Positions 1-64,000 of a DNA stretch of 64,000 bases are shown here, piece after piece. Below the pieces are notes generated by a model. It made no database searches. It was not told the DNA's origin and was given only the letters and a program-made list of their open reading frames with translations. This DNA is from Tolypothrix brevis GSE-NOS-MK-07-07A (GTDB taxonomy: Bacteria > Cyanobacteriota > Cyanobacteriia > Cyanobacteriales > Nostocaceae). Where the stretch lies: contig JAHHIJ010000008.1 of assembly GCA_019358985.1 (NCBI GenBank), positions 124,001 to 188,000 of the forward strand, in the 5' to 3' direction. Within the stretch, counting starts at the first letter, position 1, and the number at the start of each line of letters is the position of its first letter. A program made the translations under genes and the position numbers.

Positions 1-129
1 AGTCTCAGCAAAAATCGTCGATACAGAAGGTAAAGCGATCGCCACAATTCCTAAAACAATTAAAAGAACGCCAATAATTAGCGATCTATTGATATTCTTT
101 TTGACATCACCAGAAATGTTGGTTGTCAT
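1..129 (-). CDS. HdeD-family (DUF308) membrane protein, N-terminal part
   Basis: The first 43 codons of a gene running off the left edge. The start is an ATG at 129 on the minus strand. It reads a short polar N-terminus (MTTNISGDVKKNINRS) followed by a hydrophobic helix (LIIGVLLIVLGIVAIALP). That layout, with the helix ending in a proline before a short serine/threonine stretch, is typical of the first membrane segment of HdeD/DUF308 proteins. These are small multi-helix inner-membrane proteins linked to acid or general stress in some bacteria. The rest of the gene is outside the window, so length and function cannot be checked. Confidence 0.6.
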   Translation of the reverse strand, partial: MTTNISGDVKKNINRSLIIGVLLIVLGIVAIALPSVSTIFAET

Positions 130-286
130 ATAATTTTTTCCCTTTGCTTTGTGTTGATACAATTAGGCTAGGGAATTTTTGCATAATTTACTACAACCCT
201 AAGATATACGTCATTTAGTTTAGATCAGGCGATCGCTGTAATATCATGTCCGTTTAATTAATAGTAATAAAAACTTACCTATCGTC

Positions 287-314
287 GTAGAGACGTTCCG
301 ACGGAACGTCTTTA
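287..314. repeat. GTAGAGACG palindrome, copy 1, overlapping a stop codon
   Basis: Inverted repeat GTAGAGACGTTCCG / CGGAACGTCTTTAC. Its right end supplies the TAA stop and part of the last valine codon of the Uma2 gene that ends at 312 on the minus strand. Same family as the copies near 962, 1171, 3518, 21714 and 23329. A 19-base stretch just upstream (ATATCATGTCCGTTTAATT, 243-261) recurs at 49737, so this may be a half-copy of the longer element seen there. Confidence 0.8.
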
Positions 315-884
315 CACTAATTCTAGTTGTAGTTCAAAACCAGGTAAAACCTCTTCACCCCTAAGTACCGCTGGGAGTTGAACTATTTCTAGAGGTTGAT
401 TTTGTCGATAAATCTCGACTTGCTGATCTTGAAAATTAATCAACCAACCTAAGCGTAAACCATTTTCGAGATACTCTTGCATTTTATCTTGTAGAGGTTG
501 GAGGCGATCGCTTTGGGAACGAAGTTCTATGAGAAAATCTGGTATAATAGGGGGGAATTTTTTGCGTTCATCTGAAGTCAGCGCTTCCCATCGTTCTAAT
601 TTTACCCAAGCAGCATCAGGCGATCGCTTTGCACCATTCCCAAGCCGAAAAATAGTAGAGGAACTGAAAACCTTTCCCAATCTCGTTTTACGATTCCAGA
701 TTTCCAAGTCTGTAATCATTCCTGCCTCTTGATTTCCGCTTTCTCCTCCGACTGGTGACACAATAATTAATTCTCCTTTTGCATTCAATTCCAGGTTCAA
801 GTCTCGGTTTGCGGTGCAAAGTTGATAAAATTGCTCATCTGTGAGGTGAACAATCGGCTCTAGATTTAGCACATATGTATTCAT
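312..884 (-). CDS. Uma2 family restriction-endonuclease-fold protein (DUF820)
   Basis: A 190-residue protein with the usual Uma2/DUF820 layout: an N-terminal helix with LTDEQFYQLC, then a strand with GELIIVSPVGGESG, a central S-P-D-A-A-W core (around residues 88-93), and PDFLIELRS...KMQEYLENG further on. In this family the PD...(D/E)xK-like acidic and lysine residues form a PD-(D/E)XK nuclease fold. Here the SPDAAW aspartate, the E of FLIEL and the K of DKMQEYLENG are the likely equivalents. These genes occur in tens of copies in Nostocales and their role is unknown. A second, different copy lies at 11685-12248. The stop codon lies in a palindromic repeat. Confidence 0.85.
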   Translation of the reverse strand: MNTYVLNLEPIVHLTDEQFYQLCTANRDLNLELNAKGELIIVSPVGGESGNQEAGMITDLEIWNRKTRLGKVFSSSTIFRLGNGAKRSPDAAWVKLERWEALTSDERKKFPPIIPDFLIELRSQSDRLQPLQDKMQEYLENGLRLGWLINFQDQQVEIYRQNQPLEIVQLPAVLRGEEVLPGFELQLELV

Positions 885-929
885 TAAACTACCTTTGCCT
901 ATAGCAGTAGTGAATTGCTTTGATTATTT

Positions 930-1041
930 GGCATTGCTGAATTGATGTATGAATCCGGATGTAGAGACGTTCCGCCGGAACGTCTCTACAAGGATTTTAG
1001 TATTATATAAAATTATTTTCATACCTCCATTCAGCAACGCC
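930..1041. mobile_element. MITE type A, copy 1 (112 bp, 8-bp target duplication)
   Basis: The ends are inverted repeats of about 25 bp: left GGCATTGCTGAATTGATGTATGAA, right the complement of GGCGTTGCTGAATGGAGGTATGAA. The element is bordered by a perfect 8-bp direct repeat GATTATTT (922-929 and 1042-1049). The interior holds a GTAGAGACGTTCCG palindrome. No coding capacity. The ends resemble GGC-TTG-TGAAT-type ends of some IS5/IS903- or IS6-like elements, but the parent transposase is not in the window, so that link is only a guess. A second copy is at 3388-3500. Confidence 0.8.
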
Positions 1042-1170
1042 GATTATTTATATATAGCAGTTCTCGTTTGAATCAAATATATCCTGACAGTTAATTTAAA
1101 GACGTTGCACAAGATCCGTCACTACAATCTGTATTGCATACAAGTGTAAACCGCTGTATAACAATCCTTG

Positions 1171-1319
1171 TAGAGACGTTCCGCCGGAACGTCTTTACAA
1201 GCGGAACGTCTTTACAAGCGGAACGTCTTTACAAGCGGAACGTCTTTACAAGCCGAACGTCTTTACAAGCGGAACGTCTTTACAAGCCGAACGTCTTTAC
1301 AAGCCGAACGTCTTTACAA
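1171..1319. repeat. Palindrome followed by seven 17-bp half-palindrome units
   Basis: A full GTAGAGACGTTCCGCCGGAACGTCTTTAC palindrome (1171-1199) is followed by seven direct copies of a 17-bp unit, GC(G/C)GAACGTCTTTACAA, starting at 1201, 1218, 1235, 1252, 1269, 1286 and 1303. The unit is exactly the right half of the palindrome. Only position 3 varies (G or C). A short open frame runs through the array only because 17-bp units cycle all three frames without a stop. Confidence 0.9.
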
Positions 1320-1327
1320 GATGTGTG

Positions 1328-1522
1328 AATACCCTTGCTGTGAATTGTTCGCGGCACGCCTTCACCCTCAGGCTGGAAGCCTGGGGCGTTGCGCGTACGA
1401 AGCCCGCCTACGCGGGCTATGAAATTCCAGTCCGCGTTCGCGCAGCGTGTCGTAGACAAGGCGGGCTTGGTTCGTTTAGCCACACCCTTCTAGGGTGATG
1501 GCGATACGTTGCAAAAGCTAAA
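1328..1522. repeat. Repeat-rich spacer without a gene
   Basis: Contains three small inverted repeats: CTCAGGCT/AGCCTGGG near 1368, GCCCGCC/GGCGGGC-type words (AAGCCCGCCTACGCGGGCT near 1399), and CACCCT-TCT-AGGGTG (1483-1497). The last lies just downstream of the flavodiiron stop codon on the minus strand and could end its transcript, but it lacks a T tract. The short ORFs here have no recognisable product. Confidence 0.5.
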
Positions 1523-3232
1523 TTAATAATGACTTCCCGATTTCCGATGATGCACAGCGGTTAGACCATCTTGATTTAACACTTTGCCGTTATCCACACT
1601 TGCATAAACCAACCAATGATCGCCGGCTTCCATACGGGTTTGCACGGAGCATTCCAGGTATGATAAAGCTTCTGAAAGGATGGGGCAACCGTTGCTGGAT
1701 TCTTCAGTTTCTATGCCGGCAAATCGGTCTTGTCCTGGGGTAAAAGATTTCATGAAGTGCTTTCGCAGTTCTTTGCCTTCAGCTAAAATGTTAACAACAA
1801 ATTGGTTGCCTGAGTGCGTCAGCGGTTCCATTGCCCGGTCTTTGGCTACGGCAATTGTTAAGCCAGGGGGATTAAAGCTTGCTTGAGATACCCAAGATGC
1901 TAACATTCCACTAGATACACCACCTTGCTTTGCTGTCACCACGCAGAGAGAACCGACAATTCGACCAACCGCTTGTTCAACGTTGCTGGCAGCTTGAGTG
2001 CGTGGCGCCCGAACTTTATTTACTCTTTTTAGCGCTTGGGCAAAGTCGGTTCCAGCTTCTTCGCAGGTTTGTAAGGTGACTTCGTTGGGTTTGAATTTGA
2101 CGCGGATGGTGTCAAAACCAAAGCGATAACCAGCGTCTTTTAATTTGCTTTCAATTAAATCAACTGCTTCCCCACTCCAACCATAGGAACCAAATACACC
2201 GGCGAGTTTGTTGTTAGTAGCGGTGGAAAGAACAATTCCTAAAGCCGTTTGTACGGGGGTTGGTGCGTGTCCGCCAAGGGTAGGGGAACCGATGACAAAG
2301 CCTGAAGCTTTTTCTACAGCGTTACGGATTTCTTCGGGGTCAGCAAATTCGCAGTTAATTGATTCTACACTGACACCGGCTTTGGTGATGCCGCGAGCGA
2401 TCGCAGATGCCAAAGTCGCTGTATTCCCATAGGCAGAAGCATAAATTAACGCAACTGTCGTATCCGCAGATGTTTGCAGCTGACTCCATTGACGATAAGC
2501 ATGTGTTAATTCAATTAAACCGTAACGCACCAAAGGTCCATGTCCGGTAGCATACAAACGAACGGGTAAGTCGGAAAGTTTATCCAGCGCTGTTTCAATT
2601 TGACGCGCATGAGGAGCCATGACACAATCAAAATAATAGCGCCTATCTTCGTTAATTGTCTCCCAGCCTTCATCAAAAACTTGATCGCCGGAGATATGCG
2701 CCGCAAATAGCTTATCTGAGTAAAGAATTTCCGTTTGCGGATCGTAGGTGCAAAGTTGATCTGGGTAGCGTGGGTTGGGGGTAGGAATAAATTTTAGGTG
2801 ATGACCTTTGCCTAAATCGATAGTTTCTTCACCACGTTTGACAAGAATTGGCAAATCTTGATTTTCCAGCACTGCACGCAGATTTATCGCTCCTGGATTA
2901 GAACAAACAAAAGTTATCTGCGGTGCAAGTTCTAATAAAGCTTTGATAGTTGCGGCTCGATTGGGATTAATGTGACCGAGAATCACATAATCAATATCTT
3001 TGATATTAAACCGTTGTTGCAAAGCTTGCAGATAAATTTCTGTAAAGGTTTCTCCCGGAGGATCGATTAAAGCGGTTTTATCACCTTGAATCAAATAAGA
3101 ATTCGCAGTTGTACCTTTAGCTAGGGCATATTCAATTTCAAATCTTAGCCTAGTCCAACTGCGCGATCGCATTACGGTTGTGTCTGTCCCAATGGGGAGA
3201 ACTTGAACGTCACGAGGTTTATTTGTTTCCAT
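1523..3232 (-). CDS. flv1B: Flavodiiron protein, Flv1 type (substituted metal ligands)
   Basis: A 569-residue three-domain protein: metallo-beta-lactamase-like domain (about 1-260), flavodoxin (about 265-405, with the FMN loop ASAYGNT) and C-terminal flavin reductase (about 425-569). The last domain is specific to oxygenic phototrophs. Flv proteins reduce O2 to water with electrons from the photosynthetic chain. The canonical H-x-E-x-D-H iron motif is replaced here by H87-I-N-P-N-R92, the next histidine by R155, and the CDAFG aspartate by a lysine (SDKLF). This is the known Flv1 pattern, and such a subunit works with Flv3. It lies 390 bp downstream of the Flv3-type gene. The B (heterocyst) assignment rests on the tandem flv3-flv1 order known from Anabaena and is inference. 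The spacer between the two genes has been invaded by a MITE and a repeat array. Confidence 0.85.
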   Translation of the reverse strand: METNKPRDVQVLPIGTDTTVMRSRSWTRLRFEIEYALAKGTTANSYLIQGDKTALIDPPGETFTEIYLQALQQRFNIKDIDYVILGHINPNRAATIKALLELAPQITFVCSNPGAINLRAVLENQDLPILVKRGEETIDLGKGHHLKFIPTPNPRYPDQLCTYDPQTEILYSDKLFAAHISGDQVFDEGWETINEDRRYYFDCVMAPHARQIETALDKLSDLPVRLYATGHGPLVRYGLIELTHAYRQWSQLQTSADTTVALIYASAYGNTATLASAIARGITKAGVSVESINCEFADPEEIRNAVEKASGFVIGSPTLGGHAPTPVQTALGIVLSTATNNKLAGVFGSYGWSGEAVDLIESKLKDAGYRFGFDTIRVKFKPNEVTLQTCEEAGTDFAQALKRVNKVRAPRTQAASNVEQAVGRIVGSLCVVTAKQGGVSSGMLASWVSQASFNPPGLTIAVAKDRAMEPLTHSGNQFVVNILAEGKELRKHFMKSFTPGQDRFAGIETEESSNGCPILSEALSYLECSVQTRMEAGDHWLVYASVDNGKVLNQDGLTAVHHRKSGSHY

Positions 3233-3387
3233 AGCTGACAGGAGTTATGAGGAGCAAAGGAGCTTTCGTTATGAGTGAGGAGTTAGGAGTCGAAAGTGGG
3301 GAGTGGGAAGTTACGAATTAAAAGTTAAAAGTGAGGAGTTATGAGGAGCGGAGTGAGGGACAATTTTTAATTTTTAATTCCTAACTC

Positions 3388-3500
3388 GGCGTTGCTGAAT
3401 TCAGGTATGAATCCGGATGTAGAGACGTAGCACTGCTACGTCTAATCAAGGGTTTTGACCAGAGCGCAGAATCATTTTCATACATCTAATCAGCAACGCC
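3388..3500. mobile_element. MITE type A, copy 2 (113 bp, 8-bp target duplication)
   Basis: Same element as 930-1041: left end GGCGTTGCTGAATTCAGGTATGAAT, right end the complement of GGCGTTGCTGATTAGATGTATGAA. It is flanked by the perfect 8-bp direct repeat CCTAACTC (3380-3387 and 3501-3508). The interior palindrome differs from copy 1: GTAGAGACGTAGCACTGCTACGTC instead of the TTCCG version. The flanking DNA is itself rich in CCTAACTC-like words, so this duplication is slightly weaker evidence than that of copy 1. Confidence 0.8.
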
Positions 3501-3517
3501 CCTAACTCCTAACTTTA

Positions 3518-3610
3518 GTAGAGACGTTCCGGCGGAACGTCTCTACAAGTACAGACGTTCCGGCGGAACGTCTCTACAAGTACAGACGTTCCACCGGAAC
3601 GTCTCTACAA
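3518..3610. repeat. Three tandem TAGAGACGTTCC palindromes (31-bp period)
   Basis: Three head-to-tail copies (3518-3549, 3550-3580, 3581-3610) of a roughly 30-bp palindrome. Copies 2 and 3 begin TACAGACG instead of GTAGAGACG, and copy 3 has CCACCGG instead of CCGGCGG at the centre. The array ends 12 bases before the stop codon of the Flv3-type gene, so it lies in that gene's 3' untranslated region and could act as an RNA-stabilising or terminating structure. Confidence 0.85.
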
Positions 3611-3622
3611 CTCCTAACTTCT

Positions 3623-5347
3623 TTAATAGTGGTTTCCAACTTTTCTATGATGTACTGCTGTCAAGGATTCTGGCTTGCTGACGCGACCGGCATCAACAGT
3701 ACAGTAAACTATCCAATGGTCGTTAACTTCCATCCTACTATTGACTTCGCACTCAATATATGCTAAAGCATCAGTTAAGATTGGGGAACCGTTACCAGCT
3801 GGCTGAGTTTTAACACCTTCAAAACGATCAGCACCAGGAGCGAACCGTTTCAAAAAGTGCTTCATCAGGAGTTGATAATTACCTTCTTCCAGGACATTTA
3901 AAACAAAGCGATCGCCTACTTGCATGAGTGATTCTATCGCTCTATCTTTGGCGACTGCAATACTTAATCCTAATGGTTTGAAGCTGGCTTGACTTACCCA
4001 AGAGGCAAGCATGGCGCTTTGAACATCGCCTTTTTTTGCCGTAATGATGTATAATCCTCCTGTGATTCTCCCTAGTGCTTTGTCTAAGTCAGCACTGAGG
4101 GACTTCATCGCTTTGATGCTGCGATCGCGTGTTACCCATTGCCCTAAGTCTGTTCCCGCTTCTTCACACAGTTTGTATTTATTTTCGTTGGGTGTTTCTC
4201 GCATTTCAATCACGGGAAATGATACATGCAAACCCAGGGCGCGGAATTTGTTCAGCAGAGGATAAGTTGGCTCATCATCACCACCACCGGTTTCAAAGAT
4301 ACCTACAGCTTGTTTTTCTTTGGCAGATCCTAAAACGGTACTGAGTGCAGCTTGGATGATAGAATTACTGGAAGTTGGGGACATTCCTAGAATAATTCCG
4401 CTACAACGGCTAACAAGTTCGCGCAATTCTTGTAAGTCTGTCGCCGATCGCAAGTCTACCATTTCCACAGCAACGCCTGTTTTACTGATACCATCTCTCA
4501 TGGCATCGGCTAGGCGATCGCTATATCCATAACCGGAAACGTAAAATACCCCAACGGTAGTTTCTGCTTTTGTTTGAGTTTTGCTCCAATTCCGATAACG
4601 CCCGGTCAATTCTTCAACGTTGTGGTATAATAGTGGTCCATGACCAGTGGCAATTGTACCAATTTTTGGCAGTTCGTCCATGCGCTTGAGAGCAGAAAGT
4701 ACTGACCGCGCATTCGGTCCCATCAAACAGTCGTAGTAATATTGATAATCTGCCTCAATTGCAGCCAAATCTTCATCAAAGGTGCTTTCTGTGCAATAAT
4801 GCAAGCCAAAAGCATCACAAGTAAAGAGAATTTGGGTTTTATGGTCGAAGCTGAACATGGTATCGGGCCAATGTAAATTGGGTGCAATAACGAATTCAAA
4901 TTCGTGTCCATTGCCCAAATCTAAGCGATCGCCATTTTTCACAATCCGTCGTTTAAACGGACGGTGTACCATATCCTCTAAAAACTGAATTGCTACTTTA
5001 GAACCGACAACGGTGATTTCTGGGGCGATTTGTAACAAATCTTTAACTAAACCACTGTGGTCTGGCTCGGTGTGGCTGATAATTAGATAATTAATTTGGG
5101 TTGGGTTAATCAGTCCGGTGAGGGTATCGAAGAACAGCTGACGAAACTTTTCATGAGACGTATCAACTAAAGCCGTTTCTTTACCACGAATGAGAAACGA
5201 GTTGTAGGTAGTGCCGTTTTGTAAACCAAACTCGATATCAAAGCGATCGCGATCCCAATCTAAAGACCGAATTGCCGTAGTTTGTTCAGCAATATCGGCA
5301 GTCTGCATAGTCAGTTTTTTTTCAGTTCTTTCGGTGAGTGCTACCAT
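3623..5347 (-). CDS. flv3B: Flavodiiron protein, Flv3 type (canonical metal ligands)
   Basis: A 574-residue protein with the same three domains as its neighbour: diiron (about 1-265), flavodoxin (about 270-410) and flavin reductase (about 435-574). The iron-binding motif is intact: SH92-T-E94-P-D96-H97-S, then LHWPD and CDAFG, and a last histidine in ATGHGPL. I place the start at the ATG at 5347 (MVALTE), not at the in-frame ATG 18 bases upstream. The intervening AAGGAGGGGAGT is a strong ribosome-binding site that would otherwise be translated. It is transcribed first, with the Flv1-type gene downstream. Flv3 with Flv1 forms the light-driven O2-reducing pair. In heterocysts the B forms protect nitrogenase, if this is indeed that pair. 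Confidence 0.87.
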   Translation of the reverse strand: MVALTERTEKKLTMQTADIAEQTTAIRSLDWDRDRFDIEFGLQNGTTYNSFLIRGKETALVDTSHEKFRQLFFDTLTGLINPTQINYLIISHTEPDHSGLVKDLLQIAPEITVVGSKVAIQFLEDMVHRPFKRRIVKNGDRLDLGNGHEFEFVIAPNLHWPDTMFSFDHKTQILFTCDAFGLHYCTESTFDEDLAAIEADYQYYYDCLMGPNARSVLSALKRMDELPKIGTIATGHGPLLYHNVEELTGRYRNWSKTQTKAETTVGVFYVSGYGYSDRLADAMRDGISKTGVAVEMVDLRSATDLQELRELVSRCSGIILGMSPTSSNSIIQAALSTVLGSAKEKQAVGIFETGGGDDEPTYPLLNKFRALGLHVSFPVIEMRETPNENKYKLCEEAGTDLGQWVTRDRSIKAMKSLSADLDKALGRITGGLYIITAKKGDVQSAMLASWVSQASFKPLGLSIAVAKDRAIESLMQVGDRFVLNVLEEGNYQLLMKHFLKRFAPGADRFEGVKTQPAGNGSPILTDALAYIECEVNSRMEVNDHWIVYCTVDAGRVSKPESLTAVHHRKVGNHY

Positions 5348-5359
5348 ACTCCCCTCCTT
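5348..5359 (-). promoter_or_regulatory. Ribosome-binding site that fixes the Flv3 start
   Basis: On the minus strand this reads AAGGAGGGGAGT immediately before the ATG at 5347. Its presence argues against the upstream in-frame ATG at 5365. Confidence 0.7.
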
Positions 5360-5455
5360 ACGCAAATCAGTATTTTTCCTCTGGTTTTATTGTGACACGA
5401 GTTAATTGTTAATTTTTTTTAAAAAATCTATGGTTGAGTTAAGAAAAATAAAAGT

Positions 5456-6289
5456 GTGAAACAACAGTTGCATCAAGAAAATACAGAAAACCTTTGGCTA
5501 GCTTTGGAAATTGGCAATTCTCGCTTACATTGGGCATTATTTGCAGGTGAGAAACTTTGCCAAACTTGGGATAGTGACCATCTTTCAGTAGAAAACTTAG
5601 CACAAAAAGCAACTGATTGTGATTTACTGTCTATAATTTCGGGAGCATCCCCCCCTATCCTCCTCTCCTCCGTTGTTCCTAGTCAAACGAAAATTTGGCA
5701 AACTTATCCTCATGTTCGCATTATTACTTTAGAAGAAGTACCGATAAAGGGCATGTATCCCACATTAGGAATTGACCGTGCCTTGAGTTTATATGGTGCT
5801 GGAAGTACTTTAGGCTTTCCCATGTTAGTTATTGATGCGGGGACAACACTGACTTTTACAGGTGCTGATAGTAATAAAAATTTAGTCGGGGGGGCAATTT
5901 TACCGGGATTAGGTTTACAGCTTGCGAGTCTGAACCAAAAAACAGGACAATTACCACTTGTAGAGACGGGAAATTTCGCATCTCTACCGCAACGATTTGC
6001 TCTCAATACAGAAGAGGCAATGCAAAGCGGAGTTATTTACACTTTATTAGCGGGAATCAAAGATTTTGTTGAAGCTTGGTGGTGCGATTTTCCCCAAAGT
6101 AATGTTGCAATTAAAGGAGGCGATCGCACCTTAATGGTAAACTACATGAAATCAGAGTTTCCAGAAATTGCAGCGCCTTTGATTGTGGAACCGAATTTAA
6201 CATTTTGGGGAATGCGATCGTTATTTTTTTGTATAAACATTCCAGAGGAAGGTTTCTACGGCGTTGCTGATTTGAAATATGAATTTTAA
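5456..6289 (+). CDS. coaX: Type III pantothenate kinase
   Basis: A 277-residue protein starting at a GTG. CoaX phosphorylates pantothenate with ATP, the first step of coenzyme A synthesis, in the cytosol. The family motifs are present: [12 protein letters not shown] near residue 18 (phosphate-binding D/E-x-G-N-x-R/K), [11 protein letters not shown] near 104, [10 protein letters not shown] near 122, and [11 protein letters not shown] near 147. Two oddities: 5960-5987, which encodes roughly [10 protein letters not shown], is a 28-bp copy of the GTAGAGACG palindrome, and the last codons (GVADLKYEF, from 6260) match the left end of MITE type A. Both sites look like repeat DNA domesticated into the frame. 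Divergent from the flavodiiron genes; the intergenic gap is about 108 bp. Confidence 0.9.
5960..5987. repeat. GTAGAGACG palindrome inside coaX
   Basis: GTAGAGACGGGAAATTT / CGCATCTCTAC differs at only two positions from the perfect 28-bp palindrome at 60647-60674 (GTAGAGACGCGAAATTTCGC...). It is read in frame within coaX. Confidence 0.75.
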
Positions 6290-6322
6290 ATTTTGACGTA
6301 TGATTCTAACATTAAAACCCGC

Positions 6323-6359
6323 CTTTGTAGAGACGCGATACCCTTGCGTCTCTACAAAG
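6323..6359 (+). terminator. CTTTGTAGAGACGC hairpin after coaX
   Basis: Arms CTTTGTAGAGACGC (6323-6336) and the complementary GCGTCTCTACAAAG (6346-6359) enclose a loop of about 9 bases, and the sequence then continues TTTTTGG. A member of the palindrome family, placed 33 bases after the coaX stop, where it could serve as a Rho-independent terminator. Confidence 0.5.
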
Positions 6360-6435
6360 TTTTTGGTTTATCGAATTTTCTTATCCGAACCGTATTGGAA
6401 TCGCCTATGCTAGATAGATTAAATTTTGTCAAATT

Positions 6436-8661
6436 ATGAACGAAGTTTTACATACTTTTTCCAGACTCGCGCCTTTTATCCAAGAATATATTTATCATCA
6501 TAACTGGAGTGAATTACGACCAGTTCAAATTGCTGCTTGCAAAGTTATTTTTGACACTGATGCTCATTTGCTAGTTGCTGCCGGCACAGCTTCGGGTAAA
6601 ACAGAAGCTGCATTTCTGCCGATTTTAACTTTATTATATGAAAATCCTCCGCAAACTATTGGTGCATTATATATTGGTCCGATTAAGGCTTTAATTAATG
6701 ACCAATTTGCACGGCTTAATGATTTGCTAAAAGAAGCAGATATTCCAGTTTGTCATTGGCATGGGGATGTTTCCCAAAGTCGAAAAAAACAGCTTCTCAA
6801 AAATCCTAAGGGGATTTTGCAAATTACGCCGGAATCTTTAGAAAGCTTATTAATTAATAAAAATAATGAGTTGATGCGTTTATTTGGTGATTTGCGGTTT
6901 GTAATTATTGATGAAGTTCACGCTTTCATGGGTTCGGAACGCGGTTGTCAGATTCTTTGTCAGTTGTCGCGTTTGCAAAGTTTGACGCAAACGCAACCAC
7001 GACGAATTGGTTTGTCGGCAACTCTTGGTGATTATTTGATGGCTGAAGAATGGTTGGGTTCTGGAAGTGATAAGTTGGTGATTACTCCGGAGATTGAGGA
7101 GGTAAAAAGGCAAATTAAGTTGGCTTTGGAACATTTTTATGTTGATGGTGATGGGGAGTTAAGAGAAACAAACCTCAGAGACGCAGAGGAAGCGGAGGGT
7201 AGAGGGGAGAGAGATGGAGGTGGGTATGAGGAATATGTTTTTAATCTTAGTAAGCGTCGTAAGTGTTTGATTTTTGCTAATAATAAAAGGCAAACTGAAT
7301 CTATTATTGCTTCTTTGCGAGAAATTGCTGTGAGTGAGGGATTAGCTGATATTTATCATGTACATCATGGGAGTATATCTGCTAGTTTGCGGCAATCTGC
7401 TGAAAATGCTATGCGTGAGGTCGATAAGCCTGCTGTGACTGCTGCAACTTTGACTTTGGAGGTGGGGGTTGATATTGGTCATTTGGAGAGGGTTATTCAG
7501 TTAGAATCGCCACCTTCTGTAGCTAGTTTTTTACAGCGTTTGGGACGCAGTGGTAGAAGAGGTGCTGCTGCTGATATGCGGTTTGTTTGTGCTGAGGAGA
7601 AAGTATCGGTAGAAGCTTCTTTGGAGGAGCAAATTCCTTGGCAACTTTTGCAGTGTATTGCGATTATTCAACTTTATTTGGAGGAGCGTTGGATTGAGCC
7701 AATAAAGCCGATTAAATATCCTTTGAGTTTGTTATATCATCAGACAATGAGTATTTTAGCCGCAGGGGGTGAAGTTTCACCTGCGGCGCTTGCTAAACAG
7801 GTTTTAAGTTTACCAAGTTTTAGTGCGATCGCACTGGAAGATTTTCGGCTATTGCTTCGTTATTTAATTGATATTAATCACATTCAGCTAACTGAAGAAA
7901 ATAAGTTAATTATCGGTTTGGCTGGGGAAAAGGTAGTACGTAAATTTCAATTTTATGCTGTTTTTCCTGACAATGAGGAATATGTTGTTAAGCACGCAAC
8001 TACAGAAATTGGTAGTATTTTTATGCCTCCCCCAATTGGTAATCAATTCGCTTTGGCTGGGAACGCTTGGGAAGTTTTAGAAGTTGATTTCAGAAAAAAG
8101 ATTGTTTTGGTTAAGCAAGTAGAGGGTAAAGCTAGTAATTTCTGGCGCGGTGGTAGCGGAAATATCCACACAAGAATTTTACAACGAATGCGGCAGGTTT
8201 TGCAAGAAGATGTTGAATATAGCTATTTGCAAAAAAATGCACTGAAGCGTTTGCTGAAAGTTCGGGAACTTGCGCGAAATTCTGGCTTAGATAAACAAAA
8301 TATTCTGCTTTTAGAAAATAATAAATGTTGCATTTTTCCCTGGATGGGTACGGTTGCTTACCGCACTTTAGAAAGATTGCTTAATTCTTGCTGTCGGGAA
8401 TCTTTAGAAATTAAAAGTATTGGTGGTGTTAATCCCTATTTTTTGACTATTAAGTTAGGTAAAGATAAATTTAAATATCTTTACAATGAAATTGTGTCGT
8501 TATGTGAACAAAGAATTACAGCCGAAGACTTATTAGCTGATGCGGAAGCACCAGAAATTCAAAAATACGATCGCTTTATTCCCCACTCAATTTTGCGAAA
8601 AGCTTTTGCCAGCGATTATCTAGATATGGAGGAACTTAAACAGCAAGTAAAGAAATGGTAA
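6436..8661 (+). CDS. Lhr-like DEAD/DEAH-box helicase
   Basis: A 741-residue superfamily 2 helicase. Motif I is AGTASGKTEAA (about 49-59), motif II DEVH (159-162), motif III SATLGD (about 195), and motif VI QRLGRSGRRG (about 365-374). The region after the second RecA domain (ATTEIGSIFMPPPIGNQFALAGNAWEVLEVD, about 515-545) resembles the beta-barrel and winged-helix part of the Lhr core. Lhr family members unwind DNA:RNA or DNA substrates 3'-5' in DNA repair. Residues about 243-264 are a purine-rich low-complexity stretch (ETNLRDAEEAEGRGERDGGG) between the RecA domains. It is encoded by DNA resembling the intergenic CCTCAGAGACGCAGAGGAAG word, so it is probably a repeat-derived insertion. A P-loop ATPase gene follows after about 60 bp, likely in the same transcript. 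Confidence 0.8.
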   Translation: MNEVLHTFSRLAPFIQEYIYHHNWSELRPVQIAACKVIFDTDAHLLVAAGTASGKTEAAFLPILTLLYENPPQTIGALYIGPIKALINDQFARLNDLLKEADIPVCHWHGDVSQSRKKQLLKNPKGILQITPESLESLLINKNNELMRLFGDLRFVIIDEVHAFMGSERGCQILCQLSRLQSLTQTQPRRIGLSATLGDYLMAEEWLGSGSDKLVITPEIEEVKRQIKLALEHFYVDGDGELRETNLRDAEEAEGRGERDGGGYEEYVFNLSKRRKCLIFANNKRQTESIIASLREIAVSEGLADIYHVHHGSISASLRQSAENAMREVDKPAVTAATLTLEVGVDIGHLERVIQLESPPSVASFLQRLGRSGRRGAAADMRFVCAEEKVSVEASLEEQIPWQLLQCIAIIQLYLEERWIEPIKPIKYPLSLLYHQTMSILAAGGEVSPAALAKQVLSLPSFSAIALEDFRLLLRYLIDINHIQLTEENKLIIGLAGEKVVRKFQFYAVFPDNEEYVVKHATTEIGSIFMPPPIGNQFALAGNAWEVLEVDFRKKIVLVKQVEGKASNFWRGGSGNIHTRILQRMRQVLQEDVEYSYLQKNALKRLLKVRELARNSGLDKQNILLLENNKCCIFPWMGTVAYRTLERLLNSCCRESLEIKSIGGVNPYFLTIKLGKDKFKYLYNEIVSLCEQRITAEDLLADAEAPEIQKYDRFIPHSILRKAFASDYLDMEELKQQVKKW

Positions 8662-8729
8662 TTTACTCAATAGACCATTATATGCTAGAATGTCTAATCA
8701 GTAATCCTACTTAAAATTTGGGGATGGCT

Positions 8730-10829
8730 ATGACATCTCTGTTAGAGCGACTTAGTGCAGAACGACAACGCCGATTTGTAGGACGTCATTTTGAGCTTAA
8801 ATTATTTCTGCGAGCGATCGCATCTCCACAATTACCTTTTCATATTTTGCACGTTTTCGGTCCCGGTGGTGTGGGCAAAACGAGCATCCTTAATCAATTC
8901 ACTCAAATATGCAAGCAATTAAATATAGCCTGCTATTACGTAGAAGCACGTAATTTAGAACCAGTACCAGAATCTTTTCTAAGCGCCTTGCGTTCTTTAG
9001 CAGGGCTAAATGAATTAGATTCTCCTCTCCAGTTTTTGGCTGCTCAACAACAGCGGAATGTTGTGTTCATTGATACTTATGAAAATATTGCTCCCCTTGA
9101 TGAATGGTTGCGAGAAGAATTCTTACCCCAATTATCTGACAATACCTTGATTGTTCTCGCCGGACGCAATCCGCCCTCTTCCTCTTGGCACAGCGATCCG
9201 GGATGGCAAGCTTTAATTAATACTTTGTCTATACGCAACCTGAATCCAGAGGAAAGCCAAACTTACCTTAGCAAAAGAGATATTCCTCTCGCGCAGCATC
9301 GGGCAATTCTCGATTTCACCCACGGACATCCTCTAGCATTATCATTGGTTGCTGATATGTTTGCCCAAACACAGGAAATTTCTTTTCAACCAGAATCGGC
9401 ACCGGATATTGTCAAAGTACTTTTGCAAAGATTTATTAAAGAAGTACCGACATCGACACACCGCATGGCGCTACAAGCTTGTGCTGTGGTACGCATAACT
9501 ACCGAAGCATTACTTACGCAAATGCTAGGTTTGCCTGAAGTTCACGATTTGTTTGAGTGGTTGCGGGAATTGTCGTTTATCGAATCAGGACAATTAGGTT
9601 TATTTCCTCACGATTTGGCGCGAGAAGTCTTGATTGCAGATTTGCGCTGGCGGAATACAGACTTTTACGCTCAATTGCATCATCAAGCGCGAAACTACTA
9701 CAGCAAGCGTTTGGGGCAAATCCAAGAAAAAGAAAAGCATCAAGTGCTGTTTGATTACATTTTCTTACATCGAGATAACCCAGCAATTCGTCCCTGTTTC
9801 ACTTGGGGTGAACATAGCAGTTTATTGAGAGACTCGCTGCAAGAAAGTGACAAAAATACGCTGCTGGCGATGGTAAGGCAATATGAAGGTGAAGAATCAG
9901 CGAAAATAGCCGCACATTGGTTGGGGCGTCAACCCCAGAATGTGGTAGTATTGCGATCGCAGCAGCAAATAGCCGGATTTGCGATGATGGTAGCGTTGCA
10001 CGAAGCTAGTAGCGACGATTTGAAAGTTGATTCTGCTGCTTTAGCTTGTTTGTGTTACCTACAAGCTCATGCACCATTACGTCCTCAAGAAGGTGCAACA
10101 ATATTCCGTTTTTGGATGGCGTCGGATACCTATCAAACTGTTTCTCCTACCCAAAGTCTGATTTTTATCAATTTTGTCCAGTATTTTCAGAATACACCAG
10201 GACTTGCATATACATTTTTACCTTGTGCGGAAGCGGATGCTTGGACACCAATGTTAAGCTATTTCGATTTAATGCGACTTCCAGAAGTTGATTTTGAAGT
10301 CGGGGGACGGCATTATGGTGTTTATGGACATGATTGGCGAGTAGTTTCACCGACAGCTTGGCGAGAACTTTTGGCAAAAAGAGAAGTTGCAGCTGATGCA
10401 GAAGTTGAAGTTAGCACTTCAGTTAGTCAGCCGATGTTAGTTCTGAGTCGAGAGGATTTTGTCGAAGGGGTGCAAAATGCATTACGTAATTTTACTCGTG
10501 CCGACACTTTGCAGAATAATCCCTTAATGCGATCGCGAATTGTATACGAGCAACTAGTACCGGACACAGCAGGTGAGAGTACTTCATCTAAAATACGCGA
10601 TCGCATGACCACTTTGCAAACTCTCCTCAAACAAGCTGCGGAATCTTTACAATCATCTCCCCGTGATGAAAAATTATACCGCGCTGTCTATCGCACTTAT
10701 TTAAATCCCGCCCCTACCCAAGAACAAGCAGCAGAGTTACTCGATTTGCCCTTCAGTACCTATCGCCGCCATCTAAAAGCTGGAATGATCAGAATTGCAG
10801 ATATTCTTTGGCAACGAGAAATTAGTTAA
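8730..10829 (+). CDS. P-loop ATPase (STAND/AAA-like) with C-terminal helix-turn-helix-like region
   Basis: About 700 residues. The N-terminus has RRFVGRHFELKLFLRAI followed by a Walker A GPGGVGKTSILNQF (about 45-58), a Walker B-like VVFIDTYENIAPLD, and GRNPP / HGHPLALSLVADMF, as in NTPases of the STAND type. The C-terminus (TQEQAAELLDLPFSTYRRHLKAGMIRIADIL) resembles a helix-turn-helix. The middle is not recognised. Starts at 8718 (TTG), 8724 and 8730 (ATG) are in frame. I prefer 8730 because GGGG lies six bases upstream. It follows the Lhr-like helicase closely. The family is known in cyanobacteria as an unnamed ATP-binding protein. A sensor or signalling role is inference. Confidence 0.7.
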   Translation: MTSLLERLSAERQRRFVGRHFELKLFLRAIASPQLPFHILHVFGPGGVGKTSILNQFTQICKQLNIACYYVEARNLEPVPESFLSALRSLAGLNELDSPLQFLAAQQQRNVVFIDTYENIAPLDEWLREEFLPQLSDNTLIVLAGRNPPSSSWHSDPGWQALINTLSIRNLNPEESQTYLSKRDIPLAQHRAILDFTHGHPLALSLVADMFAQTQEISFQPESAPDIVKVLLQRFIKEVPTSTHRMALQACAVVRITTEALLTQMLGLPEVHDLFEWLRELSFIESGQLGLFPHDLAREVLIADLRWRNTDFYAQLHHQARNYYSKRLGQIQEKEKHQVLFDYIFLHRDNPAIRPCFTWGEHSSLLRDSLQESDKNTLLAMVRQYEGEESAKIAAHWLGRQPQNVVVLRSQQQIAGFAMMVALHEASSDDLKVDSAALACLCYLQAHAPLRPQEGATIFRFWMASDTYQTVSPTQSLIFINFVQYFQNTPGLAYTFLPCAEADAWTPMLSYFDLMRLPEVDFEVGGRHYGVYGHDWRVVSPTAWRELLAKREVAADAEVEVSTSVSQPMLVLSREDFVEGVQNALRNFTRADTLQNNPLMRSRIVYEQLVPDTAGESTSSKIRDRMTTLQTLLKQAAESLQSSPRDEKLYRAVYRTYLNPAPTQEQAAELLDLPFSTYRRHLKAGMIRIADILWQREIS

Positions 10830-11028
10830 GAATTAAATAAAACACACTTGTTTTTTTGCGGATTTACTACGAATTAAATCAGTGTAAATACGCAAATCAA
10901 AAATAATATTGATGAATTTTTGACAAGGTTATTTTGTGTTGTGACAAACTTTAGCCTCACCACTTTTCATTCCGCAGTAAGGTTTAATAGTTAATTGTAG
11001 AAGTGTTGAGATTTATTAAGAGCGCATT

Positions 11029-11526
11029 ATGAAATTTTCACGACTGCTAGTTAGCTTTGTTTTAGCTATGGTTTTGTTTGTGTTTCCTTTGTCCGCACAA
11101 GCAGCAAGTTCTTCTAGTATCACTCGTTCTGTTGGTGATGCAGAATTCAAGAGCAAGGATTTTTCTGGTCAAAGTTTAGCAGGGGTTGAGTATACCAATG
11201 TCAATCTAGAAAAAGCAAATTTTAGTAAAGCTGATTTACGTGGTGGCGTTTTTAATGGTTCAGTATTGAAACAAGCGAATTTGCGTGGTGTAGATTTTAC
11301 TGGAGGGATAGCCTATTTAGTAGACTTCAAAGGTGCTGATTTAACTGATGCGATTTTGACAGATGCAATGATGTTGCGTTCTAGTTTTAGTGATGTTGAC
11401 ATCACTGGTGCTGACTTCACCAATGCTATTCTTGATGGTATTCAAGTGAAAAAACTCTGTGCTAAAGCAAGTGGTGTAAATTCTCAGACTGGTGTGGAAA
11501 CTCGCGAGTCTTTAGGATGTAAGTAG
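11029..11526 (+). CDS. Exported pentapeptide-repeat protein
   Basis: A 165-residue protein with a clear signal peptide (KFSRLLVSFVLAMVLFVFPLSAQAA; cleavage after AQA near residue 26), so it acts in the thylakoid lumen or periplasm. The mature part has about 15 pentapeptide repeats of the A(D/N)Lxx type (VNLEKANFSKADLRGGVF, ANLRGVDF, ADLTDAIL, ADFTNAIL), which fold as a right-handed quadrilateral beta helix. It ends with LCAKASGVNSQTGVETRESLGCK; this paired-cysteine tail is common in cyanobacterial lumenal pentapeptide proteins. Function unknown. It stands alone between an ATPase gene and a convergent Uma2 gene. Confidence 0.85.
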   Translation: MKFSRLLVSFVLAMVLFVFPLSAQAASSSSITRSVGDAEFKSKDFSGQSLAGVEYTNVNLEKANFSKADLRGGVFNGSVLKQANLRGVDFTGGIAYLVDFKGADLTDAILTDAMMLRSSFSDVDITGADFTNAILDGIQVKKLCAKASGVNSQTGVETRESLGCK

Positions 11527-11684
11527 AATCTTACTTCCCTCTCTTTGCAAGGGAAGAGGGGGAATTTTTAGACTTGGAAACGGAAACCGTTAGAAAGCAA
11601 CTGATTCACTTCATCCTTTATACTTTACACTTCATACTTGAGATGACATTGACAATAAGTCTAATTATTAATTTAAAAACGGCA

Positions 11685-12248
11685 TTACTGCCCTAATATT
11701 TCATTTACTGTAATATTCACATTCGGAAATGCCTGAATCGAGAAACTTTCACCCAGCGTAAAGTTCTGAATATTCAAATACCCGTTAGTTGCAGGTTCTC
11801 GGTAAACTTCCACACATTGCTCATTAATATCCACTAACCAAACCTCAATTATGTTGTTTTCTGCATAGAGAGGAATTTTTACTTCCCGATCATATTTAAC
11901 TGTTGTATCTGCTACTTCTATAATCAGAAAAATATCGTTTGCTTGAGGATGTGCGTTCTCATAAAAATTTTCACGGGGTTGCAGCAATGTTACATCTGGT
12001 TGAGGTTCCGAGTTATCGCTCAACACTACAGGATTTTGAGGAGCAAGTATAACGCTATTTCCCAGCAGATGAATCAATAGGTTAACTAGTCGATTTACAC
12101 AAGCAGCATGTTTTGTTCCAATTGGTGACATTTCAATAATTTCTCCCCGCATCAGTTCTACTCTGTCATCTTCCTTGAGAATGCCAGAATCGACCATTTT
12201 ATGGTAATGTTCAATTGTAAATTTTCTTCTAACTAATTGCATAGACAT
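11685..12248 (-). CDS. Uma2 family restriction-endonuclease-fold protein (DUF820)
   Basis: A 187-residue Uma2 protein: RKFTIEHYHKMVDSGILKEDDRVELMRGEIIEMSPIGTKHA at the N-terminus (the usual signature E-L-x-x-G-E-I-x-x-M-S-P), QPDVTLL (about 98-104), IFLIIEVADTTVKYDREVKIPLYAENNIIEVWLVD (about 124-158), and a C-terminal beta strand. The D of QPDV, E of IEVAD and K of REVKIP are the probable PD-(D/E)XK catalytic set and all are present. It is more typical of the family than the copy at 312-884. Role unknown. An alternative start two codons in (MQLVRR) cannot be excluded. Confidence 0.87.
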   Translation of the reverse strand: MSMQLVRRKFTIEHYHKMVDSGILKEDDRVELMRGEIIEMSPIGTKHAACVNRLVNLLIHLLGNSVILAPQNPVVLSDNSEPQPDVTLLQPRENFYENAHPQANDIFLIIEVADTTVKYDREVKIPLYAENNIIEVWLVDINEQCVEVYREPATNGYLNIQNFTLGESFSIQAFPNVNITVNEILGQ

Positions 12249-12331
12249 TCATACCTCTACTGTCTCTTATATTTTATATTTATCAAGAATTCAACTCCTC
12301 AACCCCAAAGCATCAAAAAGCAATATCAGTC

Positions 12332-12358
12332 GTAGAGACGTAGCAGTGCTACGTCTTT
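12332..12358. repeat. GTAGAGACGTAGCAGTGCTACGTCTTT palindrome
   Basis: The TAGCA version of the family, sitting 40 bases beyond the 3' end of the tRNA-Ala gene on the minus strand. Confidence 0.75.
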
Positions 12359-12398
12359 GTTAATAAAAAAACAAAGAGCGCATTGGGTGTCACGTTCA

Positions 12399-12471
12399 TG
12401 GAGGTAAGCGGGTTCGAACCGCTGACCTCTGCAATGCCATTGCAGCGCTCTACCAACTGAGCTATACCCCC
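12399..12471 (-). tRNA. tRNA-Ala (anticodon GGC)
   Basis: 73 bases read on the minus strand from GGGGGTATAGCTCAG to TACCTCCA. A seven-pair acceptor stem (GGGGGTA with TACCTCC, one G-U), D-loop AGCTCAGTTGGTAGAGC, anticodon stem CTGCA/TGCAG with loop ATGGCAT (anticodon GGC), and T-arm with GGTTCGAACC. Discriminator A73, no CCA encoded. It reads GCC alanine codons. A short ORF on the same strand here is an artefact. Confidence 0.95.
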
Positions 12472-12644
12472 TTGTCATGCGTTTGCGATTATATCTTGAC
12501 AGTTGCGGCTTTGTCAAGATTGTTATGAAATGAAACAGGAATTTAACACCAAAACTACCAATGTCCAGTTAAGTCTAGGCTTGGGTAGTTTTGGGTAATT
12601 TTAAGCGGGGGGAAGAAATAATTGTTTCCTTGTCCCCCCAGTTC

Positions 12645-12755
12645 CTAGTAGCCTGTCAATTATATTTTGATGGTTGTGTACAAATCCACAGCCGTATAGA
12701 GACGTAGCACAGAATAGTCTCTACAACCATCATTTTTATCTTGACAGACTACTAG
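12645..12755. mobile_element. MITE type B, copy 1 (111 bp, CTAGTAG ends)
   Basis: Left end CTAGTAGCCTGTCAATTATA, right end the complement of CTAGTAGTCTGTCAAGATAA, with ATGGTTGT on the inner side of both arms. The interior has TAGAGACGTAGCACAGAATAGTCTCTAC, a degenerate copy of the palindrome family. The outermost CTAG words would fit duplication of a TA target, as for IS630/Tc1-mariner-like elements, but this is inference. The right end provides the TAG stop codon of the M48 protease gene. A copy in the opposite orientation is at 20002-20114. Confidence 0.75.
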
Positions 12756-13714
12756 TGCATTTTTTTCATGTTGTTAATTTCTCGTTGCAATTCTTCAATT
12801 TTCCGGCGTAAATTTTCTGCTTCTTGATTTTGGGGTGTTTGTACTCCAACATTGACGGCGCCTTCAGCAGGCGATCGCATATAATTTCCTTTTTTGATTT
12901 GCTGATACTCTTCTGATACTGCCCACTCACGTAGATAATGCAAGCGCTCAACGGGGAAAGGATGACTGAGCATTTCGCCTTGTGCGCCGTTATACATTAA
13001 GAATTTATACACTTGATTAAGGACATCTTCATCAGCCTGATAATTTTCTGACTGACGGATAAACTCTTGTAAACTGCATTCGTGGGCATATTTGCTGCTA
13101 CCGCCAGCTATTTTCATCATCGAAGACATGACCGTATTTAAATCATCCATCACCAAAAGCGCGGCGCGATCGGCGGATAACTCGGCTTTACGTCGCCATT
13201 CAAAAAAGGCATACATCAAACCTGGTGTAACAAAATTACTAGCACCAAAAGTCCACCTACCTAACGCATTAGCGGCACTCATCGCCCACATCGCCATTTG
13301 AATTAAAATAGTATGACCACATTTAATATGCCCCAGTTCATGGGCTAGCACCGCCCGAATCTCGGCTTCGCTTAGTAAGTCTAAAATCCCTGTGTTTATG
13401 ACTATGTAAGGATGCTCTTGCCCCAAAGCATAACTATTTGCTTCGGCATTTTGTGAGACAAACAGTGCAGGTTCAGAGATTATATCTAAATCTCGCACGG
13501 ATTCCCGAAACATCTGGTAAATAGTGGAATATTGACGCGGACCAACTTGGATGGTGTTGCCCATTAAATAGACTAACTGAGGGCGTTCATAGACAAATTC
13601 CACAAATTTACGAGCAATCAAATCAAATCCGGGTAAATTTCTTAAAGCTTCCTCAGCTTGGCGATCCAGTGGATGCCTAAAGGCTTCGCTGGAAATTCCT
13701 GTGTATGTAGGCAT
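12752..13714 (-). CDS. M48 family zinc metalloprotease
   Basis: About 320 residues. I start at the ATG at 13714 (MPTYTGISSEAFRHPLDRQAEEAL). The frame is open 111 bases further upstream, but there it runs through a GTGGATA tandem repeat that is not likely to be coding. The zinc motif is LAHELGHIKCGH near residues 122-133, with a distal E in EWRRKAELSADRAALLVMDD. It lacks the four membrane helices of HtpX. Such short soluble M48 proteins are common in cyanobacteria and substrates are unknown. The C-terminus is a short coiled coil (EAENLRRKIEELQREINNMKK). The stop codon comes from the end of MITE type B, so the original C-terminus may have been replaced. Confidence 0.85.
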   Translation of the reverse strand: MPTYTGISSEAFRHPLDRQAEEALRNLPGFDLIARKFVEFVYERPQLVYLMGNTIQVGPRQYSTIYQMFRESVRDLDIISEPALFVSQNAEANSYALGQEHPYIVINTGILDLLSEAEIRAVLAHELGHIKCGHTILIQMAMWAMSAANALGRWTFGASNFVTPGLMYAFFEWRRKAELSADRAALLVMDDLNTVMSSMMKIAGGSSKYAHECSLQEFIRQSENYQADEDVLNQVYKFLMYNGAQGEMLSHPFPVERLHYLREWAVSEEYQQIKKGNYMRSPAEGAVNVGVQTPQNQEAENLRRKIEELQREINNMKKMH

Positions 13715-13755
13715 AATGAACGGGAAATTGGTTAATGGTAAATGGTTGGTGGTTG

Positions 13756-13790
13756 GTGGATAGTGGATAGTGGATAGTGGATAGTGGGTA
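13756..13790. repeat. GTGGATA heptamer tandem repeat
   Basis: Four perfect GTGGATA units and one GTGGGTA variant in the leader of the M48 gene. It lies upstream of the ATG chosen for that gene. Confidence 0.8.
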
Positions 13791-13895
13791 AAAAGCGCCC
13801 TTACTAACCACGTTCCTAATAACAACTAACCAATAAAAAGATGATAAAAGTGGGGCTTTCTAGGTAAAAATTACTTTGTATGGGGATAAAAGCGT

Positions 13896-15464
13896 GTGAT
13901 TGAAGCAGAAGTTCATTTGTCACTACATAACTTTTTGCGATCGCAGGCGGGTTTCCCTTCCTGGCCCCATCATTTGACGATGGCAAGGTTGGTAGCACGC
14001 ACCTTGCGTACCGGACGTAGCGCCTTAATGCAAGTTGGGGCGGTTTGTGGTTATCAAGGGCGATATCGCACTAGTTTTGTAGCATCCGCATTAATGTGGC
14101 ATGGTCCTGTAATTATTGTTGCCCCGGAAAGTATACAACAACGCCTTGCAAAAGTGGAAATTCCCCGACTACAGCAGTGGCTACAAGTCGGCAAAGCGAT
14201 TAGAACCGGTGACGCTTTCCCCAAGGATGGGTTCCAAGGACTGTTTCTCACTTCCCCTGAGGCTTGGTTAAAAGCACAATTAGCTTTTACAGATGATTTT
14301 CCCGTAGGCATTCCCACAATTATTGATGGTGTGGACGATCTCGAAGATTGGGTGCGTCATCAACTCAAAAGAGAAATTCAACCCCATGACTGGGATGAAC
14401 TGATGCTAGCTTGCCCATATCAAGTTGATCTAATTCGCGAGGTGAGGGTACAACTGACACGGGAACTGTTCCAGCATCCGGCTAATCCTTACGAATGTTA
14501 TCTGATTTCTCAGCCGGAAGCAGAAATTCTCAGCCGTCTTTATTCGGCTTTAGATCCAGCTATGCTTCCAGATGTGTGGAAACACTTCGCTCAGGCATTG
14601 TTTCAAAACATTGATCAAAATTCCTCTTCCCCCCTCTCCCCTTCCCCCACTTTTCTTTTCTGGGGGACTATTGCCCGTCGTCAAGGTTTATTTTCTTTAC
14701 ATTACGCCCCAATTGAAGTAAGTAAAATTCTTTCACCGATATGGAGCCGCCAACCTGTGGTGTTGATTGGTAGCGCTTTAGAACCAGAAACTGAAGCTCC
14801 TATTTTTAAAGCACGTTTGGGGTTGGATAATTTAACCTGCTTGAAGTTTTCTTCTGATAGCCAAACAGAAGCGATTCAATTATATTTGCCGCATAAATTA
14901 CCTTTACCGAATACGCCGGAATTTCAATCAGCTTTTATTCACAAAGTCCGGACGCTGCTTTGTTTAAGTGCAACTGCACCAGGGTTGATAGTCATACTGG
15001 TGGGGGATGTGCCATTAAAGGCTCAAGTCGGGGCAATTTTGGCATCTGAGTTTGGTTCGCGAGTGCAGGTTGAAAAAACCTGTTTGGATGAAAATGGTAT
15101 TTTGGTCAGTGGTTGGGAATTTTGGCGAGAACATCAAGGTGTATTGCCTTCACCGAGGCTTTTAATTATTGCGACTTTGCCTTTGCCATCTTTAGAAAAT
15201 CCGTTGGTGGCTGGCAGGGTGGATTATTATAAGCGATCGCATCAAGATTGGTTTCGTTTATATTTATTGCCCACTGCTTTAAATGAATTGCAACGCGCGA
15301 TCGCTCCAGTGCGAGAAAGTCAAGGTATTGTTGCTTTACTTGACACTCGTGTGGTAAATCGTAGTTATGGGACTCAAGTTTTAGCTGCCCTTAGTCCCCT
15401 AGCACGTATTAACTATCTTGATCCCAGTCTATTTTCTACTGAAGTAGAGGAAAATTCTATATAA
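13896..15464 (+). CDS. DinG-like protein lacking helicase motifs (pseudo-helicase)
   Basis: A 522-residue protein starting at a GTG. The C-terminal third follows the DinG/XPD layout: an LLIIATLPLPSLENPLVAGRVDYY strand, DWFRLYLLPTALNELQRAI, and GIVALLDTRVVNRSYGTQVL. The start (HNFLRSQAGFPSWPHHLTMARLVARTLRTGRSALMQVG) resembles the N-terminus of cyanobacterial DinG-like proteins. Yet no Walker A (G-x-G-K-T) exists where expected (VGAVCGYQGRYRTS), the DEAH box is replaced by IDGVDDLEDW, and motif VI (Q-x-x-GR-x-IR) by QRAIAPVRE. It cannot be a conventional ATP-driven helicase; a structural or binding role is inference. A proline/serine tract (about 248-258) is encoded by pyrimidine-rich DNA. DUF2839 follows about 115 bp later. 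Confidence 0.65.
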   Translation: MIEAEVHLSLHNFLRSQAGFPSWPHHLTMARLVARTLRTGRSALMQVGAVCGYQGRYRTSFVASALMWHGPVIIVAPESIQQRLAKVEIPRLQQWLQVGKAIRTGDAFPKDGFQGLFLTSPEAWLKAQLAFTDDFPVGIPTIIDGVDDLEDWVRHQLKREIQPHDWDELMLACPYQVDLIREVRVQLTRELFQHPANPYECYLISQPEAEILSRLYSALDPAMLPDVWKHFAQALFQNIDQNSSSPLSPSPTFLFWGTIARRQGLFSLHYAPIEVSKILSPIWSRQPVVLIGSALEPETEAPIFKARLGLDNLTCLKFSSDSQTEAIQLYLPHKLPLPNTPEFQSAFIHKVRTLLCLSATAPGLIVILVGDVPLKAQVGAILASEFGSRVQVEKTCLDENGILVSGWEFWREHQGVLPSPRLLIIATLPLPSLENPLVAGRVDYYKRSHQDWFRLYLLPTALNELQRAIAPVRESQGIVALLDTRVVNRSYGTQVLAALSPLARINYLDPSLFSTEVEENSI

Positions 15465-15579
15465 TCTTGTTGGCTATTTACGTTTTGTCAAGCAGACGCG
15501 ATCGCCGAAATCACCAAAAGTTATCATCGGTATTGGGAACTAAATATTTTAACAATTTTGGAACTTTGAATTACTGATT

Positions 15580-15792
15580 ATGGGTGAAGCAAAGCGTCGG
15601 AAAACTTCTATGGGAGAAAAATACGGTCAAGAAACTCGCATCTTGCCGTGGGTTCCCATTACCAAAACTCAATCCGAACAATTTGTCCAATGGACTACTA
15701 AAGGTGCGTGGATTGGAATTATCCTTACGGTTATTGCCTGGATAACAATCCGTTTTATTGGTCCGGCTTTCGGTTGGTGGCAAGTCGTTTAA
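15580..15792 (+). CDS. DUF2839 small membrane protein
   Basis: A 70-residue cyanobacterial protein: basic N-terminus MGEAKRRKTSMGEKYG, the conserved segment RILPWVPITKTQSEQFVQWTTKGAWIG, and one membrane helix (about 45-65) ending in FGWWQVV. MGEAKRRK followed by this helix is the DUF2839 signature. Function unknown. Followed directly by a strong terminator. Confidence 0.9.
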   Translation: MGEAKRRKTSMGEKYGQETRILPWVPITKTQSEQFVQWTTKGAWIGIILTVIAWITIRFIGPAFGWWQVV

Positions 15793-15817
15793 ATCTAGTT
15801 TCGGACAATTTTTACTA

Positions 15818-15842
15818 AAAGACAGCTTCTGAAGCTGTCTTT
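15818..15842 (+). terminator. Rho-independent terminator after DUF2839
   Basis: Arms AAAGACAGCTTC (15818-15829) and GAAGCTGTCTTT (15831-15842) are perfectly complementary and are followed by TATATTTCTT. Confidence 0.85.
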
Positions 15843-16526
15843 TATATTTCTTATTATGATCATAAAAAATATTGTATCTAATACTACTGTTTATCAAAAA
15901 CAGGCACAAAACTTTTTGTATCTAATACTACTGTTTATCAAAATATCACTACAAGGCTGAAAAAGCTGCCTAAATGGCAACATAGCGTTTTTGAGTTTAG
16001 TTATTCTCAGTGATAAGACCAGAGGTTTTGGGTTTTAGATTAGACTTCTATTAAACTTAACTATAGGTCTTACCAAGTAGCGGTTTTACCTTGATTATGG
16101 ACGGATACAATCTAACCACCTGATAAAAAGTTAATCAGAAGATGTAACAAGGCGTGAGAGCTTATGCCAATCCCAAATCTGGCTGTAAATTGCCAATAAA
16201 GATATGATATGTATCTTTTGGGTAGTTGACTTGTTTTAAATTTGCGCTACTCTTGAAGCGGATTGTCTTGAGTTAAGCATCTACTCTGACGGAAGATTAT
16301 AAGGGTAAGATAAAGATTCTCTATTCTGTCCGATATTTCGGATCTGCAAACTGAATTTTTTGATACGTAACGCCAAGGAGTTATGCACTACCTTAAGCAA
16401 GGTAGCCACTCAACGAATCGACATGCATCTGGAAATTGTAATAAATAGTCTACAATACCAGTTGATGAGGAAATCTAAAGAAAATATAAATTTGAATCAA
16501 ACCATAGTGGTGTTTGGAGGAAAAAC
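15843..16526. other. Gene-free stretch with a 28-bp direct repeat
   Basis: No gene seen in this stretch of about 680 bases. It holds two identical 28-bp copies of TTGTATCTAATACTACTG... (15872-15899 and 15916-15943, period 44), a CTACCTT-AAGC-AAGGTAG hairpin (16388-16405), and the ribosome-binding site TGGAGG before the DUF1815 gene at its end. A small RNA is possible but there is no direct sign of one. Confidence 0.5.
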
Positions 16527-16871
16527 GTGTTTTTAAGACTAGCGCAACAACATCGGCAATTCGTTCAAGACTTGGTAATGAGCCTGCAAGCCTTGGCGAT
16601 TGTACTTGAACGACGTGGATATCTTGCGTCTTGCTACACCTGCGGCAACCAGATGAATAGTGCTTCGTTTATGGTTAGTTTGGGCGACAATCATCTGATT
16701 CGCTTTTTGGTGTCTGATTATGGGATCACCTGGACGGAGATGCGGGACGATCGCGAACTAATGAAGTTGGAAGGTGCAGAAGCAATCAACCAGCTACAGG
16801 AACTTGCCAATATTGTCAAGGAACCTACACAAAATCCTACAGTTAGTAAAACTCTAGCCAAGAAGTGTTAA
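16527..16871 (+). CDS. DUF1815 family protein
   Basis: A 114-residue protein starting at GTG, preceded by TTTGGAGGAAAAAC. The whole sequence matches the DUF1815 pattern: LAQQHRQFVQDLVMSLQALAIVLERRGYLASCYTCGNQMNSASFMVSLGDNHLIRFLVSDYGITWTEM, split here by residue C43xxC46 in SCYTCGN. Small soluble cyanobacterial family, function unknown. The last 20 residues (PTQNPTVSKTLAKKC) are lineage-specific. The long upstream leader suggests regulation, but no site is recognised. Confidence 0.9.
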   Translation: MFLRLAQQHRQFVQDLVMSLQALAIVLERRGYLASCYTCGNQMNSASFMVSLGDNHLIRFLVSDYGITWTEMRDDRELMKLEGAEAINQLQELANIVKEPTQNPTVSKTLAKKC

Positions 16872-17255
16872 AAATGTCTGTGTCTAATGGGGTATTTAGA
16901 AAAGCGATCGCATGGTAAATTTCAAAAAAGGAAATTGCTAAGAAATAATTGGCAATTGGTGAGGCTTGTTCAAAGCAGCATCTGAGACAAAATAAGGAAG
17001 CACGAGTATCCCAAGGTAATTGTGGCTTGAAGCAATCGCTTATTACCTATACCCCATTATCACTCCCCGCAATTGGCTTTGTTATTAAGCGATCGCGCTA
17101 TCGGAAAAATCCGAATTAAAACTTAATAAAAGCATTCTTTTTGTCCCTTGTATCAGAATGCGTTTATTTTAAGCTGGAGAAAATTGTTAATCTCTCCTCA
17201 TAAACAATTTGTAAAATTAACATTTTACGATCAAGTCAGGTTTCTGGGTTGCCTA
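16872..17255. other. Gene-free spacer between convergent genes
   Basis: About 380 bases between DUF1815 (+) and the CHAT gene (-). HIP1 words only; no clear hairpin terminator and no gene. Confidence 0.4.
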
Positions 17256-19340
17256 TCATAACCCATTACCAATCAAAATGAAGGGTGCCCAATAGTAAGG
17301 ATGATTGAGGCTACCGGCAACGGGAGCGGATATATTATTACTACGGTTTTGCTGTTTTATCGTAGGCGATTTTCCTGTAATTAAAGCAATTTGTGCTTGT
17401 CTTAAAGCTTCAGATTTTGGCAACTTACTCGAAGCAAGCAAAGTATAAAAAGCAGTCATCAAAGTTTCTGTACCGCCATCATCCACAGCCCATAACGAAG
17501 CGATGGCTGCCCTAGCGCCGGTTTTTTGCATTTGATAGCCAAAGCCCAAAATCTCTTCACCGTTGCCTAATTTGCCTCCCAAACCAGTTTCGCAGGCACT
17601 TAATACTACCAATTCCACACGGGGCAATGACCAAGTAGCGATATCTCGCAAGTTGATGCGATCGCCATTTCCAAATAAAATAAAAGAGTTTTCTGGTCTA
17701 CCCGTCACAAACGCGGCATGAGTAGCAAAATGGACAATCGTATAGTCATCCAATTGTGGCACAGTGGCAGCAAGGCTGAAGGCATCATCTAAAATCTTCT
17801 TGGTATCGGGAACAATGTTTGCCAAGGTTTCCACTTCCTGCGCTGCAAAGGGCAAACCGGAAAAAGAAAACTTTCGATTACCAACTCTAATCTGATAATT
17901 ACCTTTCGTAAAGGCAGCAGCTAAAATCCGCAATTTAGATTCGGGTTGGGTGTTGAAATTAGTTAAGCTGGCAGCAGTGATGTGATTGATGCTGTAGCGC
18001 TGCACTAGCCATTGCGTGCCATCATATAAACCAGCAAGAGGAACGTAGCGCAACTGTTCATCTGGTGCATAAACTATAGTTTGTGTACCAGCTTGCTTCA
18101 ACTCCTTTTCTATCGGTTTAATTAGCCAGTCATACAACTGACTTCCAGGTTTTTTGGCATTTTGACTGGGAGATTGTAAAGCTTGACGGAAAGCTAATAT
18201 TGTTTCGTTTAGTTTCTCGCGTTTGACAGCCACGGTACGATAAATTGGTGGTGAATCAACAGTTACCAGTACCAATTCCAAGCTATCTTGTAAAACTAGT
18301 GGATAGATGAGGACGGCTTTTTTGGGTAATCGCGCCAAATTATCGCGAATTTCGTTAAGACTCTCCAAATCTAAATTTTGCCGTCTGCTTGTGCGGTTAA
18401 TATGTTCTATTTGGGATCTCACCGCCGGACTATTGATAAAATTGTTAAATTTATCCAACAGTTGTTGTTGATTTGTTACAAGTTGGGCGATACGTTGTTT
18501 ATGTTGAGCCGATCGCTTTTCCGGAGAAATCTGACGTAATTTTGTCAGCTCTTGACCCATAACAACAGCATCATCGAGAGTTTGATCTAATTTTTGTTTC
18601 GTTGGTTCTTCCTCTGGGGATATTTCAATACCTTTGGCAGTGCGCCGATTTCCAGCTATATTCCGGAGATATTGCTGTAGTTCTTCGACTTTGAGCAAAT
18701 CCATAGTTCGCTGCGCTTGGGAAATGTGTCCCTGGGCTTTTAGTAATCTTTCAGCTAAAGTCCGATATGTCTGGGCAACAGTTATGCTGTAAGCATCCGG
18801 ATCTACTCCTAGCGCTGCTGGTTGAAGACGTGCAAGCTCGCGGTTGATGAGACAATGTTTGTAGAAAAAAACTGCTAAATCTGGTCTATTTTGAATATCG
18901 AAAAGATAACCGATGTTACTATAGGTCTTGCCAAGTTGAACGCGATCGCCTAATTCTCTGTAAATGAATAAAGCTTGCTGATAAGATTTGAGTGCTTCTA
19001 AATACTGACCTTGCTTCTGGTATACTCTGCCAATATTGTTTAGTGTCACCGCCTCCCACCAGCGAACTCCAGTGTCTGTGGTCAGTAATAGCGCTTTCTG
19101 CAATGTCTGCAATGCTTGTTCAGAGCGATTTGCACCTAATAGTTTAATTGCCTCTGCGTTTAGTCGCTGAACTTCTAATTGGCTATTTTTCTGAGGTAAT
19201 GCCTGAGCTATTTCTCGGTAATTATACAGATTTTTTAAATTTAAATTTACTGGTTTATTTGCTGATAATGCTGTCCCAAAACCTGGGAAAAGAAGTAAAC
19301 TAGCAATAGCAAAACTGAAAGAATAAAAATGAGGGCGCAT
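17256..19340 (-). CDS. Exported TPR-CHAT protein
   Basis: A 694-residue protein. The N-terminal hydrophobic segment (FYSFSFAIASLLLFPGFGTALSA) is a likely signal peptide. TPR units follow (NNIGRVYQKQGQYLEALKSYQQALFIYRELGDRVQLGKTYSNIGYLF, about 98-150). Residues about 255-345 form a coiled-coil-like stretch. The C-terminal CHAT domain (about 385-694) is a caspase-like fold with an intact dyad: histidine in VHFATHAAF (about 537) and cysteine in LVVLSACETGLG (about 581). CHAT proteins can be proteases, but the cyanobacterial TPR-CHAT group mostly has no known substrate. There is no adjacent gene of a known CHAT effector system, and a signal peptide argues against an intracellular defence role. 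Confidence 0.88.
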   Translation of the reverse strand: MRPHFYSFSFAIASLLLFPGFGTALSANKPVNLNLKNLYNYREIAQALPQKNSQLEVQRLNAEAIKLLGANRSEQALQTLQKALLLTTDTGVRWWEAVTLNNIGRVYQKQGQYLEALKSYQQALFIYRELGDRVQLGKTYSNIGYLFDIQNRPDLAVFFYKHCLINRELARLQPAALGVDPDAYSITVAQTYRTLAERLLKAQGHISQAQRTMDLLKVEELQQYLRNIAGNRRTAKGIEISPEEEPTKQKLDQTLDDAVVMGQELTKLRQISPEKRSAQHKQRIAQLVTNQQQLLDKFNNFINSPAVRSQIEHINRTSRRQNLDLESLNEIRDNLARLPKKAVLIYPLVLQDSLELVLVTVDSPPIYRTVAVKREKLNETILAFRQALQSPSQNAKKPGSQLYDWLIKPIEKELKQAGTQTIVYAPDEQLRYVPLAGLYDGTQWLVQRYSINHITAASLTNFNTQPESKLRILAAAFTKGNYQIRVGNRKFSFSGLPFAAQEVETLANIVPDTKKILDDAFSLAATVPQLDDYTIVHFATHAAFVTGRPENSFILFGNGDRINLRDIATWSLPRVELVVLSACETGLGGKLGNGEEILGFGYQMQKTGARAAIASLWAVDDGGTETLMTAFYTLLASSKLPKSEALRQAQIALITGKSPTIKQQNRSNNISAPVAGSLNHPYYWAPFILIGNGL

Positions 19341-19460
19341 AGGAAAACCCTCACCAAATAAGGTGAGTGTTAATTTTCAACTATTAAATTGTACAGAACA
19401 ACTAATTTTTATACTATTACAATTGTAAAAAATCTCTAGCTTTTGTTAAGAAAAGTTAAA

Positions 19461-19958
19461 ATGTCTGAAGAAAAATCAAGTCAACCACAATTATCGCCAA
19501 CAACTGCCCTTGACACTCCAACTCTGAGGGCATTTGAGAATTGGTTTGAATATCTGATCAGAGTGCAACCTCACCACACCGATTATTCAGGTGTTGTGTG
19601 GCACGGTTCTTATATTGCTTGGTTGGAAGAAGCGCGGATAGAATGCTTGCGCTCTATAGGCATTGAATTTGCTGATTTAGTTGCTTTAGGATGTGATTTA
19701 CCAGTTGTAGATTTGTCGTTGCGCTATCATCGAGCAATTCGCTTAGGTATGACAGCAGTCGTCAAAACGCGCATGAGTGAGGTGACTGGTGTTCGTATTA
19801 ATTGGGATTATACAATTGAATCACCTGATAGGCAAGAGTTATATGTTACTGCCAAGGTGACATTAGTTGCGGTGGACAAAGAAAGAGGTAAAATTATGCG
19901 TCAGTTGCCTACAACTGTTCAAAATGCATTAGCGCGACTTTCGCTCCTCGATGAATAA
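19461..19958 (+). CDS. Hotdog-fold acyl-CoA thioesterase (YbgC/FadM type)
   Basis: About 165 residues, started at the ATG at 19461 (MSEEKSSQ) rather than an upstream TTG. The active-site segment of the 4-hydroxybenzoyl-CoA thioesterase type is present: QPHHTDYSGVVWHGSYIAWLEEARIECLRSIGI, with the D of HTDYSG as the expected catalytic residue, then GCDLPVVDLSLRYHRAIRLG. It hydrolyses an acyl-CoA thioester. 1,4-dihydroxy-2-naphthoyl-CoA (phylloquinone pathway) is a possible substrate in cyanobacteria, but the 25-residue polar N-terminus and lack of neighbours leave this open. Confidence 0.8.
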   Translation: MSEEKSSQPQLSPTTALDTPTLRAFENWFEYLIRVQPHHTDYSGVVWHGSYIAWLEEARIECLRSIGIEFADLVALGCDLPVVDLSLRYHRAIRLGMTAVVKTRMSEVTGVRINWDYTIESPDRQELYVTAKVTLVAVDKERGKIMRQLPTTVQNALARLSLLDE

Positions 19959-20001
19959 TTGATTGGTGGTTAGTGGAATATGCAAATTTATCGCCGACAC
20001 C

Positions 20002-20114
20002 CTAGTAGTCTGTCAAGATAAAAATGATGGTTGTAGAGACGTAGCACAGAATAGTCTTGTGAGCGGGTTGTGGATTTGTACACAACCATCAAAATATAAT
20101 TGACAGACCACTAG
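20002..20114. mobile_element. MITE type B, copy 2 (113 bp)
   Basis: Same element as 12645-12755 in the opposite orientation: CTAGTAGTCTGTCAAGATAA at the left and the complement of CTAGTGGTCTGTCAATTATA at the right, with GTAGAGACGTAGCACAGAATAGTCT and GTGGATTTGTACACAACCATC inside. It has about ten extra bases (TGTGAGCGGG) in the middle. It sits directly beside the toxin-antitoxin cassette. Confidence 0.75.
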
Positions 20115-20132
20115 AAGGGTGCGGCTATACAC

Positions 20133-20148
20133 CCCACATTCCGCACCC
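20133..20148. repeat. Left 16-bp inverted repeat framing the toxin-antitoxin genes
   Basis: CCCACATTCCGCACCC; its exact complement lies at 21141-21156. Also part of a local GGGTGCGG/CCGCACCC hairpin (20118-20148). Confidence 0.8.
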
Positions 20149-20274
20149 AAGAGTGTGCCAGTTGCGTAAGTCCTAAGTGTTTTATTTACGCACTATCTAT
20201 GATTAAGTATTATTCCGGTAAAAATGTATTACGTATTTTTATCATAAATACAGTTGTCGGGACAATGTGTGTAT

Positions 20275-20291
20275 GATATCTTCGAGATATC
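20275..20291. promoter_or_regulatory. Palindromic operator candidate of the toxin-antitoxin operon
   Basis: GATATCT-TCG-AGATATC, a perfect 7-bp inverted repeat with a 3-bp spacer, ending 17 bases before the antitoxin ATG. A second inverted repeat GTATTT...AAATAC lies just upstream (about 20233-20251). DUF1778 antitoxins bind such sites in their own promoter, so autoregulation is likely. Binding is inferred. Confidence 0.55.
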
Positions 20292-20308
20292 TTTAGGGCT
20301 AAATAAAA

Positions 20309-20587
20309 ATGAGTAGTTTAACTGAATCAAGGTCAGAACGTATAGATATTCGCACTAGTTGTAAAGTTAAAAAACTTTTACAACAAGCAGCGGCTGCAAG
20401 TCACAAAAATGTTAGTGAGTTTTTATTACAACATGGTTTGATTGCCGCACAAGAAACATTGACTAATCGTCGTCTTTTTGTTTTAGATGATGAACAGTGG
20501 CAAGCTTTTCAAGATGCTCTTGATTCTCCGTCACAAGAAAAGCCAAATCTTACTCGTTTGTTGACGGAGCCAAGTGTATTTGAATAA
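20309..20587 (+). CDS. DUF1778 (TacA-type) antitoxin
   Basis: A 92-residue protein. The N-terminal part (SERIDIRTSCKVKKLLQQAAAASHKNVSEFLLQHGLIAAQETL) is a ribbon-helix-helix DNA-binding domain. The C-terminal part (RRLFVLDDEQWQAFQDALDSPSQEKPNLTRLLTEPSVF) is the toxin-binding tail of the DUF1778 family. It overlaps the toxin gene by 14 bases in another frame, implying translational coupling. Confidence 0.9.
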   Translation: MSSLTESRSERIDIRTSCKVKKLLQQAAAASHKNVSEFLLQHGLIAAQETLTNRRLFVLDDEQWQAFQDALDSPSQEKPNLTRLLTEPSVFE

Positions 20588-21098
20588 TTCATTACCCTTG
20601 GATAAACCTTATATTGTCAAATTGTCGGTTGAACACAATTTAAAAAATTTTGATTGTGGAAAACCGACTTTAAATAAATTTATTATTGATTATGCGTTAC
20701 AGAATCAACGTTCTGATAGTTGTACAACTTATGTAGCTATCTTAGGCAGTGTTGTAATTGGTTATTATAGTTTAACTGTAGCTTCTGTAGCTCATAAAGA
20801 CGCTCCAACACGAATTGTAAAGGGTTTGGCTAAGTATCCTATTCCTGTATTACTATTAGCGCGTCTTGCCGTTGATAAAAATTATCAATCAAAAGGTTTT
20901 GGTAAAGGTTTATTAAAAGATTGTTTGAAGCGTGTTAGTGCAGCAGCCGATATCGTAGGTATTCGTGCTTTACTGGTTCATGCAAAAGATGATGAAGCAT
21001 GTAAATGGTATAAGCAATTTGACTTTGAAGCCAGTCCAACTGACGAATTTCATCTGTTTTTAATGCTAAAAGATATTCGTAAAAATTTAAATCAATGA
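20574..21098 (+). CDS. GNAT-family acetyltransferase toxin (TacT type)
   Basis: A 174-residue GNAT protein starting at a GTG within the end of the antitoxin gene. Family members acetylate the amino group of charged tRNAs and stop translation. Visible motifs: FDCGKPTLNKFIIDYALQNQ at the N-terminus (the TacT signature F-x-C-G-x-xx-L-(D/N)-x-(F/Y)), the beta4 segment VLLLARLAVDKNYQSKGFGKGLLKDCL (acetyl-CoA-binding Q-x-K-G-x-G, about 101-127), and the C-terminal ALLVHAKDDEACKWYKQFDFEASP with the tyrosine expected for catalysis. Complete and apparently intact. Confidence 0.92.
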   Translation: MYLNNSLPLDKPYIVKLSVEHNLKNFDCGKPTLNKFIIDYALQNQRSDSCTTYVAILGSVVIGYYSLTVASVAHKDAPTRIVKGLAKYPIPVLLLARLAVDKNYQSKGFGKGLLKDCLKRVSAAADIVGIRALLVHAKDDEACKWYKQFDFEASPTDEFHLFLMLKDIRKNLNQ

Positions 21099-21140
21099 AA
21101 ATATACAATAAAACCGCTATTATGACTAGTTATATCAAAA

Positions 21141-21156
21141 GGGTGCGGAATGTGGG
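21141..21156. repeat. Right 16-bp inverted repeat framing the toxin-antitoxin genes
   Basis: GGGTGCGGAATGTGGG, the exact complement of 20133-20148. The two arms enclose both genes and little else (992 bp apart). Confidence 0.8.
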
Positions 21157-21198
21157 ATATTTTATCCGGTTATTATTTGTTGGTTAGATGACTAACCG

Positions 21199-21399
21199 TT
21201 ATTTCCCGCTGCCTTGTATTTGCGATAGACTTTGAAATAAGTGAATTATTTGATTCCAAATATATTGAGGAGTAATGCCATAACTTATTTGTAATAAAAC
21301 AACGATCGCTGCAATAATTATTGCACTGCTGACGGTCGTTTTTACTATCTTTACTAATATTGTAAATACTATCCACGCTACAATTAAAGCAACTAACAT
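21199..21399 (-). CDS. Small hypothetical membrane protein
   Basis: 66 residues with one long or two short hydrophobic segments (MLVALIVAWIVFTILVKIVK and SSAIIIAAIVVLLQISYGI), then a polar amphipathic tail (TPQYIWNQIIHLFQSLSQIQG). I think similar small proteins occur in other cyanobacteria, but cannot name a family. A competing frame on the same strand (21173-21376) has no such composition. Confidence 0.6.
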   Translation of the reverse strand: MLVALIVAWIVFTILVKIVKTTVSSAIIIAAIVVLLQISYGITPQYIWNQIIHLFQSLSQIQGSGK

Positions 21400-21539
21400 A
21401 TTATTAATTCCTTAAATATCACCCTTAAAAAAAGTCTTGTGTTGAGAAAAATAAAGTTTTACACTTAGTAACAATTATTGTGGCGATCGCTCTTTGACCC
21501 AAGAAGCCCCGACGACTGAAGTCACGGCTACATAAACAA

Positions 21540-21559
21540 AGTCCGCGATTAGGCGGACT
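21540..21559. repeat. AGTCCGC/GCGGACT hairpin
   Basis: AGTCCGC (21540-21546) and GCGGACT (21553-21559) around a 6-base loop, within a run (CCCCGACGACTGAAGTCACG...) that looks like decayed mobile-element DNA. No gene between 21400 and 21837. Confidence 0.5.
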
Positions 21560-21713
21560 AATCTAAAAATAGGGTTTCAAATTTAATCTGGCGAGAGCAA
21601 TAATCGAGCTTTTTAACTTGGGCATTTTTGATATGATTGTCGTGTGCCTAATATACCGGAAAACGTTGGGAAAAACGGTATGCAACGTAACTTTTTATCA
21701 AGTATTTAATAAC

Positions 21714-21815
21714 ATGTCGTAGAGACGTTCCGGCGGAACGTCTTTACATGTCGTAGAGACGTTCCGGCAAAACGTCTTTACATGTCGTAGAGACGTTCCG
21801 GCGGAACGTCTTTAC
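21714..21815. repeat. Three tandem ATGTCGTAGAGACGTTCC palindromes (34-bp period)
   Basis: Units at 21714, 21748 and 21782, each ending in AACGTCTTTAC. The middle unit has CCGGCAAAACG instead of CCGGCGGAACG, which breaks its symmetry. The array ends 22 bases before the dxr stop codon. Confidence 0.88.
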
Positions 21816-21837
21816 ATTTTATTAGCTATCAATTTGG

Positions 21838-23034
21838 TTATCGCAGAGAAATGACACGCGATCGCTTTTCTAAATTTTCAGTTGCGGTTAAAATTTCTTG
21901 TCTAGCCCATTTATCAGCTGCGAGAATATCATCTAAAGAAGGATTGGCAGAGTTATCACTACTAAAGCGATCGCATACCGATTCAATACAGCGAGGAATA
22001 TCTAAAAAGTGAATTTTCTCATCTAAAAATAACGCTACAGCTTGTTCATTTGCAGCATTTAATACCGCAGGCATTGATCCACCAGCTTTACCTGCCGCAT
22101 AAGCTAATTTCATGCAAGGATATTTTTGGTGATCTGGTTCTCTGAAAGTTAAATTTCCGGCTTTTACCAAATCTAGTTGTTGCCAATCAGTGGGCAAGCG
22201 ATCGGGAAAAGATAAAGCATATAATAAGGGTAAGCGCATATCAGCCCAGCCTAATTGAGCTAAAACTGAAGTATCTTGCAACTCAATCAGGGAATGAATA
22301 ATACTTTGAGGATGAATGACAATATCAATATGTTCATAATCCATCCCAAAAAGAAAGTGTGCCTCAATCACTTCCAATCCCTTATTCATCAAAGTGGCAG
22401 AATCTACAGTAATTTTACGCCCCATCGACCAATTCGGATGCTTGAGAGCGTCGGCAACAGTAACATCTGCTAGCTTGGCTACATCCCAATCACGGAAAGC
22501 TCCACCAGAAGCCGTGAGCAAAATACGCCGCAAACCGCCTTTGGGAACACCTTGCAAGCACTGAAATATCGCTGAATGCTCTGAATCTGCTGGTAATAAT
22601 TTTACATTATGTTTCTCAATTAACGGTAAAACTACTGGAGCGCCGGCGATTAAAGTTTCTTTGTTTGCCAAAGCAATATCTTTACCAGCTTCGATGGCAG
22701 CGATGGTGGGTAGCAAACCAGCACAACCAACGATACCGGTGACAACAGTTTGGGCGCCACCATAACGAGCAACTTCGATGACTCCAGCCTCACCAGCGAG
22801 TAAAATTGGTTGGGGATCGAGATCAGCGATCGCTTCTTTGAGTGCGGGTAATTTATCTTCTTCGCAAATCGCTGCTATAGTTGGTCGAAACTGCCGAATC
22901 TGAGCCGCTAGCAATTCTACATTACGTCCAGATGCCAATCCCACAATCCGAAACTGTTCTGGGTACTGGGAGACAATATCTAAAGTCTGAGTACCGATAG
23001 AGCCAGTTGAACCAAGCAGAGTAATTGCTTTCAT
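21838..23034 (-). CDS. dxr: 1-deoxy-D-xylulose 5-phosphate reductoisomerase
   Basis: A 398-residue protein of the usual length. It converts DXP to MEP with NADPH, the committed step of the non-mevalonate isoprenoid pathway. The NADPH-binding start is [35 protein letters not shown] and [16 protein letters not shown] (metal and substrate site) follow near 119-160; [26 protein letters not shown] lies near 203-230. All key motifs are intact. Single-gene unit with a three-unit palindrome array downstream. Confidence 0.97.
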
Positions 23035-23190
23035 AATGGTTTAATATTTAAAGACAACTTTACTATAAATTGCTGGGGACAACCGAAGCGCAGCAATTCG
23101 ATAATATTTTTCTAATAGCGATCGCTGTTTAAAAAAAGCACTACAGTGTTAAATTTGACACATTTATTGCAGATTTAACACTACAAGTAA

Positions 23191-23384
23191 GAGGATGCAT
23201 AAAACAATCTCAAACATACCACCAGCTAAAGTTAATAGACACAGGAGTGAAAAAGATGTAGAGACGTAGCATTGCTACGTCTCTATAACGGTTGTGAGTA
23301 CAGCAGATGCGTTTTTATTGAATACACATAGAGACGTTCCGCCGGAACGTCTCTACAAGGACAGGGGTTTTATGCATGTACCTC
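23191..23384. repeat. Inverted-repeat element carrying two GTAGAGACG-type palindromes
   Basis: Left arm GAGGATGCATAAAAC (23191-23205), right arm GTTTTATGCAT-GTA-CCTC (23367-23384; three extra bases). Inside are GTAGAGACGTAGCATTGCTACGTCTCTATA (23258-23287) and TAGAGACGTTCCGCCGGAACGTCTCTA (23329-23355). No coding capacity. Possibly a compound MITE. Confidence 0.5.
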
Positions 23385-23487
23385 ATTTACCTGAAATATG
23401 CTGTAACGCATAATTAAACTCGGTCGATGTCTAATGCCTCAAGTTCAGGTATTTATCATCAAAGCTGGATGGAGAAACGAATTTTGA

Positions 23488-23622
23488 TATTTGTGGTTAA
23501 GTGTAGCTCTCGATATGTTATTATCTCGCCATCCTCCTTGGGGATACCTAACACTTTTGTTCTTCGCCATTTTATTTGCGAGTTTTAATACTCGATTTGC
23601 CCAAAAACTTTGGGTAGGCTAA
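23488..23622 (+). pseudogene. 3' remnant of a PIG-V-like mannosyltransferase gene
   Basis: 44 codons ending in TAA, after an in-frame TGA at 23485. It reads YLWLSVALDMLLSRHPPWGY followed by LTLLFFAILFASFNTRFAQK and LWVG. This lines up with the last residues of both complete mannosyltransferases nearby (LLLARYPRWGYAIMGFFA...FSQELWLA at 27268 and LLARHPFWGRAVMGFFAI...FAQDQWVA at 30080). It shows that a third paralog once lay upstream of the methyltransferase gene and was lost except for its end. Confidence 0.75.
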
Positions 23623-23654
23623 AAAGTCAAATCGTGAATAATAAGTAACACCTT

Positions 23655-24404
23655 ATGGACAAAGACTTTTACCTACAGTATGCATCCGTTGAAGATAAAC
23701 ATTGGTGGTTTGTTGGTCGGCGTCTGATTATCGAGCAAGCGATTCGTAAACTAAGTTTACCAAAAAATGCCCAAATTCTCGAAGTTGGTTGTGGTACCGG
23801 TGGCAACTTGAAAATGTTAACCCGTCACGGTCAAGTTTCGGCGATGGAGTTAGATGAAACCGCTTGTAAAATTGCCAATGAGCGGCAAGTAATTCCGGTT
23901 AAATTGGGTGGCTTACCTGATAAAATTCCTTTTAGCAATGAGTATGACATAATTCTCATACTTGATGTTTTGGAACATCTTGATGATGACTTGGCAGCAC
24001 TGACCGCATTGCATACAAAATTAAAGCCTGGAGGTTCATTGTTAGTTACGGTTCCTGCTTACCAGTTTTTGTGGAGTCAGCACGATGAAATTAACCATCA
24101 TAAACGTCGTTATGTATTGAAAAATTTGCAACATGTTGTGAGAAAGGCTGGTTATACTGTGCATTACAGCAGCTATTTTAACTTTTTTTTGTTTCCTCTG
24201 GTTGCCGGCGTGCGTTACTTGCGTTCATCTTTAAAACTCGAAAGTAATTCTATTGATAACAGTGATTTGCATTTGCCACCGAAACATATCAATAAGTTTT
24301 TGAGTCTGTTATTTGCAAGCGAACGTCACTTAATAAATCGATTGAGTCTTCCTTTTGGCGTATCGATTTTGCTTTTAGCACACAAAAGTAAATCAAAGTT
24401 ATGA
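23655..24404 (+). CDS. Class I SAM-dependent methyltransferase
   Basis: A 249-residue protein. SAM-binding motif I is ILEVGCGTGGNLKML (about 40-54); motif II/III is YDIILILDVLEHLDDDLAAL; LKPGGSLLVTVPAYQFLWSQHDEINHHKRRY follows, as in methyltransferases that act on sugars or lipid-linked glycans. The N-terminus YASVEDKHWWFVGRR is typical of glycan-cluster methyltransferases. It is the first intact gene of the sugar-transfer run, 32 bases after the mannosyltransferase remnant. Substrate unknown. Confidence 0.85.
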   Translation: MDKDFYLQYASVEDKHWWFVGRRLIIEQAIRKLSLPKNAQILEVGCGTGGNLKMLTRHGQVSAMELDETACKIANERQVIPVKLGGLPDKIPFSNEYDIILILDVLEHLDDDLAALTALHTKLKPGGSLLVTVPAYQFLWSQHDEINHHKRRYVLKNLQHVVRKAGYTVHYSSYFNFFLFPLVAGVRYLRSSLKLESNSIDNSDLHLPPKHINKFLSLLFASERHLINRLSLPFGVSILLLAHKSKSKL

Positions 24405-24493
24405 ATGTTCTGATTTTCAGTTAACTGAGTTGAAGAAAAGTAAGTAAACTATGAATTTATTGAAGAAAATTTATAAGACTTATTTAAAAAACA

Positions 24494-25513
24494 GTGTATT
24501 TCAGTGGTAAAACCACAAACAGGATAGTGAATCAACCAATCTACTCGATAGTTATACCGATTTATAACGAAGAAGAGAACATCACCGAAATGTATCGTCG
24601 TCTGAATAATTTAATCGAGCAATTAGACGGTGAGGCTGAGTTAATTTTAATTGACGATGGAAGTCGCGATCGCTCTTTAAGCATGATCCGTGAACTTCAC
24701 CATTGCGATAGTCGCGTGCGTTACCTCAGTTTTGCACGCAACTTTGGTCATCAAATCGCCGTAACTGCGGGTTTGAACTTCGTTAAAGGCAAAATTGCGA
24801 TCGTTATGGACGCCGATTTGCAAGACCCCCCAGAGCTAATTTTAGCCATGATAGAAAAATGGCAACAAGGCTATCAAGTAGTTTATGCCCAGCGTCTCTC
24901 TCGCAAACAAGAAAGTTGGCTAAAACGCTTGACTGCTTATGTTTTCTATCGCATACTCAGGGTTTTAGCTGATGTAGATATACCAGCCGATACAGGTGAT
25001 TTTTGTTTGATGGATCGGCAAGTGGTAGATATTCTGAATGCAATGCCTGAGCGCAATCGCTACATTCGCGGTTTAAGAGCGTGGGTAGGTTTTCGTCAAA
25101 CATCTGTATATTTTGAACGAGATCCTCGCTTTGCCGGCAAAGAAAAGTATACCTTCGGTAAGTCTTGGGCATTAGCAGTGAATGGAATAGTTTCTCTGTC
25201 AAAAGTTCCCTTGAGACTAGCTACTTATTTAGGAATGCTCTCAGCTGCGATCGCTCTATTAATGATAATCTTAGTGCTGTACTGGCGCTTATTCGATCCA
25301 GCTTCTCCATTAATCGGCTTCACATTAATTACAATTGGTCTATTTTTCTTGGGTTCTGTCCAACTATTTTGTATTGGCATTTTAGGCGAATACATTGGTC
25401 GTATTTATGAAGAAGTCAAAGGTCGTCCTATTTATACTGTCAAGGAAATTGGCGATGTAAATCATACATCAACAACGCACTCGTCTAAGCCATCTCATCA
25501 TTCATCAATTTAA
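24494..25513 (+). CDS. DPM1/GtrB-like family 2 glycosyltransferase
   Basis: A 339-residue protein. The GT-A domain has [20 protein letters not shown] near the start, [32 protein letters not shown], the metal site [12 protein letters not shown] (about 106-117), [10 protein letters not shown] and [11 protein letters not shown]. Two membrane helices follow (about 235-260 and 275-300), then [19 protein letters not shown]. This is the polyprenyl-phosphate-sugar synthase architecture (dolichol-P-mannose synthase, GtrB, ArnC). It charges the lipid carrier with a sugar on the cytoplasmic side. The GTG start is uncertain (a second in-frame GTG lies at 24527), and a 19-codon ORF begins at 24451 and overlaps it. 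Confidence 0.88.
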
Positions 25514-25584
25514 TTGATAGCAACATATATAACAACATCAAATTTACATTTATCCTAACATAAATTTCAAGCAAGGAAAATTTT

Positions 25585-25953
25585 GTGAATTTACAAGAAT
25601 TTGCTTTACTGTTGATGTCTGTTCTTGCCAGTGTAACAGGACAGTTTTTTTTAAAATTAGGCGCACTGAAGTTAGGCAAAGTTAATTTAGGTAATGCTGT
25701 TAATTTAGTTTTGGGGATTATTACAACACCGGAACTTTTAACCGGACTAGCTTTCTACGGTATAGGTGCTGTTGCTTACATTCTTTTGTTAACTAGAGTA
25801 AATTTAAGTGTTGCCGGTCCTTCTGCATCACTAGTTTATGTTTTCTCCGTCTTGCTCGGTTACTTCATATTTAAAGAATCAATTCCCTCGATTCGTTTAA
25901 TAGGTCTAAGCTTAATTGTTGGTGGAGTTATATTAGTTGTCTGGCAAAAATAA
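25585..25953 (+). CDS. Half-size EamA/ArnE-like membrane transporter
   Basis: A 122-residue protein with four predicted membrane helices (about 5-22, 39-60, 64-88, 96-119), starting at GTG. Patterns such as ASVTGQFFLKLGALKLG and LVYVFSVLLGYFIFKESIPSIRLIGLSLIVGGVILV match the EamA/SMR fold. Half-size members such as ArnE and ArnF flip lipid-linked aminoarabinose. Its place between a lipid-P-sugar synthase and GT-C enzymes suggests it is the flippase of this pathway (inference). Confidence 0.75.
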   Translation: MNLQEFALLLMSVLASVTGQFFLKLGALKLGKVNLGNAVNLVLGIITTPELLTGLAFYGIGAVAYILLLTRVNLSVAGPSASLVYVFSVLLGYFIFKESIPSIRLIGLSLIVGGVILVVWQK

Positions 25954-25978
25954 ATCAAATTATCAAGGTGGAAAATAA

Positions 25979-27268
25979 ATGACAAATTCATTTAAAGAAA
26001 ATATCACCAAATATACAAGCAAAAACAAATATCAAATAAAAAATATTTTGTTTGTCATAGCAATGTGGCTATCTAGCCGACTTTTGATAGCCGTTACAAT
26101 GTTGTTTATTGCTCCTTTATTTCCCGCACCACCTAATGGTATCGCTGCCACATTTGGCTGGGATGTTTTCACTGCATGGGATAGTGCTTGGTATCAGCAA
26201 ATTGTAACTAATGGATATCAACCTTCCGATAATGGAGCATTATATTCAACGGCATTTTTTCCGTTATTTCCCTTAATTATCCGAATATTTATGAATCTTG
26301 GCTTGCCTTTTGCAGTGGCAGGCACATTAATAAATAGTTTTGCATTTTTAGCTGCTTTAATAATTCTGTATTTTTGGGTAAACGAAAGTTATGGTAAAAG
26401 TGCAGCACGGTGGACAACTGCTGTTTTAGCATGGTGTCCTTATTCGCTTTACGGAACTGTAGTTTACACCGAAGGACTGTTTTTATTGTGCAGCATATCT
26501 GCTTTGCGAGCTTTCGATAAAAAGCAATATATCTCGACAGTTTTTTGGGGTGGATTAGCTACAGCAACACGAGTAACTGGAATAACACTCATACCTGCCT
26601 TTTTGTTTGTCTCCTGGAAAGAACGCAGAGGTTTAAAAGCCTACTTTGCTAGTTTAGCTGTGGGTAGCGGATTTGCTTTTTATAACCTGTATTGTCAAAT
26701 TAAATTTGGTGACGCTTTGGCATTCCTTCACGCACAAAAAGGATGGCGTTCTTCCGTGGGGTTTGACTGGCAAGGTTGGCGGAAAATGTTGATGGAAATC
26801 GTCGTTGGTCAAACTAACGCAAATGGCTCTATTCAAGAGCCTTGGCATTTATTGATATTTACAATTATTGTTGGTAGTTGTTATTTATTATGGCATTTTC
26901 GCAGCCAGCTTGGTTCTGTTAAGGTGCGCTATGGATTTTGTCTTTTTTGGTTTTTGTTGTGGTTAATTACCGGGGATTCTTTAATTAGAATTGCAATCAT
27001 TTTTGGTGGTCTGTATTTACTTTGGTTTTCTCGAAATAAAATTCCTTTGGTTGCTGTTTTATATGGTTTTTTCTCTTATGCGTTGATTCTGAATACTGGA
27101 CTTGCAGCTTCTGTTGAACGCTACGCTTATGGTATTGTGTCGCTGTCGTTTGCATTTGGATTATTGCTTGCTCGTTATCCGCGTTGGGGATATGCAATTA
27201 TGGGATTTTTTGCCATTATTTTAGCCACCTTTGGTATCCGATTTTCTCAAGAACTTTGGTTAGCTTAA
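25979..27268 (+). CDS. PIG-V-like mannosyltransferase family (GT-C) protein, paralog 1
   Basis: A 429-residue integral membrane protein with about 8-10 helices. The first external loop has FGWDVFTAWDSAWYQQIVTNGYQ, whose WDSAWY aspartate is the probable catalytic residue of the GT-C fold, and FFPLFPLIIR follows. WCPYSLYGTVVYTEGLFLL and RVTGITLIP are further family motifs. Such enzymes transfer mannose or another hexose from a polyprenyl-phosphate donor to an acceptor on the outer face of the membrane. Starts 26 bases after the transporter gene, as in an operon. About half of its residues appear identical to the gene at 28836-30080. Confidence 0.83.
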   Translation: MTNSFKENITKYTSKNKYQIKNILFVIAMWLSSRLLIAVTMLFIAPLFPAPPNGIAATFGWDVFTAWDSAWYQQIVTNGYQPSDNGALYSTAFFPLFPLIIRIFMNLGLPFAVAGTLINSFAFLAALIILYFWVNESYGKSAARWTTAVLAWCPYSLYGTVVYTEGLFLLCSISALRAFDKKQYISTVFWGGLATATRVTGITLIPAFLFVSWKERRGLKAYFASLAVGSGFAFYNLYCQIKFGDALAFLHAQKGWRSSVGFDWQGWRKMLMEIVVGQTNANGSIQEPWHLLIFTIIVGSCYLLWHFRSQLGSVKVRYGFCLFWFLLWLITGDSLIRIAIIFGGLYLLWFSRNKIPLVAVLYGFFSYALILNTGLAASVERYAYGIVSLSFAFGLLLARYPRWGYAIMGFFAIILATFGIRFSQELWLA

Positions 27269-27292
27269 GATAAGCACTCTTCGTGCTTACTA
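27269..27292. repeat. AAGCACT-CTTCGTGCTTACTACG hairpin repeat
   Basis: AAGCAC/GTGCTT stem directly after a stop codon, ending in TACTACG. Related to the repeats at 28732-28790 and 62068-62113, which share the GTAGTGAGC/GCTTACTAC theme. Confidence 0.55.
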
Positions 27293-27327
27293 CGAGAAAG
27301 GAATTATTCAGAATTGGTAGAGGTGAT

Positions 27328-28713
27328 ATGGTAAAAAAAATAATTGTATTTGGTACTGTCGGTTGGATGATTGGCATTAGTACCGTAATTTTATTTGCGT
27401 GCAGCAGCTTACGACACATTTTGTTTCAATCAAGCTCTTATGATTTAGGAATTTTTGATCAGGCAGTTTACTTAATTAGCCAAGGACAACCGGCTGTTTC
27501 TAGTTTCATGGGATATCACATTTTGGGTGATCATGCAGCTTTTATTTTCTATCCCTTGGCTTTATTGTACAAAATCTACCCTAGTGTTTATTGGTTATGC
27601 GCTGTGCAAGCAGCAGCTTTAGCCTTAGGTGCATTGCCTACGTGGTATTTAGCGCGTCAAGCTAATTTGACACCGCAGCAATCCATAGCAATGGCAGCTG
27701 TGTACTTGTTATATCCAGTGGTGTTTAATGTCAATTTGTTTGATTTTCATCCAGAAACCATCGCTCTCCCTATTTTATTAGCAGCCGTATGGTTTGCGCG
27801 GCAAGGAAAAACTGCATGGTTTTGTGTCAGCATTATCTTGATTTTAAGTTGTAAAGCAGTTTTATCCCTGACGGTAGCTGCAATGGGTATTTGGTTGATT
27901 TTGTTTGAAAAACGACGCTTGTGCGGTATTGTTGCTCTTTGCGTTGGTGTTGCCTGGTTTTTGATTAGTTCTCAAATGATTATTCCCTTTTTTAGTGGTA
28001 GGGAAGCAGCAGCAGTTGGACGTTTTAGCTATTTAGGTAATTCCGTTACAGAAATTGCTCAAAATCTGCTGTTAAAGCCAGGATTAGTATTAGGTAAAGT
28101 TTTATCATTAGATAATTTAATATATTTAGTTCTATTGCTAGCACCTGTAATTTGGGGGCTTTCTTTTCCAGGTATAACACCTTTAATTGGTGCAATTCCT
28201 TGTGTGGCAATTAATCTAATCGCTGACTACCAACCTCAAAAAGATTTGGTACATCAATACTCTTTACCAGCACTGCCATTTTTGTTGTTAGCTGTAATTT
28301 CTAGCCTTGCAGCAGGTAAGGGGTGGTTGCAAAAAAAACGAGCAATAATTTTGTGGTCTTTGGTGGTATTTTTGGCTTTGGCAAAGTTTGGCTATTTTTG
28401 GTCGAGATATTTGGAATCTCTGGATACTTGGCAAGCTAGACAAGAAGCGATCGCTCAAGTTCAAACTAAAGGAAGTGTTTACACAACAGATCCAATTTCC
28501 TCCCACTTGGCACATCGGCAATTAATTAAATTGACTGATGCAAATTCACCACAAACTGATTTAACAATCTTTGATTATATATTACTAGATGTCCGTCACC
28601 CAGGCTGGGCAAGTAATCCACAATTTGCTGCTAGTTTATTAAATCAACTCAAAACTAAACCAGAATTTAAGTTGAAATATCAGCGCGATGATGTTTATTT
28701 GTTTGCAAAATAA
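27328..28713 (+). CDS. DUF2079 membrane protein (GT-C-like)
   Basis: About 460 residues. I use the ATG at 27328 (MVKKIIVFGTVGW), with AGAGGTG just upstream, rather than the GTG at 27283, which lies in a repeat hairpin. Family signatures: SSYDLGIFDQAVYLI (about 40-54), FMGYHILGDHAAFIFYPLALLY, and NLFDFHPETIALPILL, with invariant D, H and E residues thought to act like GT-C active sites. Nine or ten membrane helices. The C-terminus is a soluble domain (ITDPISSHLAHRQLI-like, DYILLDVRHPGW). Function unknown; the setting implies another lipid-donor sugar transferase. Confidence 0.8.
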   Translation: MVKKIIVFGTVGWMIGISTVILFACSSLRHILFQSSSYDLGIFDQAVYLISQGQPAVSSFMGYHILGDHAAFIFYPLALLYKIYPSVYWLCAVQAAALALGALPTWYLARQANLTPQQSIAMAAVYLLYPVVFNVNLFDFHPETIALPILLAAVWFARQGKTAWFCVSIILILSCKAVLSLTVAAMGIWLILFEKRRLCGIVALCVGVAWFLISSQMIIPFFSGREAAAVGRFSYLGNSVTEIAQNLLLKPGLVLGKVLSLDNLIYLVLLLAPVIWGLSFPGITPLIGAIPCVAINLIADYQPQKDLVHQYSLPALPFLLLAVISSLAAGKGWLQKKRAIILWSLVVFLALAKFGYFWSRYLESLDTWQARQEAIAQVQTKGSVYTTDPISSHLAHRQLIKLTDANSPQTDLTIFDYILLDVRHPGWASNPQFAASLLNQLKTKPEFKLKYQRDDVYLFAK

Positions 28714-28731
28714 AGAATAATGTATCCATCG

Positions 28732-28790
28732 TAGTGAGCGATTTATCGCTCAAATAAAATATTTTAAGGGCTGAAGCCCTTGCTACCTAA
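28732..28790. repeat. GTAGTGAGCGATTTATCGCTC + AAGGGCTGAAGCCCTT repeat
   Basis: Two adjacent hairpins (GAGCGAT/ATCGCTC and AAGGGCT/AGCCCTT). Related to the repeat between tldD and pmbA (62068-62113). Confidence 0.55.
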
Positions 28791-28835
28791 GAGTTGATTT
28801 ATTATCTAGTTATTAATTGGGGATGAAATATTTTG

Positions 28836-30080
28836 ATGATAAATAATAAATTATTTTTTCCAGTTATTATGTGGCTATCTAGCCGCATATTTATCTGCAT
28901 AATCATGTTATTGATTGTGCCTTTACTTCCAGTTCCACCAGGAGGAGTTGCTGCTAAATTTGGGTGGGATGTTTTCTTTTCTTGGGATAGTAACTTTTAC
29001 GAAGCGATCGCCACTTTTGGATACAATTATTCAATTCCCGGAAAGCAGCTGCCATCGGTTGCTTTTTTTCCTTTGTTTCCTTTAGTTACTCACGCATTAA
29101 TGAGTGTTGGCTTACCTTTTAAAGTAGCAGCCACATTGATAAATAATTTCGCATTTTTAGGAGCGCTGATAGTATTATACGCTTGGATGAATGAGCGTCA
29201 TGACAAACAAAAAGCGCGTTGGGTAACAGCCGTACTAGCTTGGTGTCCTCTGTCTTTATTCGGCACTGTAATTTACTCTGAAGGACTGTATCTTTTGTTT
29301 AGTACAGCTACTTTAAAAGCTTTTGATAAACAACAATATGGCTGGACAGCGCTTTGGGGTGCCATCGCTACCGCAGCACGTCCTACGGGGATCGCGCTCA
29401 TACCTGCGCTTTTCCTTGTAAGTTTGTTTGAACGCAGAGGTGTAAAAGCTTACATTGCTAGTTTAGCTGCTGGTGGTGGTTTGTTTCTATGGAGCTTGTA
29501 TTGCCAAATTACAATGGGGGATGCTTTAGCATTTCTCCACGCTCAAAAAGCATGGCGTCCATCATTGGGTTTTGATTGGCTGCGTTGGTTAAAAATGATA
29601 ATGCAAATTGTTGTCGGCACAACTAATTGGAAGTATGGTTATATCAAAGATCCTTGGCATCCACTGATATTTGCGATTATTATGGGTAGCACTTATTTAC
29701 TGTGGTATTTCCGCAAAAAATTAGATGCTATTAAGGTAAATTATGGCTTTGCCTGCTTAGGGTTAGTCTTGTGGCTGTTAGCCGGCGATCCTTTGACTAA
29801 CGTTCTGATGATATTTGGTGGTATATATTTGTTATGGCGTTTACGTCGGGAACTTAGTTTAATTACTGTTGTCTATGGTTTTTGTGGCATCGGTATGTTA
29901 CTGGCATCGGGAGGCACAATTTCTTTAAATCGTTTGTCTTATGGTATTGTATCGTTGGCGATCGCATTCGGGGTGCTGCTTGCTCGTCATCCTTTTTGGG
30001 GACGTGCAGTTATGGGTTTCTTTGCCATTTTACTTGCTAGCTTCGCTGTCCGATTTGCTCAAGATCAGTGGGTAGCGTAG
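28836..30080 (+). CDS. PIG-V-like mannosyltransferase family (GT-C) protein, paralog 2
   Basis: About 414 residues, same family and membrane layout as the gene at 25979. Matching landmarks: FGWDVFFSWDSNFYEAIATFGYN (catalytic-loop aspartate), FFPLFPLVTHALMSVGLPFKVAATLINNFAFLGAL, WCPLSLFGTVIYSEGLYLLFSTATLKAFDKQQYG, and FLHAQKAWRPSLGFDWLRWLKM. The close similarity along the whole length indicates tandem duplication followed by divergence of the polar loops. ATG at 28836 chosen over the preceding TTG. It is separated from the DUF2079 gene by a repeat of about 120 bases and may have its own promoter. Confidence 0.83.
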   Translation: MINNKLFFPVIMWLSSRIFICIIMLLIVPLLPVPPGGVAAKFGWDVFFSWDSNFYEAIATFGYNYSIPGKQLPSVAFFPLFPLVTHALMSVGLPFKVAATLINNFAFLGALIVLYAWMNERHDKQKARWVTAVLAWCPLSLFGTVIYSEGLYLLFSTATLKAFDKQQYGWTALWGAIATAARPTGIALIPALFLVSLFERRGVKAYIASLAAGGGLFLWSLYCQITMGDALAFLHAQKAWRPSLGFDWLRWLKMIMQIVVGTTNWKYGYIKDPWHPLIFAIIMGSTYLLWYFRKKLDAIKVNYGFACLGLVLWLLAGDPLTNVLMIFGGIYLLWRLRRELSLITVVYGFCGIGMLLASGGTISLNRLSYGIVSLAIAFGVLLARHPFWGRAVMGFFAILLASFAVRFAQDQWVA

Positions 30081-31019
30081 AAAGTATTTTTGGTCTGCTT
30101 TATATCCTCATCTCAAGCGCTATAATCGCGACAACACAAATTGAAAATCATGTGATATTACTAATTACTTAACTGCTGTATTTAGTATCTAAAAATACAA
30201 AATTAATTAACTATTTTCAGTGCTGCTTGTATTCAATATTACTTGTTAATTGTAAATTAAATGCTTCAAGGAGACTAGAATACATAACATTTTAACTGAC
30301 TTCTGCAACAAATTTTTTCTTTTTTCAGTATTTATACTATATTCAAAGAGATAATAATTATAGTATTAATAATGCATCTTGCTTCGTATAAATTATATTA
30401 AGTTAATTTACATTTAAGTAATTAACAAACCTCAAAAGATACATTGAATCAACTGAAAATACAAGTATGTTTTAAAAAGGAAGGAATAACATTTAGCAGT
30501 ACAATATTTTTTGTCAAGAATGAATGATAAAGGATGAAACCAATTCGCAATTCGCAATGACGCTCGCGGACTCGCTACCGCTACGCTAACGCAATTCGCA
30601 ATTAAACTAAGCCACTTAACGTCGGGTGGGGTTTCTACCTCCCTTACGATACAAGGATTATTTCGCTTAACGTCGGGCGAGGTTTTTACCTTTTCTCTTC
30701 TCATAAATCATTTCTGAAGTCTTAACTTCATTTTTTTATCTGACACTTAAAATACATCTTAAAAAATAAAAAATATGTTTAGGTAACTGGTTTTTATTCA
30801 TATAGCTATTATTAGCTACTATCGCCTCAAAGCAGATAATCTAAGCTGAAATTAAACTTGTGCAATTGATTTGCTCAATTTTCTTATATTTCTGTTAATC
30901 AGTTGTTAATTCTTCTGTCCTTACCAGAAAATAACTTCATATCTAAATAATTACAAAAAATGTCCCATAACGTACCGTCAGAACCGAGACTGATGGTTCA
31001 CCCTTGAAGGAGCTATGAC
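30081..31019. other. AT-rich gene-free stretch with a direct repeat
   Basis: About 940 bases without a convincing gene. It contains a low-complexity repeat (TTCGCAATTCGCAATGACGC..., 30540-30605), and two diverged copies of ACTTAACGTCGGGTGGGGTTT / GCTTAACGTCGGGCGAGGTTT (30614 and 30665). An ORF reads through these on the minus strand and is judged an artefact. The last 60 bases hold the leader of the deacetylase gene, with AAGGAGC as its ribosome-binding site. Confidence 0.5.
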
Positions 31020-31928
31020 GTGGAAAACAACAAGTCGTTTTTTTTGCCCCAAGGAATCATAATTGCTCTGCTTGCCTTAGGCAGCAGTTTAAGCCTTGGT
31101 TTAATGATGCCTATTAACCCAAAAGCCTCCGAAGCAAAAAGTGAAATAAGTATCAATATCGACAATAATAATACTCATATAGAAACAACTCAGCGCATTG
31201 AACAATTAAAATCGGCGATGCTTAGAACTTGGCAGCAAGAAGCCAAAGCAAAGGGTCTTGCTTACAGTGTCCCACAACGTTTTCAAGGGGTAACCATCGC
31301 AGAAGCAAAACTCAGTCAAGGTCAGAAAGTAATTGCTCTTACCTTTGATGATGGTCCTTGGGTTGGAAGTACACCTAAAGTACTGGATATCCTCAAAAAA
31401 AATAATATCAAAGGCACCTTTTTTGTTGTTGGGCAGATGCTTAAGGAGCATCCAGATTTGGGTGTGCGAATTGTGACTGAAGGTCATGTCATTGCTAACC
31501 ATACTTGGACTCACAGATATCATTTCATGAATCCACAAGTAGCGGCTTATGAAGTTGAGAGCACGTCTGACCTGATTTATCAAACTACTGGTGTGAAAAC
31601 AACTTTGTTCCGACCACCTGGGGGAATCATGAACAACGGGGTAGCTGCTTACGCCAGAAACCAAAAATATACAATAGTTATGTGGTCTGCTGACTCTGTG
31701 GACTACAGCCGTCCTCCCGTTTCTAGATTGATCCGTAATGTGACAAGGGAATCAAAACCGGGCGGTATTGTGCTAATGCATGATGGTGGGGGTAATCGTT
31801 CCAACACTGTGGAAGCTTTACCACAAATTATTAACCACTTTAAAAAGCAGGGCTATAGCTTTGTCACTATACCAGAACTCTTAGAAATGCAAAATAAAGA
31901 CCAGAAGCTAATGACAGCCAAAAAGTAG
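31020..31928 (+). CDS. Polysaccharide deacetylase (NodB/CE4 domain), exported
   Basis: A 302-residue protein starting at GTG. An N-terminal hydrophobic helix (FFLPQGIIIALLALGSSLSLGLMM) is a signal anchor or signal peptide. The NodB domain (about 103-290) has motif 1 TFDDGP (D110, D111), motif 2 NHTWTH (metal histidines H161, H165), motif 3 FRPPGG, motif 4 MWSADSVDY, and motif 5 LMHDGGGNRSNTVEALP. It removes N- or O-acetyl groups from chitin-like sugars, peptidoglycan or exopolysaccharide outside the cytoplasm. All catalytic residues are present. It lies downstream of the sugar-transfer cluster but 940 bp away, so a shared pathway is only possible. Confidence 0.92.
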   Translation: MENNKSFFLPQGIIIALLALGSSLSLGLMMPINPKASEAKSEISINIDNNNTHIETTQRIEQLKSAMLRTWQQEAKAKGLAYSVPQRFQGVTIAEAKLSQGQKVIALTFDDGPWVGSTPKVLDILKKNNIKGTFFVVGQMLKEHPDLGVRIVTEGHVIANHTWTHRYHFMNPQVAAYEVESTSDLIYQTTGVKTTLFRPPGGIMNNGVAAYARNQKYTIVMWSADSVDYSRPPVSRLIRNVTRESKPGGIVLMHDGGGNRSNTVEALPQIINHFKKQGYSFVTIPELLEMQNKDQKLMTAKK

Positions 31929-31981
31929 TAGTTATTAGTTATGAGTCATTATAGTAATCCTAAATAAGAGCGTGAAAAGTT

Positions 31982-32014
31982 AGATCCCCGACTTCTTAAA
32001 GAAGTCGGGGATCT
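31982..32014. terminator. Bidirectional terminator between deacetylase and glutamate synthase genes
   Basis: AGATCCCCGACTTCTT (31982-31997) and AAGAAGTCGGGGATCT (31999-32014), a perfect 16-bp stem between two convergent genes. This hairpin word also has the look of a dispersed repeat. Confidence 0.75.
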
Positions 32015-32055
32015 ATCTAAGTTTTAGTTCCACTCAGATGTGTCTCTACAAACAA

Positions 32056-35000
32056 CTAAACTGAACTGAGTTGTTTTTCGGCAATAAACTGGGGATTTGC
32101 CTCTGGACTATCAGCTTCAGAAGGGGGAACCAACTGCCAAAACTTGGGTAAGAATTCTTGCCAGTTTTGCAAAATCATCTTTGCTTTTGGTGAATTAGTG
32201 CGATCGCTATGTGCTTTAATTAATTCTTGCAGTTGCTTTTCGCCGGCTTCGGTAATTACCCGCTGAAGTTTGACGATTTCCCGATTAACTAATTCCGGGA
32301 ATCTACCCTCTTCATCTAAGAAATACCCAAGTCCACCAGTCATCCCGGCAGCAACGTTGCGTCCAACTTTACCCAAGACAACAATTACACCACCAGTCAT
32401 GTACTCGCAACAGTGATCCCCTGCACCTTCAATGACTGCTGTACCTTTAGAATTACGTACCGCAAACCGTTCTCCCCCCTTACCGTTGGCAAACAACATT
32501 CCACCAGTAGCACCATAAAGGCAGGTATTGCCAATTATCACATTTTGTGCTGGGTCATAAGTTGCAGCAGCCGGCGGTTTAATAATGATTTCACCACCGT
32601 GCATTCCCTTACCTACGTAATCGTTTGCCTCTCCTTCTAAGGTTAAATTCATCCCTGGGAGATTGAATGCACCAAAGCTTTGTCCGACACTACCTTTAAA
32701 GTTCAGGTTAATTTGTCCTGCAAAGTTATTATCGCCGTATTTCGATGCGATCGCTCCCGCTAATCTGGCGCCGACTGTTCTATCTGTATTGACTATCTTC
32801 CAAGTCTTTGTCACAGTAGATTGCGTGTTAATCGCAGCTTGAATATCTGCATCGGCTAACAATTCGTCATCCAAAACCACACCGTTGCTGTGAACTTCTT
32901 CATGCTGCAACCAGCTACGGTTTTCTTTAGTGTCGGGCAACTTCAGCAAGCAATCGAGATTTAGCGATCGCGTTTTCGTCAGCTTAACGTCTTCCCGCTC
33001 TTTCAATAAATCAGCACGTCCAACGATTTCTGAAAGCTTTCGATAACCAAGTCGCGCTAACAGACTCCGCACTTCTTCCGCTACAAAGTAGAAGAAGTTG
33101 ACTACGTGTTCTGGCATCCCAGTAAACCGTTTACGTAGTTCTTCTTTTTGCGAAGCGACACCCACAGGACATTTGTTGGTATGACAAATTCGTGCCATTA
33201 TACAGCCTTCAGCAATCATCGCGATGGAGCCGAAACCGAATTCTTCGCCACCCATCAACGCACCGATTACCACGTCCCAGCCGCTCTTGAAGCCGCCATC
33301 AACGCGCAAAATGACGCGATCGCGCAAACTATTTTCCATCAACACGCGATGGACTTCACTTAAACCGAGTTCCCACGGAGAACCAGCGTGTTTAATCGAA
33401 CTTAAAGGAGATGCGCCCGTGCCGCCATCATGACCAGAAATCTGGATGATATCGGCGTTTGCCTTTGCCACACCAGCCGCAATTGTACCGATACCAATTT
33501 CCGCAACCAGCTTTACTGATACCTGTGCTTTCGGATTAATTTGGTGCAAATCAAAAATCAACTGCGCTAAATCTTCAATGGAATAAATATCGTGATGCGG
33601 TGGTGGGGAAATCAGCGTTACCCCAGGCTTAGAACGGCGTAACATGGCGATGTAAGGACTAACCTTTGTGCCTGGAAGTTGTCCCCCTTCCCCAGGTTTT
33701 GCACCTTGAGCGATTTTGATTTCAATTTGTTTAGCGCTCATCAAATACCCAGGTGTCACCCCAAAGCGTCCGGATGCGACTTGCTTAATGGAACTTGAAG
33801 CAGTATCACCATTCCGCAAACCTTTCAGGTGCGGTAGTGTTGGCGAATTTCCAGTTTCATCGACATCATCGAGAACTTTAAAGCGTACCGGATCTTCGCC
33901 ACCTTCCCCAGAATTAGATTTTCCGCCAATTCGGTTCATAGCGATCGCTAAAGTTTCATGAGCTTCTCGCGACAAAGCACCCAAAGACATTCCGCCGGTG
34001 CAGAAGCGTTTAACAATCTCAGTTATAGATTCTACCTCTTCAATGGGGATTGATTGGCGATCGCTTTCCAAATCTAGCAAGTCACGCAACGCCGTAATCG
34101 GTCTTTCTTGCAAATATTTCTTATATACCTCGTAATGGTCATAAGCAGTTTTGCCCGATGCCCCGTTTTCTTTCACTTTCGCCAAGCCTACGGCATTATG
34201 CAGCGCTTTTGCCAATTCCGGACTGTTCATGTGATATTCACCACCGGGACGGTAATTCACAAAACCAAAATTTTCTAACTTCTTGGTTGTCAGTTCCGGG
34301 AAAGCCTTACAGTGGAACGAAAGCACTTCAGTTGCAAGTTCGCTGATACTCAAACCACCCACGCGGGAAGTCGTACCATAAAATCCCATCTCTAACAAAT
34401 CTTGACCGATGCCAATCGCCTCAAAGATTTGCGCTGCTTGATAACTCGACAGCAGAGAAATTCCCATCTTCGAGAGGATTTTCAACAAACCTGCTTCTAC
34501 CGCTTTGCGATAGTTTCCAAAAGCTTCCTCTAAAGTTAGGGTTGTAATTGTACCACGTTCCATAGACTTTTGCGTCTTCGGTTCTAACCACCAATCGCGC
34601 ACAGTTGACAAAGCCAGATAAGGACAAACCGCACCAGCACCGTAGCCAATCAGACAGGCAAAGTGATGTGTACTCCAGCACTGAGCTGTATTCACAACTA
34701 AGGATGCTTTCATTCGCAACCCTTCCCGGATTAAGTGATGGTGTACGGCACCCACCGCCAACAGAGGGGGAATATAGGTGTATTTTGTACCGATGCCGTG
34801 ACTTACCTTGTCACTCAGAATTAAAATCTTCGCACCAGCTCGCACAGATTCTACAGCTTGTGCTTGCAAAGCCTTGACAGCTTCTTTCAGCCCATTGGGA
34901 CCTGTGGCAATTTCAAACAGCGTTGACAACTCAGCCGTAGCAAATCCTGACAGTTTGATAGCTTCCAACTGTGCTGTATTCAGCAGAGGCGATTCTAGCT

Positions 35001-36789
35001 TCAGCCTTCTAGCATATTCTGGCTTGGGATCTAATAAGTTACCCCGTTCACCCAATTCTACTTTCAAGGACATCACCAAACTTTCCCGCAACGGGTCAAT
35101 TGCCGGGTTTGTCACTTGAGCAAAGCGCTGTTTGAAATAGTCATACAGCAAATGGGGTTTTTCAGACAAAACCGCTAGAGGTATATCATCCCCCATACAG
35201 AAAGTCGCTTCTTTCCCCTCCATTGCCATTGGCTGAATTACCATTTCCACATCTTCTGTGGTGTAGCCAAAAGCGATTTGATGTTGCAATCGGGACGGCG
35301 AAACTCCGCTTTGACTGTCTATATTATTGGTTGTAGAATGTCCGTTACCGTTGACATTTGCATGATGTCCGTTGCTATTAACAGACGATTCACTGACCAA
35401 TGACTTAATATCTTGACGGTATTTTTGCAACCATTCTCCATATGGCTGCTGTTTGGCGATGCGCTGTTTAATTTCCCAATTTTTCAGCACTTCATGAGTT
35501 TCTAAATCCACGGCAATCATTTGCCCTGGTCCAAGTCTGCCTTTCTCGATAATATCGGCTTCTGGGAAGTCTACTACCCCAGCTTCGGAAGCGACAACGA
35601 TGTAATCATCTTTGGTGATGCAATAACGAGCCGGTCTTAAGCCATTGCGGTCAAGCGTTGCACCGACTTTCCGACCATCGCCAAATACCAAAAGTGCTGG
35701 ACCATCCCAGGCTTCTTGCAGACCGGTGTAGTATTCGTAAAAATCGACAATTTCCGGGAAATTAATTAAATCCGGTTGATTCTGGTAAGCTTCTGGAACC
35801 ATAATCATCAAGGCTTCCAGTGGGCTGCGTCCAGACTGCACCAATAACTCGACTACGTTATCTAAAGTTGCTGAGTCACTGTTATCGATGTGAACAAAAG
35901 GCTTGAGTTCTTCTAGGCGATCGCCCCATACTGGATGATTCAAGCTCGCATCTCGTGCCATCATCCAATTGATGTTACCAAATAGCGTGTTAATTTCACC
36001 GTTGTGACCCAAAAGCCGCATTGGTTGCGCTAAGGGCCATTTCGGCATAGTGTTGGTACTAAAGCGGCGGTGATATACTGCCCATGCACTCTTAAAAGCC
36101 GGATTTTTTAAATCCAGATAAAAGTCTCCCAATACAGCAGAACGCACCATGCCTTTGTAGACAATTGTCCGACTAGACAATGAGCAGATGTATAAATCTT
36201 CCCAAATATGTTTTACAGCTTTGAAAATCCGACGACGAGCAATATATAATTGCCGTTCCAATTCATCGCCGCTTTTATCGGAAGCTAGCAAAACTTGTTC
36301 AATTTGGGGTTGATTTTCTCTTGCTTGTATCCCCAATATCTTAGATTGCACCGGCACCACTCGCCAGCCCAGTACAGTCAAATTTTCTGATTTAGCTACT
36401 TCCTCAATTATTGCTTTACATGAAAGCGCTGTTTCTGGATTTTGTGGGAGAAATATCATCCCCACAGCAATGTTTTTGGTAGAAGGCAGTTCCACACCTT
36501 TTGTGGCAAAGTCAGCTTGGAACAACTCCCAAGGAATCGCTGTCAATATTCCCGCACCATCACCGGAATCTTGGTCTGCACTACAACCACCCCGGTGTTC
36601 TAAGCAAGTTAAAGCAGCTAAAGCAATGCTTACGATTTCATGGCTAGCGCGATTTAGGCGATGGGCTATAAAGCCCACACCACAAGCATCTCGCTCTTCT
36701 ACTAACCATCGAGGACCCTGGTAGGTACACCAGTAAGACGTATCCGAAAATGTCATTTGTTGGTCTTGATTCATGGGTTGATTATTCAT
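32056..36789 (-). CDS. glsF: Ferredoxin-dependent glutamate synthase
   Basis: A 1577-residue protein. It makes two glutamates from glutamine and 2-oxoglutarate with reduced ferredoxin, the second step of ammonium assimilation. The N-terminal 35 residues are a propeptide ending before Cys36 (ERDACGVGF), the glutaminase nucleophile. A central domain, the FMN barrel and a C-terminal beta helix (GxxxGG repeats such as [12 protein letters not shown] and [14 protein letters not shown]) follow. The 3Fe-4S cysteines lie in [16 protein letters not shown]. About residues 972-998 ([20 protein letters not shown]...) form the extra loop that marks ferredoxin-dependent as against NAD(P)H-dependent enzymes. 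No gltD-like small-subunit gene is nearby, which agrees. A serine/asparagine/histidine-rich tract near 478-500 is a lineage-specific linker. Confidence 0.95.
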
Positions 36790-36875
36790 ATTTTATTGCT
36801 GATAACTTGAATTACGGATTTTGCCACTATTTGTGAGAAAAATTTCTAACTTTTAAAAATGGAAAAATAGAGATC

Positions 36876-37077
36876 AGGACTTACGCATTGACAAAAATAT
36901 GATTATGTGAGTCAGACTTATTTGCTTTCTTTCCTTCTTTCGGAATTAAATGCAACCAAAATCAACTTATGCAATAGCTGAAATAGAAATCGAAAGTTTT
37001 TGCTCAATCTGACCGCATAGAAGTTGCAGTATTATTGTTATGCACACAATAATCGATTTGTAAAGTGCGTAAGTCCT
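36876..37077. mobile_element. MITE-like element, AGGACTTACGCA ends (202 bp)
   Basis: Perfect 12-bp inverted ends, AGGACTTACGCA (36876-36887) and TGCGTAAGTCCT (37066-37077). The interior is AT-rich and non-coding. A single end of the same kind (TTGCGTAAGTCCT) is at 20164-20176, just left of the toxin-antitoxin genes. No target duplication recognised. It lies upstream of glsF and may carry or separate its promoter. Confidence 0.65.
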
Positions 37078-37729
37078 AGAAATTACCGAAAATTAGGAAA
37101 AAAAAATCTAACTTCAGGTTTCTTTTTTGGTTTACCCGTGTTAAACTAATCGCTTTATTTTTTGTTCTTATTTTATGGGGAATCAACAGCCTTTTATTTA
37201 TATCGTGAAGCTATGTATTTCCTCAATTAGCTGTTTTAAATCAAAACTAATTTTTGGGTATAGTCTTTATCGACTTACCTGGAACAAAACTGCTTTTTCA
37301 AGCTTCACTGTTTAAAAGCTGAAATTATTTCTATTTAACAACATTTAGCCGCGTATTACACTATATGTCCATTTGACAATTCCTGAATCTCTAGTTGTTA
37401 TTGAAATTTTTGCGTTTCTACCCATTGCCACCTGTGTTACTACCACGACTACCTCCCCTAAGTTGCAACCATCCGTAAGGATGCAACACTTAATTCAACT
37501 TTAATCACCAAGACTACACTTATCGTCTGGTTAACTTAAAGTGTTAGTCAACACACTTAAATACAGTGGTTTTGGTAGGTAAACTAGTAGTTGAATTTTA
37601 TAAAATACAACACTGCTACATATAGAGTATCACGTTGTAGTTCAAGCTGTATGTCAGGATTTTTTGATATCAAGAAACATTAGTTAACTTGTGTTGTCCG
37701 TAATAGTTTTTCAAATTACCTAGTAAGTT
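37078..37729. other. Gene-free leader between glsF and the phosphodiester glycosidase gene
   Basis: No gene seen. AT-rich with several TATAAT-like words but no pair I would call a promoter. Includes a short CTAAGTTGCAACC...AAGGATGCAACAC stretch near 37456. Confidence 0.35.
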
Positions 37730-39784
37730 ATGGTGAAAATGCTCAATTTTTGCCGAGAAGAAGACCGTAAAGCTATTGCTAATAAGGGCAATGGAAAAAA
37801 ATTTTCAACTTTCGTCTCGCCAATAATTTCAACAATACTGTGCTTATCTGCTACCTTTCCCACTCTTGCCCAGCAGTCTCCAATAGAAACAAAATTAGCA
37901 CCAGTTTTGACTCAACAGTTACCTCCACCTCCTTTAACAGGGGTGGTCTCTTATGGTAATCAAATTTTCCTCAATGGTCGTACCTTGCCAGGTACTTGGT
38001 TGCAAAAACGTTCTAAATCAGGCTTATTTACCACTCATTTAAGTGATGGGGCACTCAGGCAATTAGTTGGAGTAGATTTTTTAAACAGCAGCAATCCCAG
38101 CAGACAGCCAGTGCAGTGGTTTTCCCTCCTCGCAAAGCCAGTGGTTTTAACCAGCGTGTTAGCAGGAGGATATCGGTATTTAGATATCACTAATTTTGCA
38201 AAAACATCTCAATGGCAGATGCAAGTTAATGGCAACACATTGGTGATTTCCACCCCAGCCGCGAAAGTAACAGATATTAGTCAAAGTCGGCAATCTTCAA
38301 CTGTTGGCGTTGCCCCTCTTCAACAGGCTCCCATCGTTGTAAATTTAGATCGTCCTACGGCTTGGCAAATTAGACAAGAGTTACCAATTAAAAAAGCGCT
38401 GCCACCTGACCCCGATACAGTTACACCTAAAAGCTCTGCACCGCCAAATAGAGAGTGGATACTTACTTTAGATGGCATCGCCGATCCGATTTTGTTGCAA
38501 CGCTATACTCCTGTTGCACCAGCACCAGCAGAAATACAACTACCAAATTTTCTTAAACAATTAGCACCTGTAATAATACCAGCACTTACTCCGGAAACAA
38601 CCCCAGAACCACTTATTCAACAAGTGGAAGTGGTCAACAAGCAAACGATAATTCATTTGAGCGTCCCCTTTGGTCTAGCGCCCCGGATAACTACTATACC
38701 AAATCCCGATCGCCTGATAATCGATATTCGCCCTGATGCATTGGTAGAAAAAGATATTACCTGGGCGCAGGGTTTACGCTGGCGACAGCAGATTGTCAAT
38801 TTAGGCACAGAAAGATTTCCGGTTGTTTGGTTAGAAGTTAATCCCCGCACCGTGGGAGTAAAGCTGAAACCAATAATAACGAACCTAAATACTCTTACAG
38901 GCAGCGCCCCTTTAATTCAAACAGCACAACAATACTTAGCCGTTGCCGCAATTAATGGTGGTTATTTTAACCGCAATAATCGCTTGCCTTTAGGTGCGAT
39001 TCGTCGGGATAATCAATGGTTATCTAGTCCTATTCTCAACCGAGGAGCGATCGCTTGGAATGACTCCGGACAATTTTATTTTGGTCGTCTCACCTTGGCA
39101 GAAACCTTAACCACTTCCAATAACCAACAGCTACCAATTCAATTTGTCAACAGTGGCTACGTTCAAAGTGGTATCGCCCGCTACACCCCCGCTTGGGGAA
39201 CCTACACCTACCTCACCGACAACGAAATCATTCTCGTCGTCCAAAACAACCAAGTTATCAATCAATTCTTAGGCAGCAAAGCCGATAATACTAGCATAAG
39301 CGTCAATATTCCCCAAAATGGCTACCTGCTAGTCTTGCGCGGTAACGCCGTCAGTAATGCAAATCTATTGCCCATTGGCACCAGCTTACGCATCTCCAGC
39401 GCCACCACTCCCGCTGATTTTAGCCGTTATCCCAATATTGTCGGCGCAGGACCATTACTAGTACAAAATAATCAAATTGTCCTCGATGCCAAAGCCGAAA
39501 AATTCAGCGATGCCTTTATTGCCGAAAAAGCTATTCGCAGCGCCATCTGCACAACAGCAACAGGCACACTCATGATTGCTGCGGTGCATAATCGCCCAGG
39601 TGGTGCCGGTCCCACCTTGACAGAACACGCCCAATTGATGCAGCGTATGGGGTGTGTGAATGCTCTGAATTTAGATGGCGGTAGTTCCACCAGCCTGTAT
39701 TTAGGAGGACAACTACTCGACCGTTCCCCCAACACAGCTGCCCGTGTTCACAACGGAATTGGTATTTTTCTCCAACCCCGATGA
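37730..39784 (+). CDS. Phosphodiester glycosidase (NAGPA) family protein, exported
   Basis: A 684-residue protein. The N-terminus has a charged stretch and then a hydrophobic signal (FSTFVSPIISTILCLSATFPTLAQQ). Middle region (about 75-370): AMIN-like beta strands and proline/alanine-rich linkers (PVAPAPAEIQLP). C-terminal domain (about 395-684): AINGGYFNRNNRLPLGAI, SRYPNIVGAGPLLVQNNQI, RSAICTTATGTLMIAAVHNRPGGAGPTLTEHAQLMQRMGC and NALNLDGGSSTSLYLGG. The last is the family hallmark (catalytic D-G-G-S-S). The mammalian relative uncovers GlcNAc-phosphodiesters on lysosomal enzymes. The bacterial substrate is unknown, presumably a cell-surface glycan. Confidence 0.88.
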   Translation: MVKMLNFCREEDRKAIANKGNGKKFSTFVSPIISTILCLSATFPTLAQQSPIETKLAPVLTQQLPPPPLTGVVSYGNQIFLNGRTLPGTWLQKRSKSGLFTTHLSDGALRQLVGVDFLNSSNPSRQPVQWFSLLAKPVVLTSVLAGGYRYLDITNFAKTSQWQMQVNGNTLVISTPAAKVTDISQSRQSSTVGVAPLQQAPIVVNLDRPTAWQIRQELPIKKALPPDPDTVTPKSSAPPNREWILTLDGIADPILLQRYTPVAPAPAEIQLPNFLKQLAPVIIPALTPETTPEPLIQQVEVVNKQTIIHLSVPFGLAPRITTIPNPDRLIIDIRPDALVEKDITWAQGLRWRQQIVNLGTERFPVVWLEVNPRTVGVKLKPIITNLNTLTGSAPLIQTAQQYLAVAAINGGYFNRNNRLPLGAIRRDNQWLSSPILNRGAIAWNDSGQFYFGRLTLAETLTTSNNQQLPIQFVNSGYVQSGIARYTPAWGTYTYLTDNEIILVVQNNQVINQFLGSKADNTSISVNIPQNGYLLVLRGNAVSNANLLPIGTSLRISSATTPADFSRYPNIVGAGPLLVQNNQIVLDAKAEKFSDAFIAEKAIRSAICTTATGTLMIAAVHNRPGGAGPTLTEHAQLMQRMGCVNALNLDGGSSTSLYLGGQLLDRSPNTAARVHNGIGIFLQPR

Positions 39785-39915
39785 GGGAGATGAGGGAGAT
39801 GAGGGGGATGAGGGAGATGAGGGGGATGAGGGAGATGAGGGAGCAAATTCTTTTTTGTCCCCTTGTCCTCCTTGTCCCCTTGTCCCTTTGTCTCCTTGTC
39901 CCCTTGTCCTTTCTT
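39781..39915. repeat. Purine 9-mer array followed by pyrimidine 8-9-mer array
   Basis: Seven ATGAGGGAG/ATGAGGGGG units (39781-39843), the first overlapping the TGA stop, then about seven TTGTCCCC-type units (39855-39915). On one strand the first is all-purine G-rich and the second C/T-rich, so the two can pair imperfectly or form triplex or G-rich structures. Confidence 0.85.
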
Positions 39916-40127
39916 AAAGCTTAGTCAAAGCTTTCCTCTTACTTAATGAAGACTTGATGTAGATGCAGAAATTTCAGTAGTTACCGATTACACCATGTAA
40001 TGTGGTTCTGCTATGTTTGGCAAGGGTGAATTGAATTGCTTATTTTCACGGTTGCTACATTGCGCCATGTTTTTTCATCAATGGTAACGAGTACACGCAA
40101 TTTGTAATATCTCCTAATGAGGTAACT

Positions 40128-40577
40128 ATGGCTCAATTATCTGAAACAACACAAATCAACACACTGCCCACAACTCCATCTGGAACTTCTAGAGGCGTTG
40201 CTGCAACAGAGTTGCGTCCTTGGGGTTCTTTCACGGTTTTGGAAGAGGGGCGCGGATACAAAATCAAGCGCATCGAAGTGAAGCCGGGACACCGCCTTAG
40301 CTTGCAAATGCACCATCACCGCAGCGAACACTGGATTGTCGTTTGTGGTACAGCTAAGGTAGTTTGTGGCGATGAAGAAGTGGTACTAACCAATAATCAG
40401 TCCACCTACGTACCTCAATGTACAACTCATCGTCTAGAAAATCCTGGTGTCATTCCTTTGGTGTTGATTGAAGTCCAAAATGGCGAATATTTAGGCGAAG
40501 ATGATATTGTGCGCTACCAAGACGACTACGCCCGTAGTAATGATGAAAACTCAAAGACCGCTATCAAAAGCAGATAA
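40128..40577 (+). CDS. Cupin protein, C-terminal domain of type II phosphomannose isomerase
   Basis: A 149-residue single-cupin protein. ATELRPWGSFTVLEEGRGYKIKRIEVKPGHRLSLQMHHHRSEHWIVVCGTAKV is the usual cupin motif 1 with metal residues H-x-H..E..H, and STYVPQCTTHRLENPG is motif 2. The sequence is the mannose-1-phosphate guanylyltransferase/phosphomannose isomerase C-terminal domain without the nucleotidyltransferase half. It probably interconverts mannose-6-P and fructose-6-P, supplying GDP-mannose synthesis. Free-standing forms are normal in cyanobacteria. Possible source of donors for the mannosyltransferase genes at 26-30 kb (inference). Confidence 0.88.
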   Translation: MAQLSETTQINTLPTTPSGTSRGVAATELRPWGSFTVLEEGRGYKIKRIEVKPGHRLSLQMHHHRSEHWIVVCGTAKVVCGDEEVVLTNNQSTYVPQCTTHRLENPGVIPLVLIEVQNGEYLGEDDIVRYQDDYARSNDENSKTAIKSR

Positions 40578-40611
40578 TTCGTCTTTGAGGATAAATTAGA
40601 TTATAGTTTAC

Positions 40612-40640
40612 AACCCCATCTGTAATATGAAGATGGGGTT
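40612..40640 (+). terminator. Terminator after the cupin gene
   Basis: AACCCCATCT (40612-40621) and AGATGGGGTT (40631-40640), then TTCAATTTG. Only 18 bases before the next start codon. Confidence 0.75.
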
Positions 40641-40658
40641 TTCAATTTGATAAATTCT

Positions 40659-40982
40659 ATGATTGAACTAAGTCAAGCAGCCGCTAGCGAAATTGGGCGA
40701 TTAAGATCAAAGCAGCAGGCAAATATTTTCGTTCGCTTGGCAGTGAAAGCCGGTGGTTGTTCGGGGTGGTTTTATGATATGTCTTTTGATGAAGCAGTCA
40801 AACATGACGATCGCCTAGTTGATTGTCACGGCATCCAAATACTGATAGACTCTGCTAGCTTAAATTATATCAACGATTTAATACTCGATTATTCAGAGGA
40901 TCTTATGGGCGGTGGTTTTCGCTTTCATAATCAAAGAGCGATCGCTACCTGTGGTTGTGGCAATTCTTTTTCCATCGATTAG
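40659..40982 (+). CDS. HesB/IscA-type iron-sulfur assembly protein
   Basis: About 107 residues from the ATG at 40659 (MIELSQAAASEIGRL); the upstream TTG adds four codons and is less likely. The three cysteines that hold the cluster or iron are present: GGCSGWFYDMSF and the C-terminal CGCGNSFSID. The middle LIDSASLNYINDLILDYSEDLMGGGFRFHN matches the family pattern. A-type carriers pass Fe-S clusters to target proteins. The motif TCGCGNSF is typical; no nif or suf genes are near, so a housekeeping role is likely. Confidence 0.88.
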   Translation: MIELSQAAASEIGRLRSKQQANIFVRLAVKAGGCSGWFYDMSFDEAVKHDDRLVDCHGIQILIDSASLNYINDLILDYSEDLMGGGFRFHNQRAIATCGCGNSFSID

Positions 40983-40990
40983 TTATTTTT

Positions 40991-41115
40991 GGGCATTGGG
41001 CATTGGGCAATGGGCACGCTCGCAGTGAGAATTAAAGAAGTTCAATAAAGCAAGTGCGTGAATAAATACAATTCTTTCCATGCCCCATGCCCCATGCCCC
41101 ATGCCCAATGCCCCA
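40991..41115. repeat. GGGCATT / TGCCCCA complementary heptamer arrays
   Basis: GGGCATTGGGCATTGGGCAA... (40991-41016) and TGCCCCATGCCCCATGCCCC... (41081-41115) can pair into a long imperfect hairpin downstream of the IscA-like gene and upstream of the str operon promoter. Confidence 0.7.
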
Positions 41116-41129
41116 TAATCAACAAACAT

Positions 41130-41160
41130 TTGACACAAAACCCCTAGAAAACGATATAAT
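41130..41160 (+). promoter_or_regulatory. Promoter of the str operon
   Basis: TTGACA (41130-41135) and TATAAT (41155-41160), both perfect consensus hexamers, spaced by 19 bases (slightly long), 52 bases before the rpsL ATG. Confidence 0.7.
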
Positions 41161-41211
41161 AGGGATTTGTTGAAAACTTAGACCTTAAAGCAGCTTCACG
41201 CGCTGTAACTC

Positions 41212-41595
41212 ATGCCAACTATACAGCAGCTCATCCGAACTGAACGCGAAAAAGCGCGTCAGAAAACCAAGTCCCCAGCTCTAAAGCAATGCCCTCAACG
41301 GCGGGGCGTTTGTACCAGGGTATACACGACTACACCGAAAAAACCTAACTCAGCTCTACGCAAAGTAGCACGGGTACGATTGACCTCGGGATTTGAAGTC
41401 ACAGCTTACATTCCCGGAATTGGTCACAACTTGCAAGAGCACTCCGTTGTGATGATTCGTGGCGGTCGGGTCAAGGACTTACCAGGGGTGAGATACCACA
41501 TTATTCGTGGCACCTTAGATACAGCCGGAGTCAAAGACCGCAAGCAAGGTCGTTCCAAATACGGAACCAAACGTCCGAAAGCAGCGAAAAAATAA
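41212..41595 (+). CDS. rpsL: 30S ribosomal protein S12
   Basis: 127 residues, first gene of the str operon. S12 sits at the decoding centre and controls translational accuracy. Starts [57 protein letters not shown] in the standard way. The streptomycin-related lysine in [11 protein letters not shown] and the [13 protein letters not shown] segment (with D-L-P-G-V-R before it) are intact. Confidence 0.98.
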
Positions 41596-41991
41596 AATGA
41601 TAGTTAATTAATCGCATAAAAAGCGATTAATTGCTTCATCAAGTGTATGACGCCAAAAAACGGTTAACGTTAATGTAGACGTAAAGCAGCTTCCCCAAGG
41701 GTATGCTCCTTTGCAGGAGGCTTGCTCACAAAACGGCAGCAATCAGAGATGAAACGCAGGTTTTGAGTGAAATCAAGTTAAATTGGTAAAGCTTCCACCT
41801 ACACTCGGTACGTGCAGGAATTTTTGAGAACGCTGTTAGCGACAGCAGCATCTTAATTTTGAGATTAAGGTATATAATATTGTCGCCTTGTTGTGGCAAG
41901 TTTTGGGCAACAAGTTGAGTTCAAAGAGCGTCGCTGCGATCGCATGTAACGCATATAATCTGGAAAAGCAAATCCGAAGTAAGGGTAAAGT
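41596..41991. promoter_or_regulatory. Long rpsL-rpsG spacer with possible internal promoter
   Basis: A 396-base gap inside the operon, with no gene. A TTAATTAATCGC...GCGATTAATTGC hairpin follows the rpsL stop (about 41606-41633). Two TATAAT words at 41873-41878 and 41954-41959 could be -10 boxes of an internal promoter, but no good -35 box stands 16-18 bases before either. The leader of rpsG may bind S7 or another ribosomal protein. Confidence 0.4.
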
Positions 41992-42462
41992 ATGTCTCGT
42001 CGTGGTGTTATTAAAAAGCGCCCAGTTCCGTCTGACTCAGTGTATAACAGTCGTCTTGTTAGCATGATAATTCGACGGATAATGCGTCATGGCAAGAAAT
42101 CACTTGCCGCACGGATTGTTTATGAAGCGTTGAAAACAATTGAGGAACGCACTGGAGCCAATGCCTTAGAAACCTTTGAAAGAGCAGTGCGAAATGCAAC
42201 GCCTTTAGTAGAAGTAAAAGCGCGTCGGGTTGGTGGAGCAACCTACCAAGTACCGATGGAAGTCCGTAATGACAGGGGTACCACCCTAGCATTGCGTTGG
42301 CTGGTACAGTTTTCCAGAGCTAGACCAGGACGGACAATGGCAAGCAGACTGGCAAATGAATTAATGGATGCTGCCAACGAAACCGGAAACGCTATTCGCA
42401 AGCGCGAAGAAACGCACCGGATGGCTGAAGCTAACAAAGCTTTTGCTCACTATCGTTACTAA
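41992..42462 (+). CDS. rpsG: 30S ribosomal protein S7
   Basis: 156 residues; organises the 3' domain of 16S rRNA in the small subunit head. [47 protein letters not shown] at the start and [76 protein letters not shown] at the end, in pieces, are standard for bacterial S7. Followed by fusA after 182 bases. Confidence 0.98.
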
Positions 42463-42644
42463 AAGGCATTCTGACCTGTATTACATAACAGGATGTCTAA
42501 ACTAGGTAGAGAACCGGTATATCGCCAGTAAAAAAGCGATATATCGCGGATTTCTATAAAAAAAGGCGGTTTTCCGTAAAAGTATACAAACTTAACAAAG
42601 TGTAATATACAAGATATCATGAGGCGAAAACTTAGGAGGCAACT

Positions 42645-44723
42645 GTGGCACGTACGATCCCGCTAGAGAGAGTACGCAATATTGGGATTGCGGCGCATAT
42701 AGATGCGGGCAAGACAACAACAACAGAGAGAATATTGTTTTACTCTGGAATTATTCACAAAATCGGCGAAGTCCATGAAGGAACAGCCGTAACAGACTGG
42801 ATGGAACAGGAGCGGGAGCGGGGAATTACCATCACTGCCGCTGCGATTACAACCAGTTGGAATGATCATCAAATTAACATTATCGATACACCGGGTCACG
42901 TTGACTTCACGATTGAAGTTGAACGTTCGATGCGTGTGTTGGATGGTGTAATTGCAGTATTTTGTTCAGTGGGCGGGGTGCAACCGCAGTCAGAGACAGT
43001 GTGGCGGCAAGCAGACCGTTACAAAGTGCCTCGCATCGCCTTTATTAACAAAATGGATCGCACAGGGGCGAACTTTTATCGAGTTCACGACCAGATGTGC
43101 GATCGCCTGCGAGCCAATGCGATCGCCATTCAACTGCCCATCGGTGCCGAAAACGACTTTAAAGGCATTATTGACTTAGTGCAGATGCGTGCACATATGT
43201 ACAACAATGACCAGGGAACAGATATCGAAGTAACCGATATCCCCGCCGATATGCAAGAAAAGGCGCAAGAATACCGCGTCAAGCTAGTGGAAGCAGTGTC
43301 AGAAACCGATGACAATCTGATGAGCAAGTACTTCGAGGGCGAAGAACTGACAACAGATGAAATCAGTACGGCACTGCGTAAAGGCACAGTTGCAGGTAAA
43401 ATTGTCCCTGTACTTTGTGGTTCAGCCTTTAAAAACAAAGGCGTGCAGCTGATGTTGGATGCGGTTGTAGATTACCTACCAGCACCAAGCGAAGTACCGC
43501 CAATTCAAGGCTTACTGCTGAATGGCGATACCGTTGAGCGTCATGCTGATGACAACGAACCCTTATCGGCTCTGGCATTCAAGATTATGGCTGACCCTTA
43601 CGGTCGCCTCACATTTGTTCGCGTTTATTCTGGTGTGTTGAAAAAGGGTAGCTACGTCCTCAACGCTACCAAGAATAAAAAAGAACGGATTTCCCGCTTA
43701 GTTCTGATGAAGGCAGATGACCGACAAGATGTCGATGAACTGCGAGCGGGTGATTTGGGAGCAGCCCTGGGATTGAAAGACACCTTAACAGGTGACACGA
43801 TATGTGACGAAGGATCGCCAGTAATTCTGGAATCCTTATTCATTCCTGAGCCTGTAATCTCGGTGGCGGTTGAACCCAAAACCAAGAATGACATGGACAA
43901 GTTGTCCAAAGCTCTGCAATCACTTTCAGAAGAAGATCCCACTTTCCGTGTCCGCGTCGATCCGGAAACCAACCAAACCGTGATTGCAGGGATGGGAGAG
44001 TTACACCTAGAAATTCTTGTAGATCGCATGTTGCGAGAATTTAAGGTAGAAGCGAATGTCGGTGCGCCACAAGTAGCTTACCGCGAAACCATCCGTAAAG
44101 CTGTCAAGGAAATAGAAGGCAAGTTTATCCGTCAGAGTGGTGGTAAAGGTCAATACGGTCACGTTGTGATCAATTTAGAACCCGGAGAACCAGGAACTGG
44201 CTTTGAATTCGTCTCCAAGATTGTTGGTGGTACCGTACCCAAAGAGTACATCGGACCTGCCGAACAGGGAATGAAAGAAAGCTGTGAAAGCGGTGTCATC
44301 GCTGGATATCCATTAATTGATGTGAAAGCAACATTGGTTCATGGTTCTTACCACGATGTAGACTCGTCGGAAATGGCTTTCAAAATCGCTGGCTCAATGG
44401 CGATGAAAGAGGCTGTGATGAAAGCCTCACCTGTCCTGTTAGAGCCTATGATGAAAGTTGAGGTAGAAGTTCCCGAAAACTACCTTGGAGATGTTATGGG
44501 CGACCTCAATTCCCGTCGCGGGCAAATTGAGGGGATGGGATCTGAGCAGGGAATTGCCAAAGTAACTGCTAAAGTACCATTAGCAGAAATGTTTGGCTAC
44601 GCTACTGATATCCGGTCTAAAACCCAAGGTCGGGGCATCTTCTCAATGGAGTTTAGCCGTTACGAAGAAGTGCCTCGCAACGTGGCTGAGGCAATCATCG
44701 CTAAAAGCAAAGGGAACGCTTAA
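42645..44723 (+). CDS. fusA: Elongation factor G
   Basis: 692 residues, GTG start with AGGAGG a few bases upstream. Translocase GTPase. G1 [16 protein letters not shown]2 region [10 protein letters not shown]3 [10 protein letters not shown]4 [11 protein letters not shown]5 [10 protein letters not shown]; then domains II-V ending in [23 protein letters not shown]. Full length and typical of the translational form. Confidence 0.98.
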
Positions 44724-44746
44724 TTAGATAAAGGAAACGAGGATTA

Positions 44747-45976
44747 ATGGCACGCGCAAAGTTTGAAAGGAATAAACCCCACATAAATATAGGTACTGTT
44801 GGACACGTTGACCACGGTAAAACTACGTTAACGGCAGCGATCACCATGACCTTAGCCGCTAACGGTCAAGCCGTGGCTAAGGGTTACGATCAAATCGATA
44901 ACGCACCCGAAGAAAAAGCACGGGGTATTACAATTAATACCGCTCACGTAGAGTATGAAACCGGAAATCGTCACTATGCCCACGTAGACTGTCCCGGACA
45001 CGCTGACTATGTGAAGAACATGATCACCGGTGCGGCACAGATGGATGGAGGCATCCTCGTAGTAGCTGCTACCGATGGTCCAATGCCCCAAACCCGCGAA
45101 CACATTCTGTTGGCAAAGCAGGTGGGTGTACCCAGCTTGGTAGTCTTCTTGAACAAAGAAGACTTGATGGATGACCCAGAACTCTTGGAACTAGTAGAAC
45201 TAGAACTGAGAGAATTGCTTACCAGCTACGATTTCCCTGGTGACGACATCCCCATTATTAAAGGTTCTGGTCTACAAGCTCTGGAAGCTATGGCGAAGAA
45301 TCCTAAGACCCAACGCGGTGAAAATGAGTGGGTAGATAAAATCTATGAGCTAATGGACGCTGTAGATTCCTTTATCCCCACTCCAGAGCGAGATATCGAT
45401 AAGCCTTTCTTAATGGCGATTGAAGACGTATTCTCCATCACAGGTCGTGGTACTGTTGCCACAGGTCGGATTGAACGTGGTATAGTCAAAGTCGGCGATA
45501 ACGTCGAACTAGTGGGTATCAGAGATACTCGCGCCACTACCGTAACTGGTATTGAGATGTTCAAGAAGAGTCTTGACCAAGGTATGGCTGGGGATAACGC
45601 CGGTGTACTACTGCGGGGTATTCAGAAGACTGATATTGAACGCGGTATGGTGCTAGCAAAACCCGGTTCGATTACTCCCCACACCCAATTTGAAGGTGAA
45701 GTGTACATACTGACAGAAAAAGAAGGTGGTCGCAAGACTCCATTTTTCCCTGGCTATCGTCCTCAATTTTATGTGCGGACAACAGACGTAACCGGCACAA
45801 TTACAGCATTCACTGCCGATGATGGTAGCGATGCAGAAATGACAATGCCCGGAGACCGCATTAAAATGAGTGTGGAATTAATCAACGCGATCGCTATTGA
45901 ACAAGGTATGCGCTTCGCTATTCGTGAAGGTGGTCGCACTATCGGTGCGGGTGTTGTATCGAAAATCCTGAAGTAA
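44747..45976 (+). CDS. tuf: Elongation factor Tu
   Basis: 409 residues, starts 23 bases after fusA with GGAAACGAGG upstream. Delivers aminoacyl-tRNA to the ribosome. [15 protein letters not shown] (P loop), [33 protein letters not shown], and domain 2/3 landmarks [12 protein letters not shown] and [19 protein letters not shown]. The ten-residue insert around residues 185-200 ([15 protein letters not shown]) is usual for cyanobacteria and chloroplasts. Confidence 0.98.
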
Positions 45977-46001
45977 CACTTCTGTAATTTAATCAAAATA
46001 T

Positions 46002-46033
46002 GGAGCAGAGATGGTATAATACCTCTCTGCTCC
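46002..46033 (+). terminator. Hairpin between tuf and rpsJ
   Basis: GGAGCAGAGA (46002-46011) and TCTCTGCTCC (46024-46033) around a 12-base loop, followed by TTTCTCTG. Likely a partial terminator or attenuator that lowers rpsJ expression relative to tuf. Confidence 0.6.
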
Positions 46034-46080
46034 TTTCTCTGACCTCAATTAATCTCAAATCTGAACCTGGACAATTAAAG

Positions 46081-46398
46081 ATGGCTACTCTACAACAGCA
46101 GAAAATTAGAATTCGCTTACAGGCTTTTGACCGCCGCTTATTGGATACATCTTGCGAGAAGATTGTAGACACAGCTAACCGGACTAACGCTACAGCCATA
46201 GGACCGATTCCTTTACCAACAAAACGCAGGATATATTGCGTACTGCGATCGCCTCACGTCGATAAAGACTCACGGGAACACTTTGAAACTCGCACCCATC
46301 GTCGCATTATTGACATTTATCAGCCTTCTTCTAAAACTATTGATGCTTTGATGAAACTTGATTTGCCATCTGGTGTAGATATTGAAGTCAAATTGTGA
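46081..46398 (+). CDS. rpsJ: 30S ribosomal protein S10
   Basis: 105 residues from [22 protein letters not shown]; the frame is open upstream to 46000 but that part has no S10 similarity. S10 is in the small-subunit head and is also the transcription factor Nus[42 protein letters not shown] is intact. Last gene of the str operon, as usual in cyanobacteria. Confidence 0.97.
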
Positions 46399-46463
46399 AT
46401 GGTTAGTGGATAACTATTGACTATTGACCGTTAACCAACAATCCTTAGTATAAATATCTACAT

Positions 46464-46498
46464 AGCCCTGAAGAAATATGTCTCAGGGCTTTTTATTT
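46464..46498 (+). terminator. str operon terminator
   Basis: AGCCCTGA (46464-46471) and TCAGGGCT (46483-46490), followed by TTTTATTT. Confidence 0.88.
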
Positions 46499-46587
46499 AG
46501 CTAGAAAACAAATGATAGAATGTAAGTAACAAGCGGGAAAAGCAAAAAAGAATATCTTTTAAAGATTAAATTTATAGCAAGGCAACA

Positions 46588-47235
46588 ATGACATCTTCTT
46601 CTAAAATTGCGGTTCGCGAACTACCTCTGTTCCCGTTACCCGAAGTAGTTCTATTTCCTACCAGACCATTACCACTGCATATTTTTGAATTTCGCTACAG
46701 AATCATGATGAACACGATTCTGGAGAGCGATCGCAGGTTTGGTGTTTTGATGTTTGATCAAGCAAAAGGAGCGATCGCAAATGTTGGCTGCTGTGCAGAA
46801 ATTATTCATTACCAACGACTACCAGATGACCGCATGAAAATGCTAACTTTAGGACAGCAAAGATTTCGCGTCCTAGAATATGTCAGAGAAAAACCATATC
46901 GTGTTGGTTTAGTTGAGTGGATTGAAGACCAACCACCAAGCAAAGATTTACGACCTGTCGCAACAGATGTAGAACAACTGCTGCGAGATGTTATCCGGCT
47001 ATCATCTAAGTTGACTGACCAAAATATCGAACTGCCTGAAGATTTGCCAGATTTGCCAATGGAATTATCTTACTGGGTAGCGAGTAACCTTTATGGTGTA
47101 GCACCAGAGCAACAATTATTGCTAGAAATGCAAGACACCGCAGATCGCTTAGAACGGGAAGCCGAAATTTTGACTTCTACTCGCAATCATCTTGCCGCTC
47201 GCACTGTTCTCAAAGACACCTTTAATGATAAATAA
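46588..47235 (+). CDS. LON substrate-binding (N-terminal) domain protein
   Basis: A 215-residue protein with only the LON N-terminal domain: VRELPLFPLPEVVLFPTRPLPLHIFEFRYRIMMNTILESDRRFGVLMFD at the start, then the helical part QNIELPEDLPDLPMELSYWVASNLYGVAPEQQLLLEMQDTADRLEREAEIL. No ATPase or protease part follows. Stand-alone domains of this kind are common in cyanobacteria; their role is unknown, perhaps delivering substrates. Confidence 0.9.
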   Translation: MTSSSKIAVRELPLFPLPEVVLFPTRPLPLHIFEFRYRIMMNTILESDRRFGVLMFDQAKGAIANVGCCAEIIHYQRLPDDRMKMLTLGQQRFRVLEYVREKPYRVGLVEWIEDQPPSKDLRPVATDVEQLLRDVIRLSSKLTDQNIELPEDLPDLPMELSYWVASNLYGVAPEQQLLLEMQDTADRLEREAEILTSTRNHLAARTVLKDTFNDK

Positions 47236-47306
47236 TGAGTTAATAGTCAACTGTCAATAGTCAAAGTATCTTTTAGACTATGCACTTTAAACTAATGACT
47301 GTTAAC

Positions 47307-48179
47307 TTATAGGGTGTTGGCTGGTAGAACATTATAACTACCAAATATTTTTAATACTTCTGTGTGAGTGCTTAATTCAGCTAAAGCAAATTGCATTTTT
47401 GGCTCGGTGGAATCTACTTCTAAATCAATAAAAAACAAGTATTCTCCGAGCGATCGCTTCGTGGGGCGAGACTCAATTCTGCTAAGGTTAATGTTAAGTT
47501 CAGCAAATATTTGTAGGGGTTTGACTAGAGAACCCGGTGTATTGGCAAGTATACTGAAAGCTAAAGACGTATGACTAGCAGTTGCTGAAGCTATTCGGTA
47601 AGCTGTGTCCACTTCAGTTTGACTTACCACCAAAAAACGAGTACAGTTTTCTGGATAGTCGTTAATTTCCCTAGCTAATATGGGCAAGTTGTACAATTGC
47701 GCCGCTCTACTAGAGGAAATCACTGCTGCTGTTTTGTCATGTTCTAAGTTTTGTAGCGGCTCGGTTGTAGAATTAGTGGGAATCAGTTGCACATTGGGCA
47801 GAAACTTTTCCAACCATCGCTGACATTGGGCTAAAGCTTGCGGATGAGAAGAAACTGTTTTAATGTTATCTAAGCTACTAGCACAAGAAATTAACGCATG
47901 AGCGATGGGCATTACCAAACCCATCTGAATTCGCAAAGTTTCTAATTGCCACAGGGAATCCAGCGTCATTGTCACGCTTCCTTCAATAGAATTTTCTACA
48001 GGCACAACAGCTAACTGTGCATTACCTTGAACAACGGCTTGGAGTGATAGGGCAATACTGGGATAGGGACACAAATTAGCTTCAATTCCGTTGTTTTTTG
48101 CCAACCAGTTGAGATAAAAAAGAGCCGCTTGTTCTGCGTAAGTGCCCGGAGGTCCTAAATGTGCAATCAATTGATTCAT
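47307..48179 (-). CDS. pheA: Prephenate dehydratase
   Basis: 290 residues. Converts prephenate to phenylpyruvate in phenylalanine synthesis. IAHLGPPGTYAEQAALFYL opens the catalytic domain; PVENSIEGSVTMTLDSLW and NCTRFLVVSQTEVD (the T-R-F catalytic motif near 180) follow. A C-terminal ACT domain (LAFSILANTPGSLVKPLQIFAELNINLSRIESRPTKRSLGEYLFFIDLE) gives feedback control by phenylalanine (ESRP motif intact). Monofunctional, without a chorismate mutase part. Confidence 0.94.
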   Translation of the reverse strand: MNQLIAHLGPPGTYAEQAALFYLNWLAKNNGIEANLCPYPSIALSLQAVVQGNAQLAVVPVENSIEGSVTMTLDSLWQLETLRIQMGLVMPIAHALISCASSLDNIKTVSSHPQALAQCQRWLEKFLPNVQLIPTNSTTEPLQNLEHDKTAAVISSSRAAQLYNLPILAREINDYPENCTRFLVVSQTEVDTAYRIASATASHTSLAFSILANTPGSLVKPLQIFAELNINLSRIESRPTKRSLGEYLFFIDLEVDSTEPKMQFALAELSTHTEVLKIFGSYNVLPANTL

Positions 48180-48216
48180 CGCCTTTAGTCTTTAGCTACC
48201 GCTTATATATCTTGAC

Positions 48217-48240
48217 ACTCCTCAGCCTGAAGGCTTGAGG
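48217..48240 (-). repeat. IS200/IS605-type right-end hairpin
   Basis: CCTCAGCCT-GAA-GGCTTGAGG, with one mismatch, just downstream of the truncated tnpB. It resembles the subterminal hairpin of IS605-group elements. Confidence 0.55.
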
Positions 48241-48257
48241 ATTCTTCTCTCAACGAA

Positions 48258-48599
48258 TCAACTTACCCCAGCAGGTTTGCACCAACTAAAATCCTTCTGA
48301 AACTGTGGAAAGCCCTTCTTTCCTGCCACTTTCTTCTGACAATTCTCATGGAAACGAGAGATTGCAGCCCAAGCTAGGCAGGCTGATGCCTGCCTAGCTT
48401 GGGAGTTTAGTTTGTCAGCAAAAGGGAATTCCTTAGCCAATACAGCACACAGTTTATTAAGGTCGTATTTACTGGCTTTAGGATGATCTATCCAAAAACG
48501 CAAGCATTTGTTTCTAATGAATTGGGCGGTTCTAATCGCTTCGTCAATAGATGCAAATTGCTGGGGCTTCCCGTATGTTTTGAACTCAAAAACTATCAT
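48258..48599 (-). pseudogene. tnpB (IS200/IS605 family), N-terminal remnant joined to the element end
   Basis: 113 codons. The sequence MIVFEFKTYGKPQQFASIDEAIRTAQFIRNK, KLNSQARQASACLAWAAISRF and GKKGFPQFQKD is the N-terminal domain of IS605-type TnpB (RNA-guided nuclease). After residue about 104 it jumps to FSWCKPAGVS and a stop, so the RuvC-like and zinc-ribbon parts (about 300 residues) are deleted. The right-end hairpin lies right behind. Start is ATG inside an inverted repeat. A perfect 16-bp-stem hairpin (48368-48403) lies within the frame. Non-functional as a nuclease. Confidence 0.8.
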
Positions 48600-48730
48600 G
48601 AACCTATCCCACTATTATAAAAATCCCTACTTATTTTCGTAAAATGTGCTGGAAAATCTTGATTTTCGTTTTTAGTTCTCAATCAGCTTAAGCTTTGTAG
48701 CACAAATCTTATTAGTGGGATAGGTTCATG
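48597..48730. repeat. 18-bp inverted repeat upstream of the truncated tnpB
   Basis: CATGAACCTATCCCACTA (48597-48614) and its exact complement TAGTGGGATAGGTTCATG (48713-48730), about 98 bases apart, with the hairpin GAAAATC-TT-GATTTTC (48652-48667) in between. It overlaps the tnpB start codon, and the right arm carries another ATG that opens a 17-codon ORF on the + strand. Confidence 0.7.
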
Positions 48731-49106
48731 GCTTTTATTGGTCTTATGCTTACTATCTTAGCACAAGATGCTTTTGTTTGACAGGGAAAGCTGTCAAGGG
48801 AAGGACGGGATTTTAAACCCATTTTTCTGATAACAAGGGCGATCGCGCTTCTAGCCAAACAAATCAATAACTATAACTACGGTTAGATGTTCAAAGACAA
48901 CGTTAAACGATATATTTAGATTTCGTAGAAAAATAGGGATATCTATGAGAGGGCGCTAGTCGAATGGCAACACTGCTGGGCGAAGGCATCTACCCAGGTA
49001 AAGCTGCAAGTATTACTTGTAAAAAATTCATGAAGCAGCTTTGTAATTAGTTATTTATTCGGAAAAGAATTTAAAATTATTCTACTATACGCAGTCTTGT
49101 TTGCTC
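48731..49106. other. Gene-free spacer before DUF1997
   Basis: No gene. Contains HIP1 words. A stretch near 48955-49030 (GGGCGCTAGTCGAATGGCAAC...) looks faintly tRNA-like but does not fold into an acceptor stem. Confidence 0.35.
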
Positions 49107-49694
49107 ATGACTACTAGGTTTACTGCCTCTTTATCGGTTGAAATCGCTGTTCCACAGCAGCCCATCCCCATTCAACACTATTTGCGTCAACCCCAACGCC
49201 TGGTTAATGCTTTAGTTGACCCCACTCGCATTCAGCAACTTTCGGAAGAAATATTTCGCTTGAAAATGCGCCCGGTGACGTTTATGACACTCAGTATACA
49301 ACCGACTGTAGACATGAGAGTCTGGGCAGAATCAAATGGAATTATTTGTTTGCGATCGGTGGGTTGTGAAATTCTTGGTGTGGAATATATTAACCAACGT
49401 TTTGCTCTAAATTTACAAGGATATTTGTCTCCCCACGAGCGTTCGGCTGACACTGTGTTAAAAGGAAAAGCTGATTTAGAGGTGCAGGTTGATTTGCCAC
49501 CACCATTTTCCTTTATGCCGACATCAATTTTAGAAGCTACCGGCAACGGTTTACTAAAAAGTGTTTTAATGACGGTTAAGCAAAGATTGTTACATCAATT
49601 ATTGGTGGATTACCACTGTTGGGTAATATCACAAACTAAGGAAATAGAACTTGGTGATAACACTACTAAATTGCCTATCCTCGGTATTGAGTAA
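49107..49694 (+). CDS. DUF1997 family protein
   Basis: About 195 residues from the ATG at 49107 (MTTRFTASLSVEIAVPQQ). Cyanobacterial/plastid family with the pattern PIQHYLRQPQRLVNALVDPTRIQQLSEEIFRLKMRPVTFMTLSIQPTVDMRVW and a C-terminal helix that ends in LLVDYHCWV. The fold is probably a lipid- or ligand-binding SRPBCC-type barrel, but that is inference and the function is unknown. Confidence 0.88.
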   Translation: MTTRFTASLSVEIAVPQQPIPIQHYLRQPQRLVNALVDPTRIQQLSEEIFRLKMRPVTFMTLSIQPTVDMRVWAESNGIICLRSVGCEILGVEYINQRFALNLQGYLSPHERSADTVLKGKADLEVQVDLPPPFSFMPTSILEATGNGLLKSVLMTVKQRLLHQLLVDYHCWVISQTKEIELGDNTTKLPILGIE

Positions 49695-49715
49695 TTTTTT
49701 TTGGTTTTCCAAAAT

Positions 49716-49889
49716 AATTGTTGCTAGTTGACTTTCATATCATGTCCGTTTAATTCACATGAATAAAAAAATCCGAAATCCTTGTAGAGACGTAGCAGTG
49801 CTACGTCTCTACATCAGTAGCAGTGCTACGTCTTGACATCATATGTAATAAACCTGTCATGATATCAATCGTCAACTAACAAACAACAA
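49716..49889. repeat. Long imperfect inverted repeat carrying GTAGAGACGTAGCA palindromes
   Basis: Outer arms AATTGTTGCTAGTTGAC and the complement of AATTGTTGTTTGTTAGTTGAC, inner arms ATATCATGTCCGTTTAATT (49737) and the complement of ATATCATGACAGGTTTATT (to 49865). In the centre are GTAGAGACGTAGCAGTGCTACGTCTCTAC (49784-49812) and a partial copy GTAGCAGTGCTACGTCTT (49818-49835). The left inner arm also occurs at 243-261. Confidence 0.6.
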
Positions 49890-49901
49890 TTAACTCTTGA
49901 C

Positions 49902-50555
49902 TTAAAGCTGAATTTGGCAAGGACGAAATGAGCGACGATGCAAGGCAGAAGCACCGTAGTGTTGCAGCGCTGTTAGATGTCGCTGGCTACCATAACCCTT
50001 ATTCCGTTCTAGTTCATACATAGGATATTTTGATGCCAGACGCACCACCAAATCATCACGCCACAGTTTTGCAACAATGCTAGCACTTGCTATGGTAAGC
50101 GATCGCTCGTCACCTTTGACTATTGTTTGTTGCGGTATTAACAAGTCTTTCACCAACTGATTGCCATCAATTAAGCAAAGTGCAGGCTGTACCTTCAACT
50201 TCAGCACTGCCCGCTTCATCGCTAAAAGTGTCGCGTGCAGAATGTTTATAGAGTCAATTTCGGCTATTGTTGCAAAACCGATTTTCCAGTCAATCGCTAA
50301 TGCACAAATTTGCTGCGCTAACTGAATTCTTCGAGAACTAGACAGCTTTTTACTATCTTTAATTTTAGCCGCCATGAGAATGGGTATTGCGCTTTCTGGT
50401 AAGATAACTGCTGCCGCAACTACAGGACCAAATAGCGCACCCCGTCCCACTTCATCTACTCCTGCAATCAACCCTTGTTGAATGTCCCAATAGCCAGATA
50501 ATTCCAGCCAAATCGATTCTCCTTGAGAAGCGATCGCTTGCTTTTTCTGTACCAT
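49902..50555 (-). CDS. rnhB: Ribonuclease HII
   Basis: 217 residues. Cuts RNA in RNA-DNA hybrids and single ribonucleotides in DNA. Catalytic residues: D and E of IAGVDEVGRGALFGPVVAAAVIL, the DSKKLSSSRR motif, and D of LCLIDGNQLV; KGDERSLTIASASIVAKLWRDDLV completes the pattern. Starts 15 bases after the rne stop codon, so the two RNases form an operon, an arrangement typical of cyanobacteria. Confidence 0.95.
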   Translation of the reverse strand: MVQKKQAIASQGESIWLELSGYWDIQQGLIAGVDEVGRGALFGPVVAAAVILPESAIPILMAAKIKDSKKLSSSRRIQLAQQICALAIDWKIGFATIAEIDSINILHATLLAMKRAVLKLKVQPALCLIDGNQLVKDLLIPQQTIVKGDERSLTIASASIVAKLWRDDLVVRLASKYPMYELERNKGYGSQRHLTALQHYGASALHRRSFRPCQIQL

Positions 50556-50570
50556 TACGAAACTTAACTT

Positions 50571-52718
50571 TTAGCCCTCGTTAGACGCATCGAGATCCAT
50601 AGAACCGCGACGACGACGACGACGTTTGTCAACAGGAGCGTTGTTAGCTTCAGTTTCGTCGGCATTCGCGGCAAAACCCGATGGCTCACTTACATTCTCA
50701 GTAAACAACTCCAGTTGTGGTTCTGGTTCTGGTTCTACTTTTGGCTCTACTTTTGGCTCTACCTTCTTAATTGGAGTTAGTCCAATACTTACTCTTTCCG
50801 GAATACTTACTCTTTCCGGAGCAGTTGATTCGGAAATATTTACTCCTTCGGGAGTGCTTACTTCTGAGGTAAATTCAGTCGATGTAGCCGGAGTTTGTCC
50901 TGGTGGAGTGACGTTAATAATTACAGACTTGGGATTTTTAACTTCCCGATTCAAGCGCACCAAAGGAGAAATTCCCATCAAAGCGAAAACATCCTGTTCT
51001 TCAGATGTCATTTCTACAGAAACAATCTCTGGAGGTTCTACCACTGGTTTGATTGGTTCACCTTTAGTGATTTTTATCCGCTCTGTTCTATCAGTCCAAG
51101 GAGCTTTGCTAATGCTGGGTAAGGATATTATTTCTGGAGTTCCTGGTGATTCCGGTTCGTCATCAATTTCTAAGTCTGGATCGTTGACAAAAGACAGGGG
51201 ATTAGGAATAACCCGTGGCTCTTCTTTGCCATTTCCTCCATTTATACTAATTCGACGACGCCTGCGAACACCACCACCCCGCTTGTTATCTCCTATTTCT
51301 TGATAACTGGGATGATTTAGATTCATCGGATTCAACTCCGAGTCAACATCTAATTCTTCATTAAATCCCTCGTAGCTTTCCCGTCGTTCTGTTATGCTGG
51401 TCGTTGCTAAACGCGGTTCTCTATGGGGTGAAGATACAAAACGCTCTGGTAATTCTGCTGGTGTTGGCAATCTGTTTTCAGTTTCTCCTGGCAGATTTAC
51501 TATATGCCCTAAACCGCCACAGGTAGGACAAGTTTGACCAAACAATTCGTAGATGTTTTGTCCTTGACGTTTGCGGGTAAGTTCTACTAAGCCTAGTTCG
51601 GTTAGTTGAGCAATTTGAGGACGAGCTTTGTCTGCTTTGAGAGATTTATTAAAATGTTCTAGGACTTGCAATTGATCGCGTCGCGATTCCATATCAATAA
51701 AATCGACGACTATCACCCCAGCAACATTCCGCAGACGTAGCTGGCGGGCAATTTCGGTTGCGGCTTCGCAGTTCGTCCACAAAACGGTTTCTCTGGCTGT
51801 TGCCGATCGCGTAAATGAACCTGAGTTGACATCTATTACCGTTAATGCTTCTGTTGGCTCGATGATGATGTAACCTCCAGAAGGTAGGTCTACTCTTGGT
51901 TTTAGAGCCTCGCGAATTGCCGGATTAATGCGAAAGTATTCTAATATCCCAGAGCGATCGCGATGATGGTCAATCAACAATCCTTGTGGTGTCTGCCCAC
52001 CACTCCAGTTTTGCAAATACTGCTTTACTCGCTTCAAACCAGTACTCGAATCTACCACAATTCGATTCACATCCCCGCCATACATATCTCGCAGCACCCG
52101 CTGAATAAAATCATCGTCTCGATTCAGCAGTGCTGGTGCGCGGGTAGATTGAGCTTCCTGTTGAATTGCTTCCCACTGCTTTTGCAGCACTTCTAAATCT
52201 TCGATAACCGCTTCTTCTGGCTTACCTTCGGCTTCGGTGCGAACTAACAAACCCATTCCTGCGGGTTTAATTAAAATCGCCAATGCCCGCAAGCGATTCC
52301 GCTCGCTTTCACTCTTAATCCGACGGGATAAATTTACGCCTCGTCCATAAGGCATCAGCACTACATACCGTCCCGGCAATGTGATGTTACCTGTGAGCCT
52401 TGGTCCTTTAGTTCCTGTAGGCTCTTTCATCACTTGCACTAACACTTTTTGCTGCGGTGTCAGTAGTTCTGTAATTGCCGCTGCGGTACGCTTCAGCTTC
52501 AATGGTCCCAAATCAGTTACATGAATAAAGCCGTTACGCTCTGGGTCTCCTATGTTGACAAAAGCCGCATCTATCCCAGGTAATACATTTTCTACTACAC
52601 CTAGATAAATATCACCTATTTGGTGATGACCTGTGGCAACTACAAGTTCTTGTATTTGATCTTCGGAAAATACCGCAGCAATCTGATGCTGTTCCGCGAT
52701 TATAATTTGTTTTGGCAT
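50571..52718 (-). CDS. rne: Ribonuclease E/G
   Basis: 715 residues. Main endonuclease of mRNA decay and rRNA/tRNA processing. The N-terminal catalytic half (1 to about 410) has the S1 domain (GDIYLGVVENVLPGIDAAFVNIGDPERNGFIHV), the DNase I-like part with metal aspartates in TVIDVNSGSF and VIVVDFIDMESRRDQL, and the zinc-link CPTCGGLGH. The C-terminal half is unstructured, with VEPKVEPKVEPEPEPQ repeats, an RRRRRISINGG tract and a final RRRRRRGSMDLD. Cyanobacterial RNase E uses such C-terminal arginine repeats to bind polynucleotide phosphorylase. Operon with rnhB. Confidence 0.96.
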   Translation of the reverse strand: MPKQIIIAEQHQIAAVFSEDQIQELVVATGHHQIGDIYLGVVENVLPGIDAAFVNIGDPERNGFIHVTDLGPLKLKRTAAAITELLTPQQKVLVQVMKEPTGTKGPRLTGNITLPGRYVVLMPYGRGVNLSRRIKSESERNRLRALAILIKPAGMGLLVRTEAEGKPEEAVIEDLEVLQKQWEAIQQEAQSTRAPALLNRDDDFIQRVLRDMYGGDVNRIVVDSSTGLKRVKQYLQNWSGGQTPQGLLIDHHRDRSGILEYFRINPAIREALKPRVDLPSGGYIIIEPTEALTVIDVNSGSFTRSATARETVLWTNCEAATEIARQLRLRNVAGVIVVDFIDMESRRDQLQVLEHFNKSLKADKARPQIAQLTELGLVELTRKRQGQNIYELFGQTCPTCGGLGHIVNLPGETENRLPTPAELPERFVSSPHREPRLATTSITERRESYEGFNEELDVDSELNPMNLNHPSYQEIGDNKRGGGVRRRRRISINGGNGKEEPRVIPNPLSFVNDPDLEIDDEPESPGTPEIISLPSISKAPWTDRTERIKITKGEPIKPVVEPPEIVSVEMTSEEQDVFALMGISPLVRLNREVKNPKSVIINVTPPGQTPATSTEFTSEVSTPEGVNISESTAPERVSIPERVSIGLTPIKKVEPKVEPKVEPEPEPQLELFTENVSEPSGFAANADETEANNAPVDKRRRRRRGSMDLDASNEG

Positions 52719-53278
52719 TCAATTTCCTCAAATATTGGCAGCACAAATAGCTCTGGAGTCGGGTTATACCTCTGTCCTCTGCCAGCCCAAAAATGTGCTG
52801 CTGATAATAAATATTGTGAATTTCGGCTCAAAGTTAAAGAGCGATTGACTAAGGAGTTGCGTTTACACGCCTGATTATTCCAGAACGGCAGCATATTGTT
52901 GTAAGCAATTTAATCAACCGTCCGTGGTTGATTTTTGATGCGTTGCCATTACCACCTGGGGATTAGGCATTCAGCAATTGTTTGAAAAAGCATAGAGTCA
53001 GAGTTGCTGACAGAGGCTGTTAGGGGCTTGCTGATTCCAGCGCGAATAGCTATAAAAGAGTGTCTTCTTTAATCTGCCTCAGCAAGTCTGGGATAAAATC
53101 CTAGAAGTTGCACTTCTTTTATCTTTGCTTTCGCCCCCGAATTATCAGGGTAGTGAACCAAATCGCTCAATGCAGCGCCAGAAATTCTCTTCATCTAATT
53201 CTAACGCAACCTTGCTAAAAATCAATTCCCACGATCTACTATCTGAGGACAACTACTAGCAAGTTGCCCCCATCGGGA
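52719..53278 (-). promoter_or_regulatory. Long leader region of rne
   Basis: 560 bases without a gene between the downstream end of the radical SAM gene and rne; a long 5' leader is expected because RNase E commonly controls its own mRNA. An AATCAACC/GGTTGATT hairpin (52912-52933) lies about 200 bases before the start codon, and U-rich runs are present. No recognisable promoter. Confidence 0.4.
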
Positions 53279-55951
53279 TTATACTCCCAAAATTAGTTGA
53301 TTTCGGTGGATGTGCAGCAATTGAAATTCTACTCTTGCTACTTGTTCTAGCATAAACAGGATTTGTTCAGGACGCAATAGCGTACCATCATTCCGACAAC
53401 TACCTATGTAGCGTAGGAGACCAGTAGATTCTGTGGGTTGCGTTTTAGTTTCTAATAATTCTATATCGAATAGGCGATCGCGCAGATTTATTACATTAGT
53501 CTTGCCTGATTTAGTTTTTTGCTCGGACCAAATCTCATCTGTTGTTTTGATTATATCAATCCACTCTTGCCATTTTGCCGATGGCATCTCTTCAAATGTA
53601 ACCACGGTAATCAAATACTCCGCAGCCTCCAAAAGTTGGGTAGCAGCACTCTTCTTTAAATCCACTTCTTCCACATTATATATGGGGATGTCTGTGGGCA
53701 AAGCATCAGCTAACTGTTGGCGGAAAGTTTCTGCTTCAACTACTTGATTTAACTCAAAATCGACAATTTCACCACTGCTGCTAGCTCCCAATGCTAAGGC
53801 ATTTGCTAAAGAAATGCGTGGCATCGGATGAAAACCACCAGTAAAAGAAATTGGCAATCCCGCACGTCGCAAGGCTCTATCAAACAAACGAAGTAAATCC
53901 AAGTGACTTACTAAAGCCATATCACCCTGCTTGCCAAACCGAACGCGCAGCCGTTGTGCCTTAGTTGTGTTGGGAACAAACTCGCCAGCAAATTCCGGGA
54001 TTGGCTGTGGGGGTATTACTATATTATGTCCGAAATCGGTGCCGCAAACGCCACAATGAGAACAACCATCAAAAGAACAATCAGGAACAATTGCAGCATC
54101 TATTGCGCGTTGCAAATCTTCCTTCAGCCACTTTTTGTCAATTCCCGTGTCGATGTGGTCCCAAGGGAGGGGCATGTCGAGGGAGGGGGGAGTAGAGACG
54201 CGATTAATCGCGTCTGTACAAGAGTGTCCGAGGGGGGGAGTGCCCGAGTGGGAAGCAAATTCTTCCTTGTCTTCCAAGGAGTCCCCAAACAAATTCCATT
54301 CGCCGTTTTCGATTTGGCGATATTTCCACATTTTACCGGCATCAGCGATCGCAACTTCCCAAGCTTGAAAGGCTTGCTCTACATTGTCATACCAGGAATC
54401 CATTCCTGCACCTAATTCCCAAGCGCGACGGACTACTTTAGATAAAGTGCGATCGCCTCGTCCAATAAAGTCCTCCATTGCCGAAATTCGCACATCGGTG
54501 AAGTTCACCTTTACAGCTTTGATTCGGCGAAATTCTTGCCGTAATAAATTTTGCTTGCGCTTAAATTCGGCGGTAGAAACTGAATGCCATTGAAATGGCG
54601 TATGCGGCTTAGGGGTAAAGTTAGAAATTGTCAAGTTAAAATTTAGAGTTTTCCTTCCCTTTGCCCAACATTCTCGCTTTAGCCAGCTTACTGTTTCGGC
54701 TATGCCTATAACATCGGCATCGGTTTCACCCGGTAAGCCAATCATAAAGTATAGCTTGATTTTATCCCAACCTTGCTCACTCGCTGTTTTCACACCGCGC
54801 AGCAACTCTTCGTTAGTCAAACCTTTATTCACAATGTCCCGCATTCGCTGGGTTCCCGCTTCTGGGGCAAAGGTTAAACCACCTTTACGCGTTCCGCCGA
54901 GGATATTGGCGATATTTTCATCAAATCTATCTACCCGTTGGCTTGGTAGAGTCAAAGAAATATTCTCATCTTTTAAGCGATTTTTGATTTCCATCCCCAC
55001 TGCTGGCAGGGACAAATAATCCGAACAACTCAAGGATAAAAGAGAAAACTCATTATAGCCAGTTTCCCGCATTCCTTTGGTTATTGCTTCTACCACTTTG
55101 TCTGGTTCTACATCCCGTGCCGGTCGTGTAAGCATTCCTGGTTGACAAAAGCGACAACCGCGAGTACAGCCGCGCCGAATTTCAATTCTCAGGCGATCGT
55201 GTACCGTTTCCATATAAGGAACCAGCCCGGTAGAATATGCGGGTATGGGAGTTGCTACCCGTCGCAAAATTCGTTTTGGCACATCTAGGCGTAAAGGATG
55301 AACTGAGCCATCTTCTGCCATGTCGTAAAATTGGGGAACATATACACCTGGTATCTGTGCCAAGTCTAGCAATAACTCTTCTCGGCTTAAGCTAGATGCT
55401 TTACCTTCTGCCAATACCAAGTTAATTTCTGGTAATAGTTCCTCGCCATCGCCCAAGGCAATAAAATCGAAGAAATCGGCGTAAGGTTCCGGATTCGATG
55501 TTGCCGTTTGTCCCCCAGCGAAAATTAAAGGATAATTTCCCTTTAACCGTTCAAGCCATGTAAAGGGAATTCCAGCCAAATCCAACATTTCTAGGATATT
55601 GGTTGCACCCAGTTCATAGCTGAGGCTAAAACCGAGAATGTCGAAATCAGTTAGCGATCGCTTTGATTCTACTGCAAACAGCGGTGTATGCGTTGCTCGT
55701 AGTTTGACGGCAAGGTCTGGTGCTGGGAGGTAAGCGCGATCGCACAACGAGCGCGGCTGGGCATTCAAAATATTATAGAGGATGATATGCCCTAAATTTG
55801 ATGCACCGACTTCATACACTTCCGGATAAGTTAATACCCAACGTGTTGTCGCCGTATCCCAAGGTTTATGTACTGCACCCAGTTCGTTACCGAGATAACG
55901 AGCTGGCTTTAAAATATCCGATGTAATTAATTTTTCAACTGGAACAGCCAC
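53279..55951 (-). CDS. B12-binding radical SAM protein fused to a DUF2344 domain
   Basis: An 890-residue protein of the TIGR03960/TIGR03936 type. N-terminal cobalamin-binding-like region (about 1-200), radical SAM domain with the cluster motif C262-T-R-G-C266-R-F-C269-Q, SCSDYLSLP and LKRECWAKGRKTLNFNLTISNFTPKPHTPFQW, then DUF2344 (KQGDMALVSHLDLLRLFDRALRRAGLPISFTGGFHPMPRISLANAL) near 690-735. A cysteine cluster (CSFDGCSHCGVCGTDFGHN, about 633-651) may bind a second metal. Reaction unknown. Residues about 565-600 (FASHSGTPPLGHSCTDAINR...) are an insertion between domains, and its core is a copy of the GTAGAGACG palindrome. Confidence 0.9.
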   Translation of the reverse strand: MAVPVEKLITSDILKPARYLGNELGAVHKPWDTATTRWVLTYPEVYEVGASNLGHIILYNILNAQPRSLCDRAYLPAPDLAVKLRATHTPLFAVESKRSLTDFDILGFSLSYELGATNILEMLDLAGIPFTWLERLKGNYPLIFAGGQTATSNPEPYADFFDFIALGDGEELLPEINLVLAEGKASSLSREELLLDLAQIPGVYVPQFYDMAEDGSVHPLRLDVPKRILRRVATPIPAYSTGLVPYMETVHDRLRIEIRRGCTRGCRFCQPGMLTRPARDVEPDKVVEAITKGMRETGYNEFSLLSLSCSDYLSLPAVGMEIKNRLKDENISLTLPSQRVDRFDENIANILGGTRKGGLTFAPEAGTQRMRDIVNKGLTNEELLRGVKTASEQGWDKIKLYFMIGLPGETDADVIGIAETVSWLKRECWAKGRKTLNFNLTISNFTPKPHTPFQWHSVSTAEFKRKQNLLRQEFRRIKAVKVNFTDVRISAMEDFIGRGDRTLSKVVRRAWELGAGMDSWYDNVEQAFQAWEVAIADAGKMWKYRQIENGEWNLFGDSLEDKEEFASHSGTPPLGHSCTDAINRVSTPPSLDMPLPWDHIDTGIDKKWLKEDLQRAIDAAIVPDCSFDGCSHCGVCGTDFGHNIVIPPQPIPEFAGEFVPNTTKAQRLRVRFGKQGDMALVSHLDLLRLFDRALRRAGLPISFTGGFHPMPRISLANALALGASSSGEIVDFELNQVVEAETFRQQLADALPTDIPIYNVEEVDLKKSAATQLLEAAEYLITVVTFEEMPSAKWQEWIDIIKTTDEIWSEQKTKSGKTNVINLRDRLFDIELLETKTQPTESTGLLRYIGSCRNDGTLLRPEQILFMLEQVARVEFQLLHIHRNQLILGV
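54192..54219. repeat. GTAGAGACGCGATTAATCGCGTCTGTAC palindrome inside a coding region
   Basis: 28 bases, one mismatch between arms, flanked by GGGAGGGGGGA and AGAGTGTCCGAGGGGG. In frame in the B12 radical SAM gene, encoding about ten residues of a linker. Confidence 0.8.
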
Positions 55952-56332
55952 TGTGCTATCTTCTAGCTACTTGAATTCTTATGCTTTCACATCCAACCTT
56001 AGCATTGATTAGCTTTCTCAACATCGGTTGTTTCAAATTAAAACTGTTTTATTCAATAGACATCTACCGCTTTTTTCTGATGCGTTCCCTGAAAGCCTTA
56101 TAGAGAAAGCCACATCGCTCAAACCGTCCACGCGAGTGGCTCCCTTACATTTAACGTCTTTACATTGATTTTCGCTTTCTACGTCGTCTAACGGGTAGAT
56201 GTGGAGTGGGATTTTTTGCCACAAAAAGTTATGTTGTCTAGCCTCAGTTTCGGCATTACCCCTCTTTATTTAACTTGATCGCGTCCTCGTCCCTCACTGA
56301 TTCAGAGTAAAAGTCAGTGTGGGTATTTGACA
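55952..56332. other. Gene-free spacer upstream of the radical SAM gene
   Basis: Nothing convincing. A 63-codon ORF on the minus strand (56033-56224) has no recognisable features. Confidence 0.35.
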
Positions 56333-56662
56333 TCAGACTCCTGGCAGCTGTGACGTACCTTCAATTATTTCAAAAACTTCATCAAGTTGCGTTAATTCAA
56401 ATATAATTTTTATTGCCGGTGATACAGAGCAAAGGCTAAAACGCCGTCCTAAACTTTGAGCTAGCTTCAACGCCGAAACTAAAGCCATTAAACCGGCGCT
56501 GTCTAATGATTCTACTGCGGCAAAATCTACAACCAAGATAGAAATATCATTTTGCGTCAAGGCTGTCGTCAAGTTTCGTTCAAATTCTAAGGCGTTTGCG
56601 GCATTTAAACCGCTTTGGGGACGAATAACAGCAATTTTTGGAGATTCAACTAGGGCTTGCAT
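56333..56662 (-). CDS. STAS-domain protein (anti-sigma factor antagonist type)
   Basis: 109 residues forming one STAS domain. The phosphorylatable serine is in VVDFAAVESLDSAGLMALVSALKLAQSLGRRFSLCSVSPAIKIIFELTQLDEVFEI. STAS proteins switch partner anti-sigma or kinase proteins according to phosphorylation of that serine. Alone here with no cognate kinase or phosphatase near, so its partner is unknown. Confidence 0.9.
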   Translation of the reverse strand: MQALVESPKIAVIRPQSGLNAANALEFERNLTTALTQNDISILVVDFAAVESLDSAGLMALVSALKLAQSLGRRFSLCSVSPAIKIIFELTQLDEVFEIIEGTSQLPGV

Positions 56663-57118
56663 TGTTAGATCCTATTAAAATTATTCAACTGTAAAGATAG
56701 ATGTATTTGACCATAATCTTTTTTGTCTTACATCGACCATTTGTATTACGTCTCTTTGCTGAATCTTTATTACCAGAGCCTATATGTTTAAAGATTGTCC
56801 TAACTGTCTAAAAAAAGGTATTGAAATATACAAATTTTTTACCCTACTTAAAAAACAATCAACATAGACAGTCTTAGGGTAGATGACTCATCTGTCGTTA
56901 TGTCTATATACCTTTGTCAACCAATGAGTCAAACTGATTAAAGCAAGATTCCATTATCTGTGTATGTCTGTTTTTCATTGGCAGATGCCTGATTGAATGG
57001 CAGACCACCTACCTGATATACTTGTGATCTAGATCACAAGTATATCCTGATTTGGATCACTTTTGATACCAGGCAATACCTTGGATAATTGGTAACAATT
57101 GTAATTGGTTTATTGTAT
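56663..57118. other. Spacer holding a CRP-type site
   Basis: No gene. AT-rich; includes the 32-bp palindrome at 57015-57046 described separately. Confidence 0.4.
57015..57046. promoter_or_regulatory. Perfect 32-bp palindrome with CRP-type core
   Basis: GATATACTTGTGATCT joined to its exact complement AGATCACAAGTATATC. The centre TGTGATCTAGATCACA is the full CRP-family consensus (TGTGA-N6-TCACA), also the kind of site bound by cyanobacterial SYCRP1/AnCrpA. A further half-like GGATCAC follows at about 57054. It ends 72 bases before the ATG of the 64-residue gene at 57119, and could also serve the STAS gene on the other strand, 350 bases away. Confidence 0.7.
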
Positions 57119-57313
57119 ATGAGAACTCAATACGCTATTCGTCAATTAGTAGAAAGAGCGCTTTTTATTAAAAAATTAACTCCAGAAATTGAAAACGAAA
57201 TCAATTCAGAACTGACTCAAATGGGTTATATTTCTGATGTTGATTATGAAGCTTTAGAACTCTTAATGTCAGAGATGGATGCAGGTAGAATCAAGTTGGT
57301 TCCTAGCCTTTAA
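57119..57313 (+). CDS. Small hypothetical protein behind a CRP-type site
   Basis: 64 residues from ATG at 57119 (MRTQYAIRQLVERALFIKKLTPEIENEINSELTQMGYISDVDYEALELLMSEMDAGRIKLVPSL, given in parts: an acidic helical protein). The C-terminal LELLMSEMDAGRI is characteristic of a small cyanobacterial family of unknown function. The upstream CRP site suggests cAMP control (inference). An in-frame TTG extends 30 bases up but lacks support. Confidence 0.65.
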   Translation: MRTQYAIRQLVERALFIKKLTPEIENEINSELTQMGYISDVDYEALELLMSEMDAGRIKLVPSL

Positions 57314-57579
57314 TCCTAATTTTGAATTTTTGAATACATTAAGTTAATTTGCATTTTGTAACTCAATTATCTTTCTTTATAGATACTTTTGTAGTAAAGG
57401 CAGTGCAAGAATAGTGGCAATACCACTGCTGAGATTTTTCTACTAAGTATACAAGATGGTTTTTTGACATAACTTAAAGTGTGAAAATAGTGCTTCGATA
57501 TTTTCATGATTTCAGTAGTTAATTGCCATGCATAATATTCGCCCGCGCCGAGAATTATGCAACGCGAGAAAAAATTCCT

Positions 57580-57939
57580 TTAATCTTTATTTTCTGGCTT
57601 TTCTTTGTGCGCTTGCCAAAAAAAGTGCAAAAATTGATTGAGTTGCTCTTTAGCATCTGAATCAAGCTCGTGTTTTGGTTCTTTGGCGAAAATTTCACTT
57701 AACAGCGTAATAACTTCTGTGTCTAAGGCGGGTTGAAATAAATTTATTGACCAAAGCAAGTCAGAAGCATCTCGCAGGTCAGTTATTATCGGTGGTTCTT
57801 CAATGAAAGCAACTAACAGCAAAGGACGCACCCAGCACAACTGACGCTCAACGACAACTTGAATCACTTCTGCATACAAGCGTTTTGTGTCATGCTCTAA
57901 AGACACAATTTGTCCTGACTGAAATTGGTTAATGTCCAT
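57580..57939 (-). CDS. Conserved cyanobacterial hypothetical protein
   Basis: 119 residues, soluble, acidic C-terminus. The beginning, MDINQFQSGQIVSLEHDTKRLYAEVIQVVVERQLCWVRPLLLVAF, is a small beta barrel-like pattern, followed by LRDASDLLWSINLFQPALDTEVITLLSEI and a helical tail. Looks real from composition and codon use; no function recognised. Confidence 0.65.
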   Translation of the reverse strand: MDINQFQSGQIVSLEHDTKRLYAEVIQVVVERQLCWVRPLLLVAFIEEPPIITDLRDASDLLWSINLFQPALDTEVITLLSEIFAKEPKHELDSDAKEQLNQFLHFFWQAHKEKPENKD

Positions 57940-57999
57940 AATTTAAGTTACAAGGGTAGCAGCAACGATTTTATTGCTGCTTTCTTCATTGTGAACTAC

Positions 58000-58266
58000 C
58001 TACACTGACGCTTCGCGTACAGTGTAAGCTTCTGTAATCACGGGGGAGTGCCGCAACTTGGACTTTCGCCCTAGTTTTGGTCTTACCTCCCCTCCTACAG
58101 CAGAGACGGCTGAACCTTCCGCCTTTAGCATTCTGATACCTTCTGCTCTAATAATTATCGCTGCGTTTCCATCCCTATCATGATGAGTGCCACAGTGGGG
58201 GCAAGTCCACTCACGGACATCCAGTGGCATCTCCCTGACTTGATAGAAACAATTAGAACAAAGCAC
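58000..58266 (-). pseudogene. tnpB C-terminal remnant (zinc ribbon)
   Basis: About 88 codons. The zinc-ribbon LCSNCFYQV...REWTCPHCGTHHDRDGNAAIIIRAEG, with the terminal RuvC aspartate in DRDGNAA, identifies the end of an IS200/IS605 TnpB. The upstream three quarters are missing (upstream frame reads AVSPPLKTAV, unrelated). The likely right-end hairpin ACACTGACGC/GCGTACAGTGT is at 58002-58025 and contains the stop codon. Confidence 0.8.
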
Positions 58267-58303
58267 TGCCGTCTTCAGTGGGGGACTTACGGCGAATTAG
58301 TTA

Positions 58304-58457
58304 AGAGGATGTTTGAAAAGTGGTGGCTGATGTATCAAAAACTTTAGATCCTCCTAAATCCTCCTTAAAAAGGAGGACTTTGAGAAGGTTGTTCCCCCCT
58401 TAAAAAGGGGGGTTAGGGGGGATCTCGATACAACCGTAGACTTTTCAAACATCCTCT
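58304..58457. mobile_element. MITE-like element, AGAGGATGTTTGAAAAGT ends (154 bp)
   Basis: Perfect 18-bp inverted ends AGAGGATGTTTGAAAAGT (58304-58321) and its complement (58440-58457). Between them are two further hairpins: CTCCTT-AAAA-AGGAG (about 58360-58375) and CCCCCCTTAAAAAGGGGGG (58394-58412). No coding capacity; target duplication not evident. It lies between the tnpB remnant and clpS. Confidence 0.7.
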
Positions 58458-58662
58458 AAGAGCTTGAAAGTGTGCTATACTAGTAAGACGCTGCAAAAGT
58501 AGTGAATTATCAAAGCAGGCAAAGACTTGATGCAATTATCAAATCTAAGCAGCAAAAGTTTTTCATGACCATTTATTTGCTTTTGTATAAGATAGAATAG
58601 GTAAATAACTGTAAAGCGATCGCGCTTACACAGAATCTGTAGTAGATAAAGAGCAAATAGCC

Positions 58663-58944
58663 GTGTCAGTCGAAACCATTGAGAAGCGTTCAACATCCCG
58701 TAAACTTGCGCCTCAGTATCGTGTTTTGCTCCATAACGATGACTTCAACCCGATGGAGCATGTGGTGAAGGTGCTAATAACCACAGTGCCTAACCTTACT
58801 CAACCCCAGGCTGTTAGCATCATGATGGAAGCTCATACGAATGGGCTAGCTTTAGTTATTACTTGCGCTCAGGAACACGCTGAGTTTTATTGTGAAACCT
58901 TGAAAAATCACGGTTTAACCAGCACAATTGAACCTGACGAATAA
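58663..58944 (+). CDS. clpS: ATP-dependent Clp protease adaptor ClpS
   Basis: 93 residues, GTG start. Delivers N-degron proteins to ClpC/ClpP. Core YRVLLHNDDFNPMEHVVKVLITTVPNLTQPQAVSIMMEAHTNGLALVITCAQEHAEFYCETLKNHGL: the N-D-D residues and the following hydrophobic pocket (M-E-H-V) that hold the N-terminal residue are intact. Only 21 bases from the CPBP gene, so probably co-transcribed. Confidence 0.93.
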   Translation: MSVETIEKRSTSRKLAPQYRVLLHNDDFNPMEHVVKVLITTVPNLTQPQAVSIMMEAHTNGLALVITCAQEHAEFYCETLKNHGLTSTIEPDE

Positions 58945-58965
58945 CAATCAACAGGCAAAACGTTT

Positions 58966-59802
58966 TTGAAAATTAATTTTCTTCGTCTGTCTCAATACCC
59001 TGCCCCTGTTCGGCTGGGTATATTTATATTGGCATTGTTGTTGCTGTGGTTGCCAATAGCAGCACCAATTCGCTTATTAGTGCGTGATGACAACTTAGTT
59101 ACTATTTTGACAATGCCACTGCTGTATGTAGAGTTTATTTTGTTACTGCGGCTTTGGGGCAAAAAAGTTTACAAGCAAACTCAGATACTGAGACATTATG
59201 GTTTAGAAAGAACACCGCAAAATGCAATGGATTTGCTGCATGGTTTGACGATTGGACTAATTAATATTTTGATTTTATTTGGGGTAGAAGGATTGCTGGG
59301 TTGGCTGGTATGGCAAAAACCGAGTATTTTTTTACTGAGAGTTATTTTAGAAGGGTTGATTGTTGCCTTGGCTTATGGATTTGCCGAGGAATTATTATTT
59401 CGAGGATGGCTGTTTGATGAGTTGCAGCGCGATTACAATCTCAATGTGGTAGTTTGGGCAACTGCGATTATTTTTGCTGTCAGTCACTTTATTAAACCGT
59501 TGCCAGAAATTATTCGCACATCGCCGCAATTTTTTGGCTTATTGCTGCTGGGTTTATTTTTAGTGTGTGCAAAACGCTGGCGTAGAGGGCGTTTGGGCTT
59601 ATCGATCGGACTACACGCTGGTTTACTTTGGGGTTATTACATTATAAATGTTGGGCAATTAACTAAATATTCTGGTGCAGTTCCTGATTGGGTTACTGGT
59701 GTGAATCAAAATCCCTTAGCTGGGTTAATGGGATTGGTGTTGTTGAGTGTGTTGGCTTTGTGGATGGGGAGGAAATCGAGAGCGATCGCTCTGGTGAGAT
59801 AA
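58966..59802 (+). CDS. CPBP family intramembrane metalloprotease
   Basis: 278 residues, eight or so membrane helices, TTG start (no ATG/GTG close). Active-site motifs: EELLFRGWLFDELQ near 141 (E-E-x-x-x-R), FAVSHFI near 173, and a last histidine in LSIGLHAGLLWGYY near 215. Members cleave membrane substrates or isoprenylated proteins; in cyanobacteria roles include thylakoid function, though not tested here. Coupled to clpS. Confidence 0.88.
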   Translation: MKINFLRLSQYPAPVRLGIFILALLLLWLPIAAPIRLLVRDDNLVTILTMPLLYVEFILLLRLWGKKVYKQTQILRHYGLERTPQNAMDLLHGLTIGLINILILFGVEGLLGWLVWQKPSIFLLRVILEGLIVALAYGFAEELLFRGWLFDELQRDYNLNVVVWATAIIFAVSHFIKPLPEIIRTSPQFFGLLLLGLFLVCAKRWRRGRLGLSIGLHAGLLWGYYIINVGQLTKYSGAVPDWVTGVNQNPLAGLMGLVLLSVLALWMGRKSRAIALVR

Positions 59803-60187
59803 TCGTTGCCCCAAACCCTTGTAGAGACGTAGCAATGCTACGTCTTTTATAAGCCTATGTCTAATAAACACATATCCTTCTATACCTAAAGAGATATTCT
59901 GATTTGCATTAAATCTTATGTGCAGCCAAAGACTTTCAGCAAACAACCAACATGCCTATCACAAAGGCTTTTTACCACTTTTAATCTTCACTGATTGCCT
60001 AAGCAACTTACTCCCTTAAGCATAGCTCAAACAAGCAAGCTGGATACAATGCAAACTTACAATTCCTCCCATCGCATGAGGCGTTAAATTCGGGAATGGG
60101 TAAGAATGACAGTGTAGAAGTTAAGTAAGCGGCTGCAAGTGCCAAATACTTATTAAATAGCTTCTAAAAATTTGGGAGGAATTAACT
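59803..60187. other. Spacer with one GTAGAGACGTAGCA palindrome
   Basis: No gene. GTAGAGACGTAGCAATGCTACGTCTTT at 59821-59847, 19 bases after the CPBP stop. Ribosome-binding site GGGAGGAA before the next ATG. Confidence 0.6.
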
Positions 60188-60628
60188 ATGAGAATTAAAT
60201 CTTTAGCTGCGATCGCTTTTTTAAGCGCTATATCTCTAGGTGCTTCCGTTCCCGCTAAAGCTGCAAATCCTGCTGATGTGCAGCGTTTGCTACAAACTGG
60301 AGAATGTCTCAAGTGTGATTTAAGCGGTGCAAACCTGAAAGGTGCTCACTTGATTGGTGCAGATTTGCGGAATGCTAATTTGAAGGGTGCTAATTTAGAA
60401 AACGCTAATTTAGAAGGTGCTGATTTAACCGGCGCGAATTTACAATCTGCTAATTTGAAAGAAGCATTCGTCAATAGCACGACTTTAAATAATGCTAATC
60501 TGACAAATGCTAACTTAAGCAATGCTACCTTATATAGTGCCGAATTAGAAGGCGCTACTTTAATTGGTGCTAATTTAAATGGGGCTGATGTGTTTAATAG
60601 TAATATCGGCGTAGGTGGCGGTGAATAA
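60188..60628 (+). CDS. Exported pentapeptide-repeat protein
   Basis: 146 residues with a signal peptide (RIKSLAAIAFLSAISLGASVPAKA, cut after AKA at about residue 25). The mature start ANPADVQRLLQTGECLKCDLSGANL has the two cysteines (C-L-K-C) common in lumenal members. Then about 20 A(N/D)Lxx repeats (GANLKGAHLIGADLRNANLKGANLENANLEGADLTGANL and so on), a classic right-handed beta helix. Lumenal or periplasmic; function unknown. Confidence 0.9.
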   Translation: MRIKSLAAIAFLSAISLGASVPAKAANPADVQRLLQTGECLKCDLSGANLKGAHLIGADLRNANLKGANLENANLEGADLTGANLQSANLKEAFVNSTTLNNANLTNANLSNATLYSAELEGATLIGANLNGADVFNSNIGVGGGE

Positions 60629-60646
60629 TGTTAATTTGGGTGATTT

Positions 60647-60674
60647 GTAGAGACGCGAAATTTCGCGTCTCTAC
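60647..60674. repeat. Perfect 28-bp palindrome GTAGAGACGCGAAATTT...
   Basis: GTAGAGACGCGAAA and its exact complement TTTCGCGTCTCTAC between convergent genes, so it could end transcription in both directions. Nearly identical to the copy inside coaX (5960-5987). Confidence 0.88.
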
Positions 60675-60686
60675 GACTCCTAGCTG

Positions 60687-62027
60687 TTACTCACCAGTGA
60701 TCGACAGTTCATCAATCCAAATTCTTGGACAAACACCTCCGGGTGTTAATTCTGGTTCTTTCTCAACATAAATAATTGATTTGAGAACTTCCAGGAAATC
60801 GCCGGCAACTGTTGCTGATTCGATACTAGTTTTTAAACCCTTATTAATTAACCAACCATCAAACGGTAGTGAAAAAGAGCCTTGTAAGGATTTCACTCCC
60901 GCGTGTAAAGCTTGTAAATCATCAATTAGAATCACATTTTCCGCCGTTTCTAAGCTGTATTCTTGCTCAGAATTGGCGGCTGCAAATACATGGTAAAAGT
61001 TAGGACTGACGCTAACTTTTGCACCAATACTTGCATTACCTGTAAGATTGGCGTTCATTCTTTTCGCAGTACCGGCACTGTGGAGAAAACCTGTTAAAAC
61101 GCCGTTTTCAATTAACGAAACTCGACGTGTAGGAGTTCCTTCCCCATCAAAAGCTTCCGCACCAATGTTAGCTGAATGCAGCGCATCATCACATACAGAA
61201 AGCAGCGGAGAAGCTATTTGATTTCCGAGAGAATCTGGGGTAGATAGACTTTGGTTATCGAGGATACTTTGGGCATTGAATAAGTTAGAAAAAGCGCCTA
61301 GCAAACTCAAGAAAGCTTCTGCTGAGAAAACTACTCGATATTTACCAGTTGTGACTTTTTCATAGTTCAAATGGCTAATTGTTTTATCTGCGGTTTCTTT
61401 GATGCAACCATTGATGTCTAGGTTATCTAAACTATGGTTGATTCTAAAAGCTCCAGCACTACGCGGTTTTTTACCTTCTTCTTCGGTTTTGCTGTAAAGA
61501 TATATCGATGATAAAGAGTGCGATTCGGTTCTAATTGCACCATTGCTGTTGAGATAGAACCTGTCAATATCTCTTTGGGCTAAACCGTTATAGGGTACTC
61601 CTTTAATAGCCGGATGAACTGCTAAAAGTTCTTTTTCGGCGACAATCAGGCTTTCTATTAGTTGGGAAACTGGTGCTTGAGTAGCTTTTTCACTCTTATT
61701 ATTATCGATCTTAACAGTCGCTTCTGGACTAAAATCGGGTACGTTTTCTTTAACACCGAAGAAGCTAGCTTCGTAAGCAGTTTTTAAAGCTAATTCTAGT
61801 CCTTTTGGATCTACATCTGTGGTGCTGGTGACACCCATTGTATTATTTTCGTTCCAAACTCGAACGGTAACACCAGAGCGATTTGAAGCTTTGACTTGTT
61901 TTGGCTCACCTTGATCTACTTGTACGCTGGTTTCATCTACAGTGGAACCGTAAATGTCAAATTTATTAATGCCAAGTTTGTTGGCTGTTTCTTTGGCAGA
62001 TGTTGCAATTTCGTTGATATTCGGCAT
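60687..62027 (-). CDS. pmbA: TldE/PmbA family protein
   Basis: About 446 residues from MPNINEIATSAKETANKLGINKFDIYGSTVDETSVQVDQGE; an upstream ATG (62243) lies inside tldD and repeat DNA and is rejected. TldE is the non-catalytic partner of TldD. GVTVRVWNENNTMGVTSTTDVD and VSLIENGVLTGFLHSAGTAKRMNANLTGNASIGAKVSVSPNFYHVF are standard. It lacks the HExxxH site. The TldD/E protease processes small peptides, for example in microcin maturation and in removal of leader peptides. Confidence 0.92.
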   Translation of the reverse strand: MPNINEIATSAKETANKLGINKFDIYGSTVDETSVQVDQGEPKQVKASNRSGVTVRVWNENNTMGVTSTTDVDPKGLELALKTAYEASFFGVKENVPDFSPEATVKIDNNKSEKATQAPVSQLIESLIVAEKELLAVHPAIKGVPYNGLAQRDIDRFYLNSNGAIRTESHSLSSIYLYSKTEEEGKKPRSAGAFRINHSLDNLDINGCIKETADKTISHLNYEKVTTGKYRVVFSAEAFLSLLGAFSNLFNAQSILDNQSLSTPDSLGNQIASPLLSVCDDALHSANIGAEAFDGEGTPTRRVSLIENGVLTGFLHSAGTAKRMNANLTGNASIGAKVSVSPNFYHVFAAANSEQEYSLETAENVILIDDLQALHAGVKSLQGSFSLPFDGWLINKGLKTSIESATVAGDFLEVLKSIIYVEKEPELTPGGVCPRIWIDELSITGE

Positions 62028-62067
62028 GTCGATTTTAGATTCCAAATGCTTCGGAAATTTTGAATAT

Positions 62068-62113
62068 GTAGTGAGCGCTTTAGGGCTTAAGAAAGCACTG
62101 AAGTGCTTACTAC
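62068..62113. repeat. GTAGTGAGC...GCTTACTAC repeat between tldD and pmbA
   Basis: Outer ends GTAGTGAGC and GCTTACTAC are imperfectly complementary; AAGCACT-GAAGTGCTT is an inner hairpin. Same theme as 27269-27292 and 28732-28790. Confidence 0.6.
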
Positions 62114-62125
62114 GAATTAAGGAGG

Positions 62126-63598
62126 TTAGCGTCCGCCTACGGTGATAGAATCTACTTTGATGTGGGGTTGTCCAACTGTGGTGTAGATGCTGCCACTGAC
62201 GGAGCCACAAAAACCTGCGGCTAATGATAAATCTTGGGAACACATGGAAATTTTATTCATAATTTCCTTGGCTTCACCGATGAGGATGGCTCCTTTTAAT
62301 GGCTTGGTAATTTTGCCATTTTCTATTAGATAAGCTTCGTCTACACCAAAGTTAAATTGTCCGGTGGCACCAACGCTACCACCACCCATTTTTTTACAGT
62401 AAATGCCTTTGTCAATTGAGGCAAATAAATCTTCTGTGTTGTGTTCACCAGTTGCGATATAAGTATTTCGCATCCGGCTTGCAGCTGCATAGGTGTAATT
62501 TTGACGGCGCCCGCTGCCGGTTCTGGGATGTCCGGTTCGCACTGAGCCGGTTCTATCTGCTAAGAAGTTCTTTAAAACGCCTTTTTCAATTAATAACGTT
62601 CTTTGTGCGGGCATTCCTTCGTCGTCCATGTCAATTGTGCCGAAGGCGTTTTCTGAACGTCCTTCATCCCATGCTGTCAAACTTTCGTGGGCAATTTTTT
62701 CGCCTTTTTTGTCAGCAAAGGGTGTGGTCTTGCGTTCAATTTGCGTGGTTTCTAGGAGGTGTCCGCAAGCTTCGTGGAAAATTACCCCGCCAAAGTGATT
62801 CGCCATGATGATGGGGTATGTGCCGGATTCTACGTAGTCGGCGTAGAGCATTTTCCCGGCTGATTCAGCGAGTTGCTCGGCGGATTGTTGATAATCCCAG
62901 GTTCTCAAAAAGTTAGCATCGCTGGTGTTACCTGCGCGTTCAGCGATGGAGGTGCGATTTGCACCATCAGCACACAAAATGTTAAATCCGACAGATTGAG
63001 TGAGGCGAATGTCACGGGCAAATGTGCCATCACTAGCGGCAACTAAGACTTCTTGCCAATCGCGGAAGTAGCTGGCGCGGCGAGATTGGACGTGGTTGGC
63101 TTTTGTCTGCAAATAAGCGGTACCATCAAGGAGGACTTCTCCCATTTCGCGGATGGAACTACATAAAGGTAGCCATTTTTCTTTGCCTCTTTTGGTTGCG
63201 TAGTCTCTGAGGAGTTCGAGGTTGATTTCTGGGATGAAAGCGTTGGATGCTGGTAGTTGCAATCCTAAGATTGAAAGACCTTTTTCTAATGCGGCTTTCA
63301 AACCGGGAAATGATAGGTTGTTGGTGCTTACGTAGCAGTCGGCTTTGCCACGAAATACTCTCACTCCTGCACCTGTAGCCAGACTGGGTGAAATGCTGGT
63401 GATAGAATCGTCTTCTGCAAGGCAACTAATATAGTTGCGACGTTCTAAGAATAATTCGATGAAGTCGGCGCCGGCTGCGCGTCCAAGTCCCAGGAGGATT
63501 GCCAGGGGAGCTTCCCAGGTTTCATCGAATCGCTCGCTTGTGGAGGTGTATTGTAAGGTGGGGAGTTGATTGGACTGAAGTAGGGTGTTTGTTAGCAT
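62126..63598 (-). CDS. tldD: TldD metalloprotease
   Basis: 490 residues. Zinc protease partner of TldE. The metal site is [21 protein letters not shown] near 269-289 (H-E-x-x-x-H), and the C-terminal [51 protein letters not shown] has the conserved cysteine region near 465. Upstream of pmbA with a 98-base gap carrying a repeat; the two form the known heterodimeric protease. Confidence 0.94.
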
Positions 63599-63740
63599 GG
63601 GTTGCCTTAAAATGCTGGCATTATCGGAGTTTTAACTGAAGTATCCTGGTGTGTGTACTGCTATGTAAAAACTAGACAAAGCTAGACATTTACTTCTTAC
63701 TTCAATGGGAGCATGGGAGCGGTTATCCCTCAGTAAGCTT

Positions 63741-64000
63741 TCACGCTTTAGCCAAACGTGATGCGCCAGGTGCTACAACCGGGGGAACCCCGGCAACGCA
63801 CTGGCTCAAATTAATTGCTGCGTTCAAATCCCTGTCCATCGAATGTCCACAACTACTACAGTTGTAAGTCCTTTCTTTTAGTAGCATATCTTGGATATGC
63901 CCACAATTGGAACAGGTCTTGCTTGATGGGAACCAACGGTCAGCAATGATTATTTCGCAACCAAACTTAAGTGCTTTGTATTCCAACTCTAACAAATTTA
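63741..64000 (-). CDS. tnpB (IS200/IS605 family), C-terminal part, cut by window end
   Basis: The last 86 codons, ending with SRLAKA and a TGA stop. LEYKALKFGCEIIIADRWFPSSKTCSNCGHIQDMLLKERTYNCSSCGHSMDRDLNAAINL is the standard end of TnpB: the zinc ribbon (C-x2-C...C-x2-C) and the terminal RuvC aspartate in DRDLNAA. The frame remains open to the window edge (codons N-L-L-E-L-E), so the gene may be complete outside. It differs from the two decayed copies at 48258 and 58000. Confidence 0.88.
   Translation of the reverse strand, partial: NLLELEYKALKFGCEIIIADRWFPSSKTCSNCGHIQDMLLKERTYNCSSCGHSMDRDLNAAINLSQCVAGVPPVVAPGASRLAKA

Follow-up and report, generated by a model that had tools for sequence, protein, structure and literature searches.

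A palindrome that recurs in a 64,000-nucleotide stretch of Tolypothrix brevis DNA (the window) is probably a RAYT-linked double-foot REP that travels in part as a passenger of mini-elements and is also replaced in place by other REP versions. It has the form GTAGAGACG-core-CGTCTCTAC, and each of its strands bears a GTAG foot. The arms are common to all versions, among which TTCC, TAGC, CGAAATTTCG and CGATTCATCG were told apart, and the core of 10-12 bases most likely marks the RAYT lineage of a REP.

The preliminary description had counted about 20 palindromes with three core versions, and this stood: the window contains 25 exact GTAGAGACG arms where 0.29 would be expected (none of 100 shuffles reached that number) and 22 two-armed sites with up to four arm mismatches, of which the one at 58100 is probably due to chance, and the cores are TTCCNNNGGAA, TAGCANTGCTA and CG... 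(Table 1). The genome-wide search that it proposed returned 1139 two-armed places with up to two mismatches and 0 with a reversed control pattern. Its suggestion of a REP-like nature also gained ground, as the palindrome matches published double-foot REPs and RAYT genes are present. Like the GTAG super-family of REPs, it is a short hairpin with a GTAG foot, high in copy number and placed mainly outside genes; 23 of 316 REPs lie wholly within ORFs of at least 120 aa, though such ORFs cover 74% of the sequence.

Table 1. REP sites and the elements that hold them in the window.
Positions	Strand	Feature	Remark
241-315	+	Truncated F1 element, ATATCATGTCCG end, TTCC-core REP 287-315	
930-1041	+	Type A element (F10), GGCATTGCTGAAT ends, TTCC-core REP 961-989	G001 and G004 without element here
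1051-1160	+	F8 element, TATAGCRGTTCTC ends, degenerate TTGC-core REP 1096-1125	
1170-1320	+	TTCC-core REP 1170-1198, then tandem array of 17-bp half-REPs	
3388-3500	+	Type A element, TAGC-core REP 3419-3447 with altered right foot (CTAATC)	Ends as at 930, different core
3518-3608	+	Three TTCC-core REPs in array	G003 and G001 without region
5960-5987	+	Degenerate CGAA-type REP	Within ORF 5456-6289
6327-6355	+	REP with core CGATACCCTTG	
12332-12360	+	TAGC-core REP, right foot degenerate	
12645-12755	+	Type B element (F13), CTAGTAG ends, TAGC-variant REP 12696-12724	
20002-20114	+	Type B element, TAGC-variant REP with single foot starting 20033	
21719-21815	+	TTCC-core REP units of 34 bp, three in tandem	One unit in congener G003
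23232-23436	+	F0-like element (AATAGACA..TGTCTAAT), TAGC-core REP 23258-23286	In G004, not in G002
23299-23405	+	F2 element (TACAGCAG..GCTGTA), TA on each side, TTCC-core REP 23328-23356	Nested in 23232-23436; not in G004
49737-49866	+	Type D / F1 element, TAGC-core REP 49784-49812	22 of 25 sampled F1 sites are TTCC
54192-54219	+	REP with core CGATTAATCG	
59821-59849	+	TAGC-core REP, degenerate right foot	
60647-60674	+	REP with core CGAAATTTCG	Version inside RAYT gene G000:C44

At least four element types with different ends had been proposed around these palindromes, and three of them held. Both ends are present in type A (GGCRTTGCTGAAT, at 930/1041 and 3388/3500), type B (CTAGTAGYCTGTC, at 12645/12755 and 20002/20114) and type D (ATATCATGTCC, at 49737/49866), and the two type A copies do carry TTCCG and TAGCA in the same place, as first described. 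The fourth, type C, was given up: its supposed end, GAGG-ATGCATAAAAC at 23191, is ordinary flank, because the congener G004 and, in slightly altered form, G002 have it too, although neither has the element at 23299. The palindromes at 23258 and 23328 belong to two elements, one nested in the other. By eye, G004 appears to hold an F1 copy in the opposite orientation, with a TAAGCTAGCTA core, at the site of the truncated F1 element.

Well-studied RAYTs cleave single-stranded REP hairpins adjacent to the GTAG foot. Three RAYT genes were found in this genome (G000 C14, C44 and C57), each flanked by GTAG/CTAC REPs that have the core version of that gene. Each also holds one further REP of that core, inserted in frame where the HUH half and the Y half meet (reduced to one foot in C57); a RAYT-like gene flanked by the same core was what the preliminary description had advised looking for. 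WQ and YIINNP occur in all three proteins, and the HUH motifs are NHVH, NHMH and NHIH, of which NHMH lies one residue outside the published set NH[IFV]H. The proteins score 54.2, 64.5 and 49.5 bits with NCBIfam NF047646, all below the curated cut-off of 80, but this is a general RAYT model that holds no definition of subclass 2.4, and the long loop splits the match. Subclass 2.4 of TnpA_REP/RAYT, common in Cyanobacteria, is characterized in the accessible text of its description by HxH, WQ and YIxNNP motifs, a variable loop that separates the HUH and Y halves and contains in-frame REPs, and REPs bounded by GTAG on one side and CTAC on the opposite side (Corneloup 2018, PMC6006769). The three RAYTs share these motifs, loop REPs and REP ends, which suggests that the REPs are mobilised by enzymes of this subclass. 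For the TAGC core, of which the genome has 659 exact copies, no RAYT that carries it was found there.

The correspondence between RAYT and core was also followed across genomes. A motif pattern applied to 129 loci (L016-L144), several of which share one gene, found 48 RAYT ORFs; one of these, on the minus strand of L143, is probably false, and RAYT loci whose ORF failed the pattern are left out. The inner core recurs outside the gene at 24 of 28 RAYT loci, whereas cross pairs match in 87 of 756 cases and none of 5000 permutations did as well, with cores compared on four letters and closely related RAYTs (L019/L035 and L036/L037) not independent. Among the loci missed by the pattern, the interrupted L039 (G024) has REPs of its own version, with core ACCCG..CGGGT, in and around the match, and L042 and L044 have no GTAGAGACG arm. 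TTCC cores number 651, 304 and 161 in the three genomes with a TTCC-RAYT (stop-interrupted in G002); of eleven genomes without one, seven have 0 and the other four 10-184. The two genomes with a CGAAA-RAYT hold 55 and 175 CGAAA cores. No RAYT of the respective core was found in G010, with 114 exact CGAAATTTCG REPs, or in G023, with 45 TTCC REPs.

Across the genome, several mini-transposon families hold their REPs at a single position, and the cores found there are mixed. Family F0 has 62 TAGC-type and 10 TTCC cores (n = 79, 4 without a classifiable core; the family is heterogeneous owing to loose chaining), F1 has 22 TTCC and 3 TAGC-type (n = 25), F2 has 14 TAGC-type, 11 TTCC and 2 hybrid (n = 27), and F3 has 4 TAGC, 3 CGAA and 3 unclassified (n = 10). 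Flanks were unusable for 11 of 316 REPs, which were dropped before counting, and a pairing of flanks with REP arrays unmasked was rejected because arrays matched one another; later analyses mask arms with no mismatch or one. That the position is fixed follows in part from the method, because family clustering was anchored at REP edges (shift up to 6). In flank-only searches with no REP anchor the inspected sites hold a REP, a worn REP or, in two copies, another hairpin. The host elements (F0-F3, F8, F10 and F13) have TIRs as MITEs do, and for F0-like, F2, F3 and F10 elements presence and absence among relatives, also typical of MITEs, was seen; where the F2 insertion has TA on both sides, the empty site in G004 has one TA. 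No autonomous transposon with host-element ends was recognised among ORFs judged by eye in a sample of 1.66 Mb (about a quarter of the genome). Comparison with congeners shows, for single insertions, that whole elements insert with the REP aboard, so the core is often a passenger. TAGC REPs lie inside mini-elements in 64 of 99 cases and TTCC REPs in 45 of 134 (Fisher p 3e-6, copies not independent).

Insertion of REPs into a favoured site, which the preliminary description named alongside gene conversion, would mean that REPs repeatedly enter one hot spot, the hairpin tip, of empty mini-elements. REPs do lie near element middles, outer inverted repeats (score at least 12) are moderately enriched around them (45 of 207, compared with 71 of 619 for re-paired flanks; tandem arrays explain part of this), and another hairpin takes the REP's usual spot in an F8 copy at C44:223000 and an F13 copy at C44:11060. 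However, none of 141 two-sided copies in four families was empty, and this reading is improbable; together with mixed cores at one position, the lack of empty copies fits in-place exchange better than insertion into empty elements.

It is similarly unlikely that every element has its core built in and that mixed cores record old subfamilies only. The REP is already aboard when elements insert, and in part of F0 the TTCC copies differ from the TAGC copies in the bases directly to the left of the REP. One fixed core per terminal repeat, which would have counted against independent mobility, was approached in F0 and F1, each dominated by one core, and not in F2 and F3. Three F2 copies, however, share an identical 30-base left interior and carry a TAGC-variant, a TTCC and a TTCC/GGTCA core, so that with the mixed families the proposal that cores are not tied to ends was borne out. 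Flank trees, built on about 120 short columns, require at least 10, 3, 6 and 1 core changes in F0-F3, where the lowest numbers possible would be 3, 1, 2 and 1. The changes are fewer than the shuffled means (F2 6 vs 10.4, F0 10 vs 12.6, F3 1 vs 2.6); since cores thus partly follow flanks, some apparent exchange may be old subfamily structure.

A further point against an integral core comes from an orthologous RAYT locus, where position and surroundings correspond but one genus has TAGC REPs and the other CGAAATTTCG REPs. The core replaced there is 11 bases in the one and 10 in the other, the two are unrelated, and the copy within the gene differs too; this change of core in place supports the proposal that the core is exchanged independently of its surroundings. 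At the downstream orthologous REP, the foot is an intact GTAG in G004 and ATAA in G000, and in this single case the entire REP, foot included, looks as if it had been replaced. Few REP regions could be matched to an orthologous place (11 of 258 in G004, 18 in G001). A search against congeners for insertions of a bare REP yielded mostly differences in whole elements, in array length or in messy regions; nearest to one came C44:194085, with 18 more bases than G001, and C50:71559, with 63 more bases and an extra half repeat, which lie in open frames of 660 and 575 codons.

Such replacement could tentatively be ascribed to ordinary homologous gene conversion between REPs, with no part for RAYT. 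Conversion needs no dedicated enzyme, because all REP versions share their arms, and hybrid cores that resemble half-exchanged products recur among the 316 REPs (TGACCGTGGAA 7, CAAGGGAATCGC 5, ATTCTGTGCTA 5 and TTACGAACCGAA 5 times). Against this, the shared stretch is only 9-10 bases per side, and the GTAG foot of G004 opposite ATAA in G000 suggests, in that one case, replacement of the whole REP.

Under the favoured explanation, in which passenger REPs are also replaced in place, a large part of the REPs ride as passengers in several unrelated kinds of TIR-bounded mini-element, always at one position. These move as units with the REP included, as single insertions show, and a REP is replaced with its surroundings kept, as shown at the orthologous RAYT locus and suggested by same-element copies with different cores. 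The most likely route would be foot-to-foot replacement, in which the feet and arms of a resident REP serve as landing sites for another; its agent may be RAYT or a template switch at the replication fork. That the currently active RAYT overwrites older hairpins foot-to-foot, putting its own REP in their place at the RAYT gene and in mini-transposons alike, is a possibility that we put forward with reserve. A change of core in a RAYT lineage would deprive the earlier REPs (in this genome probably those with TAGC) of their enzyme, and such REPs would persist mainly within mini-elements.

The SDRs that Elhai reportedly described from Nostoc punctiforme in 2008 are repeats of 21-27 nt often embedded in minitransposons, and in this they resemble the REPs here. 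In Anabaena variabilis, GTAG-15 REP dimers lie regularly inside longer palindromes, and REP-free palindromes were not found (Di Nocera 2013, PMC3733652). The REPs here likewise lie within larger elements, of which none was empty among 141 copies, while mixed REP versions per palindrome family, seen here, are not described in the accessible text of that study. The corresponding text of Corneloup 2018 (PMC6006769) likewise describes neither core versions matched to paralogues nor REPs as mini-transposon passengers, both of which occur here. Orthologous RAYT genes with different flanking REP classes are known from Pseudomonas and Stenotrophomonas as the REP orthoswitch, which leaves orphan REP classes behind; in the text accessible, the switch was inferred to be mutation of the flanking REPs, with the molecular mechanism only a matter of speculation (Nunvar 2013, PMC3686654). 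Orthologous RAYTs with different flanking REPs and a probable orphan REP class are found here as well. Unlike that case, a whole core has been replaced by an unrelated one, the copy in the gene differs as well, and stepwise mutation is argued against because the switched cores are unrelated and differ in length.

REPs in RAYT genes, REPs in palindromes and the orthoswitch are thus already published, and the addition here is wholesale replacement of the core in place, also within mini-transposons. For the turnover of REP classes this matters because the switch is visible here base for base at orthologous positions, so that replacement becomes directly testable. Two mobile layers are seen together, a single-strand hairpin system within TIR-bounded mini-transposons. 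If resident REPs do act as landing pads, an active transposase would rewrite the REP population in place with no sites added, and mini-transposons would keep abandoned REP versions as passengers.

The palindrome is a double-foot REP, built arm-core-arm with a GTAG foot on each strand, and its versions are named here by their cores (TTCC, TAGC, CGAA, CGAT and others). The GTAGAGACG arm occurs 25 times in the window (0.29 expected) and both arms are present at 22 window sites, among them one at 58100 that is probably due to chance. The 6.52-Mb genome (G000) holds 1139 two-armed places, against none for the reversed control pattern, which bears out the multi-copy palindrome with several core versions of the preliminary description. 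At least one two-armed place is found in 39 of 59 relatives, and the four congeners (G001 to G004) have between them counts of 61, 206, 297 (that genome being 54% complete) and 664. Within a sample of 1.664 Mb of the genome (1.668 Mb counting 4 kb of N), the cores of 316 two-armed REPs are discrete: TTCC 140, TAGC 100, CGAT 28, CGAA 15, TTCG 6, TTGC 3 and other 24. Their core halves pair fully in 228 and show at least three differences in 42. The window has 65 copies of HIP1 (GCGATCGC), against 0.43 expected, and the available text of PMC4390886 gives HIP1 as frequent in the genomes of cyanobacteria; this excess and the cyanobacterial affiliation of 8 of the 9 best named RAYT relatives mark the host, by inference, as a cyanobacterium.

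Profile searches (NF047646 and PF01797) and an alignment search recovered three related genes for RAYTs (REP-associated transposases, TnpA_REP), on contigs C14, C44 and C57. All three contain HxH, WQ and YIINNP, close to the subclass 2.4 signature in the accessible text of PMC6006769, and score below the NCBIfam curated cut-off for NF047646. Contig C39 carries a fourth, different RAYT, with none of these palindromes within its 3.4-kb locus; C38 has two weak NF047646 pieces, and the NF047646 matches on C15 and C53 score far higher as IS200-like PF01797. The suggested check for a RAYT-like gene with the same core in its flanks has a positive outcome for C14, C44 and C57: around each gene lie REPs of the matching version, and one such REP is also present in frame between both catalytic halves (Table); TAGC REPs also adjoin the C44 gene. 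In-frame REPs inside RAYT genes and double-foot REPs are published features of subclass 2.4 (PMC6006769, accessible text). The core-version match between a RAYT and its REPs is new here. Among 48 ORFs recognized by motif in 129 loci, 28 had arms both inside and outside the gene, and an inner core was found again outside the same gene in 24 of these 28, versus 87 of 756 different-locus pairs; none of 5000 permutations reached 24 (maximum 11). GTAG hairpins also lie inside the RAYT genes of L071, L077, L078, L085, L089, L108, L127 and L132 (extracted loci from records titled Ardenticatena, Chlorobiota, Bacteroidales, Anaerolineaceae, Kuenenia, Patescibacteria, Chloroflexi and Tenebribacter), with the same GTAGAGACG arm in L071, L077, L085, L089, L108 and L132. 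An interrupted RAYT (L039, genome G024) has a further core version of its own, ACCCG..CGGGT, on the same GTAGAGACG arms.

We infer that the RAYTs mobilize these REPs, and core counts across 14 genomes bear on this reading. A TTCC-RAYT was found in three of these genomes, although a stop interrupts the G002 gene, and the three have 651, 304 and 161 exact TTCC-core REPs; of the other 11 genomes, four have 27, 184, 45 and 10 and seven have 0. REPs with the CGAAATTTCG core number 55 and 175 in the two genomes with a CGAAATTTCG-RAYT, 114 in G010, where that RAYT was not found, 2–15 in four genomes and 0 in seven. The core abundances of G010 and G023, a genome of another genus, are counter-evidence. 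TAGC-core REPs occur in 13 of the 14 genomes, with 659 in G000, where the alignment search found no RAYT with a TAGC core inside. TTGC-core REPs number 3 in G000 and up to 32 elsewhere. TAGC REPs are abundant in G049 (109), in which a RAYT of that core was not found.

Many REPs are nested in larger elements. A two-sided shared context places 161 of 305 REPs with usable flanks in 19 families, 7 of which look like TIR-bounded mini-elements (Table). Clustering was anchored at REP edges, so that the single REP position in each family is in part a product of the method; searches with flanks alone agree on that position. Within the seven families lie 64 of 99 TAGC and 45 of 134 TTCC REPs, these copies not being independent. 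None of 141 two-sided F0–F3 sites is empty (fewer than 15 bases between flanks), which speaks against the proposed insertion of the REP at a preferred spot. This agrees with Di Nocera (2013), the available text of which reports REP dimers within palindromes of A. variabilis and REP-free palindromes as not found. In two copies another hairpin occupies the REP spot: a GTAG hairpin of a different kind in one F13 copy and an unrelated one in one F8 copy.

REP regions with an orthologous place, of 258, number 11 in G004, 18 in G001, 5 in G002 and 3 in G003; no REP is recognizable in 15 of the 18 in G001. An F0-like element is present in G004 and absent in G002. In G000, but not G004, an F2 element carrying a TTCC REP of its own lies inside it, bordered by TA on both sides in G000 versus one TA in G004. 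G004 has an F3 element with a REP that G000, G001 and G002 all lack, and another F3 element is absent in G000, the sole comparison. These presences and absences indicate that the elements, which move as units, carry REPs along. REP-only gains exist, the two nearest to clean both lying in open frames, and one array has three 34-base units in G000 versus one in G003.

Table. REP-hosting mini-element families, REPs inside RAYT genes, and individual sites (bare positions, window; C, contigs of G000; L, extracted loci; core counts include every two-sided site, degenerate REPs included).
Feature	Position	Ends or core	Remarks
F0		TAGACATCTCC	n=79: TAGC 57 + variant 5, TTCC 10, TTCC/GGTCA 2, CGAA 1, unclassified 4
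F1		TATCATGTCCG	n=25: TTCC 22, TAGC 3; type D of the preliminary description
F2		TACAGCAGATTGCG	n=27: TAGC 12 + variant 2, TTCC 11, TTCC/GGTCA 2
F3		CAATACCGTTCAGTTAAG	n=10: TAGC 4, CGAA 3, unclassified 3
F8		TATAGCGGTTCTC	
F10		GGCRTTGCTGAAT	type A of the preliminary description
F13		CTAGTAGTCTGTC	type B of the preliminary description
REP in C44 RAYT		CGAAATTTCG	four more left-half copies in tandem
REP in C14 RAYT		TTCC	18-base tandem array
REP in C57 RAYT		CGAT..ATCG	single foot
F0-like element	23232-23436		
F3 element in G004	L237:10477		
F3 element, sole comparison	L259:16887		
REP-only gains	C44:194085, C50:71559		
34-base array	21719		
F2 copies	C52:6482, C15:11843, C28:79512	three different cores	
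Tandem F0 copies	C44:32541-32727	TTCC, TAGC, TTCC	
Tandem 106-base unit (L177)	C15:30829-31281	TTCC	one REP per unit
33-base REP array	C44:41586-41812	TTCGGTTCGTAA to TTCCGCCGGAA	spacer unchanged
Truncated F1	241-315	TTCC	in G004 seemingly an opposite-orientation F1, core TAAGCTAGCTA
Gene with REP in open frame	5456-6289; REP 5960-5987		degenerate; orthologues: worn REP in G003 and G001, none recognizable in G002
Direct repeats	26063-29360		two, diverged, 71–73% alike, 2.8 kb apart
Apparently tandem paralogous genes	25979-27268, 28833-30080		the direct repeats above

Two type A copies with matching ends and different cores had led to the proposal that the core moves or is exchanged independently of the element ends. 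The mixed cores of F0–F3 uphold this in part. On flank-only trees, which are weak and built on short alignments, the minimum core changes are 10, 3, 6 and 1 for F0, F1, F2 and F3, versus 12.6, 2.9, 10.4 and 2.6 with shuffled labels; tracking of the flanks by the core is thus no more than partial in F0 and F2, is not visible in F1 and may be complete in F3 (7 copies). Such partial agreement is counter-evidence. Three F2 copies with different cores have an identical 30-base left interior and a nearly common right interior (0.88–0.93). The tandem F0 copies may be separate subfamilies, since their left neighbors differ too. No paper on REP-core exchange inside mini-transposons appeared among the PMC matches listed, by titles and abstract openings and with most subscription papers outside that scope.

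Core change in place is seen at orthologous RAYT loci. In G004 and G023, orthologues of the C44 RAYT occupy the matching place, following the same gene, which by eye is OmpA-like. The REP upstream of this RAYT has similar flanks and the corresponding position in all three genomes; its core is CGAAATTTCG in both G000 and G004, and TAGCATTGCTA in G023. For the inner REP, the G023 core is TTGCAGTGCAA, against CGAAATTTCG in the other two genomes. Directly past the stop codon, the downstream REP is TAGC with its foot worn to ATAA in G000, CGAAATTTCG with an intact foot in G004, and TAGC in G023, the alignment of which is no longer good past this REP. At the C14 RAYT, G000 has TTCC where G004 has TGACC hybrids, both within the gene and in some of the arrays around it. 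These changes correspond to the "orthoswitch" of Nunvar (2013), which the accessible text puts down to mutation of flanking REPs, the mechanism being unknown; here, unlike there, unrelated cores of unequal length substitute for one another. Judged from the sequences, stepwise point mutation would not readily account for such replacement. Replacement would run from foot to foot, and the mixed cores within elements would be made by the same process. TAGC REPs would represent an abandoned population, maintained by the mini-elements.
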